Shown here in pieces: positions 1 to 64,000 of a stretch of DNA of 64,000 nucleotides. The stretch is from positions 5,120,543-5,184,542 of the forward strand of contig NC_049997.1 of the NCBI RefSeq assembly GCF_000003815.2, read 5' to 3'. Position numbers and translations under genes: made by a program. The notes below the pieces were generated by a model that was given only the letters and a program-made list of their open reading frames with translations, had not been told where the DNA came from and did no database searches. The first letter of the stretch is position 1. Every line of letters begins with the position of its first letter. The DNA comes from Branchiostoma floridae. Lineage: Eukaryota > Chordata > Leptocardii > Amphioxiformes > Branchiostomatidae.

Positions 1-737
1 GTGTGACCGAGAAGACAGCAAGAATCACAAAGACTAAAAAGATTCGCTTTTTTTTCTATACAATTCGTTGAGCGATTTGTCAAATTTTAGGTCGCTGAGA
101 GAGCGCGGCAAGAGCGCCGTCCTAGTGGAAAAGGGGGTATAGCTGAGGTCCAAAGGTATTCATCGTCTGCATATCAAGGTAATGTGTAGGCTCTCAACAT
201 TGTCATACCACATGTAATTTCCTGATTCATTTTTTTTGTAGCTTTTTGTTAGACCCTGAATACGTACCTTTGCGCCAGTATGGTTCTGTATTTACCTGGT
301 TTGGTGTGTGTTTTGGTGTCCATAAACAGTATAACCTAAGAACGCCTCGTTGGCTTGGGTTGATGTTTTGTATATAAACATTTCATGATGGGATCTCGAA
401 ATGGTTGAATTGTTATGGTGATGTAGCAGAAATCTTTTTACCTCATAAGAAATGAGGTATTGTTTTTTTTTTTGTGTGTGCGGGGTGTATCTGTATTTCT
501 GGATATTTGCGGTCAGCATAATTTGAGAACCTCTGAATAGACCAGTATTCGGTATATGGTATCCTGTAATGTCCATGGTCTACACAATGTATATGTGTAG
601 GGCCCACACATATGTGTGCTCTCAACATTATCATACCACTAACTGTATTACATGCTACCTTCTCCGTAAAGACGAAATGCAGGCTCAAACGCCGGCTACG
701 AATCGAGGGCCGAATCTACTACCTGCTTCAGCTTGAT
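1..737. other. Intergenic, no gene seen; contains a dispersed GT-bearing repeat
   Basis: No supported coding region. About 290–620 holds a dispersed repeat whose core (GGTCAGCATAATTTGAGAAC, near 510–530) recurs inverted around 42.1–42.3 kb and, more diverged, at about 59.5 kb. A short GT run sits beside the core. The small open frames here are repeat-derived. Confidence 0.55.
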
Positions 738-837
738 NNNNNNNNNNNNNNNNNNNNNNNNNNNNNNNNNNNNNNNNNNNNNNNNNNNNNNNNNNNNNNN
801 NNNNNNNNNNNNNNNNNNNNNNNNNNNNNNNNNNNNN
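738..837. other. Assembly gap (100 N)
   Basis: Exactly 100 unresolved bases. The round size suggests a gap of unknown length. Confidence 0.99.
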
Positions 838-930
838 TTTAATAACTGAATTCTTCTTTTTCCGTCCTCGCGCATTAGGTTTGGAGTCTCCAGAGGGTGT
901 CATCCATAAGATTAAGTCAGTGTGGCCTAA
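838..930. mobile_element. Right end of a Harbinger-like MITE, left part lost in the gap
   Basis: The sequence GTCATCCATAAGATTAAGTC followed by GTGTGGCC and TAA resembles the right terminus of the MITEs at 6889–7404 and 7827–9044. The left terminus is not visible because of the gap. Confidence 0.5.
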
Positions 931-1230
931 GAGGGGAAAATGTAAAAAAAAAAACACAGGATGGATGGATTTTCCAAATAGACACTATAAACGTTGTAAC
1001 AAGAATTGTAACAAGAATTGAAGTGACATAACAAGGAATCACAGCCAACAATATTTTTTTTCTATATTGAAGAGATGGACAAAGGCACACTTATGTGGTA
1101 GACTGATATGACATGCTTACTTCTGACTTCCTTTCAACCTGACTTCCTTCAATTCCTCCAACATCAGGTCCCTAAGTATTATTTTCCAGTTACCAAAGAA
1201 CCAGTAACCAAAGAATATGAATAACAAAAC

Positions 1231-2957
1231 TTTATTGACCTAAAAGAAGGAAAGAATTCCTATGGTCAACTATATTTTTCTGATAGTATATGTGATAAAA
1301 CTTAGGTTAAATCTTGACATACAAATTACATTGTAAAAGTAACATATTTCGTATGTGTGTCGACTGCAAATAACTGCGACAATCTGTTACTGTGACAAAT
1401 ACTAGTTACATGCAATACTACTATTTAGCTGTAATGCAATGATAGTAAATGCAACAAACAAAAGTTAAATGTTATCCTACATGTTAAATTGTAAATGCAA
1501 CATTCTGTCGCGCATTTATAGTGAATATTAGAAAGTATGTATTTAGTTTAGTTGAACATAATAAAATAATAGTGAAATCTGAAAATGATACAATTTTCAG
1601 TTGTTCAATTGCTAAGTACTAGTAAAACATAACAATCTTACAATGCAACATGGTTAGCTGAGGTGTATAAGTCTCAATATTAATTTAGAAGTTGTTAAAA
1701 AATATACTAGTATTAACAAAAGTAATATCTTATCATAAATGCATACCTTTTTTTGTACATTGACAGGGATGCATGCAGTTGAATCACAACATACATGTAT
1801 GCAAGTCTTTACACATTGCATTTTTGGCTAATACATGTAGTATGCAGAAAACTTGGAGTAGCCATGGTACCATCTGATTACCTGCCTTGATTTCTTAATT
1901 TCTAACAAAGTCTGTAGCTACCAAATCTTCCATTGTCATAGTCACCAATGCACTCAAACAGTATGAATGTATTAGTCATAGCACCATTGCAATCTATGTC
2001 ACTTGACAACTAGCTATCAGGAAAATCTAGTTCCCTCTAGATCTGTATTTGTAGCATTTTGGGATGTTGTTAAGTACAAAATGTACTAAACACACATGGA
2101 CATTGTACAATACAATGTTTAACAATGTAAGTTGTTAATTGTACTATAAAATTCATCTGCACTAGACACTAGTTTACAGTCAGCAGAATGTATTACGCTC
2201 CAAAACAAACTTTCTATACAATTTCAAAGAATACATGATTCCTGTTTGTTTTCTTTCTAAAAATTGATGGATTTTAAGAACCTAGTACTTATTTGTCAGT
2301 ACAACATTTACTGACAAATGTCTGGAGCTAAATCTGTCATTTTATTTGTCAGAACAGACCTAAAAGCCTTTGGCTTTGACACACTTCAAATGCAATTTGC
2401 AACCTGCTACATCTACAAGTTGGTTAAAAGTATCACAGCATAAGTAAAAATACATACTGAGGCTACCATGATAAAGATAAGCAAATTTGTATTGTGGATT
2501 GTAGACATTTATAGAGATATTCAAAACACAATGTCATTGCACAGTGAACAAGTTGTTCTTGCTCTTAGCAATCAGCTCTTAGCAATTTGTCTTAAAATCT
2601 TCATTCAACAGCTTCAAGTTAAAGCAAAAATGTAGAGGTAAAGGGAGATGTGGCAATGCCTATATATGTTGACAGTGTGCAATTGTCTGCTTTTCTAGAT
2701 TTCTGTCCATACTCTTGCACAGAATGGTTTCTTTTGATTCCTAGAACACACTTCCTTTAAATTTAATCCTTTGACCCTATCATCCTACAGTACTATTTAT
2801 TCTTCAATCAGTCTAACACAATTTTGTTTTTTGAAGCTTCACATATTTTGACTATCCATTCCCATAAAGGAGCTTGAGATTATTCTGATGCCATAATAAT
2901 CTTATGCTTAAGATAATGATCTTGATAGCATACATTAGCTGTCTACTTCTTTAAGTC
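1231..2957 (-). other. 3' UTR of TRM-A with polyadenylation signal
   Basis: AT-rich sequence directly downstream of the TRM-A stop on the minus strand. A minus-strand AATAAA lies at 1231–1236. The same context, AATAAA with the surrounding motif about CCTAWGGATC/TCAACTA, is found downstream of TRM-D at 46341–46346, so I read both as conserved 3' ends. The UTR length of about 1.7 kb is inferred, since no transcript is available. Confidence 0.55.
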
Positions 2958-5900
2958 TTAGACCATGGCACAAGGTGCATCTGCGTTCACGTAAGCCTCC
3001 AGTATGATCTTGTCATCCTTGATGTATCCCTTCTGTGGATCACACAGCTCGGGCCACGGCATGAAGTCTGGGCATCCACAGCTGTTGTTCTTGCTGTGAA
3101 AGACGTGTCCGAACTTCCGTTTGTACATCTTGACACCATTCTTCTGCGAAATCAACCGCAGCTCGACTGATACACAACAAGACCAGAAGCTGCTGGAGTC
3201 GGCATCAACATCACACTGCAGGTAGACACCGAGGCTGTTGTGGTGCGGTGGGGCACTGCAGCCAGGCATGGCCATTATTTTCCAGGGTAGGCCACAGATG
3301 AAAACGGTATGGCTAAACTTCCTCCCCAACAGCTTGCTTACGTTTTCAACAGTGAAACGGAAAGTTGACTGAGTCTGCAAGTTCTTCGCATTCTTCGGTA
3401 CTTCTTCATTGAAAATGTTGCGAACGATGGTTTCCTTCATGAACTTAGGAGCATCTGCCTTCACGTAAGCCTCCAGTATGATCTTGTCATCCTTGATGTA
3501 TCCCTTCTGTGGATCACACAGCTCATCCCACGGAAAGAATCCTGCATACCCCCAGCTGTTCCCCTTGTTGTAGAAGACAACTTCATATTTTCGCTCGTAG
3601 GTTTGAACTCCATCCTTTTGTGGAATCAATCGCATCACAACTGATGCCTTGCAGGACCACAAGCTTTTGGAACCATCATTACATTTCATGAAAAAGGCTA
3701 GGCTCTTCTTGTTGTCATTGTGCTCAGGCCTGGTTTCTATTTTCCAAGGCAGATTTCGGATGAAGACTGCAGGACTGACCTTGCTGTTCTTACTCAGCTG
3801 GCTGAAGTTGTCAACTGTGAAACGAAAGGTCGCCTCAGCTCGCGATTTATCTTCCTCTTCTTCATCCTTCTTCTTCTGCTGTGTCATCACCTCAAACATA
3901 AGGCAATTGATGTCATCAGGAATGTCCGGATCCTTGGTGGGACCTTCAAGCAGAGACTCCAGCCGCGTTGTGACATCAGAATACACGTTCATGATGTCAA
4001 AATCACTGCCGTGCTCCACAACTTTCTGTGCAAAGTCCACTGTGCTAGACAGACTGTCTAAGGTGCTCTCAACACTGTCTGCTGTAACAGAGAGCTGCCC
4101 AAAACGCTCTGTTATGATTTCTGCTAACTTTTCTTCCAGTTCAGTCTGCTTACGTTTCACAAGGCTAGTCAAATACTTGATCTCTTCTTTTGCAGCTACA
4201 TTGATGTCGTCTGCAGCTTTCTTCCAAGTTGTGTGCAGTTCATCTTGTCTCTTAGCTACAGCTCTTGCCTTGTCTTGGTATTTTGTGATCTGCTGCCTGG
4301 CAGCTTCCAGCTTGTTTTGGATTTTTGCTCTGACATCACACACTGTATCTGCCAGGTAGCCATACGTGTGGTTCTTGTGTTGCAGTACTGTGCAATCTCG
4401 ACAGATGGGGTGCTTGCACGTCTCACAGTAGAACTTTAACTTCTCATCCTCGTGTTTCGGACAAATCGGCAGTGATCTTGACTTGAGCAATCCCGTCTTG
4501 TTGATCAGCTGCTCTTTAAGCTCCGCCACACCGATGACTTCGTGACCGCGCGTACGCTTACCTCGACGGTGGGCACAAGCACACTCATCACACAAGAACT
4601 CTTCACAGGGGACACAGCCGTGATTAGCCACTTCTTCTTCACAGTTATCACACTTCACTTTGTCATCCTCCTTGCTTACCAAACTCTTGTGGGTCTGAAC
4701 TGTGTCACTCAAGCTCTGCACAAAGAAGTTGTTTTTCAGGAAAGCAACACCACCCACTGGTAGTGAGGTATCAGTCCGACATGTGGGACACTGAAAAGTG
4801 TCCTTCGCATCATCTTGCTGTTCAACAAGCTTCTTCAGACATCCCTCACAGAAGGTGTGGAGACATGGCAGGACCTTGGGATCTTTAAAGGGTTCCAGGC
4901 AGATTGTACACTCCAGAAAGGCGCCCGAAATTTTGCTAAGTATGTCATCTCCCTTCGTTTCTTCCTTTGACATTGAACTAGTAGTAGTACTCTTCCTGTA
5001 ACAAAATGATTCAGTTAAGTTAGAGTAATGCATTTCTTGCTAAGTGCTTACAAAGTTTTAAATAGCTATTTCTTACAATGTGAATACACAATGAGCCATT
5101 GGATAGAAAGTTAAGCTACATGTAACAGAGCTCAAAATACCACCTGCATATGCAGGTTAGTGCAGGTAAAATTGGGATATGTGCAGGTATTTCTGGTGTC
5201 TACCTGCACCTAACCTGCATTGATCCATGTACATGGTTTTATACATATCCTATGGTGTAGGTGCATGTGGATTGTTATTAGCTGCATTGACTGTTACCAC
5301 CTATTAAGAGTTAGACCCATACTTCCTACATTCAGTGGTGCAGGTAAAATTTGCCTTGTGTAGGTAATTGTCAATGCCACCTGCACCAGTGCATGTATGC
5401 AGAAATAAGTATTTCGAGCCCTGTGTAAGTACTGTAAATGCAGAAACTTTTACGGTAGTTTTATGTTCGCAGTTTTCGCAGTGACCACTTTAGGCCTAGG
5501 AAAAAAAATGTTGTGTCTCCTGTTTCAGTCCTGAAAAAATTAGGGTCGGTAGGTAGGGATCATCTTTCTTTTTCTTTTTTTTTTTTTTTAAAGACTTTGG
5601 TCCCAACTCTATAGCCTGAATCTGGCCTGGCAAATACAGTTTACAAAGTAAAAGTGAAATGCACGATGGCACAGGAGCAAATTCTACAATACACACAAGT
5701 AGATTGCAAATGTCACTTTGAGGATGTCCTGCTCTTCAACGAATGTTACCAGCAGGGCTGTCTCCAGGACCCATCCCTCCATCTCAGGACTGAAATCTCC
5801 TTGTTGGGACAGAAAAAAATATTACCCTATCCGTCCCAAAAATATGAACTTCATGACATTAAACTGTTGTAAATTTATTTCCTGACCTTAAAATGTCACG

Positions 5901-8900
5901 TTTACCGAGGAAAAATCAACAACTTGGGCTCCCAAACAATGAGTGGGACAAAAAAAATCAGAGCTGGAGACAGCTCTGGTTACCAGGCACCCTTTTCACA
6001 ACCCATGCAAACAAAACATAAAGCACCCACCTGATCCTGCCAAGTTGATATCTTACTTAGTAATCTCATGTTTATTAAACAAAGTTTAGATTTGAATATA
6101 CTTATTTTTAATGCCATTTTGCCAGTGACTAACGAGCAGGAGACTGAGAACATTTTTATTTTCATCAAAGACAAGACATAACACATGCAAGAACCATGTT
6201 TGAACCACGTTAAATGGTCCTCCTTATATAAATGGAAACAAAAACTTTAAAGTCAAAACAAATGAAACAAATCTAGCATCTATAAATTACAATAAATACT
6301 GTGTTGCATGTAACATGATATTCCAACTCTGCCAAATGTACTGACTCCCATGTCAATATACTCAGTTTTTTTGCAATTTGGTATAGCTCCTCTCTCTTCA
6401 GAACTTCCCTCCTGCCGAAAATGGCACTTGTAATTTGAAATTAGCACAAAATTCCCGCTTTACATGCAGCCAATCACATTGCAGCAAACCAAACAACGTC
6501 ACCTAGCGACCTACTTCAAAACTGCAGTATCTAGCCGGGATTCAAAATGGCGGCATTTCTTGGATGTTTTTGCCGAGCGCTAAAGTTTCTTCCTTCGAGG
6601 CCACATAAAAGCATCTCAAACTCGGAAAAATGGATTGAATACCCGCGCATAAGAAAGAAAAAATGTTGTTTACCCCATGATTATTTTCTCTGAGTGCTGA
6701 TTCTTCATTTAGAGTGAAAATTACGAGGATTATTTAGGACCTTTCTACTCGAGCTCCGTATACGTCATGTACGTACCCGATCGGCCTCGTGGTAAGATTT
6801 GATTTTTTTTTTCATATAAGAAATTTTCATTGTAGACCTATGCATTTACTGAGGCTTATCTAATTTGATTTGTGCCTATTTTCTCTTAGGCCACAGCAAG
6901 TAAATTTTATGGATGACATCCTCTGCAGACTGCAAAAATAATGAGATAGGGCGAAAAAAAAACAAGATGGGTAAAAAAAAACAAGATGGCTAAATTTTCA
7001 AAATAGACACCATAAACGTCGTAACAAGAGTTTAAGTGACAAAACATGGTAGCACTGACAACAAATCATTCATTCCTGTATTCAAGAAGTGAACTAGTGT
7101 TGTTAAAGTGACACTAATATGGTAGACTAGTGTTACTTACCAAGTTGCCGACTACACTCATGACTTCCATAGTGGTGCCATTAAGCTGGTTTCACTTCTA
7201 TAATTACAGTAATGGCTACCTTGCTAGTGTGACTTCTACAAGTACAATCATTAGGCTAAAGCACAACATACTTTCCCATTTTGGTACTTTCTCGTCATGT
7301 TGACGTTCTCCAAAGAAGAAAACAATTCTTGTTTTTTTTTTCTGAAATCAGGCAAAAATTAATGAGCGCGCGAATGTCATCCATAAAATTTACTTGCTGT
7401 GGCCTTACCGTGACCATAGTAAGTTACAAGTAAGATCCTGTCTAAAATGACTAGTATTTTCTTGAAATTGGTCAGACTTCTGGGTCCAAAAAATGGTTCA
7501 CCCAAAAAAAAGTCTAGGCTCGGCATGTTTTTCTAGTGTCGGTCGGGAAACAGGAAACACAACATTTTTTTTCGCCTTACCACAAACTGAAAACCACATG
7601 ATCATCTTCTGCTTGAGCCACCTATGGCATCCCGTTCTTGCTACATATACATAAGGCCAAGGAAAAATATACATAAGGCCAAGGAAAAAAATGTCGTGTA
7701 TCCTAAAATTTTGTAGGTACACAGCTCTAATAGTACTAATAGTACTAGTACTGGTAGTCCACCAGCAAAACAAGTTTACAAATGCAACAAAAATCACAGA
7801 AGAAAAAAATATTTAGGCGGTCATTAGGCCATGTTGATTTGATTATATGGATGACATCCGCGGTCGCACCAATTTTTGGCCGTTTCCAAAAAAAAAGTTT
7901 GCGACCACACAAAAAATTGTGCAAAGAACTTTAAGAAGCTGTAAAATGAGCACATATTCCGTAGATTGAAAAAAAGTATTAGAAAACAGATATCTAATGC
8001 CATAGAATGTCAAAATAAATCTAAAGTCAAAGAATAAGGCCACACCAATTTAATTTCTTGGTTCTCGGATTTTTTCATAAAAAATATGGAGAGAAAGGGC
8101 GAAATAAAAATAAAAATTGTAAAATGGTTGGGGTTAAGGTAAGGGCTAATCCAAAACAAAGAATAAAAAGTTTTCAGCTTGAAAAAAGTACAAAACCACT
8201 ATTACTGTACAGTAACAGCACCTGTTCATTGAAAATTACAAAAGTAGTGTCAGTTTTTATGTAAATGTCCCATTCTTCATGAATGAAAAATATAACTACA
8301 ATAATAATATCCACATTTTAAGGAGCTTATAATATAAAGGCCAATTTGCTACACCAGAAAGTTGGTAAATGGTTTCATTCATGGTGAAAATTTGCTGAGT
8401 GGTAATTTTTATTTTTATTTTTTTTTCCAAAAAATAGGAGCGAGCGAATCCGTGAACCAAGAAATTAAATTGGTGTGGCCTAAGGACGGAAAGAAAAAAA
8501 ATCTATTGTTGGTAGGGGGAGGTACCAGACTGGTACCTCCCCATACCAACAATAGATTTTTTTGTACTACCAGTATTACCAGTACAGAAAATTATGGTCC
8601 AGAGGATCATTTCCAGATCCGGACCTGAACCTGGACCGTATTGTCTGCGGAAACTTGAGAACTGGCAATACTCAATACAATGGTAATTGGTACAAATGAC
8701 GATAAAATCTACTTGACTTCGCTCTTGTTGTCTTCTTGGCCCACTAAGACCCAAAATGCCTGCCGACATAGTGTGTCCATTTTGTAATTGCCGAAACCTG
8801 TTCCTCTGATTTTTTTTTCAGGTCTGTTTTTTTTTCGGATTGGTCCAAGAAGAACAAAAATGTTTTACACCTAACCATTGGTATACCATACTATGTGTGT

Positions 8901-11900
8901 TTAGTCCTATGTTCAACCTTCCTGGCCACTTTGATTTCATACTGAAGGCAACTTTTTTTTGGCCAAACTTTTTTTTATTCGCTCGCTCGCATCAGTTTTG
9001 GAGTTCCCAGAGGATGTCATCCATATGATAAAATCAACATGGCCTTATATACAACAAGTACAGTAGAAGCCGCTTTATTGCACGGCCTATTTGACAGTGA
9101 ATTTTGTGCAATTATCTTATAATGCGAAGTTATCTAGCTGGACCGCACCGGTTTGTAATTTGGGGATGCCGTGCAATATACAGAAGTGTCCGTTACTCCG
9201 TTGTGCAATTAACTGGCTTCTACTGTACAATGGTTTCCGCAACCTTACACCGTCACAAATTATTGTTGCCTTGCCTTGATGTATCATGTGTGCTTGTCAT
9301 TAAGTTTTCAAATAAGGTCCCACTTTGCACAAGTTATATTTTCATTATCTCCACCCAAATAACTATACTAACATTTTCTGGTCGTTTATGCAAATGACAT
9401 CCTTGTTCTTTGCATACGTCATATCTAACAATGTTCACCTTTACCTAGCTTGAAAACGCCACAAGTTTGACATTCCCATTCGTTACCATTGTGGAATTAT
9501 AGCATTTGTTATTAATTATGCAAAAAAAGTCTTCATTTACTTAATTTTATCCAACTTCCTAACTTCCGTTTGCTAGCATGTAATACTGACATTGTGGCAC
9601 TTGTGGTAACATGTGGGATGGGTTTATCATACAGTTTTTTTTTCTATAATGATTTATAATCTGTCTGTGAGCTGCATGAATTATTTTGCAAAACCCCGCA
9701 ACATTGATGGAATTATTGCCTTTTTGTGAATATTTCGTTTACATCTTCCGCGTGCGTGCAAGAGGTCATGCGATGTTAAATAATTCTCAAGGAAGATGTA
9801 TTCCCAATTTCCCGTGCTATCACCCAAGCCAGGCTAAATGTGACAGGGATGGTTTTTAGGAAAAAAACATGCACGACCCTCTGTTGATCTTAAAATTGGT
9901 CGACCTTACAGCGATCAAGAAGTACAAATGTACAACCAATGCTCATAGAGAACGCGATTATGCGGGGTACAGTCAAACAGTCTATTGCGGCCAATCAAGG
10001 GACTTGAGAAATCTGGCCACTTTAGACAGGTGGCCACTATAGAGAAAATGTTCGTCAATTGACCATGAGCAATAAGTTACACATAATTTCAGTAACCAAT
10101 AATCTTTCTCACCAAGTAACATTGTCTGGATTGTCTCAGAATTCAACTTACCCTACAAAAATCAAATCTATCGAATATGATTGATATTGCCATGCAGAAT
10201 ATTGGTAAATCCGCTGACAAAGACTTGCCCTCTAACAAATTATAACATTCAAGGCACACGTAGTCGTACCTTCCACTACCGCCCAAATGACCCTGTCTGG
10301 AACTCTAAATCCTCACAAACTACGATTCTAAACCAGGCATTTTTGGAAACAAAAACAGATGATAGACATGCAGATGTCATCCATATAATGGAATAGAGTT
10401 AATTCCAGTTGTGGCGGCCATGTTGGATTTCTGGGGTCATCCGGGGTCATGGCACCAGAACGAGACTGCAGGTGGTACCAGCTGGGCATTCTACTATATA
10501 GGCTGTATTGCAGACATAAGTATGCCATGTTCGGGAGTGCATTTCACCCCTCTAAGGTTAACAACTGCACAATATATGCCTGTTATCTATAGAAAATACT
10601 GTTTTGGAAATTTGAACTTGATTTTGGTGATATTTTTTATAAATTTTTCACATTTTTTGACGGGTGACCTGAGAACAATTAATGTCAGTGTTTATATCCT
10701 CCATGTGTGCTGTGTATAAGTATCTGTGATTAAAACCTACAAAAACATGGAAATATCGGGGTGACAAACCTTTTGGTAGAAATTTAGAAGACATTTGGCT
10801 GTTATTCTGATGATTTCTAGATGCCAAGAACCGTTCTGCAAACTCCGCTCTATGGGAAAATCCTGCGGCACTCAATGGGGAAGGCGATGTATGTACCGGG
10901 TGTGCTCCTTTACTTGTTTCCCAATTTATCTGACAGTGTTTTTATTGTTTTATTTTAGTTTAAACAACATACCCCGTAAGAAAAATGTCCACATGTTGTA
11001 TAACATTGTGGGATGAAATGTAGCAGATTGTTTACTGTTGTTTTTGCAATTTTTTCAATGCCAAGGTGGAAAAAAAACATAACTTTGATTATAAGTGCCA
11101 GCGGAGGAGGGATTGTAGCCTGAGTGTCATCCTAGGTAGCTTACCGGGCTCCCATACTCACCCCTCACAAACCAGAGGGGTGAGTATGAGAGCCTCCGTA
11201 ACCAACTAGGATGATACTCAGGCTAGAGTCGACCCTCACATTACTCTAAAAACCGGACTTCATGCCAGTTTCAGATCAGTGTGGGTGGAAATGTGACAGA
11301 ATTTTAACAGACGCTGCGAACATCTGTTCATAAAACTACGTATTATTAAGTTCTATCACCAATTTACCTCTTCCACTGACGATAAAATTTACGTTTTTCT
11401 CCACATTGGCATTGAAAAATCCCTAACAGAAAAAATCTGCTACATTTCATCCCACAATTTTATGGACCCAACATGTGGAATTTGTTGTGTAGGGTTATGT
11501 TGTTTAAACTAGAATAAAACAATGAAAACATGATTTGGGAAGAAAGTAAAGGAGCACACCCAGCATGACATTCCCATAGAGCGTAGTTTGCAGAACGGAT
11601 CTTGGCATCAATACATCATCAGAACAACTGCCAAATGTCTTCTAAATTTCTACCCGCAAAGAAGTCATCCCCATATTTTGTGTATTTGTAGGGTTTAATC
11701 CCAATAGTAAACCTACTATATCACAGTTACCAATACAAAGCACTCATGGATGATATAAACACTTACACCAATTGTTCTCAGGTCACCCATAAAAAATGTG
11801 AAAAATTGATTGAAAAATATCACCAAAATCAAATTCAAATGTCCCAAACAATATTTTCTATATATAACAGGCATATATTGTGCAGTTGTTAACCTTAGAG

Positions 11901-12626
11901 GGGTGAAATGCACTCCCGAAGATGGCATACTTATGTCTGCAATACAGCCTATATAGTAGAATGCCCAGCTGGTACCACCTGCAGTCTCGTTCTGGTGCCA
12001 TGACCTCGGATGACCCCGGAAATCCAACATGGCCGCCACAACTGGAATTAACTCTATTAACACAGCCTTTATCTGGACTACTGTAAATGCATTTAAGTTT
12101 GCAGGGATTTAATTTCACAGTAGCGCGAGCGTGCGAAAAAAGGACTGTTTGAGGTTGCACCATGCACTCTTTACTGCTATGGAAAAAAATTGCCGTGGTT
12201 GGAAGTCCGCCGTGAATTGGCAACGCGAAAACCGCGAACAAAACCACCGCGAAAATTTCTGCATTACGGTACGTTTTCAACCCGACATATGGATTGGATT
12301 ATAAACCAAGGAATAATCGTTTGTGATCACCTTCGTCTCGAAAATTCGACTGACTTGAAAATGAATTTCCTACCCTTTCTCAAGATTCTTTCAAAACTAT
12401 ATCCCTTAGCAGGCCTTCACACATTCCCGTGGCCCTTGTCAAGAAAGGTCGCGCCATATTTTCCTTGCCCCCTCCCCACATTATCCTTCCAAGCACTGAC
12501 GAAAAACTGAGGTAAAATACCTTTACAAACGTCTAAAAAAGTTTCCTCGGTATCTACAACTAATCAGTATTGCTTCCACATCAAAATATAATGAGAAATG
12601 ATGATCATATCATACCTTTTTGGCAT
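2958..12626 (-). CDS. TRM-A: TRIM-type E3 ligase with two USP7-like MATH domains (exons 12616–12626 and 2958–4995)
   Basis: Predicted RING ubiquitin ligase of the TRIM class, about 682 residues. The first coding exon is ATG CCA AAA AG; it joins across a 7.6-kb intron to an acceptor (TTTTGTTACAG) at 4996 and continues as RKS. RING C3HC4 spans about residues 33–76 (CTIC, LPCLH, FCEGC, CPTC). B-box 1 is at about 119–155 and B-box 2 at about 182–213. A charged coiled coil runs about 225–375. MATH1 is at about 391–522 and MATH2 at about 546–682. The MATH signature (FIRNLPWKI, WSC, PQKGYIKDDKI, ADAP) resembles the USP7 N-terminal domain. MATH1 keeps Trp in the groove motif (NSWGY); MATH2 has NSCGC and FICGLPWKI, so its canonical peptide contacts are probably altered. 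An internal Met exists in exon 2, but the micro-exon start is preferred because it is shared with three paralogues. The gene is divergent from TRM-B. Confidence 0.88.
5126..5423. mobile_element. CAGGGCTCGAAAT-family MITE, copy 1 (TRM-A intron)
   Basis: Inverted ends CAGAGCTCAAAATACC and TATTTCGAGCCCTG, flanked by the 5-bp direct repeat TGTAA at 5121–5125 and 5424–5428. The interior is rich in TGCAGGTA/TACCTGCA. Copies recur at 16.26, 30.77 and 31.37 kb. I cannot assign a superfamily. Confidence 0.7.
5427..5500. mobile_element. Partial CTGTAAATGC / CGCGG MITE
   Basis: ACTGTAAATGCAGAAACTTT followed by TTCGCAGTTTTCGCAGTGACC resembles the left half of the full element at 13959–14166. The right end is missing. 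Confidence 0.5.
5501..6888. other. TRM-A intron 1 segment without recognised features
   Basis: A poly-T/poly-A tract near 5570–5590 and AT-rich unique-looking sequence. No open frame here looks like a real exon. Confidence 0.4.
6889..7404. mobile_element. Harbinger-like MITE, family H-a (516 bp)
   Basis: Terminal inverted repeats GGCCACAGCAAGTAAATTTT and its reverse complement, bounded by TTA at 6886–6888 and 7405–7407. Second copy at 45524–46041. TTA/TAA duplications with GGCC termini are typical of PIF/Harbinger elements. No transposase is present. Confidence 0.8.
7827..9044. mobile_element. Harbinger-like MITE, family H-b, carrying a nested element
   Basis: Ends GGCCATGTTGATTTGATTAT and ATCAACATGGCC with TTA on both sides (7824–7826, 9045–9047). 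The interior right part matches the inverted copy at 33945–34721. A 443-bp H-c element is inserted at 8038–8480. Confidence 0.8.
8038..8480. mobile_element. Harbinger-like MITE, family H-c (443 bp), nested in H-b
   Basis: Ends GGCCACACCAATTTAATTTC and GAAATTAAATTGGTGTGGCC, with TAA at 8035–8037 and 8481–8483. A copy of the same length is at 53707–54149, and a longer relative is at 22953–23830. Confidence 0.85.
9061..9225. mobile_element. pogo/Tigger-like MITE (165 bp)
   Basis: Ends CAGTAGAAGCC and GGCTTCTACTG bounded by TA on both sides. The terminus resembles the CAGTAGAA... start of pogo/Tigger elements. No transposase. Confidence 0.65.
9226..10391. other. TRM-A intron 1 segment without recognised features
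   Basis: No supported coding sequence. A pogo-like phrase (TACAGTCAAACAGTC followed by GGCCACTTTAG) near 9968–10040 may be another decayed element. A partial GATGTCATCCATATAAT fragment at about 10373 resembles an H-b end. Confidence 0.35.
10392..12058. mobile_element. Foldback-type element with inverted arms of about 670 bp
   Basis: Left arm about 10392–11075 and right arm about 11385–12058 are imperfect reverse complements from the ends (AATAGAGTTAATTCCAGTTG) inward past GTGGGATGAAATGTAGCAGA. A second hairpin lies in the centre (11118–11225). No transposase frame. No clear target duplication found. Confidence 0.8.
11118..11225. repeat. Hairpin inside the foldback element
   Basis: GCCTGAGTGTCATCCTAG at the left pairs with CTAGGATGATACTCAGGC at the right. 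CATACTCACCCCTC pairs with GAGGGGTGAGTATG around a short loop. Confidence 0.8.
12081..12269. mobile_element. CTGTAAATGC / CGCGG MITE, degenerate copy
   Basis: Starts CTGTAAATGCATTTAAG after TA and ends near GCATTACGG followed by TA. The interior has CGCGAAAACCGCGAAC as in the other copies (13959, 30950). Confidence 0.65.
12616..12626 (-). other. TRM-A 11-nt coding first exon
   Basis: ATGCCAAAAAG followed by the donor GTATG. It ends in codon phase 2, matching the large exon, which starts with the last base of an Arg codon. It is placed by homology to ATGGCGAAAAG (TRM-B) and ATGCCGAAAAG (TRM-C and TRM-D). Confidence 0.8.
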
Positions 12627-12669
12627 TTTGTTGGCACACAACGGACGACACTTTCGCAATCGTGCTAAC

Positions 12670-12682
12670 TTTCCCGCCCAAA
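12670..12682 (-). promoter_or_regulatory. E2F-like box upstream of TRM-A
   Basis: On the minus strand TTTGGGCGGGAAA lies 44 bp upstream of the ATG. The core GGCGGGAAA matches the known E2F/DP consensus and is identical in all four paralogues. Binding is inferred. Confidence 0.6.
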
Positions 12683-12831
12683 TCGACTGGGCTATTACAA
12701 AAAATGTGGTGGGGGTAAATGGACCAATTTTTTCATTAAACATTATCTATCTGACGCTCTGTAGCCTTCGAAGTCTTTGTGAAAGTAAATATGTATATAT
12801 AAATCTAGCGTTATATCTAGTTATCCAATTA

Positions 12832-13905
12832 TTACCTCCATGAAATGTCATGGAGGTTATATTTTACCCTGGGTTTGTGTGTCTGTCTGTGTGTTTGTGT
12901 GTGTGTGTGTGTGTGTAAACAAAATAACTCAAGAACGGCTGGGTGGATTGGTTTCATACTTGGTGTGTTGGTAGTGTGTGATGAAAGCTGGAAATGATTA
13001 GATTTGGGGCCCCCTAGCGGCTTCCCTTGGTACTGCAGCGCAACTTCCGGTTTTGCTATCTCGGTGTTCTGAACAAGCTATGGCCACGATTTTTTATTAT
13101 TAGATAGCTCTTATGCTCAGGAAGAAATGACATAAGTTTGAGCCCCCTAGCGTCTAGTTTTGGGATAGCAGGGGCATTTTTGTCAAAAACTTCTGAAGAC
13201 GATAACTCAAGAAGGGAACAACGAATTTTCATGATTTTTGGTATGTAGGTACCTTAGACAATGTTGTACAAGATAAGATACTAATTATGCAAAATAGGAG
13301 TACATTTGCATAATTAATGAGAATATTCTATCATAGCAGTTTTTTCAATGTATCTCTTGTTTCAGACATGCTATGGTCTTGACATTTAGGTGGTAGATAG
13401 CTTTTAGTGCCATGACAAAGTGGGGCAAGTTTCAGCCCTCTAACATTTAATTGTGGAACTGCAGGGGCGTTTTTGTCAAGACACTCCAAAGAGGATAACT
13501 GCAGAAAGGAACGACGGATTGCCTGCATTTTAGGCATGCAGGTAGCTTAGGCAAAGATTTTCATAATGATATACATGTTATGCAAATGAGGACTTAATTT
13601 GCATTATTAATGAGGAAATTGTATAATTCCATTGTTTTTAATAACTGGACTTCAATAAATGTAACATATGGTTATTATGATAGGTGGAATGTAAGCAGAT
13701 ACCAAATATGGTAATGAGGAACTTATTTGCATAATTTATGGAAAAATCGCAAAACCGCTTTATGATTAATAATGGGAATTTTATAATTGTGACATGTGTA
13801 CGTTATTCAATGATGAACAACACCATGCATAAATTATGTTAATGTGTTAGTCAATTGCATGAAATTTACGAAAGCTCTACATTTTTTATATCATTAATTA
13901 GATTT
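12832..13905. repeat. Dispersed repeat of about 1 kb with GT microsatellite, copy 1
   Basis: Begins with the hairpin ACCTCCATGA/TCATGGAGGT, followed by a GT-rich tract and AACTCAAGAACGGCTGGGTG. It is strongly similar over about 1 kb to 40997–42045. It lies in the interval between the divergent TRM-A and TRM-B promoters. Type of element unknown. Confidence 0.75.
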
Positions 13906-13958
13906 AAAAAAACTGTCGAATCTAGTCCTAGCGCCCTCCCATTCATTACTTTCGAATA

Positions 13959-14166
13959 CTGTAAATGCAGAAATGTTCGCGGTGGATTAATATTCGCGGT
14001 TTTCGCGGTGACCACTTCACCGAGAATTTAAAACCACCGCGAACATTTTTCTATAATGATATTAGATTGCAGTCTATGTTGTTACCGCGAACTTAAATCC
14101 ACCGCGAAAAGTCCTTTTTCCCGCTACCGCGAAATTAAATCCCCGCGAACTTAAAAACATTTACAG
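13959..14166. mobile_element. CTGTAAATGC / CGCGG MITE, full copy (208 bp)
   Basis: Ends CTGTAAATGCAGAAATG and TTTACAG bounded by TA (13957–13958, 14167–14168). It contains several alternating CGCGGT/ACCGCG and CACCGCGAAC motifs. A TA duplication is typical of the Tc1/mariner group. Confidence 0.75.
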
Positions 14167-14607
14167 TAGTCTGTTTGGGTCATAGGTTACAAATATTTCA
14201 GTTTGACACTTTTTACAACAACTTTTACCTACTACTAAAACTGTCTGATTAATTAGATTTTAAAAAGTCTTCCGTGTTTTTTTCTAAAACTGTCTTTATT
14301 TGTAGCTGTCTTTATTTGTGATTGTGCGACAAATTATGTGTTGTGATACCCTCATCGCTCTTTCATCGCAGTTTGCGAAGGGGATCAAAGAATGCTAAGT
14401 TTGGAGAGCTACTTGTAACGTTAAGTTTAATCCTAATAAAACTAGTTAATGTTAAGAGCTTTATTGAAACAAAGGAAGGCTAGTCATTTTTTAACAAATG
14501 ACAAGAGTAAACGATAGATGAGCATGAAAATGATAGCTAGTATCCCCTCTACATTCTCCATCTTTGGAACAGCCCAATCTCATTTGAATACTTCCACATG
14601 GTACTAA

Positions 14608-14620
14608 TTTAGGCGGGAAA
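14608..14620 (+). promoter_or_regulatory. E2F-like box upstream of TRM-B
   Basis: TTTAGGCGGGAAA ends 53 bp before the ATG at 14673. The same core is at the equivalent place in the other three genes. Confidence 0.6.
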
Positions 14621-14672
14621 AGAGTCTGAGCTGAGGAAAACAGACGACACGTCACTCAGCCAAGCCAACAAA

Positions 14673-14683
14673 ATGGCGAAAAG
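14673..14683 (+). other. TRM-B 11-nt coding first exon
   Basis: ATGGCGAAAAG followed by the donor GTGAG. The phase-2 end fits the acceptor TTTTGCAG at 16601–16608, giving M-A-K-R-K-S-S. Confidence 0.85.
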
Positions 14684-17600
14684 GTGAGATACTGTCATCA
14701 TTTTTCATTATATTTTTATGAAAAATAAATTATGATACTTTGGAGATTCCTATGATACTGAGGAAACATGATGGGACCGTCTTTCTGAAATATGTTGATA
14801 GGAGAGCTAGGGCCGGATGCTGTTGAGGGAGGGGGGCACGCAAGTACAGTTTCGTGTGTTCAGTAACACTTCTTTCCTGTATCAAGTACGGTGGAAATTT
14901 TACTTTCGTCTTGCAAGTATTATCGACACGCTCAGCATGGCTGCTGTTTTGGAAATAATCCATAAATTTTGCATCGAAACTAGGAGAATAAAGGCAGCAT
15001 TTGCAAGCAAACGCATGATGTTTCCCTTCACGTTTTGTTTTAGCTGCCAAACACGGAGGCAGCCATCTTTTCTGTTTCAACTTTTGAAACATATGCTTTC
15101 TGATAATCTTTGATCATATTGAAAGCTTAACTCGCTGATAATTTTTTTTCAAAATCAGCTTTGGATCGATGTGTCGTGTTACACCACTGTGATCACCCTT
15201 GGTCAAGGGATTGGTAAGTGAACAAGGAGCTTTTATCAACTTGATAAAAGCTCCTTGCCATAACCACATTAAAAAAAACACATGAACAATAGCCGCATAC
15301 GAACAATAACTTTTTACACTCAGGTGAACATGTTCATAGCATAAATAATTGATTAAAATCAACATATTGGACAACATTTCAGAGTTACAAACTGTGCATA
15401 TAATGGCTAAGTGTTGATGGCACTACTGGCCATCGGTAATTGCTTTGTTGTTGAGATAGATTGTGTAATGAAGGAAGGACTTGCTAAGCCTCGTAGTACG
15501 GGCTTTCGGTACACTAATGGAGCTAGAGTTTCTAAGTGAGAGTCCTGTGGCTCCTGTTCTTTTTGGTGGTACCAAGTCATGCAGGGGGTGGTCTTCCCTG
15601 AGCATGCGTTCGAACAGCTGTACTGCTGCCTCCTTCCGTCTCACTTTGTGTGGGCAGGTCGGGTACGTTCAAGATGCTAAGCGTAAGTGCCAAGCTGCTC
15701 AGCAGTAGTGCCAAGACACATTTTCTCCTGTAAAGAGAACACATTTCAAAGAATGCGTCTCAGAGCCTGCTCAGAGCGGGGAGTCCAAGACAGCTTGTCG
15801 CAGTGTGTCTCCAATCTTCTATGTAATGTAATACAGTCCATCATGGAGCTGTGCTTACAGTAAGGCCATGTTGATTTGATTATATGGTTGACAGCCTCTG
15901 GGAACCTCAAAACTGATGTGAGTGTGAGAATTAAAAAAGAAAAAACCTGCGACCAAAAAAATTTCCTTTCCTTATGGAATATGAGTCTGGAAGGCTGAAC
16001 AAATGACTGAGCACACATGGTGGTATGGTATACTGAACAATAGATTCTTCACTTTTGTTATTTCATATATTCTTCTTCTACCTTGGAATTGATGGTAGCA
16101 TTCTATGGTGTTTGTTTGCAATCTATGTAGCATATATTTGCCCATTTTTTACTTTTTACAGTATGCTTAAAATGCTAAGGCTGTCTTGAGACATCTCTCG
16201 CAGAGACGTCTCAACAAACTGCTTTGAGGAGCTACTTTTAGCTATCGTACTTAATCAGGGCTCGAAATACCACCTGCGTATGCAGGTTAGTGCAGGTAAA
16301 TTTGGAGCTGTGTAAGTATTTCTGGTGTCTACCTGCACCTAACCAGCACTGGTCCATGTACTGGGTTTTATACATAAATGTTCTATGATCACCTGATGTG
16401 TGAAGAAAAAATAGCAATGCATTGTTCCTGAACAATTTTATTGTGATTCACAATTCTTAAGTTCAGAGTGGTACAGGTAAAATTTGTCTGGTGCAGGTGA
16501 TTTTTTATGTTACCTGCACCAGTGCAGATATGCAGAAAAGTATTTTGAGCCCTGCTTTATGTAAGTTGTAGCACACAGCACTAACCCATCCCAATTGTGT
16601 TTTTGCAGAAAAAGTTCAGAGCCCACAGAAGGCGCAAAGGCTGGAGGAGAAGCAAAGGCAGATGCCATACTCAGCAAGATTTCGGGTGAATTTCTTGAGT
16701 GTACAATCTGCCTGGAGCCCTTTAAAGATCCCAAGGTCCTGCCGTGTCTCCACACCTTCTGTGAGGGCTGTCTGAAGAAGTTCATTGCACAAGATAAAGT
16801 GAAGAACAAGTTTTCGTGTCCAACATGTCGGACGGAAACTGTACTTCCCAAGGGTGGAGTTGCGAGTTTCAAGAACAACTTCTTTGTTCAGAGCTTGAGT
16901 GACACAGTTCAGACTCACAAGAGTTTGGTAAGCAAGGAGGATGACAAAGTGCAGTGTGATGTCTGTGAAGAAGATGGGGCTAGCCAGGGCTGTTTTGTCT
17001 GTGAAGAGTTCTTGTGTGATGAGTGTGCTTGTGCCCATCGCCGTGCCAAACGTACGCGCGGTCACGAAGTCATCGGGGTGGCAGAATTGAAAGAGCAGCT
17101 AATCACCAAGACTGGATCCCTCAAGTCGAAATCCCTGCCGATTTGTACGAAACATGAAGACGAAAAGTTGAAGTTCTACTGTGAGACGTGCAAGCACCCC
17201 ATCTGTCGAGATTGCACGGTACTGCAGCACAAGAACCACACGTATGGCTACCTGGCAGATGCTGTGGTGGATGCCAAGGCAAAGATTAAAAATAAACTGA
17301 AAGCTGCCAGGCAGAAAATCACAAAATATGGAGGAAAGGAATGCGCTGTAGCAAAGAAGCAAGCTGAACTGGACACGAGGAGTAAGAAAGCTTCAGAAGA
17401 CATTGATGCAGCTGCAGAAGAAAAGATCAGACGTTACAGCGACCTTGTGAGACGCAAGCAGACTGAACTGAAAGAAAAGCTAGCCTCCATCACAGCAGAC
17501 CGTTCCAAGCAGCTCTCTGCTACAGCAGACAGTGTTAAGAGCACTGTAGGCAGTCTGTCCAGCACAGTGGACTTTTCACAGAAGGTTGTGGAACATGGGA

Positions 17601-19189
17601 GTGACTTTGATGTCATGAACGTGTACTCTGACATCACAGGAAGGCTGGAGTCTCTGCTAAATGGTCCACTCCCAAACATTCCCGATGATATCAGTTATGT
17701 CTTGTTTGATCCTAAGCAAGGAAAGGAGCAGAAAAGAGCCATCATTGGCAACATTGTCGATAGAAAAATGCCCAAGGCAGAGTTGGAAGAAGAAGAAGAG
17801 TCACGAGAAGAGGCAACCTTTCGTTTCACAGTTGAGAACTTCAGCAAGGTCACTGAAGCCTGTAGTCCTGCAACGTTCATCCGCAATCTGCCGTGGAAAA
17901 TAGAGGCAGTGCCTAAAGAAGACCCCGACAGCCAGCCACCAAACAATAAATCTCTTGGCGTTTACTTGAATTGTGATGTAAAGTCTTGTAGCTTGTGGTC
18001 TTGCTGTGCTACAGTTGAACTGAGGTTGATACCACAGAAGATAGGGGTAAAGACAGTGCGAAAGAAGTTTGAACATGTCTTCTACAGTGATGAGAGAAAC
18101 TGGGGATTCCAAGAATTCATGCCCTGGCACGAGGTGTGTGATCCACAGAAGGGATACATTAAGGATGACAAGATCATACTGGAGGCTTATGTGAAGGCAG
18201 ATGCACCTTGCGGTGAGAAGGAATTAGCCTCTGACGTCGATGAAGACATACTGGAGGAAGAAAAAAAGGAGGAAGAGTCACAAGCCAATGCAAGCTTTCG
18301 TTTTACAGTTGATAACGTAAGCAAGCTCTCTGAAGTCCAGCTCAGTCCTGCAACGTTTATCCGCAACCTGCCTTGGAAAATAGAGGCTGTCTCTGAAGAA
18401 GATCCCAACAGCCAGCCACCAAACAATAAAACTCTTGCCGTTTTCTTGAAGTGTGATGTTAACTCAGATAACTTGTGGTCCTGCCGTGCTTCGGTTGAAC
18501 TGCGGTTGATACCACAGAAGAAAGGGATAAAGACAGTCCAAAAAGAGTTTGAACATGTCTTCTACAGTGATGAGGACAACTGGGGGTTCCAAGACTTCAT
18601 GCCTTGGCACGAGGTGTGTGATCCAAAGAAGGGATACATCAAGGATGACAAGATCATATTGGAGGCCTTCGTTAAGGCAGAAGCCCACCGCGGCTTGAAG
18701 AAACTCATCATTGGCAAATTTTTCAGCAAAGAAATACCAGAGAAGGAGGTAGAGGAAGAAGATGAGTCGCGAGCGGATGCGACCATTCGTTTCACTGTGG
18801 AAAACTTCAGCAAGATGGAGAATGATCAGCATAGCCCTGTAGAATTCATCCGGAATCTGCCCTGGAAAATAAAAGCTGTGCCTGACCACTGTTCTGACAG
18901 CCAACTGGCTAACAAGAAGAGCCTGGCAGTTTATCTACAGTGTGATGGCAACACCAACAGCTTCTGGTCTTGCCGTGTGTCAGTCAAGTTTCGTTTGATA
19001 CCACAGAAAGGTATAAAGACTCATACTATGGAGACAGAACATGTCTTCTACAAGAATGGTGGTAACTGGGGGTTCCCGAAATTCATTCCTTGGGATGATG
19101 TGTGTGACCCACAGAAGGGATACATCAAGGATGACAAGATCATACTGGAGGCTCACGTGAAGGCAGATGCTCCTCATATCTTTGACTAA
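14673..19189 (+). CDS. TRM-B: TRIM-type E3 ligase with three USP7-like MATH domains (exons 14673–14683 and 16609–19189)
   Basis: Intact 863-residue protein and the best model of the family. RING C3HC4 uses C35, C38, C50, H52, C55, C58, C74 and C77. B-box 1 is at about 120–156 and B-box 2 at about 183–214. The coiled coil runs about 225–375. MATH modules are at about 405–539, 566–698 and 729–863. Each module is preceded by an acidic linker, and the genomic spacing between equivalent points is 480 and 489 nt, so linker plus MATH is the duplicated unit. The groove motifs are NWGF in all three. In USP7 the position before Trp is Asp; here it is Asn. The expected role is ubiquitin transfer to MATH-selected targets by a coiled-coil dimer. 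There is no transmembrane segment or signal peptide, so it is cytosolic or nuclear. The upstream exon, not the in-frame TTG at 16595, supplies the start. Confidence 0.92.
15223..15257. repeat. Perfect 35-bp palindrome in TRM-B intron
   Basis: Arms CAAGGAGCTTTTATCAA and TTGATAAAAGCTCCTTG around a single C. No other copy seen. Confidence 0.9.
15864..16020. mobile_element. Partial H-b MITE in TRM-B intron
   Basis: GGCCATGTTGATTTGATTAT with the following CTCTGGGAACCTCAAAACTG matches the left end of the 33945–34721 element. The right end is lost. The rest of this intron (14684–15860) shows no supported gene. Confidence 0.6.
16256..16554. mobile_element. CAGGGCTCGAAAT-family MITE, copy 2 (TRM-B intron)
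   Basis: Ends CAGGGCTCGAAATACCACC and TATTTTGAGCCCTG. The interior is close to copy 1 at 5126. No convincing target duplication. It ends 54 bp before the TRM-B large exon. Confidence 0.75.
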
Positions 19190-20872
19190 AACTTAACAAA
19201 TTGGCCTTAAGATGTTGAATCGGTAAGATGAAAGACTACAGCAGTCTGCATATAACATGCAGCAGAGATGTGAACGAGAAATTAGAGATGAGCAAACAGC
19301 AGTTTTTGCCATACAGTCGAGTCGTGCCAACAGTCGTGCCAAGACTGTCACATATAGTATATCCTAGCAGTAAGCCAACTGAATAATATCCGGGAATATG
19401 TGCCATATTAGGAATTTGAGAAGACATTGATATGCACAGAACATTTGACATTATCAACAGAGATCAGTGACAGTGTAAGATAGCACAAGCTGTCACACAA
19501 AACTGACTCATTTCACCAACCCCCAAGATCAAGTGTAACAGGGTGTTTGATAGTGACTTGTGCACTTTTCTGCTTTGACTAGAAAATCGCAACAATCAAA
19601 GATGAAGCAAGCCTTCCATCATGCCCGTATGCAGCAGGGGGGTGTCTTTAGACAAACGCTCAGACGTACTTACAGATTGTAGAGAAATAGGACACATGTA
19701 TTCAAATCATGGTGGATTGCAGCTTAAAGTGCCAGAATGCTGTTCAGTTCGATATGAGAAATATGATAATTTTGCCGAGAACAGTAACATTTTTATACAT
19801 GTAGATCATAATAGATATACAGCGAATGTACTGATGTATGCTACATGATATGAGAGAATTTATCATTGATTCACAAAGTTTGTTGGTTTCAAATGAGAAA
19901 CTAGAAAACAAACATATTCAAATAGGGAAAAAAACAAATTGTCAAGCAAGGGAAACTGACCATAAACTGAGTAAGTGTGACTTGATGTTTTTGAACTGGT
20001 CTTGTGAAAGGTAAGCCAAAGACTATGGTGAATCATTTAACACTGGGCCTGATCTGACTGTTACATTCCAAACTTTAACACAATTGTTGTTGTCCTTTCA
20101 GTACCTTTTCTCAAGTCAGAATTGCAATGCGGCTTTTCCACTTTTATTATGCCGGTGCAGATCTTGGGAGGGAAAAACCCTGATTATTTTCTTTTTGCTT
20201 ATGTTTCAAACATATAACACAACCAAGGAAAGAAAGCTGAACCCAAAACATGATTTTCTTGCACACTCCCAGAATCTGCTTGGAAATATATATACTATTG
20301 ATTACACTCACAGCAAGTTATTGTGTGGCTTTCAGAATTTTCATATTGAAAGCTAGCATTATCTTGTTTTTTGCCGTTATATTTCGTGCTAATTTGTATT
20401 AATATTAACACTAGCCACTCTAGTTATATGTTTTACTATCAATGTTTCTAAACATTGCATCTATCTCGAACATGAACTGTTATTTGTTAGTTTTTCTATC
20501 AATAACTAAACATTGCACAAGTGTTAAGATTTAACTTTTTATTTTCAATGATACTTCACTAACAATTTACAAGTACTTACTATTGCATTGATGCACTAAA
20601 CTTAACATTTCATTTAGGTCAAGATTTAATTTTTCTTTCTTATTACCAGTTTTCATTATCAGTGTTCATAAAAAGATTTGTAGTAGTTTAAAGTATTTAT
20701 GTTAGTATTATACTATCTAGAATATAGTTGACAAAATGTAATTCATTTCCTTTTGTGAAGTCGGTTATGTTTTGTAACTTATTACACATTGGAATATCAT
20801 TCTCTAGTACTGGAAACTTTGTGTGGCTATTCTTATATTTTCACTTTCAGCGGTATATGGTATCCTTTGCTA
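19190..20872 (+). other. Probable 3' UTR / flank of TRM-B, cut by gap
   Basis: AT-rich sequence after the stop. From about 20390 it has the same AACTAACA / AACATTGCA-type texture as the 3' flanks of the paralogues. No coding signal. No clear paralogous poly(A) site before the gap. Confidence 0.4.
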
Positions 20873-21338
20873 NNNNNNNNNNNNNNNNNNNNNNNNNNNN
20901 NNNNNNNNNNNNNNNNNNNNNNNNNNNNNNNNNNNNNNNNNNNNNNNNNNNNNNNNNNNNNNNNNNNNNNNNNNNNNNNNNNNNNNNNNNNNNNNNNNNN
21001 NNNNNNNNNNNNNNNNNNNNNNNNNNNNNNNNNNNNNNNNNNNNNNNNNNNNNNNNNNNNNNNNNNNNNNNNNNNNNNNNNNNNNNNNNNNNNNNNNNNN
21101 NNNNNNNNNNNNNNNNNNNNNNNNNNNNNNNNNNNNNNNNNNNNNNNNNNNNNNNNNNNNNNNNNNNNNNNNNNNNNNNNNNNNNNNNNNNNNNNNNNNN
21201 NNNNNNNNNNNNNNNNNNNNNNNNNNNNNNNNNNNNNNNNNNNNNNNNNNNNNNNNNNNNNNNNNNNNNNNNNNNNNNNNNNNNNNNNNNNNNNNNNNNN
21301 NNNNNNNNNNNNNNNNNNNNNNNNNNNNNNNNNNNNNN
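20873..21338. other. Assembly gap (466 N)
   Basis: Unresolved bases directly abutting a 160-bp tandem array, so the gap probably contains more repeat units. Confidence 0.99.
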
Positions 21339-21880
21339 TAGGCTAGTTTAGATTAGGAACTGATTATTCTAACCTGGATGCCAGACCCCCGATCTCAATC
21401 GTATCTGTCTAGAGCCTTTGTCAAGTTTGTGGACCTTCCTTGGGGTCTCTGAAACTGTGGAATTGGTGCAGTGCAGGTCTCGAAAACAGTCTGACACATA
21501 GGCTAGTTTAGATTAGGAACTGATTATTCTAACCTGGATGCCAGACCCCCGATCTCAATCGTATCTGTCTAGAGCCTTTGTCAAGTTTGTGGACCTTCCT
21601 TGGGGGCTCTAGAACCGTGGAATTAGTGCAGTGCAGGCCCCGGAAAAAGTCTGAGACATAGGCTAGTTCAGATTAGGAACTGATTATTCTAACCTGGATG
21701 CCAGACCCCGATCTCAATCGTATCTTTTTAGGGCCTTTGTGGAGCTTTCTTGGGGGTATGTTGGCTTTAGAACCGCGGAATTGGCCAGTGCAGGCCCTGG
21801 AAACAGTCTGACAACTCGACTAGTCTAGATAAGAAATTGATTATTTAACCTACCTACATGTACTACCAACCTAGTCCCTT
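21339..21880. repeat. 160-bp tandem repeat, 3 copies plus a degenerate fourth
   Basis: Units start TAGGCTAGTTTAGATTAGG at 21339, 21499 and 21659, with a decayed start near 21817. Copies 1 and 2 are almost identical; copies 3 and 4 are progressively diverged. Confidence 0.93.
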
Positions 21881-22440
21881 GAACTCCGGGTCGTTGGGGG
21901 GACAAGGTAGACATGAAGATAGAGATTATCAACACCGCTTATTCAACACCGTACACTAAATATTAAGTGTACTTTAAAACAAAAATTTCTAGTCTGTAGC
22001 TCAACCATAAGCAGGCAACCAGAATGTGTATTTATTAAACTCCCTGTGTTTCAAGAGGATTTGCAAATATTAGTCCTCAAAGGAAATGGAAGACGAAGGC
22101 CCAAGGTAAAGTATATTTTTTATCATATTCTACATTTTGTTCAAAAACATTTGTAATATATTTTCTTTAATTGTATATTGAAGACGTACGTATCAAATAC
22201 CTTTTGACGTGTTTGATATATTTGTGGGAAACATAAAGTTAATAACTTTTCGGTCCGAGGGCCGTCCAAGCCGTCTGCCTTAGACTTTCCCGAAGCCGGA
22301 AGCATGATGACGTCACGTGTGAATCAAAGGAAGCGGAAAGACGGACATGTATACTACAATCGTCATGGTTTAGAGATTGGTCCGGATATAACCTCATCCT
22401 TCATGATAATAGCCACGTAGTCAGTATGGTAGAGTCTAAG
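21881..22440. other. Intergenic, nothing recognised
   Basis: No supported gene or known repeat. Confidence 0.4.
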
Positions 22441-22850
22441 AAATGCGTGTAAACTCATCCACTGGAATTCATCCCGCACATCTGCTTGGAGGTGCGCTGA
22501 AAAGTCAGCTATTCTATGCCTTCCTTACATCTGCTTGAAAATGATGGTTCTTACATCTGTTGGAAGATGCTCAAACTCAACTATTCAAGAACATTCCTAC
22601 ATCTGTACACACACACCACATCTGCTTTGAAATGGTGAAAACTCAGACAAGTCATATTCAAGTCCTCTACATCTTTTTGGAGATGTTGATCCCCCAAACT
22701 GCTTTGAGTTCCTGAAACACTTCAAATATTTTCCTATATCTGCTTTGAGACGCTTGCTGTGCATCTGCTCGGAGATGGTAAAATCCAGACACAGGCTTCT
22801 TCTACACACAGGCTTTTTTCTACATCTGCTTGAAGATGCTGGTCCTCAAT
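22441..22850. repeat. Degenerate minisatellite based on ACATCTGCTTGGAGATG
   Basis: Irregularly spaced variants of ACATCTGCTTGGAGATG. The same unit forms a tighter array at 24.46–25.23 kb and occurs inverted at 54.98–55.1 kb. Confidence 0.75.
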
Positions 22851-22895
22851 ATGATATACATATCTTTACTTCTTTTTTTTGCTTGGAGAATATAC

Positions 22896-24440
22896 CAAGT
22901 CAAAGTTTATTGCACAACATTTGTAGAACGGGTACAATGTAAGGCAAACTTAGGCCATACCAATTTAATTTGTTGGTTCTCGGAATCACCGCTTCTATTT
23001 TTCCCAATTTCAAAAAAAAAAAAAAAAAATCCATGAGGTTATTTGCATGTTCATGAGAACTCATTTGCATGTTCGTGAGAGTTACATGGCCCCGTTACCT
23101 GGTACCTACAAGTTGCTGGACAAACTTCGGCTCAGTTAAACAAAACTTCTGAAACAAGTACTGGACATGCAAAAACAACTATCACCTGCTTATGTTTTCC
23201 TTTGTGTTGTAAATCATCGAAAACCACCAATAGATCGTGAAATTTGTGCTGAAAAATGACGATTCGGCAAACCAAAATGGCCGCCATGTAGCCAGTCACA
23301 AGTATGTAAATGAGATGCAATTTCATGCAAATGAGCACGCCTCTAGCGTTTTTTGCTTAAACTGCAGCTTTCACAAAGAGAACAATGAATCAGATGTTTC
23401 AGGCACTCTTATTTTTTGGGTGAAATGAAGTCATTTTCTTGTTGCTAACATACATTAGACATTATACTATGCTGAAAAAGTTTTTCAACCTTTTTAAAAG
23501 TTTTTTAATGTTGTTAATGATTTACTATGATGATTTATTACAACTGTTAAGCTTTATTACTGTGTGTACTTCTGTAATACTGCACATTATTTTGCATTTG
23601 TATTGTTGAAATTAAATATAAAATGTATGCTTACATGCAAATTTTTCATGTAATTGTAACTGGATAAGTATTCTGCCACACATATACCATGGTTTCAGGT
23701 CTGGAATTACCAACCTGAAACTCTGGACCTGAATCCAGACTTGTTGCAGGTTTTTTTTTTTTTTTTCGCCCTGTCGCTCCAACTTTTTTCTGAAAAAATC
23801 CGAGAACCAACAAATTAAATTGGTATGGCCTTAGGTTATGTTATACTACATTATATTGTACATGTATAAGACAACTAGCAGTATACAAGTAGTGTACAAT
23901 TCAAGCTAATAACTTAGCAATAGATGACGGCTATGTACTATTCGAAGAAACACAGTGTGAATGATGCGGTAGACTACTTACTAATAACATAAATCTAGAC
24001 TACTTACAAAAATCTGGTAACATACTACATGCAGGCTCCATTTTTATACAAACACTATGATAGAAAGGAGACACAGCAAGGATCTTATTATCTGGTATAT
24101 ACATTACTATGACAATGTATACAATATTAAGTTGTTATCATGAGGTTTCTTTTCTACATAGATGTATATATGTATTGGCCTACGTATATGACATAAGTAC
24201 ATGAAATAGCTCTCTGTCTTTGGTAATGATTTGTACTTTATCGCCTGCATTAATTTTGCTCTTTCTTCTATGTAAGTCGGACATTCTATAACGAAATGGT
24301 ACTCATCTTCTACACCTTCTTTGCACATTGGACAGAGTCTCTGGCTTGCTGGGATATTATTGTTTCGGCCTTTTTCAATTTCTAAATGATGTGCAGCAAT
24401 TCTGAGTTTTGTTTTGTTTTGTTTTGGACCGACATAAGAT
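22896..24440 (-). mobile_element. LINE 3' fragment, split by a MITE
   Basis: Non-LTR retrotransposon 3' end on the minus strand. It is made of 22896–22952 plus 23831–24440, separated by the MITE at 22953–23830. The coding remnant (about 24107–24440, minus) ends a reverse transcriptase polyprotein and carries the zinc-knuckle-like motif C-x2-C-x8-H-x4-C (LCPMCKEG...YHFVIEC), typical of LINE C-termini. It is 5'-truncated and therefore inactive. A near-identical 3' end is inserted in TRM-D at 48711–49136. Confidence 0.8.
22953..23830. mobile_element. Harbinger-like MITE, H-c relative (878 bp), inserted in the LINE
   Basis: Ends GGCCATACCAATTTAATTTG and its reverse complement, with TTA on each side. 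The LINE copy in TRM-D reads GGCAAACTTAGGTTA with no insert, so it serves as the empty site and proves the ends and the TTA duplication. Confidence 0.92.
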
Positions 24441-24459
24441 GCTGGTCTCCCACAACTGC

Positions 24460-25230
24460 TTGTAGTCACTGGTCCCCCATCTGCTTGAAGATGGTTAAAA
24501 CCCAGGTATTGTAGGCTTTTTCTACATTGATTTGTAAATTGAGATGCGTGGTCCTCCACATCTGCTTGGACATGCTGGTCCCCCTACATATGCCTTGAGA
24601 TAGGGCTCCCCACATCTGCTTGAAGATGATGGTCCCTACATCTGCTTGAAGATGATGGTCCCCACATCTGCTTGGTGATGATGGTCCCTACATCTGCTTG
24701 AAGATGATGGTCCCTACATCTGCTGGGACATGTTGGTCCCCTACATCTGCCTTGACATGGTGCTCCCCACGTCTGCTTGGTGATGATGGTCCCTACATCT
24801 GCTTGAAGATGATGGTCCCTACATCTGCTGGGACATGCTGGTCCCTTACATCTGCTTGAGCTTCCCACATCTGCTTGAAGATGATGGTCCCAACATGTGC
24901 TCGGAGATGCTGAAAACTCAACTGTTCACGGACTTTCTTACATCTGCTTCGAGATACTGGTTCCCAACATCTGCTTGGAGATGCTGAAATTAAACTGTTC
25001 AATAACTTTCTTATATCTTCTTGGAGATGCTGGTTCCCAACATCTGCTTGGAGAAACTAAATTGTTTAATGGCTTTCTTACATCTGCTTTGAGATGCTGG
25101 TTCCCAACATCTGCTTGGAGATACTGAAACTAAACTGTTCAATAACTTTCTCATATCTGATTGTTGATGCTGGTCCCCCAACATCTACTGGAAACTCAAA
25201 CTTCCCTACCTACATCTGCTTCAAGATGCT
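24460..25230. repeat. 26-bp minisatellite (ACATCTGCTTGAAGATG...)
   Basis: Tandem units near 24.6–24.9 kb read ACATCTGCTTGAAGATGATGG followed by TCCCT, about 26 bp, then become irregular. They lie just upstream of the TRM-C promoter. They also produce long spurious open frames. Confidence 0.85.
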
Positions 25231-25496
25231 AGCCTCTGCTCTGCAACCTATGACCCTTCACCTTACCTCACCTTAGGGATGTACCTAACAGACAAAGTCA
25301 AGGGGGAGCTGAAAGACTTTGGAATTTGAAACATAAAAATGAGTGATCGATCCAAACAAAGAGAACATTTTTGATACAAATGTAATGTATATTTTATCCT
25401 AAACAGTAACATCAAAACCTGCTAGGTGTCAATTGATGACTTTCGAAATGATTTCTTTTGCTCTTCCATATTTCCTTTTTGAACTTGCCCAGTCCA

Positions 25497-25509
25497 TTTA
25501 GGCGGGAAA
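25497..25509 (+). promoter_or_regulatory. E2F-like box upstream of TRM-C
   Basis: TTTAGGCGGGAAA ends 46 bp before the ATG at 25555. Same box and spacing as TRM-D. Confidence 0.6.
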
Positions 25510-25554
25510 TCCCGGAAAAGCTGAGTGGGGTGTCGTCTTTTGTCTGTGACAAAA

Positions 25555-28500
25555 ATGCCGAAAAGGTACAATATTCTCATTATTTCTTACAATATTTTTA
25601 TGCAGAACCGATTCTGATATGTCCTAGATACCGAAAAAAGATTGTAGAACTATTTTTGTGCATGTTTTACCTAGGAATTTCGTCAAAGTTTACGGATGCT
25701 GTCACAGAGTTTCGGGGAAGGGGAGGGGGGCAAAGCTAAGGAAAGTTGTGGGTGAGCGGAACACACGTGTGCATTTAACGCGTTTTCGGCAGAGTATTCT
25801 GACAGGATTGCTGTCAATTGGGTTTTTTCTTGCACTGTTAAGAAGATGCTCTTGTCGATGATCTACTACTAGTTTAGCGTGCATTTAAAAACAAGATGAA
25901 CTTGGTAAATCTATGTGGGAAGTTTGTGTGATACATGCATGATTACAAGTTTCGCTGTGGCTATTGACACACTGAGTGTGCTCATAGCCAAACAGGCTAT
26001 TGACACACCGAGATGCCAGCCAGCCAATCAGAGCTTGTAACATGACTTTCCCGACATTATTTTACACAAGCAACAGTTGATTAGACATTGTTCGGAAGAT
26101 TAGACATTGGAATCTTTGAATCTTGGAATGAAAGGACGTATTCAAGTTATGCCCTACATCTCTATACCTGTTAATACAGGGGTTCGATGAAAGAGCTGGG
26201 CTGGGCCCCTGGCCTGTCTACATGGCCTGTCTACCTGGCCTGGCTATCACGTCAGGCCACCAAGATCCCCCCATTCATACCCTCAGAAATTTTCAGCCTC
26301 TCATCTAGCTGCGCCCTCTAGTGGAATATAGACAAATTGCCGAGATTGTGTACTTAGTCCATTGTCAAGACACCTACTAGCAAGATAAACTGATATCTAT
26401 TCAATGTTTACTTGTCTGAATTTAAATTTCTATTGGTCTGCAAATAGATAAACAACAACATTGAGGGAGAAAGAAATGACGCTTGTGGTTGATGTTGATG
26501 TTGAGAACAACGATACCATACTCACACTGTAACATTTGATCTAGTGGCAAATGTTACAAGTCAACAGTCAGTTTGGCCAAACAAAGGAGGTCATATTTAG
26601 GTCACCACGTAACTGCAGGCCTGGGTATGGCAGAAACGGGTGCTGTCAGAGGATTGCACTTTGACTTGACATTTTCCCCTTTACGTTATCAAAGGTTTGA
26701 AGATTTGCTTTAAAACAAGGCTGTAATACAGCAGTTTGTTTTTCATTTAGCAAATGTTAGTTTAACACACTGCTTTAGGGATCTGAGCCATCTGCTGTTT
26801 TCTCCCCCAGACAACTCTCTAAGGGAACCAAGCATGTGACCCCGGTCATCTCAGACGCTCCACCTGTCATGTCTCTTTTAATAAAGCAGCAACAGGCGCT
26901 TGTCCAGGGACAAAATAGTTGATTGAGAGGCATCGTAATTGCTACTCTTTAGCCCTGTCAGGGATCTCAGCCTGGCCTGTCAGCCCTGCCCCTTGACTGG
27001 CCCTTTGAGGAAGTAGAAGTATATTAGACGTATAACTCTGTCTGGGAGGTATTAGGCCTTTCTACCAGCCAGAAATACAAGTACCACAGTTTGTGTCTTT
27101 TTGATCTGTCATCGACTAGCCAGTACAACAAAAAGAGAAGTAATGTGCATGACGTGCTGTTTAGAGGTAAAAACAACACTTTCCTCTCCCAGTCCCCGAA
27201 GCCAACAATCTCCACCCATTCCAACACAGAGTTCCCCAGCTGTTTCTCTGACCAGACCAAGGATACTCTGCTCTTCGGAAAACTTTGTACAGAAAGTACT
27301 GGAAAGTCTTAAATGACCGACTTGCATGGTACGATCCTAGATACATAGACAAGAAGAACAGATTGGATTAGGGAAGTAACGTTATACCTGGATGGATTAG
27401 ATGGAAGCAAATGCTTGGTTCCTGGTAGACACAGTATGTACATGTATTTGAACAATTCAAAGGAAGAAAATTTACTTCATTCACTATCATTTAAAGCAAT
27501 GGTATTTATATTGTAGGTATGTGTTCACAAATTTGCAAGTAATATTGGTGTTGAAAGCATAAGAAGCATAAGATTTATTTTTTTTACATAGCCTAACTGA
27601 ATGTTGTTGTTTTTTTACAGGAAAAGTTCCAGGTCTGTACAAGGCTCAAAGTCTAAGGAAGAAACAAAAGCAGATGCCATACTCAGCAAGATTTCTGGGG
27701 ACTTCCTTGAGTGTACAATCTGCCTGGAGCCCTTTAAGGATCCCAAGGTCCTGCCGTGTCTCCACACCTTCTGTGAGGGTTGTCTGAAGAAGTTCATTGC
27801 ACAAGATAAAGTGAAGAACAAGTTTCAGTGTCCGACATGTCGAACCGATACTGTACTTCCTAAGGGTGGAGTTTCTAAGCTCAAAAACAACTTCTTTGTC
27901 CAGAGCTTGAGTGACACAATTGAGACTCACAAGAGTTTGGTTAGCAAGGAGAATGACAAAGTACAGTGTGATGTCTGTGAAGAAGATGGTGCTAGCCAAG
28001 GCTGTGTTGTCTGTGAGGAGTTCTTGTGTGAAGAGTGTGCCTGTGCCCACCACCGGGCCAAACGTACCCGCAGTCATGAAGTTGTTGGTGTGGCGGAGCT
28101 GAAAGAGCGGCTGATCACAAAGACGGGATCACTGAAGTCAAACTCACTGCCAACTTGTCAAAAGCACAGGGATGAAAAGTTGAAGTTCTACTGTGAGACG
28201 TGCAAGCACCCCATCTGTCGAGATTGCACGGTACTGCAGCACAAGGCCCACAAGTACGGCTACCTGGAGGATGCTGTGAGTGATGCCAGGGCAGAGATTA
28301 AGAACAAGCTGAAAGCTGCCAAGAAGGAAATCACAAAATACAAAAACAAGGCAAGAGCTGTAACCAAGAAGCAAGATGAACTGTACACAAGGAACAAAAA
28401 AGCTGCAGATGGCATCAATGCAGCTGCAAAGGAAGAGATCAAATATCTGACTGGCCTTGTTAAAGGTAAACAGACTGAACTGAAAGAAAAGCTAGCCTCC

Positions 28501-29238
28501 ATCACAGAAACCCGTTCCAAGCAGCTCTCTGCTACAGCAGACAGCATTGAGAGCACCTTAGACAGTCTGTCCAGCACAGTGGACTTTTCTCAGAAGGTTG
28601 TGGAACATGGCAGTGACTTTGATGTCATGAATGTGTACTCTGACGTCACAACAAGGCTGGAATCGCTGCTTGAAGGTCCAACCCCAGACATTCCTGATGA
28701 CATCAGTTACATCATGTTTGAGCCAACGAATAGTACAATACAGAAGAAGGAAAAGCTAGTTGCCCTCGGGAATATTGTTGAAGAAGAAGTTGAAGATGAT
28801 GAGATGGAAGATGATGAGATGGAAGATGATGAAGAGGCGCAAACTGAGGCGACCATTCGTTTTACGGTGAACAATTTCAGTAAGCTGAATGAGCAGAAGT
28901 CCAGTCCTGCTGTGTTCATCCGCAATCTACCTTGGAAAATACTAACCAGGCCTGATCATAAAGACAATAAGAAGAGCCTTGCCATTTTCCTCCAATGTGA
29001 TGCTGACTCCAAAAGCTTGTGGTCCTGTCGAGCATCCGTTGAGCTGCGGTTGATTCCTCAGAAGATTGGCATTCCAACTTATAAACGGAATTATCAACGA
29101 ACCTTCTACAGGAAGGGGGACAACAGGGGGTATGCTGAGTTCATTCCTTGGGATGATGTGTGTGATCCGCAGAAGGGATACATCAAGGATGACAAGATCC
29201 TACTGGAGCCTAGCCTTTTACCTGCATTGCGATGCTGA
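25555..29238 (+). CDS. TRM-C: TRIM-type E3 ligase, prematurely ended after MATH1 (exons 25555–25565 and 27621–29238)
   Basis: The first exon ATGCCGAAAAG joins the acceptor TTTTTTACAG at 27620, giving M-P-K-R-K-S-S and a 542-residue product. RING is at about 35–77, B-box 1 at about 120–156, B-box 2 at about 183–214, the coiled coil to about 375, and MATH1 from about 414. A duplicated acidic linker (EDDEM repeats) precedes MATH1. At about 29208–29212 the end of MATH1 (DKILLE) is fused to the middle of MATH2 in another frame, and translation stops 11 codons later. MATH1 lacks its last strand and has Arg where other modules have the groove Trp (DNRGY). The RBCC part looks fully functional, so the gene may still make a shortened ligase. 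Assembly collapse of repeated MATH units is an alternative. Confidence 0.82.
25566..27620 (+). other. TRM-C intron 1
   Basis: Donor GTACA at 25566 and acceptor TTACAG at 27620. No supported gene inside. A CTGGCCTGTCTAC short duplication occurs near 26210–26245. It is half the length of the TRM-D intron, which carries extra repeats. Confidence 0.75.
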
Positions 29239-29977
29239 TTTGAAAAGCTTGTGGTCCTGCCGGGCATCCGTGGAACTGCGATTGATTCCACAGAAAGACA
29301 GAGTTCAAACTTACAAGCAGAATTATCAACATGTCTTCTACAACAAGGGGAAGAGCTGGGGATTCCCAGAATTCATTCCTTGGGATGAGGTGTGCGATCC
29401 ACAGAAGGGATACATCAAGGATGACAAGATCATACTGGAGGCTCACGTGGAGGCAGAAGCTCCTCGTGGCATGAAGGAAGTGATCCTGGGTAACATTTTC
29501 AGCAAAGAAAACCTGGAGGATGAGATGGAGGAAGAGGAGGAGTTGCAGACTGAGGCAACCTTTCGGCTCACCGTGGATGACATCAGCAAGCTCAGTGAGA
29601 ACAAGCTAAGTACTGCAGCAGTGTTCATTCACAACATGCCCTGGAAAATACTGGTCAAGCCTGAACATGACCCCAATGCCCAACAGGAAAACAACAATAG
29701 CCTTGGTGTGTACCTACGTTGCGATGCCGAATCCAATAGCTTTTGGTCATGCCGTGCCTTGGTAAAGTTGCGGTTGATCCCACAGTATAATGGTGTACAG
29801 ACAGTTGAAAAGACCTTTAACAACATCTTCTACGGCAAAGACAACTGCAGCTCATGGGGGTACCCAAAATTCATGCCCTGGCACGAGGTGTGTGACCCAC
29901 AAAAAGGATACATCAAGGATGACAAGATCATAGTGGAGGCTTATGTGAAGGCAGGTGCTCCTTGCATCATGGTCTAA
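29213..29977 (+). pseudogene. Out-of-frame MATH2 (C-terminal half) and MATH3 of TRM-C
   Basis: Open in another frame. It begins inside MATH2 (SLAFYLHCDAD) and keeps the groove Trp in both modules (KSWGF, SSWGY). It runs through MATH3 to the natural end APCIMV and stop. The start of this piece abuts the last good codon of MATH1 with a shared GAG at the junction. It is probably not translated unless a sequencing or assembly error hides the missing 250–260 nt. Confidence 0.85.
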
Positions 29978-30770
29978 GACTCAAAGAACAGACTATGAAT
30001 TCTACGCAAGCTAACGGCAAGACTACTACAGTTAGCTAGCTAGCTAAAAGTGCCTCAAATGTACATGAATGAGTTTTCTGACATATCTGGAGTGTACCAG
30101 TCATACAAGGAGACAGAAGTTTTGCCTCGTCTGTGAACAGTACAAGACTAGCAAGAACAGTTAGTAGAAACAAACTGGACAAGATGAACATCCATATTAA
30201 AAACTGCAGTTTTCATACCTTCTATTGCCTCTACAAGCTCAAGATGAGGAAGATTTATCTACAATGTACAAATTACATTCGTATTGCCAGCGTCAAGAAC
30301 AACTAGTACTGTCTTCAGTGTCCTCGCAAGGTACATCTTAGTGCCTCATGGCCAAGTGGAAACACAGCATAGGGGCCCAAATCACAGCGTAGGTGTTTAA
30401 AGTCAAAGTGTAGGAACCCCCTGTCTTTGTTACTGGAAAATGATGCTGTTGTACTAAATGTTAATTGGGCCTGTAGGAAATCCCTTCAATCAAATTCACT
30501 AGTGAATTAGTCTGTATCACCAAATGCTTTTACTAATGGTTACATTGTATACTAGAGGCAAATGTAAATTCGCCGTGACATGTTGGTTGTATCAGCTTGC
30601 TCATTACAACTTGAATTATATTATGTTCATATCTAAGTTTTGTTCTGACAAGTTCGTTTTAGGTCTCGGATGAAAAAGTGGGTTGTCCTGGCCTATGCTT
30701 TATAGTGAACTAATCATTGGTTTTGAAGTGTGGTAATTGATAGTTTAAAACAACAACAGAAATCATGTGT

Positions 30771-31287
30771 CAGGGCTCGAAATACCCTTTTCAGTTAACT
30801 TGCACCAAAAGTTACTTGCACCAAAAGAAACTTACTTGCACAACCTGAAATAGTGGACTGTTAACTCTGTATCTCCTGAAAATTTGCAAATGTACGTAAG
30901 TAAATGGGATTCAGGGTTATTTTCTTTTACCTTTCAAGGGCAGACAATACTGTAAAAGCATTTAATTTCGCGGTAGTGGGAAAAAGGACTTTTCGCGGTG
31001 GTTTTAATTTCGCGGTAGCACCATGCACTGTAGTATCTTAATGCCCTGAAAAAATGTTCGTGGTGGTTTTAAATTCGCGGTGAAGTGGCCAACGCGAAAA
31101 CCGCGAACATTAATCCACCGCGAACATTTCTGCATTTACAGTATTCTTGGAGTGTGTAAGCCTTTTCTAATGTCAGGTAATAGTGGATAAAGGCAAGTTG
31201 CACTGGTGCAAGTTTGGTCTGAGAGTACTTGCACCACACCAATTTTACATGCACAAACTTGCATATGCTGTGGTATTTCGAGCCCTG
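30771..31287. mobile_element. CAGGGCTCGAAAT-family element, copy 3, with nested MITE
   Basis: Ends CAGGGCTCGAAATACC and GGTATTTCGAGCCCTG, flanked by TGTGT on both sides (5-bp duplication). It contains the CGCGG MITE at 30950–31141. Confidence 0.8.
30950..31141. mobile_element. CTGTAAATGC / CGCGG MITE, nested copy (192 bp)
   Basis: Ends CTGTAAAAGCATTTAAT and TGCATTTACAG bounded by TA on both sides. Internal TTCGCGGTGG/CCACCGCGAA motifs. Confidence 0.8.
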
Positions 31288-31370
31288 TGTGTGTTCAAAG
31301 AAAATGTTCAGAAGCAACTTGTCAAAGTTTTTGAAGTTTGCTGATTTTGAGGAGAAAAACAGAAATGTTG

Positions 31371-31711
31371 CAGGGCTCGAAATACCCACTTGCCCACTTG
31401 AAAATGCAACCACATTTTGCTTGGCGCAACTTAATTTTAAACCCAGGTTGCACACTGGGCAAACTGAAATTTTGCAGTTGGAACACTACTTTTCCCCCAC
31501 CTACGTGCATAAGCTTTTGTATTTATTTTTTTAAAACATGGAACATATTACATAGTTACATAAAACTGGAAGAAAATATAATGGATAGGTAGCAGATTTG
31601 AAAAAGGTATAACTTAAAAGTGGGGCAACCTGAAATGTTGATGGCGCAACCTGGCTTTTGACTCAGGTTGCCACTTGGACAACCTGGCTGAAAAAAGTAT
31701 TTTGGGCACTG
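31371..31711. mobile_element. CAGGGCTCGAAAT-family element, copy 4
   Basis: Left end CAGGGCTCGAAATACCC and decayed right end AGTATTTTGGGCACTG. Interior differs from copies 1 and 2. No target duplication detected. Confidence 0.6.
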
Positions 31712-32975
31712 CCTTGTATGCTTGTAAAAAGTTGTTGTGAGGCAGAATACTTTAAAGGAGCTTGTCATAGATTCTTGAAGTTTATTGATTTCAAGTAAAA
31801 AAAAGAAAGTAATGCCTAAAGCAATGTTATAGTAGTAACGTCCATTGTTATAATTTGCATCATTCCATCATTCCACAAATACACTGGCTGTTGGTTTACA
31901 TCTGTTACAAAGTATTGCTAGTCAGCTAGATTTCAAGTCACATTGTAACTGATGGTGACTACTTCATGTATCTTTATATATTTTCACTTCACTTATATTT
32001 CTGAGGTTAGATATGTATTATTACAGACATTGAAAGTTCTCCAGCATTTGTGCTATAAATACAACGTTCAACAGTTAGACATTTGGTTACATCTGATATA
32101 CATAATATACATTTATACATGATTGATATTGGTATTCAGTACCAATGTACAACTACAAAATGATGCATTTATAGCGACATTTAGCTTTTGTTATGAGTAT
32201 TTTCTATGAACTTGATATTGCATTAATGTTGACATTTAAGATTATTATTATATCTGTATGAACTACCAATATACACCAACTAACCAGGTTGCACTAGTGA
32301 CATTATCAGTACTAGAATTTTGTATGAATTGCAGAAAGTAATCTTCTTTTGGTAAGATTTGGTAACCACTATTTGATACTACATTCACTGTAGAGCATCG
32401 ATATAGAACAGCTAAAATAGTATAACCAATGTTTATTATCCACTTTCAGTAGGTAACAAATGAATTGTAACTAGGTCTAGATTTACCAACTAGTTGATAT
32501 GAATGCTGTATTTGTTATTCACATTATTGTTGTATCATTACAGCCAGTAGGTACACACCTGAGTAATACGGCTGTTGTAACATGCTCAAGTCCACTGAAT
32601 ATTTCATTTATGTTACATGTACTTAGTACATGTATTCATATTAGTATTATTGACTATCAACATACACCAACTAATCCTCCTTGCATGTATTTATTACTAA
32701 CTGTTGCAGTAATGTTAAGATTAGATTATTTTTTTTCTTTTATTTTTTTCAGCAAACTTAAACGATACTTAACCATGTAATGTTAAGTTTCAACTTTTGA
32801 TCTCTTATCTTTATTATAATAACTGACTGTTGCTGTTACATTAAGAAAGAAGTTTCATTTGTTATTTATTATCAACTAAGAACAACTAACGATGTTGCAT
32901 TTACGTTAAGCCTTATTTCATAGCTTGTTAGTATTATTTTCTTGTAAATCATACATGTAGTTCACCCTTACGATT

Positions 32976-33944
32976 TTTTTTTAAACTGCTCAGGCACTTT
33001 AAGGCCTCTGGCACCCGCAGATTCTCCAGTCTAGCAGTTATATGGCCGTAACTTTCGCCAGTTTGGCCAGTTGACGTAATTCACCCATATTCCAAATAAG
33101 ATGACAAGAAAATTCTGGATTTTGCATATTTTGGGTTAAAAAATCATTTTTTGGTAAAAAAAAATGGTGATCATGCTATTAAAATGGGTCTGTGCCCATA
33201 ATGAAATGACTGTCTAGCAGAGTCATATTTTCTGGAGTAACAGATTACATCTCTGTGATATCTAATGTGCCCGGGCCTTTTGCCGCTATACATCGGTAAG
33301 GCTTCATTTTGGGGCAAAAACATACTTTTTTATATACTTTTGGGGCATTTTTGGTACAAATATCAACACAGCCATCGAAATCAAAGATATTGCAAGAAGG
33401 CCCGCTTGATTTCCGAAGGTCTAAGGCTTCATGAACGTAAATCTGCTCAAATCTCGCCATACAACCGGTATCCTGATGTGGGCAGCAGCCGACGAAACAC
33501 TACTTACCCTACAAGAACTGCGTCAAAGTATGTTTCACTGTACGTAACGTTAACCGATGGTAAAACATGAATGTTTATGTCTGTATCTGTCAAATCGCTG
33601 TTATATCAATGCGAAATTTGCAAGCAGTTAGCCTTATAAGGCATCAGTCAACTGCCATACAATCATTTTGGGCTAGAAATATCGATATATCATTATTTTG
33701 CTGTTTCCTTGAAGTATGAGCGCCCCGCTGTTTTCCCGCCAGTCCATACCCCGGGGAATCCGAACGCCTGTTCGTATGTTCGGACGGTACCATAAGCGGC
33801 TCTCGCGGTGGTCTCTTTTTGTTAACCGCATCTGGTTATGCCAATATTTGATAAATACTAGGTCAATATATTCAACATTAATAAGTCTCAAGAAAACTAG
33901 TTAGTGTGACCCATACATCGTACGTTCCTTTTTTTGCAATGTAA
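32976..33944. other. Spacer, nothing recognised
   Basis: No supported gene. Short open frames here have no family features. Confidence 0.4.
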
Positions 33945-34721
33945 GGCCGTGTTGATTTGATCATATGGTTGACGTCCTCTGGGAACTCCAAAATTGATGC
34001 GAGCGAGCGAATAAAAAGAAAAGTTTGGCCAAAAAAAAAAGTTGCCTTCAGTTGAAATCAAAGTGGCCAGGAAGGTTGAACATAGGGCTAAACACACATA
34101 GTATGCTATACCAACAGTTAGGTGAAGGAACCAGTACATCATACGGGTGCAAAACATTTTTTTCTTGGACCAATCCGAAAAAAACAGACCCGAAAAAAAT
34201 CAGAGGAACAGGTTTCGCCAATTACAAATGGACGCACTATGTCGGCAGGCATTTGGGGTCTTACCGGGGGCCAAGAAGACAACAAAAGCGAAGCGAAGTC
34301 AAGTAGAGTTTATAGTCAATTGTACCAAGTTTCTGCAGTCAAAGGTACAGAGACAGCCTTTATTACATGGAGATGGGATTTTAAAATGCCAGTGAGAGTC
34401 CAATAATCCACCAAACAGATTCCTTTGTAGCAAAACTGACCAATTCCCATTGTTTTGAGTATTGCCAGTTCTCAAGTTTCCACAGACAATAAGGTTCAGG
34501 TCCGGACCTGGAAATGATGCTCTGGACCTGAATTTTCTGTACTTTATTTTGGCATTCTATGGCATTAGTTATCTGTTTTATGATACCTTTTTTTCAATCT
34601 ACGGAATATTTGTGCTCATTTTACAGCTGCTTTGCCCAATTTATTGTGTGGTTGAAAACTTTTTTTTGGGGGGGGGGGGGGGGAGCGCAGATGTCATCCA
34701 TATAATCAAATCAACATGGCC
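33945..34721. mobile_element. Harbinger-like MITE, family H-b (777 bp)
   Basis: Ends GGCCGTGTTGATTTGATCAT and AATCAAATCAACATGGCC with TAA at 33942–33944 and 34722–34724. The interior is the reverse complement of part of 7827–9044. It contains a G homopolymer near 34668. Confidence 0.82.
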
Positions 34722-35163
34722 TAACATTAGATTCTGACATTGGACCGTTCTAAACTGAACGTCCCGGTCCGGCGAGGTCACATGCGGTCACGCAGTGGTT
34801 CGAATTTCATGTTCGACCAAACTTGTCACAATATATCTGCCTACGTTGGCCAATTTATTTACAACTCATTGCAAAAACGAGATAATGCTTTATGATACTC
34901 ACTAGATTGTTTATACTGTTATACTATATTACATTAGTTGTTAGTTATTTGTATTAGTATATAGTTGTTCACATTGCCATACATTGTAACTGTTACAATT
35001 GTTGCGCAATAAAGTTCTTCATGCCTTAAACTGCCTGAGGTTGCTTTCTGTATTAGCGAGAGTGTGTCCGAGACAAACTAGTAATAATTTCAATCACTTG
35101 CAAGTGTGCAGACCGCTCTTAAAATAGTATGAATGGTGTAAAGGAACAAAAATCAATAAGAAA

Positions 35164-35700
35164 ATGTATGACTTCTTTATGGAAAGCAAAAGCCTGAAGA
35201 TAAATCCAGAAAATACCATGTCGTACTGGGAAGATGATTTTAACATTGCCCTCCCATGGCGACAAATATTTCAGTTACCCTACAAACTTACAATAGATTC
35301 CGCCAGCAGGGTTTTCCAAATTAAACTCGTGCATAAGTTTCTAACTACAAACAGAATGCTGTATATTTGGAACATCAAAAGAAGTTCGAAATGTTCTCTG
35401 TGCGGGGAGGATGACGAAACAGCGAAAAATTTATTTTGGAATTGTCACATTGTATTTCTATTCTTGAAAAAGGTTCAAATTTGGTATAATTCCATAACAG
35501 GACACTACCTAGATATCAACAACCCATTGAATGTATTCCGGGGGATTTATCAAGCGAAACACCAGTAATTGCTGTTATAATTCTATTGGGCAAAATATAT
35601 ATCTATGAAAACCGGGAGACATCGACTCTATCCATCTACATGTTTATTGCCTTCGTTAAATATGTACATAAAATGAAAAAAAAATATCACAACAGCTAAA
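35164..35700 (+). pseudogene. LINE reverse-transcriptase C-terminal fragment
   Basis: The frame 35164–35568 has the LINE end pattern W..IF.LPYK.T.DS..R.FQ.KL.HKFLTTN and CSLCGEDDET. The usual His of HLFW is Asn here (NLFWNC). After the stop, similar coding continues briefly in another frame. It is 5'-truncated and decayed. It belongs to a different LINE family from the 24.1-kb fragment. Confidence 0.75.
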
Positions 35701-35829
35701 AACAAAATAAAGTAAACATAACAAAAAGTGGGAACCCTTAATTATACCTGTTTCTGTAATATCACTACCACAAGTACTTAACTGTCAGTGTATGTGCACT
35801 TGTATGTTCTTGTTTAAGTTTTCTTGGTT

Positions 35830-36420
35830 GGTTGGTTGCTTGGTTGGTTGCTTGCTTGCTTGGTTGGGTGGGTGGTTGTTTGGGTGGGTGTGTGGTTGGA
35901 AACCTAGGAAAACTTCATTCCTTAATGAGATTTTTCGGACTGGAAGGTTGAATTGAACGTTTACTTGTGCAATACCTATGATGGCTAATATACTAGTCTC
36001 AACCTCCGTGAGCTTGTCAAATGTATCATTACCGTTCTATTTTGCACTGACATCTTCATGTTTTATTCGGCGACCTCTTACAATACTCCAAACTCGACTT
36101 CGACGAAAAGCGGCCATAACTGCCGAATACAGCACTTTTGGAGTCTAAATGATTTTTTTTTATTGTATGGTTGTTTGTTTTTGTTTGTTTATTTGTTTGT
36201 TTGTTTGTTTGGTTGGTTGGTTGGTCGTTTGGTTGGTCGGTTGGTTGATTAGATTCTATATAGTTGGCTGGCTAGAAATGCAAAAACCTAGTAAAACTTC
36301 ATTTCGTAATGATATTTTTCGGACTGGAAGGTTGAATTAAACGTTTGCTTGTGCAATACCTATGATGGCTAAGATACTAGTCTCTACCTCCGTGAGCTTG
36401 TCAAATGTATCATTACCATT
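35830..36420. repeat. Tandem duplication of about 380 bp containing GGTT microsatellites
   Basis: The block CGGACTGGAAGGTTGAATT ... GTGAGCTTGTCAAATGTATC occurs at about 35937–36033 and 36318–36413. Each copy is preceded by a GGTT/TTTG-rich simple repeat (35830–35895 and 36165–36250). Confidence 0.85.
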
Positions 36421-36792
36421 ACCCATGTGATAGAAGACACATGTACGTTTTACCACCACCTGTGAAATAGCTGTAGATTGTAGACAAACATGTACTTGTT
36501 TCAACTTCCCTATGCTGGTCAAATGTACTGCATGTAACTAATGCGTTAGGACACATGTACCCTTCATCACTACCTGCGCAATAGTTGTAGATTGTAGAAA
36601 CACTAGTCTTATTGCGCATAATAAATGCACTTTTACACATGTGATAGTGGGCATTTGTACTTTGTATTACTTCCTGTACAATAGCTATAGATTATAGAAA
36701 TACTTAGTTGTTGACAAAATGTACTATGTGTTTTTAAGAATAAAGTTTGGAAGGAAAAACGTTTGTTTGAAGACAAACTAATGTTTGTAGGT

Positions 36793-39700
36793 TCACAAAG
36801 GACAAATAAAAGAACAGAAGAACTCTAGTTCCTGTACGATTATGTCCCCGGGTGGATGAAGTATATCCTTATGCCAGTGCTGTGCATGGGTCATTTCCCA
36901 TGTGTCTACGAGAACAACGTTCATACCGCGGAACATGTCTCTCATTATCAAGTCCAGCTTGTACGCCAACCAATACCCGAATGTGATCTCATCGCCATGG
37001 CACGCATTTGCGGCCTTGATTACTACCAACGTTTCGGGACTCCTGTGCAGTAAACGTTGTATTGCAGCACGGACGGCTTCCATTCTTTTCGTGTAGACCT
37101 CCACAGGGTACGAGACGAAATGTGCCCACATGGTGATACCGACCACATCGTTCGGTCCTCCTTCAATTTCATCGATGGCGTTCGCGACGTACTTGATGAG
37201 AAATGTCTTGATGGAGCCACGAAGAGGCGGTCCGTGGATTAGAAAGTTTGCCGTTATGTTATTAACAGGATCTCGGGCGAGCAATGGTCCTGTTGCGTGT
37301 ATGGCTTCAGGAATATGTGTTTCGGTCATATTTATGATTCTGACCAAATGTTCCCACCACTGCCGTATGGTAGAGTCGCCCATGAAATACAAAGTTTTCC
37401 CCTTCAGACATTGCTGCCAGCCGGTCTGGCTGGAGAAATGTCAGTTCTTACAGACGAGAGAGTTCCACACGCCGTTCCGATAGAACCCAGATATCTGTGG
37501 AGTGGCCAGTCCCCGGACACACCGTCTGCGATTGGCCAAAGGATCTCGCCCTGTGTTAAAAATTAGAATGCGCACATGTCATATCCAGTTGTGCCGGCAT
37601 TGGAAGAACATTAGCCAATCAGATACTCCTCCTTTGGTTTCACGGAGGGAAACTTACCAACCAATGAAACTGCCTCTTAATAGTAAAACGTGACATGATT
37701 GGTCGATAGAGGGGAAGCATCCGATTGACTGGCTAGATATGACGCAACGAGGCGCGCTCATCATAGGTCGGTATGGCATACAGTCGACATTTTCTACCCT
37801 ACTTAGTTTTTACCCTCATCCCTTACTCCTTTCTTCGTAGAATTTTTCAAGATACAAAGCCTTCGACATTTTGTGTCCGGATATATAACTTTCTGGTGTG
37901 CCTTATCATCTATGATGAAAGGGAGAATTCAGCTTACCTTTTTTAACATGAATTGTAGATGGAGATCCAGAAATTGATTTATTCTGTGTACTGTAATAGT
38001 AGTAGAAATACAAAATGTTGTAAAAATTCCAGTATACAGATACAGGCATTATTGTACACGTGTTGACTTTTTAGGCTGCATTAAACAACTACGATTCTCA
38101 TTTAAGTTGTCGCCAATGGTTTATCTTATTGATTATTATTTTTTTATTATAAAGAGTTTAAAGATTCGGTTTCATTATGATTACAGATTCCTTCCTGAAA
38201 TCTTTATAACCATTGCATGTGTGGTGTTTGCATGTTAAAAAACGAACTGCTTTGACTTTGACTTTGACTTTATTCAGATCCACTTTTAGCTATTACAACA
38301 ATGTCAAACTTAAACTCAGATATCTCAGTTACCATGCTATAACTACCATTCATGAAAATAAGCATAGTAGGTGTATTATGACGTTTTCTTAAGTAGCTAA
38401 TTAAGGGTCAATGATCCACCTCGAGGTGTATATGACCGGTGTCGTTAGGCCTCGTTATTTCACATAACGACCGAATAAACCCATCTAGTGGTTATAGCAA
38501 ATGAAATTAAAGGCGGGTCGTTAACGTTATCATCATGAATATTCCTTTAATACTATACTTGTGTTGGATTTCTGAGAAATGCACATAGACATAAGTCGTT
38601 TTGGTACAAAATTGTAGATTACAGATGCCAGTGGGAACCGAATTCCCGCAGAGAATTTTCGTAACATTACAATCTTGGTATGTCAAATCTTTTCTAATTC
38701 TTTCTCAACGGTACATTCCTCCCTACTGGTTGTGATCATTCCTCCTTGATGAGTGTTGTCCTGATTGGTCAATGTTCTATGACTTCGCATTTTGACTTGA
38801 TAATGGAATGGGATGATCAAACACCGGTGTTGAATGAATTAAACACTAGTGTTTAATGAATTTCTATGCGTTGCGGCGTCATAGAGATAGATATGAGGCT
38901 TTCTGGTCGGCCAAAGTCGCATGGCCATATGATGATAGAGCAATGTGACTTTCTCTACCGGGCTCGCTATTTAAACCAAGCACAACGGTTCACCCCTATT
39001 CCTGTAATAATGTGTTTGGGTTAATGTCGCACAACCGACATTTCAAAAATATTAACATTGACCGTTTACATACATGTCGTACATATAGTAAGGTTCCTTG
39101 GGCACAACCAGGGAGTACTTACTTCCAACGTTTCGATGTCTGTCAGGCACCACCATCGGCTATAAGCATGCATCAGCAAGAAACAGATCCAGATCTAGAT
39201 TCTAATCCCGATGATGGTGTCTGACAGACATCAAAACGTTGGATGTAAGTACTTTACTATATGAATAATTGCCAACACGGTGAAAGTTATTTATGGATGG
39301 TACCTGTCGTACAGTTGGCCCCCTTTAACGTTGTTGTACCCATATCTGCCATGGTAGCCTGATGTGTTACAAGAAACGTTGACGGGTTTCACACAATACC
39401 ACCAGGCGCCTGCATGCGGGTCCGAGTAGTTACAAACTGCACTGGTCTTCTTAAAGATGGCCGGGTCTACGTTACACTTGGTTCTGATAGTGCCGTTTCC
39501 CACTATGTAACGTCTTTGGAACGTTACTAGGTCAATAGGATATAATCGTTTAATTCTTTCTTTAAGATCGATAGCCTGCCGTGGGTGGACCAGTTGGATT
39601 TTGATGGTGACCTCCCCCTCCCACAACAGTCGGAACGTCGCCGTGTAAGTACCGTTCTGGTGGTCCGTTATGATACCGACTGCACCAGATCCCTTTCTAT

Positions 39701-40741
39701 CCATTTTGGTAAGAATAGACGCCCGAAATAAATCGCCAATGTTTGTTACTATGTTGTTTCTTGTATCTTTGGCAGAGATAACAATATGTAACGTATCTCC
39801 GACAGAATATTGCCTGCCTGACTCAGAAGCCAAGGAAAACTTGAGCTGTTGCAAATAAACATCAGCAGAAAACGGTTCGGTCGTTTGTAACACCGAAAAA
39901 GTTGGTATGATTGTTTTTAACACCAGAGAAAACGGTTCGTTCGTTTTCAGCACCGGAAAAAATGGTTTAGTCATTTTTAACACCGGGTTCTCAGTTACAG
40001 CCGAACCATTCCACCTATTTCGAAATGAAGGTATGTCATTGGAAGATTTTGCCGGGAACCATTGCGTTTTCATGCTTTGCTCGCTCATCCAGTGGGGGTC
40101 CTATAAATAAATAAAAGAAATGGCGTCAGTCACCCATTGCTTACTATAAGGTAAGAGCACAGGCGGTAGGCCAAGGAATTGTTGTCGTGGATGTTACGAG
40201 TGTCGACCCTAAAATGAAGTACTAGTACATGTACTCGGGATCGACCGCCCGAGCGGGTGCCGAACGTCGGCGAGTTCCGAGCGAAGGAACCAGAAGGTCG
40301 CCGAAGGCGATCAACACCAGAAGGTCGCCAAAGGCGACCAGCGAGCGTAGCGAGATTTTTCCAGTAAGGAGAGCTAGCTCAGCTCAAAGGATGGCCGGAA
40401 GTCCAGCGCTGATGGGGGCGTTTTATGAGCGCAGCGGGTTGCCATTGTCTGGTGGCTCGGCTTGAGTGCCATTTTTTTTTGTGTGGCACCACTGTGTACT
40501 AGTACAGTATTTCCTCTTTGTTGCAGCCAACAACAATAATTCCGAGGCCTATTGCCCATGGTAAGAGGCGGTGAAAGAGTCTGTTCCGCTGACAAAATGA
40601 CAAGAAGTTTGATGAAGGATTATTATATACCTTGAATAAGGTGTAGTACAGTAGTAATGCTGCTATACCCAGTGCGAGTACTGTACCAAACCACCTGCGA
40701 ATTCGTCCACCCTCAAGCAATTTCCTTCCACCGTTCGCCAT
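36793..40741 (-). CDS. NXPE-family (neurexophilin / PC-esterase domain) gene with in-frame TGA; at least three exons
   Basis: Exon 1 (40631–40741) encodes M-A-N-G-G then a signal anchor (VLALGIAALLLYYTLF), giving a type II membrane or Golgi protein. It is spliced in phase 0 at TTCAAG/GTATAT. Exon 2 (39304–40100) starts after TTATTTATAG and holds a filamin/Ig-like segment (GTYTATFRLLWEGEVTIKI), then Cys-rich sequence (WWYCVKPVNVSC). It ends at GACAG/GTACC in phase 2. The last exon (from about 37550 down to 36793) holds the PC-esterase motif GDSTIRQWWEHL and a C-terminal D-W..H block near HPPGDII. The exon 2 and last-exon phases do not match, so one small exon is probably missing from my model. 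A TGA at 37441–37443 interrupts the conserved stretch before GDSTIRQ. Confidence 0.75.
37569..39303 (-). other. NXPE intron region with small inverted-repeat elements
   Basis: Contains TTGACTTTGACTTTGACTTT near 38254, resembling a LINE tail, and an 18-bp palindrome around AACACTAGTGTT near 38842. A missing linking exon should lie here, but I could not identify it with confidence. Confidence 0.5.
39113..39250. mobile_element. Short inverted-repeat element in NXPE intron
   Basis: Ends TACTTACTTCCAACGTTTCG and, inverted, CGTTTTGATGTCTGTCAG-type sequence (AAAACGTTGGATGTAAGTA). Non-autonomous; family unknown. Confidence 0.6.
40229..40465. repeat. GC-rich block with direct repeat AGAAGGTCGCCRAAGGCGA
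   Basis: AGAAGGTCGCCGAAGGCGA and AGAAGGTCGCCAAAGGCGA occur as adjacent direct repeats within NXPE intron 1. The open frame across it looks compositional, not coding. Confidence 0.5.
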
Positions 40742-40996
40742 GTCCTTGTTGGGAGAGAACAAAGTTTGAAACTTCCTGAGTTTTCTTTCGAAAAAAGGAA
40801 AGATGCGTTATGCTTCAACCTTGTGGATTACCTACTGCAATTACTTGCACATATCACTTTTGTTTTCTTTTCTTTTGATAGTTGCAAAAGTACAAATCAA
40901 TATGATGAATTGAATACGATTCTAAGTGCAAAGAATAAAAGAAAGAAATGTATGTTAAACCCTATTCAGACCGGCGTTTGGGGGGTCATTCAGTAG

Positions 40997-41000
40997 CGTT

Positions 41001-41052
<52 letters not shown>

Positions 41053-42045
41053 TGTGTCTGTGAACAAGATAACTCAAGAACGGCTGAGTGGATTGGTTTC
41101 ATACTTGGTGTGTTGGTGGGGTGTGATAAAAGCTGGACGTGATTAGATTTTGGGCCCCCTAGCGGCTTCCCTTGATACTAAAGCGTAACTTCTGGTTTGG
41201 CTATCTCGTGTTCTGAGCAAGCTATGGTCACGAAGTTTGGAGTGTTAGATAGCTCTTGTGCTAAGGAAGAATTAACATAAGTTTGGCCCCCCTAGCGACT
41301 AGGTTTGGGATGGCAGGGGCATTTTTGTCAAAAACTTCTGAAGCGGATAACTAAAGAACGGATTTTCATGATTTTTGGTATGTAGGTACCTCAGACAATG
41401 TTGTGCAAGATAAGATGCTAATCATGCAAAATTAGAGTACAATTGCATAATCAATGAGAATATTCTATCATAGCAGTTTTTTCAATGTATCTCCTGTCCC
41501 GGTAATGATATGGTCTTGACAATTGGGTGTTAGACAGCTTTCAGCGACATAACATAGTGGGCCAAGTTTCAGCCCCCTAACATCTAATTTTGGAACTGCA
41601 GGGGTATTTTTGTCAAGACATTCCAAAGAAGATAACTGCAGAGAGGAATGCTGGAGTGCCGTCATTTTAGGCATGCAGGTAGCTTAGGCAAAGATTTCAT
41701 AATGATATGCATGTTATGCAAATGAGGACACTATTTGCATAATTAATAAGTAAATTGTATAATTCCATTATTCATGTAACTTGACTCCAATAAATGTAAC
41801 AAATGTAAATTATGATAGATGGAACATAAGCAGATGCCAAATATGCTAATTAGGAACTGATTTGCATAATATATGCGAAAATTGCAATTATAGTTGCTCA
41901 ATGATTAATGATGGGAATTTTATACTTGACATGTGTATGTTAGTCAATGATGAACATCACCATGCATGAATCATGAAAATGTGCAAGTCCTTTGCATAAG
42001 ATTTACATAAGCTTGAATATTTCATGGAGGTATGAGGTCGCCGAA
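40997..42045. repeat. Dispersed repeat of about 1 kb with GT microsatellite, copy 2
   Basis: A GT run at 41002–41050, then AACTCAAGAACGGCTGAGTG and about 900 bp closely matching 12832–13905. Ends near TTTCATGGAGGTATGAGG. It lies upstream of the NXPE gene. Confidence 0.8.
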
Positions 42046-43430
42046 CTCTAGTTACTTTGAGATTTTATCAAGAACTCGGTAGATCCAACATATCAACACA
42101 AGCCAACGAGGCATTCTTGGGTTATAATGCTTCTACATGTAGAAAGTAATAATGATATAATAATAATGAGGAAATGATGTACAGTGAGTGGCATGATAAT
42201 GTTGAGAGCCTACACATATACATTATGTGGACCATGAAAATTACAGGATACGGCTTACCAAATATTGTCTTCATCCATGCTGAGGTTCTCAAATTATGCT
42301 GACCACAAATATCCCAAAATACAAACAGACACGTATACGAAAAAGATACAACAAGACTGGCAATAAAAATATTATTGCCATGACGACGATTGAGGGTAAC
42401 AACAATACAGCTCAAATCAGAAATAGACTGGAACTTCCCTGTCGCACTATCCCTTGCACAATATACGAGCCCACCTGTAACATAAACCTTCGGCCAGCAG
42501 AAGTGTACTACCACTGGTACAGCACAATGGTCTGCCAGTAACCTAAACCTACAGCTGAGCACTACTGTATGTAGTGGAGAACAAAAAATAAGGAAGAACC
42601 AACTGTTTCCAGCACTTCCGTCCTTGAATGACTTTCTTGCACCTAACCCACATGGCTGTCCTACTTTGTAATATTCCAGTCCATGGATAGTATAATAGGC
42701 TTTGAACAATTATATTTGGCTCTGAATATGATAACCATTTGGATGCCATCATTCAAGATCATGACCTCTATATGAAGTATTTCCTGTCTTCCTGTGGGGT
42801 ATGGCTTGAACAAGCTTTAGAAAAGAAAATGTATCCTTCATTACATAACATAACATAACAACCAAGACAATGTGATCCATTGTGCAGAGTTTCTCTCTCT
42901 ACCACTAGTTTCAAAGGACAAGTTCCTCCAGGGAGCAAGTGTGACCTACATTCCACCATTGCATACCAGAGATACATCTGGAACAGATTGGGGCGGGGGG
43001 TGGACTTGCATACCCAGCATATTACATTCCTGTGGAAAAATGCCTGTGCAATTCCTAGAATTTTGTGCAGACTGAACGCAATATATACCACTTGACGACT
43101 CCCCTGAGGCGTCGTCAAAAACAATACCTTCTTTTTTCATGGACGTAAAAAGACAGAAAACCCGGATCGTCCTGGAGTTCAGGTACAACAAAATAACAGC
43201 TCAATCATTTCGAGATCTCATCATGAAATATTTACATACAAAACATCAACCAAAACGAAACTGTTTACGGACACCAAAACACACAACAAACCAGGCAAAA
43301 ACATAATCCTTTTGGCTCAAAGGTACATATTCTGGGTCTGACAAATGCTACCAAAAAGTAATAAAGGAATTACATACTTTCTTCCTTTCTTAAGTGCCCA
43401 CGATCATTATGTTGATCATTATGGCACAGT
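42046..43430. other. Spacer with diverged copy of the window-start repeat
   Basis: About 42100–42310 is the inverse of the repeat at 290–620 (GAGAACCTC / GGTCAGCAT region). A 195-codon minus-strand frame (42122–42709) overlaps this repeat, shows no family features and is not called. Around 43200–43330 is another inverse match to 290–420. Confidence 0.5.
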
Positions 43431-43431
43431 C

Positions 43432-43876
43432 TTTATTTAACGGCCTATCCAAGGGACGTTACCCTGGGAGCCAGCCGGGATCGGGCAGCTAGGACAGTTT
43501 ATTCGGTGGCCCAAGACAGTCAGGCCCGCCGAGCTCCTATTAGCACCCAGGGAGTTAAAGCCCGATTAGGTCCATCTACTCTTCTCCCAGGAAAGGGTAG
43601 CGATAACTCCTTCGGGCTAAAACTCCTCCAGAGCACTGGTATGAGATCTGCGGGCTGACTGCCTTGGGTCCCCGAACAAAACTCGCTAGCTAACCGGTCC
43701 TGTCTGGCTTCCAGGTTAAAGGGACGTAGGTACTAATTTTAACCTGAGTTAAGTGCGGAAAGTCGTGCAAAGTGCCTTTCCAAATTGGCAAGGGCACAAG
43801 ATCGGTGACCCGCCAGGGTTCGAACCTGGAACTTTTCGGGCCTGAGCCCAACGCGCTGCCGACTACGCCATGTGGT
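43432..43876 (-). mobile_element. tRNA-derived SINE
   Basis: On the minus strand, RNA polymerase III box A TGGCGTAGTCGG (43859–43870) and box B GGTTCGAACCC (43816–43826) have tRNA-like spacing. They are followed by a tRNA-unrelated body to about 43432, ending near TTAAATAAAGACTGTG. The boxes match consensus well; the body family is unknown to me. Confidence 0.8.
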
Positions 43877-44396
43877 CTACAGTAAGTGGTATGATATTGT
43901 TGAGAGCTTCCATGCTATATTGATATGCAGACGATGAATATCACAGAACCGCAATAAGTATGATTTTGTTGACAGTGTGGAAGGAAGCCGGACATACAAA
44001 AGGTAATGCTGAAAAATGCGTGAATAAGTCAAGAAAAGTGTTCCAAACGTATTGACCAAAAAGTGTTAACAAAAAAACGTGTAAATGATATCCATTACGC
44101 ATCATCCATCCGAACTGTATACCGCGAAGCAGAAAATATAATTTTTATCTCGAAATAAACGATAAAAATCACGTATCAACTGGTAATACATTCTGCACCG
44201 AGTGTGGAGAACTTTGCGAAACCTAGATATTCTGTATTGACATGTTGCAACTTAAAAGCGAAATATCTTAGTAATTTCCTGTCAAGCATAACAATAAAAG
44301 AATACTTCATATCCTACTCTTCTTCGAAAAGTTCCGGTCGTCGGATTAGCAAACGTTAACAGCAGAGTCCAGGCGGCAAACAGATTAATGTTGTCG

Positions 44397-44530
44397 GCGA
44401 AAGGACACGAGGGTTGGCCAAAGCCGACAGAACACGAGGGTTGGCCAAAGCCGACAGGACACGACGGTTGGCCAAAGCCGACAGGACACGAGGGTTGGCC
44501 AAAGCCGACAGGACACGAGGGTTGGCCTGA
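44397..44530. repeat. 27-bp minisatellite, 5 units
   Basis: Unit AGGACACGAGGGTTGGCC plus AAAGCCGAC. Because 27 is a multiple of 3, it is open as a 9-residue repeat (GHEGWPKPT), but no gene context supports translation. Confidence 0.9.
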
Positions 44531-44662
44531 TCCAGCGAGACGGTCAAGCGGAAGGTCCGTGGGGATTGGAGTCGGTTAGCGACGTGGCACGACGGCAGCC
44601 TGGCTGACTAGGCCGCAAGGCACGTCGGGTGATTGGCGTCGGTTGGCAACATGACACGTGGC

Positions 44663-45016
44663 GGGATCACTGAAGTTCAAATATCAACTGCCAACCTGTC
44701 CAAAACACGGGGATGAAATTCTACTGTGAGACGTGCAAGCACGCTACCTTTCGAGATTACACAGTACTGCAGCACAAGACCCACAAGTACGGCTAGCGAG
44801 AGGATGTTGTGAGCGACGCCAAGGCAGGGATTGAATCAAGCTGAAAACTGCCCGAAAGAAAATCACATATCACCAAGACAACAGCTGTAACCAAGAAGCA
44901 AGATGAATTGTACACAAGGAGCAAGAAAGCTGCCGATGGCATCAATGCAGCTGCAAAAGAAGAGATAAAATATTTGACTGGTCTTGTGACACGTTGACAG
45001 ACTGAACTGAAGGAAG
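44663..45016 (+). pseudogene. Decayed TRM fragment (B-box 2 and coiled-coil start)
   Basis: Homologous to TRM-C/D from just before B-box 2 (GGATCACTGAAGTTC) through the coiled coil (GCATCAATGCAGCTGCAAA) to about CAGACTGAACTGAAGG. It has deletions and in-frame stops, and lacks RING, B-box 1 and MATH. It lies between the arms of the TRM-C/D inverted duplication. Confidence 0.88.
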
Positions 45017-45523
45017 AACGGTAACCACTAAGTGACAAAAAACAAGCAATCGCAGTCGAGTCATGGCAGAGGAAATTTGATACTTCATTGTGTCCAAATA
45101 AAAGCAATTCTGCATACGGCTAAAAAATTTGCAAAGACGTCTTTCCCAGACCATAGTACACTACATGTATACAACGCTATGGCGGGCTACGGAGGGCCCA
45201 AATTTACACACTCAGTGGTTAATTGGCAAGGGTCTTACAGACGGACAGTGCCGGAGTGATCAACTGTCACTGATATAACCGTATCAACTCCCTGAATACA
45301 TAGTACAGTTGAATCATTTTTGGTCTGTTTTGCGTTTTGTTGTCCGTCATTATCGTATATATTTTGTTCCCCAAAACTGCCCCCTTGTGGAAATGTGACG
45401 TTAGCCTTCTTTGTGCACATAATGAAGTATATATAGACATCCAGGTTTACTTGTGTAGTAAAAAAAACGAAGTCATCAATACTCATCAGCTGCAGGTTAA
45501 GTGTGAGGCTGGTCTTCATTATA

Positions 45524-46041
45524 GGTCACAGCATGTAAATTTTATGGATGACATCAGCGCGCGCATTAATTTTCGCCTGATTTCGGGGAAAAAAACAAGA
45601 TTTTTTTTCTTCTACAGGGATGGTCAACATGACGATAAAGTATCAAAATGAGCAAATATATTGTATTGTAGTCTAATAATTGTACTTGTAGAAGTGACAC
45701 TTATCCAGGACTGTAGTTGTAGAAAGTAAAGTTATTGGATAGTTGTAAAAGTGACACCAATGTGGAAGCCATGAATGTGGTTACCAACTTTGTTTGTGAT
45801 GCCAGTCTACCGCACTAGTACTAGTGTCACTTTTACCACACCAGTACATGTCTTAAATACAGGAATGAATCCCTTGTTTTGTCCCTTTAATTCTTTTTAC
45901 AACAGTCATCACAACTTTATTGTGCCTATTTTTGAAGATGTAGCCATCTTGGTCTTTTTCACCCATCGTTTTTTTTCGCCCTATCGCACTATTTTTGCAG
46001 TCTGTAGATGATGCCATCCATAAAATTTACTTGCTGTGGCC
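45524..46041. mobile_element. Harbinger-like MITE, family H-a (518 bp)
   Basis: Ends GGTCACAGCATGTAAATTTT and AAAATTTACTTGCTGTGGCC. The right flank is TTA; the left flank is ATA, slightly decayed. Nearly the same length as 6889–7404. Confidence 0.75.
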
Positions 46042-46340
46042 TTAGTCTGTGTAACACAAACTCTGGTGTCCTGGGCTATCAATGACCCCTCTCCGCAGGA
46101 CAACGGCAATGTTGGGCGTGCCGCTATCGGCGCGATTTAATCACGCTAGATCTTCATGACCCCTAGTATTGTTTTCTTCCCTAGGAATGCATTTGTGTCA
46201 TGGCATCGCTTACGTCCTAACCTATTCAATTTCTTGGTTCTCAGAAGACTGTATTCCCCTATAGATAAAAAAATGCCATATGAACCATAACGAACCAGGA
46301 ACCAACTAAATCAAAATAACAAAATATCAATTAACAAAAG

Positions 46341-48514
46341 TTTATTAAAGATAAAAATCCTAAGGATCAACTACATGTATGATTTACAAAAAATAATACT
46401 AACAAGCAATGAAATAAGTCTTAACGTAAATGCAACATCGTTAGTTGTTCTTAGTTGATAATAAATAACAAATGAAACTTTTATCTTAATGTAACAGCAA
46501 CATGTCAGTTATTAATTATAACAAAGATAAGAGATCAAAAGTTGAAACTTAACATTACATGGTTAAGTATCGTTCAAGTTTGCTGAAAAAAATTAAAATA
46601 AAAAATAATAATCTAATCTTAACATTACTGCAATAGTTACTAATAAATACATGCAAGGAGGATTAGTTGGTTTATGGTGATAGTCAATAGTACTAATATG
46701 AATACATGTACTAAGTACATGTAACATAAATGAAATATTCAGTGGACTTGAGTATGTTACAACAGCCTTATTACTCAGATGTGTACCTAGCTACTGGCTG
46801 TAATAAAACAGTGTGAATAACAAATACAGCATTCATATCAACTAGTTGGTAAATCTAGACCTAGCAAAAACATTAATTATCTACTGATTGTAAATAACAA
46901 ATATTGCATGGTTATATAGTACTATTTTTAGCTATTCTACACTGATGCTCTACAGTGAATACATGTACTATATATATCAAATAGTGTTGGAATCTTACAA
47001 ACAAATGTGTTTACTTCTTGCAATTAATAATCTAGTAACAACTGATAATGATGTCACTAATGCAACGTGGTTAGTTGGTGTATATTGTAGTGAATACAGA
47101 TATATTTATTATAACAATTTAACTTATTACAAAAAGCTAAATCTTGCCATTTTGCTGTTGTACATTAATAGTAAATACTAATATCAGTCATGTATATAGA
47201 TGTGATCATGTAAATCATGTGTAGTTAAATGTCTAGCTGTTGAGTGTTGTATTTATAGCAAGGCACAAGGTTTCGATGTCTGCAAAAATACATATCTGCC
47301 ATCAGATTCAGAAATATCAGTGTAGTGAAAATATATAAAGATACATGTAGTAGTCACCATCAGTTACAATGATTGTGATTTGGAACCTAGCTGACTAGCA
47401 ATACTTTGTAACATGTGAACCAACAGCCAGAGTATTTGTGGAATTTTCCAAAGTGTTACAATGTTACTACAACATTCTTCTGCAATACAGTCAGAACATT
47501 TCAAAACTTCATTTTTAGTATTCAACCCTTAAACAATCTCTCCATGCAGCATGCTTAAGCGCTTTAGGAATTACTTTCTCTTTTTTTAGTTGAAATCAAT
47601 AAACTTCAAGAATCTATGACATGCTCCTTTTAAGTATTGTGCCTCACAACTTTTTTCAAGCATAGATTTCTGTTCATTTTCCACTAAAAATCAACAAACT
47701 TCAAAAGCCTTTGACAAGTTTCATGGAATTTTTCTGCTTCTGAACATTTTTTTTTCTAACATACATGATATCTGTTGTTGTTTTGAACTATTAATTACCA
47801 CACTTCAAAACCAATGATTAGTTCACTATAGTCAAAGCATATGCCAGTACAACGCACTTTCATCTGCCCAAAATATGGAACGAACTTGTCAGCACAAAAC
47901 TAAGAGATAAACACAATTCAAGTTGTAACGAGCAGGCTTGTAATACAACCAACATGTCAGGTTGAAGTACATGTGCTTCTACTTTCCAGTATAACACACC
48001 ATTAGTAAAGGCATATGGTGATGCAGACTAATTTCCTACAGGCCCTTACCAACATATACTGCAACAGCATCTTTTTCCAGTAACAAATACTGGGGTCTAC
48101 ACTGATTTTGATCACCTACCCTGTGATTTGGGCCCCTATGCTGTGTTCCAAACAGCAAATGGGACTTAGCTTATGGCTATGAATAGTATGATGCACTATC
48201 TTAGTAAGGTGCACCTGGTGAGGACACTAAAGACGTAAGTTGTTCTTGACCTTATCAATAATTTTTTAGATAGTAGATAAATTTTTGTCATCGCATCCTT
48301 GAGCCTGTAGAGGCACAAAAGAAGGTGTTTTTATGTTGATGTTCATCTTGTCCCGTTTCTTTCTCCAAGCTGTTCTTGATAAAGTCTTGCACTGTTGGTG
48401 GATAAGGCAAAACTTTGTATGTCTTCTTATGAGACTGGTACAGTCCATTTACAAAATGTATGTCAGAAAACTGATTCATATACATTTGTAGCACTAGCAC
48501 TAATTCTTTGAGTT
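46341..48514 (-). other. 3' UTR of TRM-D with polyadenylation signal
   Basis: Minus-strand AATAAA at 46341–46346 in the same context as TRM-A. The tract up to the stop at 48515 is the inverse of the TRM-C 3' flank over most of its length. Confidence 0.55.
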
Positions 48515-48710
48515 TTAGACCATTATGCAAGGAGCATCCGCTTTCACATAAGCCTCCAGTATGATCTTGTCATTCTTGATGTATCCCTTTCGTGGGTCAC
48601 ACACCTCGTGCCAAGGCAAGAAGTTCCAGTAACCCCATGAGCTAAGCCTCCAGTATGATCTTGTCATCCTTGATGTATCCCTTCTGTGGATCACACACCT
48701 CGTGCCACGG
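48515..48710 (-). pseudogene. Remnants of the TRM-D MATH region beyond the LINE
   Basis: On the minus strand, after the LINE, the interrupted MATH1 resumes (PWHEVCDPQKGYIKDDKIILEA) and meets a stop. Within 3 bases it is fused to the end of the last MATH module in another frame (SSWGYWNFLPWHEV ... APCIMV stop). The two PWHEV sites are 94 nt apart where 480–492 nt is normal, so about 390 nt or more is missing. Confidence 0.85.
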
Positions 48711-49136
48711 CAAGTCAAGTCAAGTCAAAGTTTATTGCACAACATTTGTAGAACGGGTACAATGTAAGGCAAACTTAGGTTACGTTATACTACATTATAT
48801 TGTACATGTATAAGACAACTAGCAGTATACAAGTAGTATAATTAAGCTAATAACTTAACAATAGATGACGGCTATGCACTATTCGAAGAAACACAATGTG
48901 CAATGTGAATCAAATCCAGAATGATGCGGCAGACTACTTACTAGTACAATGTAACATAAATCTAGACTACTTACAAAAATCTGGTAACATACTACATTCG
49001 GGCTCCATTTTTTTTTATACAAACACTATGATTGAAAGGAGACACAGCGAGGATCTTATTATCTAGTATATACATTATTATGACAATGTATACAATGTTA
49101 AGTTGTTATCATGAGGTTTCTTTTCCGCATAGATGT
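48711..49136 (-). mobile_element. LINE 3' fragment inserted in TRM-D MATH1
   Basis: Same family as 22896–24440, in the same orientation as TRM-D. Its tail is (CAAGT)n-like, CAAGTCAAGTCAAGTCAAAG on the plus strand. The insertion splits the codons for FMP and WHEV. The flanks share TGCC, a short possible target duplication. Confidence 0.9.
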
Positions 49137-52100
49137 GGCATGAATTCTGCATAGCCCCTGTTGTTGTCCCTGTTGTAGAAGACATGTTGATAATTCAACT
49201 TGTGAGTTTGAACTCCTTCCTTCTGTGGAATCAACCGCAGCTCAACTGATGCCCTGCAGGACCACAAGCTTTTGGAGTCAGCATCGCATAGCAGGAAAAT
49301 GGCCAAGCTCTTCTTGTTGTCCTGGTGATTAGGCCTGGTCATTATTTTGCAAGGCAGATTGCGGATGAAGACAGCAGGACCGAACTTCCGCTTATTCAGC
49401 TCGCTGAAATTTTCCACCGTAAAACGAAAGGTCGCCTCTGCTCGAGACTCTTCATCTTCTTCCATCTCATCATCTTCAACTTCTTCCTCAACAATGTTCC
49501 CAAGGGCAACTACCTTTTCCTTCTTTTGCATTGTGCTATTTGAAGGCTCAAACATGATGTAACTGATGTCATCAGGAATGTCTGGGGTTGGACCTTCAAG
49601 CAGCGATTCCAGCCTTGTTGTGACATCCGAGTACACATTCATGACATCAAAGTCACTGCCATGCTCCACAACCCTCTGTGAGAAGTCCACTGTGCTGGAC
49701 AGACTGTCTAAGGTGCTCTCAATGCTGTCTGCTGTAGCAGAGAGCTGCTTGGAACGGGTTGCTGTGATGGAGGATAGCTTTTCTTTAAGTTCAGTCTGCT
49801 TACCTTTTACAAGGCCAGTCAGATATTTGATCTCTTCCTTTGCAGCTGCATTGATGCCATCTGCAGCTTTTTTGTTCCTTGTGTACAGTTCATCTTGCTT
49901 CTTGGTTACAGCTCTTGCCTTGTCTTGGTATGTTGTGATTTTCTTCTTGGCAGCTTTCAGCTTGTTCTTAATCTCTGTCCTGGCGTCACTCACAGCATCC
50001 TCCAGGTAGCCGTACTTGTGGGCCTTGTGCTGCAGTACCGTGCAATCTCGACAGATGGGGTGCTTGCACGTCTCACAGTAAAACTTCAACTTTTCATCCC
50101 TGTGCTTTGGACAGGTTGGCAGTGAATTTGACTTCAGTGATCCCGTCTTGGTGATCAGCCGCTCTTTCAGCTCCGCCACACCAACAACTTCATGACCTCG
50201 TGTGCGTTTACCGCGGCGGTGGCCACAAGCACACTCGTCACACAAGAACTCTTCACAGACAACACAGCCTTGGCTAGCCCCATCTTCTTCACAGTTATCA
50301 CACTGCACTTTGCCATCCTCCTTGCTTACCAAACTCTTGTGAGTATCAATTGTGTCACTCAAGCTTTGAACAAAGAAGTTGTTTTTGAGCTTAGAAACTC
50401 CACCCTTAGGAAGTACAGTTTCAGTTCGACATGTCGGACACTGAAACTTGTTCTTCACCTTATCTTGTGCAATGAACTTCTTCAGACAACCCTCACAGAA
50501 GGTGTGAAGACACGGCAGGACCTTGGGATCCTTAAAGGGCTCCAGGCAGATTGTACACTCAAGAAAGTCTCCCGAAATCTTGTTGAGTATGGCATCTGCT
50601 TTTGTTTCTTCCTTAGACTTTGAACCTTTCACGGACTTGGAACTTTTCCTGTAAAACAAAACCTTCAGTTAGGCTGGGTAAAAGTAATTTGCATGGCTTC
50701 ATAAGTGCTTCCTAAGTTTTCAATACCAAAATTTCTTGCAATGTTAACACATATCTATGAAATAAATACAATTACTTTAGAATGATAGTACAGGAACCAG
50801 TTACAATAAAACAAATAAAACTATGGGGAAAGGTGTTCACATGTTTTGAGGCTTATTGGTCTAACTCTAAGAAAATAACAAGAGCAAAGTAGAGTAGAGT
50901 TGATAGTCATTTTTATAAAATTTCCACAAACTTGGTCTAACTTAACAGAGGCAGTTAGTGTTGTTTCCGTGAAGGTAGAATACTCCACCAAACCAACTCC
51001 TTTGTAGCAATATGGACCATTGTTTTGAGTATTGTCCATCCACAAACAATTATACTAGTACTAGTAGTAGGTCAATGTTCAGGTCCAGACCTGGACCTAA
51101 TCCTCTAGGCCCAGTCCATACCTATACCTGAATTTTCTGTACAGGTACAATGTACCCACCCATAGAAGTACACATAGTTCAAGAGAAGGTAAGTTTTGTT
51201 GACCTTTGTGTGGTAAACAATTACTGCTCCTGGACCATCTATGCAAAAACTTATTGGGAACAGGTTTTCTGCGCGTTAAAAATCTGCACGCGCGTTAAAC
51301 ATTTGCGTGTTAAAAAATAAATTTCTTGAAATATGTCAGAAAATGTGCTGTGATTAATTCTTAGGCAGAAAAATGTACCCTCATCATATGACTTTCCATC
51401 CATTACATGAATTTTTGTTTTGAAAAAGCCCCCGATTTTAAGATCCCTTGGGAATAGGTTAATTTGCATATCCAGAATATTTCAAAATCTTGTGAATTTG
51501 ACACAAATACATGGAAATATTACAAATTTGAAGCTTTGTATTGTAAAATATAACAGCTTGAGGCTTTTCTCAAGCAGATTGTTTCACATGCAAATTTCAA
51601 CCTCTCTTGTGCGTTTAAAATGAACATTTAAAAATCACTTTAGAACTCCTGGAATATTTACAGAAAGGGATATTGTACTCTAGAATGCAACAATATGATA
51701 CTTAATTCCATTTTGTGTCATCTTTTTTAAGCATTTAAGTTTAAAACTGCAAAAAGTTTTCGAACCCCGAAGGGAATCAGCTAATTTGCATATTTTAAAG
51801 CACAGATTTTTAACGCGCAAGTTTTAACGCACAAATTTTTAACGCGCACAAAACCCCAACCCAACTTATTAATTTGCTTTAAATATGGTGCACGAACATA
51901 ATCAAACCAAATTGTTTTCTGCAAATAACAATTGGTTGACAATAAGGCACTATTTGTGTATCAGACAATAAAAAGGCACAAATTAAAGCCCATGGAAAAT
52001 TAAATACACTAGTTGAAGGTTGCTGTCATGTGACCTAAAAAGTAAAGGTTTACAAGTGTTTGGCCCTGAATCAAGAGGTTATTGGTTGAAAACCTGACAT

Positions 52101-54684
52101 GCCCTGATGTTGTGCATTTGTGAAGGGCACTTAATCAATAAAATTTCTTCACTTCACCAGGATGACAAATGAGTACCTAGGTTCTGTTGTGGACATTCTC
52201 TGGATTAGACTTTACATGGAGGTCCTGTGTTTATAGAGAGCCACATCTGTGGCACATAAAAGGAACCTACCACACTTGTCAATAACAGGAAAGGTCTTTG
52301 CCTGTAGGAGTGAATGACAGCTTAGAGTGACTCTAAGCTTTCATTCACTCCTACAGGCAAAGACCTTCTCAGTGTGCATTTTTTTTAAATTCAGGTACAG
52401 GTCCAGTTCAGGACCATTTCAGGTCCTGGACCTAATTGTTTGTGAATGGGCGATGCTCAAAATAACTTTCTACAAAGGAGTCAGTTTGGTGGAGTATCCT
52501 ATCTTCACGTAAGCAATGCAAGTTGCCTCTGTTAACTTAGATCAAGTGAAACTTAAGCAACAAAATCTGGAAACTACATTGTTGAAACCAAAACCTGAGA
52601 CTGTAAAAAATGCCTTTCTGAAACTATTTAGTAGTTACTACAGCAACACTAAAAACCATGAACTTTCATGTATACTATCAATTTCTTTGCCATCTAGAGA
52701 CTTTAGGAAAAATCACCTGGAAGTTTAGTGGCAGAAGCCATTCAGGCATTTATGCCACATAAAATTTGGCATAGGCTACAAAAGCCAACAAATAAGTCTT
52801 TTTAGACATGTAAAAAGAAGTACATATTACTACTAGTACTACAGGTGGGTTCTGGTACAGAAAATGCAGATACAGGTAGGAGTAAAGTTCAGGTCCAGAG
52901 GGAATCAGGTCCTGGTCAGGTGATAAAATGTGTCGACATATTGTGGTCATTATCTATTCAGTCTGAAGTCCGGCCCACTTTTTTCAGGTCCTATATTTTC
53001 AAACCAGTCCAGCAAGAAAAAACAGTTTGTACCCTACTGGTATCCACCCCTTCACAAGGATGCTACGTGTTGTATACAACAAACCTAGGTGAGATCAGAC
53101 AAAAAACAAAGAACTGTATGGGACTCTTTCACCTACTGTATCTCTACTGAAGTCAGGTGACGCTGGCTAAGCCTTGCTGGACATGTTACTCTACACAGAG
53201 AACCAGCCGGTAAATTGCTCCTTTGGCCCCAGAAGCAAAAAGGAGAAGAGGTCGTCCATACACTAAAGAACTGTATTGAATTAGAGACTGGACTATGTGA
53301 TAGGGACCTATCTGTAATGATGAGTGATAGATCACACTGGAAGCGAAACTTTGTAAGTGCTACAACTCAATAAGAGTATGACTATGTATGTATGTGTATG
53401 TGTGGTCATGTATGTATGGTACCCACACCTAGGCTAGTACCAATAAAATATAAGTATTACATTAGTAATTAAAACATGGTGTTTTCCCTATCCACATAAC
53501 ATACCAGACTGACAACAGCTGACAAGTAGGAATGGATGACGGCCAAACGGTGATCTGACCCAAGGAAGACCTGTGACCGAAGCTGGTGCAGAATACACCA
53601 TGTCGTACAAAATGTCATGCCAAGGGAACATGCGTTTCAATGCAAAATGCACCAGTAAAACATTTAGTAATCTGGTATGTATTAGAAATAGCCAACACTA
53701 GTATTAGGCCACACCAATTTAATTTCTTGGTTTAATTTCACGGATTTTTTCATAAAAAATATGGAGCGACAGGGCGGAAAAAAAAATTGTAAAATGGTTG
53801 GGGTAAAGATAAGGGCTAATCCAAAACACAAAGTTGAAAGAATCAAAAGTTTTCAGCTTGAAAAAAGTACAAAAACACTATTACTGTACAGTAACAGCAC
53901 CTGTTCGTTGAAAATTACAAAAGTGGTGTCAGTTTTTATGTTTGTCCTTCTTCATGAATGAAAAATATAACTGCAATAATAATAACACCCACATTTAAGG
54001 AGCTTATAATATATAGGCTAATTTGCTACACCAGAAAGTTGGTGAATGGTTTCATTAATGGTGAAAATTTGCTGAGTAGTATTTCTTTTTATTCTCCAAA
54101 AAATAGGAGCGAGCAAATCCGTGAACCAATCAATTAAAATGGTATGGCCTTAGACTAAGAGTAGAATGTTGTTTACAACTGTTCATTATCGATTGTATAT
54201 CACTTATGTTTATACAATGTACTTGCAATTAGCCCTTGGGCATGAACTTGCAAGACTTCTTATATTGTGGATGTGTACTTACAATTCCCCCCTTGCAAAA
54301 CAGTAACCTGATGCATATATTCCAAAAAGTTCACACTTACTCTAGTAGATTTACCAAGATCATCTTGTCACATAACAAAATAGATTACTGACAGGAGCAT
54401 ACTATTAATACTGCATGAAAAAAATATTATTATCCTGTCAATAGCCTCGGCCAAAAACGCACACTTGGCATGTGTAATTCGAGCACCCAAAACTTTTCTT
54501 GGCCTTGCCCCCCTCCCCTTCCCCGAAACTCTGTGACAGCAATCCGTAAACTTTGACGAATTTCTGAGGTAAAATATCCACAGACATAGCTCTATAATGT
54601 TTTTCTGGTATCTAGGACATGTCATTATTGGTTCTACATCGAAATATTGTAAGAAATAATGAGAATATTGTACCTTTTCGGCAT
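49109..54684 (-). CDS. TRM-D: TRIM-type E3 ligase truncated by a LINE (exons 54674–54684 and 49109–50648)
   Basis: First exon ATGCCGAAAAG with donor GTACA; intron of 4.0 kb; acceptor TTTTACAG at 50649. The product is 516 residues: RING (C35 to C77), B-box 1 at about 120–156, B-box 2 at about 183–214, coiled coil to about 375, and most of one MATH from about 405. It ends in eight LINE-derived residues (HLCGKETS) after EFMP. The groove Trp is Arg (NNRGY), as in TRM-C MATH1. It is very close to TRM-C in the RBCC part and is its inverted duplicate. The RBCC portion has no lesions, so a dominant-negative or shortened ligase is possible; pseudogene is equally possible. Confidence 0.82.
50649..53706 (-). 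other. TRM-D intron 1, proximal part
   Basis: No supported gene. Holds the hairpin at 52291–52367. GTTCAGGTCCAGACCTGGAC-type phrases around 51075, 52395 and 52880 resemble internal sequence of the H-b MITEs, so older copies may be present. Confidence 0.45.
52291..52367. repeat. Near-perfect 77-bp hairpin
   Basis: Arms of about 37 bp (AAGGTCTTTGCCTGTAGGAG inward) with one mismatch and almost no loop. Likely a tiny foldback element or replication-generated inverted repeat. Confidence 0.9.
53707..54149. mobile_element. Harbinger-like MITE, family H-c (443 bp), in TRM-D intron
   Basis: Ends GGCCACACCAATTTAATTTC and ATTAAAATGGTATGGCC, with TTA at 53704–53706 and 54150–54152. Same length and interior as 8038–8480. 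Confidence 0.85.
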
Positions 54685-54729
54685 TTTTGTCACAGACAAA
54701 AGACGACACCACACTCAGCTTTTCCTGGA

Positions 54730-54742
54730 TTTCCCGCCTAAA
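54730..54742 (-). promoter_or_regulatory. E2F-like box upstream of TRM-D
   Basis: Minus-strand TTTAGGCGGGAAA, 46 bp before the ATG at 54684, the same spacing as TRM-C. Confidence 0.6.
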
Positions 54743-55437
54743 TGGCTGGAGTAGTTCAAAAAAGGAAATATGGAGGGGCAAAAGAAATCATTTCGAAAAT
54801 TATTAGTTAACACTAAGCAGGTTTTAATGTTACTGTTTAGGATGAAATATATATTTCATTTGTATAAAAAATGTTCTCTTTGTTTGGATCGAACACTCAT
54901 TTTTATGTTTCAAATTTAAAAGTCTTTCAGCTCCCCCTTGACTTTGTCTGTTTAGTACATCCCTAAAGCCAGGGTCATAGGTTACAGAGCAGAGGCTAGC
55001 ATCTTCAAGCAGATGTAGGTAGGGCAGTTGGCATTCCAGCATCTCCAAGTAGATATTAGGGGCAAGCATCACCAAGCAGATGTGGGGGACCAGCATATCA
55101 AAGCAGATATAAGAAAGTTATTATATAATAAACAGTTTAGTCAAGGAGCTTTTGGTTTAGTTTACGTCGGGAGTTTGATACTATACATAACGCACCGTGG
55201 ATCTGGTTCGAGATTACCTGGTTGAGGCCAGTGTTATGTGAGGGTCAGTATGGGGGGTCCTGACAACGATTTACGCTGAATTCAGGAGAACCCCCTACAT
55301 ATTACGCTAAATTAAGGAAGCCAATTACGCTAAATTTCGTCACCTCACTACGATTTACGTAGATAAGATGGTTTTCCCTACGAATTACGGGAAATAAAAT
55401 AGGCTGCCTACGCCTTACGTGAAAGAGCATGCAGACC

Positions 55438-55522
55438 TAATCTCCAAGCAGATGGCCAATAACTCCTCTGCCGGCTAAACTCCTTCCCATTTGCCACAGC
55501 AAGATCTGCTTGGAGATTATGC
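55438..55522. mobile_element. 85-bp inverted-repeat mini-element
   Basis: AATCTCCAAGCAGAT at the left and ATCTGCTTGGAGATT at the right. The terminus is the same word as the minisatellite unit at 22.4 and 24.6 kb, suggesting the arrays arose from such elements. Confidence 0.7.
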
Positions 55523-56095
55523 AGACCCTCTTATGTTGCCAACTGACACCGGTCACCCAAGGTGCCTTGCGGCCTTTTTAGCCAGCCTGCCGTAGTGCCA
55601 CATTGCTAGCCGACCCCGGTCCCTCAAACTGTCCTCTTGACCGTATCGATGGATTTGGCCAACCCTCGAGTCGCATATAGAAAGAAAAGGGTATGAATAA
55701 ACTGTTGCAAAATATCTTATGTTGTATAGTCATTCAGTCTTCAGTCGACAATGAACGGTAAGAAATGAACAATTAATTGATTCCGCAATGCAAGGTAGAA
55801 ATTAAGACAACTAATTAGTCCATCATGATCCGTAAAAATTCAACAATTTCTGTCCGTTAGAATGGGTAGGAAGTGAAATAATTACAATCAGCACCCCCAC
55901 CTAACTCCTTCAGCTTCCCCCCTACCCGTTCACCTTTTCCCCCGGACTTCCCCTTGACCCCCGCTGTACTTCATCTGTGCCCCTGTCCTTCATCTTTCCC
56001 CCGGTGTAATTCCGCTGTTCCCCCGCCCATCCTCTTTACCCCCAATGGCCGCCGTCAACCCGAATTGCGCGTAGTCGACACGAAAATCGTTCATA
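55523..56095. other. Intergenic, nothing recognised
   Basis: Pyrimidine-rich CCCC tracts around 55885–56045. No supported gene. Confidence 0.4.
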
Positions 56096-56254
56096 AACGG
56101 AACAGTAACGGCTGCGCCGAGGGACATGAAATAGTCTATTCTCTAGAACACATTCTGGGCCACCTTTCTGTCAAGTGGCGTTTCACAACTCTTTCCCAGT
56201 CTGAACTGAAAAGCCACGAGCCGTCAGCAGCGCATCGTTTGTGGCGCTCCACCT
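56096..56254. repeat. Inverted repeat pair, left copy
   Basis: From GGAACAGTAACGGCTGC to GGCGCTCCACCTC. It is the reverse complement of 57268–57427 with few differences. Spacer about 1 kb. Confidence 0.88.
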
Positions 56255-56461
56255 CTACCGAGCTTCCTGTAGGCTGGGTTGGCGGACCGCTTGAGCTCGG
56301 ACCGGCTGGCGTGATGTGCTATGGCGATCGGGCGACTCGCTAAGTTCGGCATCGATATGGTTACCCCGATAGCCCAGAACACACCGTCCCAGGTTGGAAA
56401 CAACGCAGGTAAAAGTCCCCGTGTCGATCCGAGTAGCGGGATCAGGCCCGTGAATAGGCAC
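56255..56461 (-). pseudogene. Possible Ig-domain exon remnant
   Basis: The minus frame contains DTGTFTCVVSNLG, resembling the D-x-G-x-[FY]-x-C-x-x-x-N end of an Ig C2/I-set domain. The first cysteine half is not found and the sequence after it is unfamiliar. Weak call; chance similarity is possible. Confidence 0.25.
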
Positions 56462-57044
56462 TGCTTCGACCCGACCAACATTTCGGTAAAGTAGCTAAAG
56501 ACAGAGTACATACAGTACTCAATATGTGTCTGTTTACGGTACCATGGTACCAAGTGACACCCAAGCGATATCATGGGCATTCTTCATGTTACATTTCTTG
56601 TTACTATGTATATGTATTGTGCGCGCCCTGTTGCATTTCGACTGTGTTCGTACACGTTCTGCATGCCATATATCAAAGATCCAGCCACACTTCCTTGAGT
56701 CACACTGTACACATACACAACAGACACACGCTACCGAAACAACAGCATACGTTACGTGACTAATAAAGACGCCACAGACTACATTTTACGTGCAAATAAA
56801 GATCTGTTACATCAAGTGAAAACTTGAAATACTGCATGCATGAAACGATTCTAACTCTTAAGTGTACTCACTCTCTGTCTTTGTATTGATTCATTTCCAT
56901 ACTACATTGATACCATCACTTCACAATTGCATTTACAAGAAATTAAGTATATTTCTGCATCCATGAAAGCTCGACTGCGGCTGTGTATTCAATACAAATA
57001 CTTGCCACACCAGTGCTGTAAAAAAGAAGTGTTTAATGCTTTCA

Positions 57045-57150
57045 AGTAATGCCATGTTGGCACAAAGCAGGATATCAAAGTGCTTGTGAGGAAGGGAGTT
57101 TGACATTGCTCCACAAGCCTTTTGTTAGGCAATAACTCCCTTCCTCAGCA
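57045..57150. repeat. Inverted repeat around AGGAAGGGAGTT
   Basis: GAGGAAGGGAGTTTG near 57091 pairs with AACTCCCTTCCTC near 57131, with ACAAGCCTTTTG between. Small foldback. Confidence 0.6.
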
Positions 57151-57267
57151 AACCCCCTCTCCTGCATTCGAGAACCCTAGCCAATGTTGAAAATTGTGAC
57201 CCCCCCCCCCCCTAATTAAAAGCCAGTCGTCAGTCTTCGAAGGAGGCTAAAAATACAACGTTTCTGA

Positions 57268-57427
57268 GGTGGAGCGCCACAAACGACGCGCTGCTGACGG
57301 CTCGTGGCTTTTCAGTTCAGACTGGGAAAGAGTTGTGAAACGCCACTTGGCAGAAAGGTGGCCCAGAATGTGTCCTAGAGAATAGACTATTTCATGTTCC
57401 CTGGTGCAGCCGTTATTGTTCCTTTCT
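57268..57427. repeat. Inverted repeat pair, right copy
   Basis: Reverse complement of 56096–56254, from GAGGTGGAGCGCCACAAACG to about GCCGTTATTGTTCC. Confidence 0.88.
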
Positions 57428-57847
57428 GAACTATTTTCGAGTGTGCCGTGGACAAACTCCTCTGGCGGAGGTTGGCGTACATTGTGCCGTCCGCGGACTC
57501 ACAGTTGAACACAAACTTTTTAGGTGTCAAAATCTTCGCCTTACCTTTCGTGATGGCTTGAGTCTACGTCTTTTTGTCTTCCGGGGCTACTCTACAAGCA
57601 GAGGTTGAGTCGCGTAGATATAGTAGTAGCTGGAAAAATTACACCGGCGCCAGGCGAGGTCCCTGTTCAGGCGTAGGTGGTCTAATGTCAGGTCACCGGG
57701 GCCCAGGTGGAGAGCCGCGCCGAGCGTAGCCGCCTCCTCTGCTGACGGACCGCCCTTGCCGACACCGTCCGTGGTGGTCTGTGTGGTAAGGCAGCCTTTA
57801 GCGCCGGGCTGCTTCGTCTCGCCTGACGCGGGGGTAGGATCGCCTGA

Positions 57848-58130
57848 CTACAGAGCCCCTAGTTTCTTCTCCAGAGCTGCAACCTCTTTCTTAAGCTGTG
57901 CTTCCGCTACATGGCCTTCTCCAACTCGGCCTTGCCATGTTCCAGGACGGCCATCACAGACTGCGGACTGGGGTCCACGAGCTCGGTGTGCTGCTTCTCC
58001 GCCGGCGGATCCTTGGAAATCCCCTGATAGTGCTTGCCGTATTGGGCGGCCTTGTGACAGGACAGCGGTTCTCCCACAATCGGAGCACTTCTTCACTCTT
58101 TCCGGAGTCCTCCCCATGACTAAGGTTGAA
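57848..58130 (-). pseudogene. Possible transposon-derived ORF (zinc motif plus helix)
   Basis: The minus frame has KKCSDCGRTAVL, then (after an apparent frameshift) CHKAAQYGKHYQGISKDPP and a helical tail (LKKEVAALEKKLGAL). This looks like a decayed zinc-knuckle/coiled-coil ORF of a retroelement. It is GC-rich unlike its surroundings. Family not recognised. Confidence 0.3.
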
Positions 58131-58199
58131 GAAGGAAAGGAATCGAAGAACAGAGGGGACGGAGAAAAAATCGAAGAGACTCTGTGATGCAGCCTGCTC

Positions 58200-60700
58200 C
58201 CTAAGATCTGATGGCGGGAGTGAGTGGGGATCCCTCATGTAGGTTAGACCCTGGGAGCGACTGCATCCAATTAACAACTTTGATCCCCTGCGGGGCCCAA
58301 AGATCCACTATTATTTGGGCGCTCTGTGGGTGACAGTATTGCACGTTCTGTTTATCACGGCGCCACCGGTGCACCGACTCCGTCGAAGACAGCACGGTGC
58401 ACTCTGATTTTCATTATGTTTAGCCGAAAATGCTAAGGCATAATGTTTCTGATGAGCGAAACTCTTCTCTTATGGATGACCCCACTACTATAGACTCGGC
58501 TGTTCAAGGCTTAAGGGGGGTTAAGTCCCCCCTGTCCCTTCGCCATTCAGGCGTGTCAGGAATTCGGCCAGTTTTCCCCTTTGGGAGTCTTCCCGCGCCT
58601 TGTCGGGGCAAAGTCCGAGTCTGGGCGACAGTCTCACGTTTCCCCTGCCTGTTTCTAATCCAATCTAGTGTTTGTCCGGCTCACGCAGGCAAAAACACCG
58701 CCCTAGCGCCTCTAGTGGAGGGCGGATCCAATTTCCACAACCACCGGCCCAGAATTTTCCCACTATGGCGAACACGAGTTATTTTCTCGTTACCAGTAAG
58801 GTTGCAAAACAAAACACCAGAAGCAAAAGCTTACGTTGGTACAGCCAAGGTACATCAGAGTCAGTGTTTGTGAGGTCAACGTTAATTGTCCAGAAGGGAG
58901 TTGATTTTTTATTTCCAAGCGAATCCCTAAAACAAAATCTGTACGTCTGTCTGTCAGACGAATAGACACGGGCACGCGAAGCGGTAAGCTTCGAGCAGGT
59001 GTGGAAAGGCAAGACCGTACGAAAAATGTTTCAAACTCCCTTACCGCCACATCACTGTATGCTGAATTGGTGGGTTTGAAATGATAGTAGGATGGCGATT
59101 TGCATAGCAAACCTAAAATCGGGGAGTTTAAAACGTTACGATTTGTCTTTTTTTTTTAATTTTTACATTCGCTTCCAGATTACTAGTACCCACTGACCTA
59201 CCCACGATAAAAATAAGGACAAACAAAACCATGTGCATCTCTTAGTGGGCAACTTCCTTATGGTATGGTCACATTTTAAACTGGCATCGGGTAGATCAGT
59301 TTTCGGGAACGATGAATATGTTATGAAGAGAACCAAACATATGAACCCAAATAGGGGGTTGAATAGTTTAAAGGACGACGGGTGATCGCCCCGAGAGGGC
59401 CTTTCCCTTTTCGGAAGTATTATTTACCAGGCGCAGAAAAGGGGCGCAACTCACACACACATTACACCATGTGTGTATGTCTGTGTCAGTGTGTGTCTGT
59501 CTTTTTATGTTTACGGATATTTGTGGTCAGCATAACTTTGAACCTCTTGATGGATTGTAATGACATTTGGAATATGGATAGGTGTTATTTAGACGGTGAA
59601 GGTCAACTTTGTTAACGGTTCTTTTGCCCATCTGATCACTCCTCTGTGGCTGCCTCGTAATTATATGTTGATGACGTTATTTCAAAACCACTGTGCCTGC
59701 ATTGGAGGTCGTACGTCTAATTACTCGGTCAATAGACTCATCGTCTACTATTTATGAAGTTTTTCTTTCCTTTTTTACTTGTTAACACAAAACGGACTCT
59801 TGTCTTGTTATTAAAAAGGTTACCGTGTAAACAAAACAACGAGCATCATCTCACAGGTACGACCTAACGACATACCAAACAACATGCTGACGCCCCGAAC
59901 CAATTGTGAAATACAGCTTCGAAAATTTTCAAAATCTGCATTACGCTAAAATCAGGTTCGACAAATGATAACTGTTCTACTCACCCCTCTGGTTGTATTA
60001 CTATAGCTAAGGGCACAAACCGTCTAGATAATGTCTCCGCCAGTTGGACCACGAACAACCTTGCATACACTTACCTCAAACCATTTGCAATGGATGTGCG
60101 ACTTTTAGCCAGAGTTAGTCAATTTCAAAACACGTAGATATCTGTCACCTAAACAACACACATTTCCTTTAATTGTTCCCTTTTTTCATCCATTCATAAT
60201 ACAATGATGACAATGTGTTAAATGGGAAATTTAAATGGAGGATGCCTCTCTTCCCACAGGCACACAATGCTAAAAAATTAAAACTACTTCTAAGTTTTAA
60301 CGACTAAATTGTTTCCTGTTTATTGATGAAGCGAAGATGAAAGCAATCCACCCGCGCATCCGCAATTGCATCATCCCTTTGAAAGGGAATGACTCGGAAA
60401 GGGGCTGACGGATGGACGTGTAGACAAGTACCTATATAAAGTGTCGCGATCCGTATGTAAGAACTTGCGATATATTAACGCAGCTCGCCCTGATAATTCG
60501 TGGAATGTCCTTGCACTTAGCCTATATTTCAGAAGCTAAAACAGCCTGCAATTGCTTCTTGCTACCTCAGGTTTAGAAGTCATGTTCTTTTCATAGATGA
60601 AAGACTGAAGGAAGAAGTACACACTCTCTATATTTATTCTAAGAGTTGTTAGTAATGCAATAGCCGCCATGTTATTGATACAGCGGTCCTGACATCCATA
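58200..60700. other. Intergenic, no supported gene
   Basis: A GC-rich segment at about 58200–58780 may belong to the same decayed element as 57848–58130. At about 59436–59560 there is another GT-bearing copy of the repeat seen at the window start. No convincing coding sequence to 60.7 kb. Confidence 0.4.
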
Positions 60701-60704
60701 TCCC

Positions 60705-61425
60705 CAAGTTGTGTCCATACACCCACGTAGTGTCCTTACCCACAAGAAGTATCCATACCCCCACAGTAGTGTCCATACCCCAAATTGTGTCTGTCCCCCC
60801 AAGTAGTGTCCGTACCCTAAACAAGTGTCTGTACCCCCAATCAAGTAGTGTCCGCGGCCCCAAGTTGCGTTCGTACCCCGCAAGTAGTATCCGTACCCCA
60901 AAGATGTGTCCCTACTCCCATGTAGTGTCCGTACACCAAACAAGTGTCCGTACACCAAACAAGTGTCCGCACCCCAAACAAGTGTCCGTACACCAAACAA
61001 GTGTCCGTACACCAAACAAGTGTCCGTACACCAAACAAGTGTCCGTACACCAAACAAGTGTCCGTACACCAAACAAGTGTCCGTACCCCAAACAAGTGTC
61101 CGCACCCCAAACAAGTGCCCGTACACCAAACAAGTGTCCGTACACCAAACAAGTGTCCGTACACCAAACAAGTGTCCATACCCCAAACAAGTGTCTGTAC
61201 CCCAAACAAGTGTCCGTACACCAAACAAGTGTCCGTACCCCAAACAAGTGTCCGTACACCAAACAAGTGTCCGTACCCCAAACAAGTGTCCGTACACCAA
61301 ACAAGTGTCCGTACCCCAAACAAGTGTCCGTACACCAAACAAGTGTCCGTACCCCAAACAAGTGTCCGTACACCAAACAAGTGTCCGTACCCCAAACAAG
61401 TGTCCGTACTCCGAAGTAGTGTGCA
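60705..61425. repeat. 19-bp minisatellite (GTCCGTACACCAAACAAGT)
   Basis: About 25 regular units from about 60925 to 61419. Most carry either CACCAAAC or CCCCAAAC. Degenerate units extend left to about 60705. All six reading frames stay open through the regular part, which explains a 296-codon minus frame and several others; I regard none as a gene. Confidence 0.95.
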
Positions 61426-61459
61426 TAGAGATATATGCATGGACACTATGGCATCATTT

Positions 61460-61697
61460 CCGCGTCAAAATTTCGTATTGAAAAAGGTACCTTAAAGAAG
61501 CGAAAATAGACGTAAATACGTCTACGATGCTTTGAACAAAACGTCGTTTCGGTAGGCCTGAAGGGGCCTTATTATGGGATCATTTCCATGTCAAAATTTT
61601 GTATTGAAAAAGGTACCTTAAAGAAGCGAAAATAGACGTAAATACGTCTACGATGCTTTGAACAAAACGTCGTTTCGTAGGCCTGAAGAGGCCTTTT
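61460..61697. repeat. Tandem copies of a dispersed repeat beside the SRCR exon
   Basis: About 110 bp (from GTATTGAAAAAGGTACCTTA to GTAGGCCTGAAG) occurs at about 61481–61570 and again at about 61601–61690, nearly identical. An inverted diverged copy lies at 62282–62420. Confidence 0.88.
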
Positions 61698-61770
61698 GAA
61701 CGATGCCCATACGTCCCCTTTGCATAGCTTAAATACGTGTACGATGTTTCAAGAGGGACGTGGTACTCAC

Positions 61771-62079
61771 CGCCAGAGCAGACGACACCAGCGTCCTCAT
61801 GGTGCCCACAGTTATGTGAGCCCCATCCGTTATGGGTGCAGTCTTCGATGCTTGTCTCGGAGCCCCCGCAGTTCAGGTTGTCCAGCCACATCGGGTCGGA
61901 CCCCGCCCCGAAGGCTGCTTCAGGTCGGGTCGCCACAGCGCCTCCGTATCCCAGCTGACGGCAGATGACGTTGGCGTCGTTCATGTCAAAAAAGTCGTCA
62001 CAGACCGTCCCCCACTGCCCGTCATGGTACACTTCAACCCTGCCCTCGCTGGACGAACTTCCGCCCATCAGTCGGATGC
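61771..62079 (-). CDS. SRCR-domain exon (partial gene)
   Basis: A single 309-nt exon, acceptor ATCTTTTTCAG and donor GTGAGTACC, phase 1 on both sides, encoding about 103 residues. It starts IRLMGG and has the scavenger receptor Cys-rich pattern GRVEVYHDGQWGTVCDD, then VICRQLGYG, WLDNLNCGGSE, CTHNGWGSHNC and AGVVCSG. Spaced cysteines suit SRCR group B. Symmetrical phase-1 exons are usual for SRCR repeats, so this should be one module of a larger extracellular or membrane receptor. Adjacent exons are not seen within the window; the gene may extend beyond it or this is an isolated module. Confidence 0.85.
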
Positions 62080-62281
62080 CTGAAAAAGATACGTCATGGG
62101 GTGTAAACGTGACTCAACTTAAACTGGGTTCTCTTATATCTGTGCAGGTATATAGTTTAGGCAGTTTGTCTGTGTATCCCTATCGCAACATCGTGCACGT
62201 TTGTAGGCTTGTTTATGGTACGCACCTTAATGCGATATTTTCACACGGAAACTAAAGATGAAGTAAGGGATATTAGGAATC

Positions 62282-62760
62282 GTTCGTAAGGCCCCTTTCG
62301 TACTACCGAAACGACTTTTCCTTCGTGTTATAATTGAAGCATCATAGATGCATTTACGTTTAGTTTTTTTTATTTAAGGTACCTTTTTCATACGAACTTT
62401 TGACACGGAAATGATGCCATACAGGGTAACAATGATTTCAATTTCAAGTGAGACATTGTCATGTTTGAATGGGGGAAAGCGTTACGAAATGAACGATACC
62501 ATATGATAAAACACCGTCTGAATTACGATATCGTATACCTGATGACGATCATTTAAGGTACGTTTATAACGATACCTTAGAAAAGTGCTTTTTGCTGAGT
62601 ATAATGGAGTATATCGATATTTTTGTTCCGAGACGATATCGTATATACGTAAAACGATATCGTTTTAATCGAAAATTACGTATATCGTAGACGTATTTAC
62701 GCTATATTAAGGTACGTTTTTAGATACGATATTTTGACACGGAAATGATGCCATATGGAC
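62282..62760. repeat. Inverted diverged copies of the repeat on the other side of the SRCR exon
   Basis: AAGGTACCTTTTTCATACG ... GACACGGAAATGATGCCATA at about 62380–62425, and again ACACGGAAATGATGCCATAT near 62738–62756. Between them are several ATATCG-containing palindromes. Confidence 0.7.
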
Positions 62761-63140
62761 ACTTATACGATCCTATCAATTGTTGCAAGTCATACATCTG
62801 TGACTGTTACGTATCTAATTTCTCACATCTGGCACGATAGGCGTTCCCAGAGATATTTCAACCCATCCCCTATCTGGTCAATTCCCTGGGCGGCGTACCT
62901 GTAAGCAATCCATTTCTCTGCTGTCATATGAGACCATATGAATGGCGAGGGAATGCCATCTTCCCACGCTTCAATAACTTAACATCTGGAGGAACGAAAG
63001 AATCATTTATCTTCACTGTTATTTGCTTTTGAATGTATATTTCATTACTCGTGCTATAATTCGTGGTAAAGAAACATACTTTTTAAAGATACTTTGCTGT
63101 ATGATACAAACTGCCCTTTTATCTCTATGTTGTACCTCAG

Positions 63141-63281
63141 GACGATTCGGTGCAAGCCGAACTGAGAAAGCTACGAGAGGTGTGCCTCGATCCCAACATT
63201 CATCTTGAAGATGAGTCGTACCCTGGACCGCCTGATCAAGGCAGGCACGCGGGCAAAACCCAACAAAAACATACTTTTTAA
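63141..63281 (+). CDS. Candidate terminal exon, unknown product
   Basis: After the acceptor-like TTGTACCTCAG the frame reads DDSVQAELRKLREVCLDPN, an acidic/helical segment, then HLEDESYPGPPDQG and TAA at 63279. It has a protein-like composition but only 46 codons, no family match I recognise and no upstream exon found. Low confidence. Confidence 0.25.
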   Translation, partial: DDSVQAELRKLREVCLDPNIHLEDESYPGPPDQGRHAGKTQQKHTF

Positions 63282-64000
63282 AGAAAGCTTGCTGCACCTT
63301 AGGGTGGTAGTGGTACAAAGTGGTGCACAAGGTATAGCACAGTAAACATGAATACACTCTTCATGTCGTGTAGACTCAAATATGTACTTGAGATACATAG
63401 CAGGACCGGTCCGACCATTTTAAAGCTAAGGGCACAACCCGCCTTACGTGCAACTGCGTGGCGTCTACGTGCCACAACTGGCACTGGCAAACGGGCTGCT
63501 AACTTCAGCTCGGTCTTGCAGATGGGGCTTTGTGGACGGTTATAATTGTTACTTAATTCGAGGTGAGATATGGTCAGTGAGATGAGATCGCCCGTGTTGT
63601 GTTTTATAAGGTCAAAGGTCACCTAATAGCATTTGACGGTTCATTTCGTATGGGATCCTATACTGGTCTTCCCTTAACTGTTGGTAGGCATAATTTGGCA
63701 AGATGTAAATGTTTTGAAGGAATAACAGAAAAGTAAGAGAGGAAGTCCTAGTCACAATGAGTTTTGATTAGAGGATGTAGTGCTAAAAGATGACAAAACA
63801 GGACAGCCCACGATACAGAGCTAGTGATCCATTTTTGAAGAGCATTAAAGTTGGGTATCACCGTCCTACACATGGTGTGGCAGTTTCTGTGTTTGTTCAG
63901 GCCTAGTTGACAGGTCAGAATAAATGCGTTACTGATAACAAGAGCCACCCGTGAGAGAGAGCCACGAGGAAATAAGCACCACATGATCGCCTCCCCCCTT
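63282..64000. other. Window end, no supported gene
   Basis: A few short open frames; none has domain features or splice support I can defend. Confidence 0.4.

Follow-up and report, generated by a model that had tools for sequence, protein, structure and literature searches.

Marín (2012) described 'a few' TRIM proteins of Branchiostoma floridae which carry two MATH domains resembling that of USP7 and which are unrelated to TRIM37 (PMC3503706). Two cDNAs cited in the same work are the sole expression evidence for such genes, and the phrase 'three math' is absent from its main text. In USP7 itself, the MATH domain is the reader of clients (PMC6203733, PMC13142314); Asp164 and Trp165 are reported as essential for clients of the TRAF pocket (PMC6203733), and binding of OTUD4 is lowered by D164A or W165A (PMC12047801).

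The window analysed here, a stretch of 64,000 nucleotides of the B. floridae genome, possesses four loci (genes A to D) at which a RING, B-box, B-box and coiled-coil (RBCC) body is followed by MATH sequence. Their features are as follows.

2958..5039, minus strand: main exon of gene A, with RING, B-box1, B-box2, predicted coiled coil and two MATHs (open frame of 693 aa, Pfam)
3441-3836, minus strand: MATH1 of gene A
2961-3365, minus strand: last MATH of gene A
16565..19189, plus strand: main exon of gene B, with RING, B-box1, B-box2, predicted coiled coil and three MATHs (open frame of 874 aa, Pfam)
17807-18214, 18284-18694 and 18773-19180, plus strand: the three MATH stretches of gene B (Pfam)
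27601..29238, plus strand: first part of gene C, with RING, B-boxes, predicted coiled coil and MATH1 without its last strand, ending at a frameshift (ORF, Pfam)
29054-29977, plus strand: second ORF of gene C (ORF list, Pfam)
29207..29977, plus strand: out-of-frame rest of gene C, comprising the latter half of a middle MATH at 29207-29467 and an entire last MATH at 29549-29974
49109..50668, minus strand: gene D, with RING, B-boxes, predicted coiled coil and a 3'-truncated MATH1 (ORF, Pfam)
48713..49136, minus strand: repeat insert of 424 bases in MATH1 of gene D, near its 3' end
48524..48712, minus strand: MATH remnants of gene D past the insert, in two frames (protein matches, sequence)

Pfam identifies RING, B-box and MATH at 4/4 of these loci, with MATH_2 E-values of 3.7e-45 for gene A, 2.3e-66 for gene B, 1.2e-18 and 5.7e-40 for the two ORFs of gene C and 3.5e-11 for gene D. 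A 480-bp tandem repeat with 85% matches corresponds to MATH1-MATH2 of gene B. The repeat period in gene C is 232 bp, which is not a multiple of 3, and the gene retains MATH1, one half of its middle MATH out of frame, and a last MATH that belongs to a separate ORF. The insert in gene D has a tail of TTGAC units and TGCC at both flanks; used as a query (381 bases), it matched at least 50 pieces of the genome including itself, with the best full-length matches outside the window at 97% among the matches listed. As gene C is frameshifted after MATH1 and gene D is cut by this repeat, the one-MATH forms are damaged genes. The sequence-only reading had proposed four RBCC genes with one to three USP7-type MATHs, clustered over 2958..54684. 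The four loci are upheld by Pfam and by their zinc ligands, with two MATHs in gene A and three in gene B. The cluster extends to ~50.7 kb, where the family ends, and from 50.7 to 54.7 kb no family match was present among the matches listed.

The start of gene A is an ATG at SMSKEETK. In genes B and D the frame contains no ATG ahead of the RING, and all four genes show a splice-acceptor-like sequence a short distance 5' of it, together implying an upstream exon.

Six MATH-bearing genes of this kind were found in the 513-Mb genome, spread over three contigs and including two extra three-MATH genes on other contigs. Complete zinc-ligand patterns are present in the RING, B-box1 and B-box2 of 6/6 of these. 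The coiled coil is predicted from kinship and position, and the order of RING, B-boxes and coiled coil is that of a TRIM/RBCC ligase. Against solved structures, the RBCC of gene B matches TRIM3 (E=1.3e-35), and the RBCC is nearest to TRIM3/TRIM2. It is under constraint, with a dN/dS of 0.17-0.28 over 15 pairs. The RBCC tree requires 2 changes for the six MATH genes and does not reject their placement in a single clade (AU p=0.51, or p=0.59 with a seventh locus, C146); C146 was sampled without the first part of its RING, and the sequence of C9:11.64 ends at an in-frame stop. The tree as it stands appears to fit either a single gain of MATH or a gain with later loss. By eye, C146 seemingly keeps only an eroded linker.

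The kinship of the MATH domains themselves was assessed by tree, identity and structure. A phylogeny with USP7, TRIM37 and TRAFs, as the sequence-only reading had suggested, places 14 MATH copies with lancelet and human USP7 in one branch (support 98/97), with lancelet TRIM37, SPOP and four TRAFs falling outside it. The TRIM MATHs were not recovered as one clade apart from USP7, although this arrangement is not rejected (AU p=0.097). With the half domain excluded, the MATHs are 55-65% identical to that of lancelet USP7, whereas identity to lancelet TRIM37 is 15-22%; full copies are 17-25% identical to lancelet SPOP. Among solved structures, MATH3 of gene B matches the USP7 TRAF domain with an E-value of 3e-33, compared with 1.7e-07 for SPOP and 0.85 for TRAF5. 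A predicted model of gene B MATH1 (mean pLDDT 75) has USP7 TRAF domains as all of its 11 best PDB fold matches (E-values down to 2.2e-12, with SPOP from 1.2e-06); residues ~41-50 and 101-120 of the model, which hold much of the groove, are of low confidence (pLDDT 53-58). The earlier assignment of these MATHs to the USP7 type and not the TRIM37 type, and their multiplication in tandem on an RBCC body, are thus borne out.

Since both are TRIMs with a C-terminal MATH, the genes might be thought members or degenerate offshoots of TRIM37, Subfamily A of Marín, but MATH identity, the tree, the presence of two B-boxes and an RBCC nearest to TRIM2/3 make this extremely improbable, and membership was rejected, as it was by Marín for the genes described there (PMC3503706). 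The window family is very probably that of Marín's Subfamily C and perhaps in part the same genes. The family is consequently already described in its two-MATH form; the three-MATH form is new relative to that account (PMC3503706).

With regard to the origin of the fusion, MATH-less sister genes are informative, as their RBCC ends in G[D/N][I/F]V followed by G|GT in 6/8, and the GT standing where the MATH part begins in the MATH-bearing genes is donor-like. The exon in which the MATH of USP7 starts carries a phase-1 acceptor-like CAG|GT GAG, and two further introns lie inside the domain. Both inner introns are absent from the TRIM copies (14/14 and 15/15 of the copies covering each place), so that the captured domain lacks the introns of its source gene in the manner of a TRIMCyp-like fusion. 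Retroposition of the MATH part would account for this. The synonymous difference to USP7 is large (pS 0.73), and marks of LINE retroposition such as a poly-A tail and target-site duplication are therefore unlikely to remain. In five of the six MATH genes an acceptor-like site closely precedes the RING; it points to a 5' intron, and a simple retrogene of a whole mRNA is thus not proven.

The linkers carry a trace of the repeat unit, with the tail motif KE..LGNI of the ligase body recurring ahead of later MATHs, in 5/8 linkers with a shuffle p below 0.025. Over the whole 14 linker residues, comparison with the USP7 exon gave p-values of 0.006, 0.053 and 0.10. The nine residues before the acidic stretch have no likeness to the exon beyond chance (p 0.20-0.35); their origin from it was tried and set aside, as the sequence gives no support and only the spacing agrees, the predicted exact junction length being found in 3/5 assignable junctions. 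Orthology of MATHs position by position was likewise rejected for first (AU p 1.1e-06) and middle copies (AU p 5.9e-22), and is not rejected for last copies (AU p=0.145).

PMC13142314 supplied 11 contact residues of USP7 at which the peptide groove was compared, and human and lancelet USP7 agree at 9 of them. Y106 and R109, which the preprint gives for one of three complexes, were excluded from these, and a wider set of 21 groove sites gave a stronger result but was left unused, as part of it had been picked after the variable sites were seen. Mean retention in the TRIM copies is 0.39 at the 9 contact sites versus 0.69 at the 75 remaining sites that are identical in both USP7 proteins (permutation p=0.010). 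Contact sites are approximately twice as variable as the rest of the MATH, as seen in entropy (1.81 versus 0.92 bits elsewhere, p=0.0026), pN/pS (0.70 versus 0.36) and parsimony steps (5.73 versus 3.07, p=0.0023), and they vary among the copies beyond their difference from USP7. Asp164 is kept in 0/15 copies and is Asn in 7/15, while Arg104 and Met102 are each kept in 1/14 and Met100 in 2/14; Trp165 (9/15), Gly166 (15/15) and Cys121 (14/15) are better preserved. No copy has D164, W165 and R104 all in the USP7-like state, as would be looked for in a USP7-like reader of P/A/ExxS motifs.

These changes bear on the earlier suggestion that the ligases compete with or oppose USP7, either by reading and ubiquitinating its P/A/ExxS clients or by occupying its binding sites. 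The domain is that of USP7 by descent, as the tree, solved-structure and fold matches indicate, the exchange of Asp164 for Asn is mild, and retention of Trp165 and Gly166 suggests that some USP7-like binding may survive. However, the losses at Asp164, Arg104, Met102 and Met100 affect a pocket in which Asp164 and Trp165 are essential for clients (PMC6203733) and in which their substitution cuts OTUD4 binding (PMC12047801), and the contact sites differ from copy to copy and not from USP7 alone. Antagonism is accordingly weakened and is regarded as unlikely; the changed groove suggests new targets instead of a simple contest with USP7.

Variable contact sites could also be those of MATH arrays which have lost their job and belong to genes heading towards loss. 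Such relaxed constraint would agree with 2/4 window loci being broken and with the seemingly eroded linker of C146. At contact sites pN/pS stays under 1, which does not demonstrate positive selection, and relaxed constraint would raise pN/pS too. Yet the MATH outside the groove is constrained (dN/dS 0.23), eleven MATHs remain open over 693-874 codons in the intact genes A, B, C7 and C12, and these four genes by themselves still show the excess of change at contact sites (4.91 versus 2.54 steps, p=0.0011), whereas general decay should spread evenly, all of which leaves this explanation improbable. A third possibility is that the MATHs serve assembly or localisation, as a MATH-MATH or MATH-partner scaffold, and not client capture. 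TRAF MATHs trimerise together with their coiled coil, and the first two MATHs of gene B resemble each other, but the peptide groove belongs to the parts that vary, unlike a constant assembly surface, and the MATH of USP7 reads clients (PMC6203733, PMC13142314); a purely structural role is thus considered very unlikely.

The account preferred, with a little better than even confidence, is that these genes encode multivalent TRIM-type RING E3 ligases of TRIMCyp-like construction whose readers have diverged towards peptide clients of their own. A TRIM2/3-like RBCC body would have acquired the MATH of the animal's own USP7 in an intron-free form, at or near a splice junction, after which the unit of ligase tail and MATH would have been duplicated, giving up to three copies. 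Dimerisation through the coiled coil would put four to six MATH grooves on offer in each dimer, and weak binding of short linear peptides may then sum to avid capture of a client, which the RING would ubiquitinate. As the grooves have departed from that of USP7 and from each other, each ligase, and each MATH, most likely reads motifs of its own.

In comparison with known systems, the window family resembles Subfamily C of B. floridae (MATH-UCH-like) in its two B-boxes, tandem MATHs nearest to USP7, Subfamily C RBCC, intronless ORF and absence of TRIM37 kinship (PMC3503706). That subfamily is described there with two MATHs (PMC3503706); to this are added here genes with three MATHs, damaged copies, sisters that lack MATH, the fusion junction and the changes in the groove. 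New, as judged from open-licence papers in PubMed Central, are the three-MATH form, the sisters with their donor-like GT, the absence of the USP7 inner introns from the copies, the repeat unit with its ligase tail and the rewritten peptide groove. TRIM37 (Subfamily A / Class VIII) shares the RING, B-box, coiled coil and MATH, but has one B-box (PMC3503706) where the window genes have two. Its MATH is also of another type, and in this genome four or more exons encode it. The USP7 N-terminal TRAF/MATH domain is of the same domain family and is the likely source of the copies, but unlike USP7 the window genes have no protease part, and D164, R104, M102 and M100 are mostly changed. SPOP, a MATH-BTB cullin-3 adaptor of BTB-cullin architecture, likewise has a MATH which reads substrates for ubiquitination and is reported to be multivalent through oligomers, although its MATH is of a different type.

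A parallel in construction is TRIMCyp (TRIM5-cyclophilin A), in which a TRIM body received an intron-free copy of a foreign peptide-binding domain (PMC11764967, PMC2279257). TRIMCyp differs in having one cyclophilin domain, gained by retrotransposition and with reported antiviral action (PMC11764967, PMC2279257), whereas the window family carries up to three USP7 MATHs and may have arisen by retroposition. It is offered with low confidence that this is a restriction-factor-like lancelet family, in which a USP7 reader was captured through an event at a splice site or mediated by RNA, as cyclophilin A was by TRIMCyp, was tripled and had its grooves diversified, perhaps against pathogen mimics of USP7 clients. 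If the preferred account is right, the family represents a natural conversion of a deubiquitinase reader into a ligase reader with an origin traceable by introns, a groove evolved away from its source that may serve as a test bed for new MATH specificity, and an invertebrate-chordate counterpart of TRIMCyp.

The genome searched was one of 513 Mb, the window being 64 kb of its contig C19. Open reading frames and Pfam matches give the order RING, B-box1, B-box2 and coiled coil (RBCC), then MATH domains, at four loci of the window, namely:

2958-5039, minus strand: gene A, two MATHs in a single open frame
16565-19189, plus strand: gene B, three MATHs in a single open frame
27601-29977, plus strand: gene C, frame lost
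49109-50668, minus strand: gene D, interrupted inside MATH1 by a 424-base insert

The MATH1 frame of gene C ends after 545 codons, and another frame after the stop carries half of the middle MATH and the last MATH. Its repeat period is 232 bp as against 480 bp in gene B, which makes loss of a segment whose length is not a multiple of three the likely cause. The gene D insert is flanked by TGCC on both sides, with MATH remnants beyond it, and 381 of its bases match at least 50 genome pieces, itself included (40 of 128 candidates scored). Both frame breaks are as given by the genome assembly. The range of one to three MATHs proposed in the sequence-only reading thus holds as a count of readable domains, the genes with one readable MATH being damaged. 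Other features of the window are as follows:

738-837 and 20873-21338: N runs (assembly gaps or withheld sequence)
35128-35568, plus strand: probable retroelement end, an ORF matching zf-RVT (E=2.8e-07)
36793-37440 and 39291-40100, minus strand: NXPE-family gene between genes C and D (NXPE4_C, E=1.3e-73; Neurexophilin, E=1.3e-15)
60695-61427: minisatellite with periods of 19, 38 and 76 bp and several open frames on both strands
61580-62113, minus strand: SRCR domain ORF (E=7.7e-35)

A genome search with MATH3 of gene B listed 20 matches, which comprise the window loci, one gene each on contigs C12 and C7 with three MATHs apiece, and three exons on contig C215. The last gene runs on, by its sequence, into a ubiquitin-protease part and is taken as the lancelet USP7. 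With the RBCC part of gene B at least 123 matches were found (122 of 513 candidates scored); among those listed, 14 have an identity of at least 55%, the next by score having 43%. Six of these 14 genes bear MATHs. A further one, on C146, appears by eye to retain the acidic linker and to lack a MATH. For the remaining seven, the MATH3 matches listed include no USP7-type MATH nearby. Two neighbouring MATH-less RBCC genes on C9 (12.609 and 12.603 Mb; stretches L065 and L075) have the same in-frame TAA in the coiled-coil region. TRIM-type RBCC genes are locally expanded at C12 19.19-19.29 Mb and C4 28.39-28.46 Mb and on C262 and C15, and TRAF-type MATH matches are numerous on C378 and C168.

In a tree of 22 MATH rows (half domain of gene C excluded, MATH1 of C and of D each trimmed of its foreign tail), 14 TRIM copies and both USP7 proteins form one branch with support of 98/97, with lancelet TRIM37, SPOP and four TRAFs outside it; resolution within the TRIM group is weak in the MATH trees. 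The TRIM MATHs, the half domain again excluded, share 55-65% identity with lancelet USP7, 39-49% with human USP7 and 15-22% with lancelet TRIM37. The structure of B MATH1 was predicted with six MATHs of the window as input (mean pLDDT 75, pTM 0.72, with much of the groove in low-confidence stretches); in a fold search with this model the first 11 ranks are USP7 TRAF domains (E 2.2e-12 to 2.1e-10, rmsd 3.4-4.0), SPOP beginning at rank 12 (E 1.2e-06). The closest solved structures to the RBCC part are TRIM3 and TRIM2. In the account of Marín (2012; PMC3503706), which cites two cDNAs, B. floridae TRIMs with two MATHs are assigned to Subfamily C and their MATHs grouped with "MATH UCH" proteins. 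This placement agrees with the present MATH and RBCC kinship, and the two-MATH form of the architecture is therefore already published.

The MATH of lancelet USP7 occupies three exons, with a phase-1 acceptor-like CAG ahead of the first and two inner introns, both of phase 0, whose places are uninterrupted in all TRIM copies that cover them (14/14 and 15/15). Also within USP7 (L030, 553-861), a 113-bp unit lies beside the used exon 2.7 times in tandem with 96% matches, and is part of the second MATH exon with its acceptor region. Of the eight MATH-less members, six have an RBCC coding part that closes with G[D/N][I/F]V and then G|GT (GTA in five of the six), consistent with a phase-1 donor; the exceptions are the C146 gene and a copy whose match stops earlier. 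In the MATH genes, coding sequence continues past this point as the acidic linker. Of the five junctions that could be assigned, three (B, D and C7) have the codon count ahead of the acidic stretch that a join of such a donor with the USP7 acceptor predicts, the junction being shorter in C12 and longer in C; in gene A the motif was not recognisable, and the likeness of nine linker residues to the expected USP7 joining is not beyond chance. Our interpretation is that the two parts were fused at a splice junction or close to one, the product being intron-free when made or fixed. Genes B and D have no in-frame ATG ahead of the RING, and A to D and the C12 gene have a pyrimidine-rich stretch ending in CAG shortly 5′ of it, where the C7 gene has an ATG; an upstream 5′ exon is thus implied for B and D, and with the likely 5′ intron retroposition would be only one possible route of the fusion. 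At synonymous sites the TRIM MATHs differ widely from USP7 (pS 0.73 outside the groove), by which measure the fusion is not recent.

The RBCC tail motif recurs in the linkers ahead of later MATHs (p <0.025 in five of eight, 0.087-0.19 in the remaining three), so the duplicated unit was probably ligase tail plus MATH. Position-wise lineages of first and middle MATHs are ruled out by the tree, in which B MATH1 pairs with B MATH2, and the arrays have by this evidence been rebuilt through duplication or conversion after the first array formed. The middle half MATH of gene C falls beside MATH1 of A, C and D, and the C7 copies are not firmly placed.

The contact set for the groove consists of 11 human USP7 residues from a preprint (PMC13142314), nine from its crystal structure (M100, M102, R104, E162, D164, W165, G166, S168, N169) and two derived from NMR (F118, C121); all 11 letters agree with the numbering used. 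D164 and W165 are called essential in PMC6203733, and PMC12047801 assays their replacement by alanine. At nine of the 11 sites lancelet and human USP7 have the same residue. The TRIM copies keep G166 (15/15) and C121 (14/15), W165 (9/15), F118 (7/15) and E162 (4/15) in part, and M100 (2/14), M102 (1/14), R104 (1/14) and D164 (0/15) rarely or never. The groove varies more than the remainder of the conserved scaffold, as is seen in mean retention (0.39 at nine contact sites against 0.69 at 75 other sites where human and lancelet USP7 agree; permutation p=0.010, Mann-Whitney p=0.027), in entropy over 14 copies (1.81 bits at the 11 sites against 0.92; p=0.0026), in pN/pS over 14 copies (0.70 against 0.36, reached by 1/60 random site sets) and in parsimony steps counted on a tree from which the contact codons were left out (5.73 against 3.07, p=0.0023; with the four intact genes alone, 11 MATHs in all, 4.91 against 2.54, p=0.0011). 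Since pN/pS at the contact sites of these 14 copies is below 1, it does not demonstrate positive selection at the groove. The ligase body is, on a dN/dS of 0.17-0.28 (15 pairs), under purifying selection. Loss of D164 could be a single old event common to the copies; for R104, M100 and M102 the trees imply 7 to 11 steps.

The TRIM body and MATH fold are demonstrated at the level of sequence and model, and ligase activity, a dimer and peptide binding would follow from known TRIMs and USP7. Most likely these genes would encode RING ligases in which each dimer has several peptide readers of weak affinity. As the groove differs from that of USP7 and among copies, the MATHs are expected to read clients of their own, and direct rivalry with USP7, suggested earlier as competition or opposition, is considered less likely. 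The closest parallel in construction is TRIMCyp, as described in PMC11764967 and PMC2279257.
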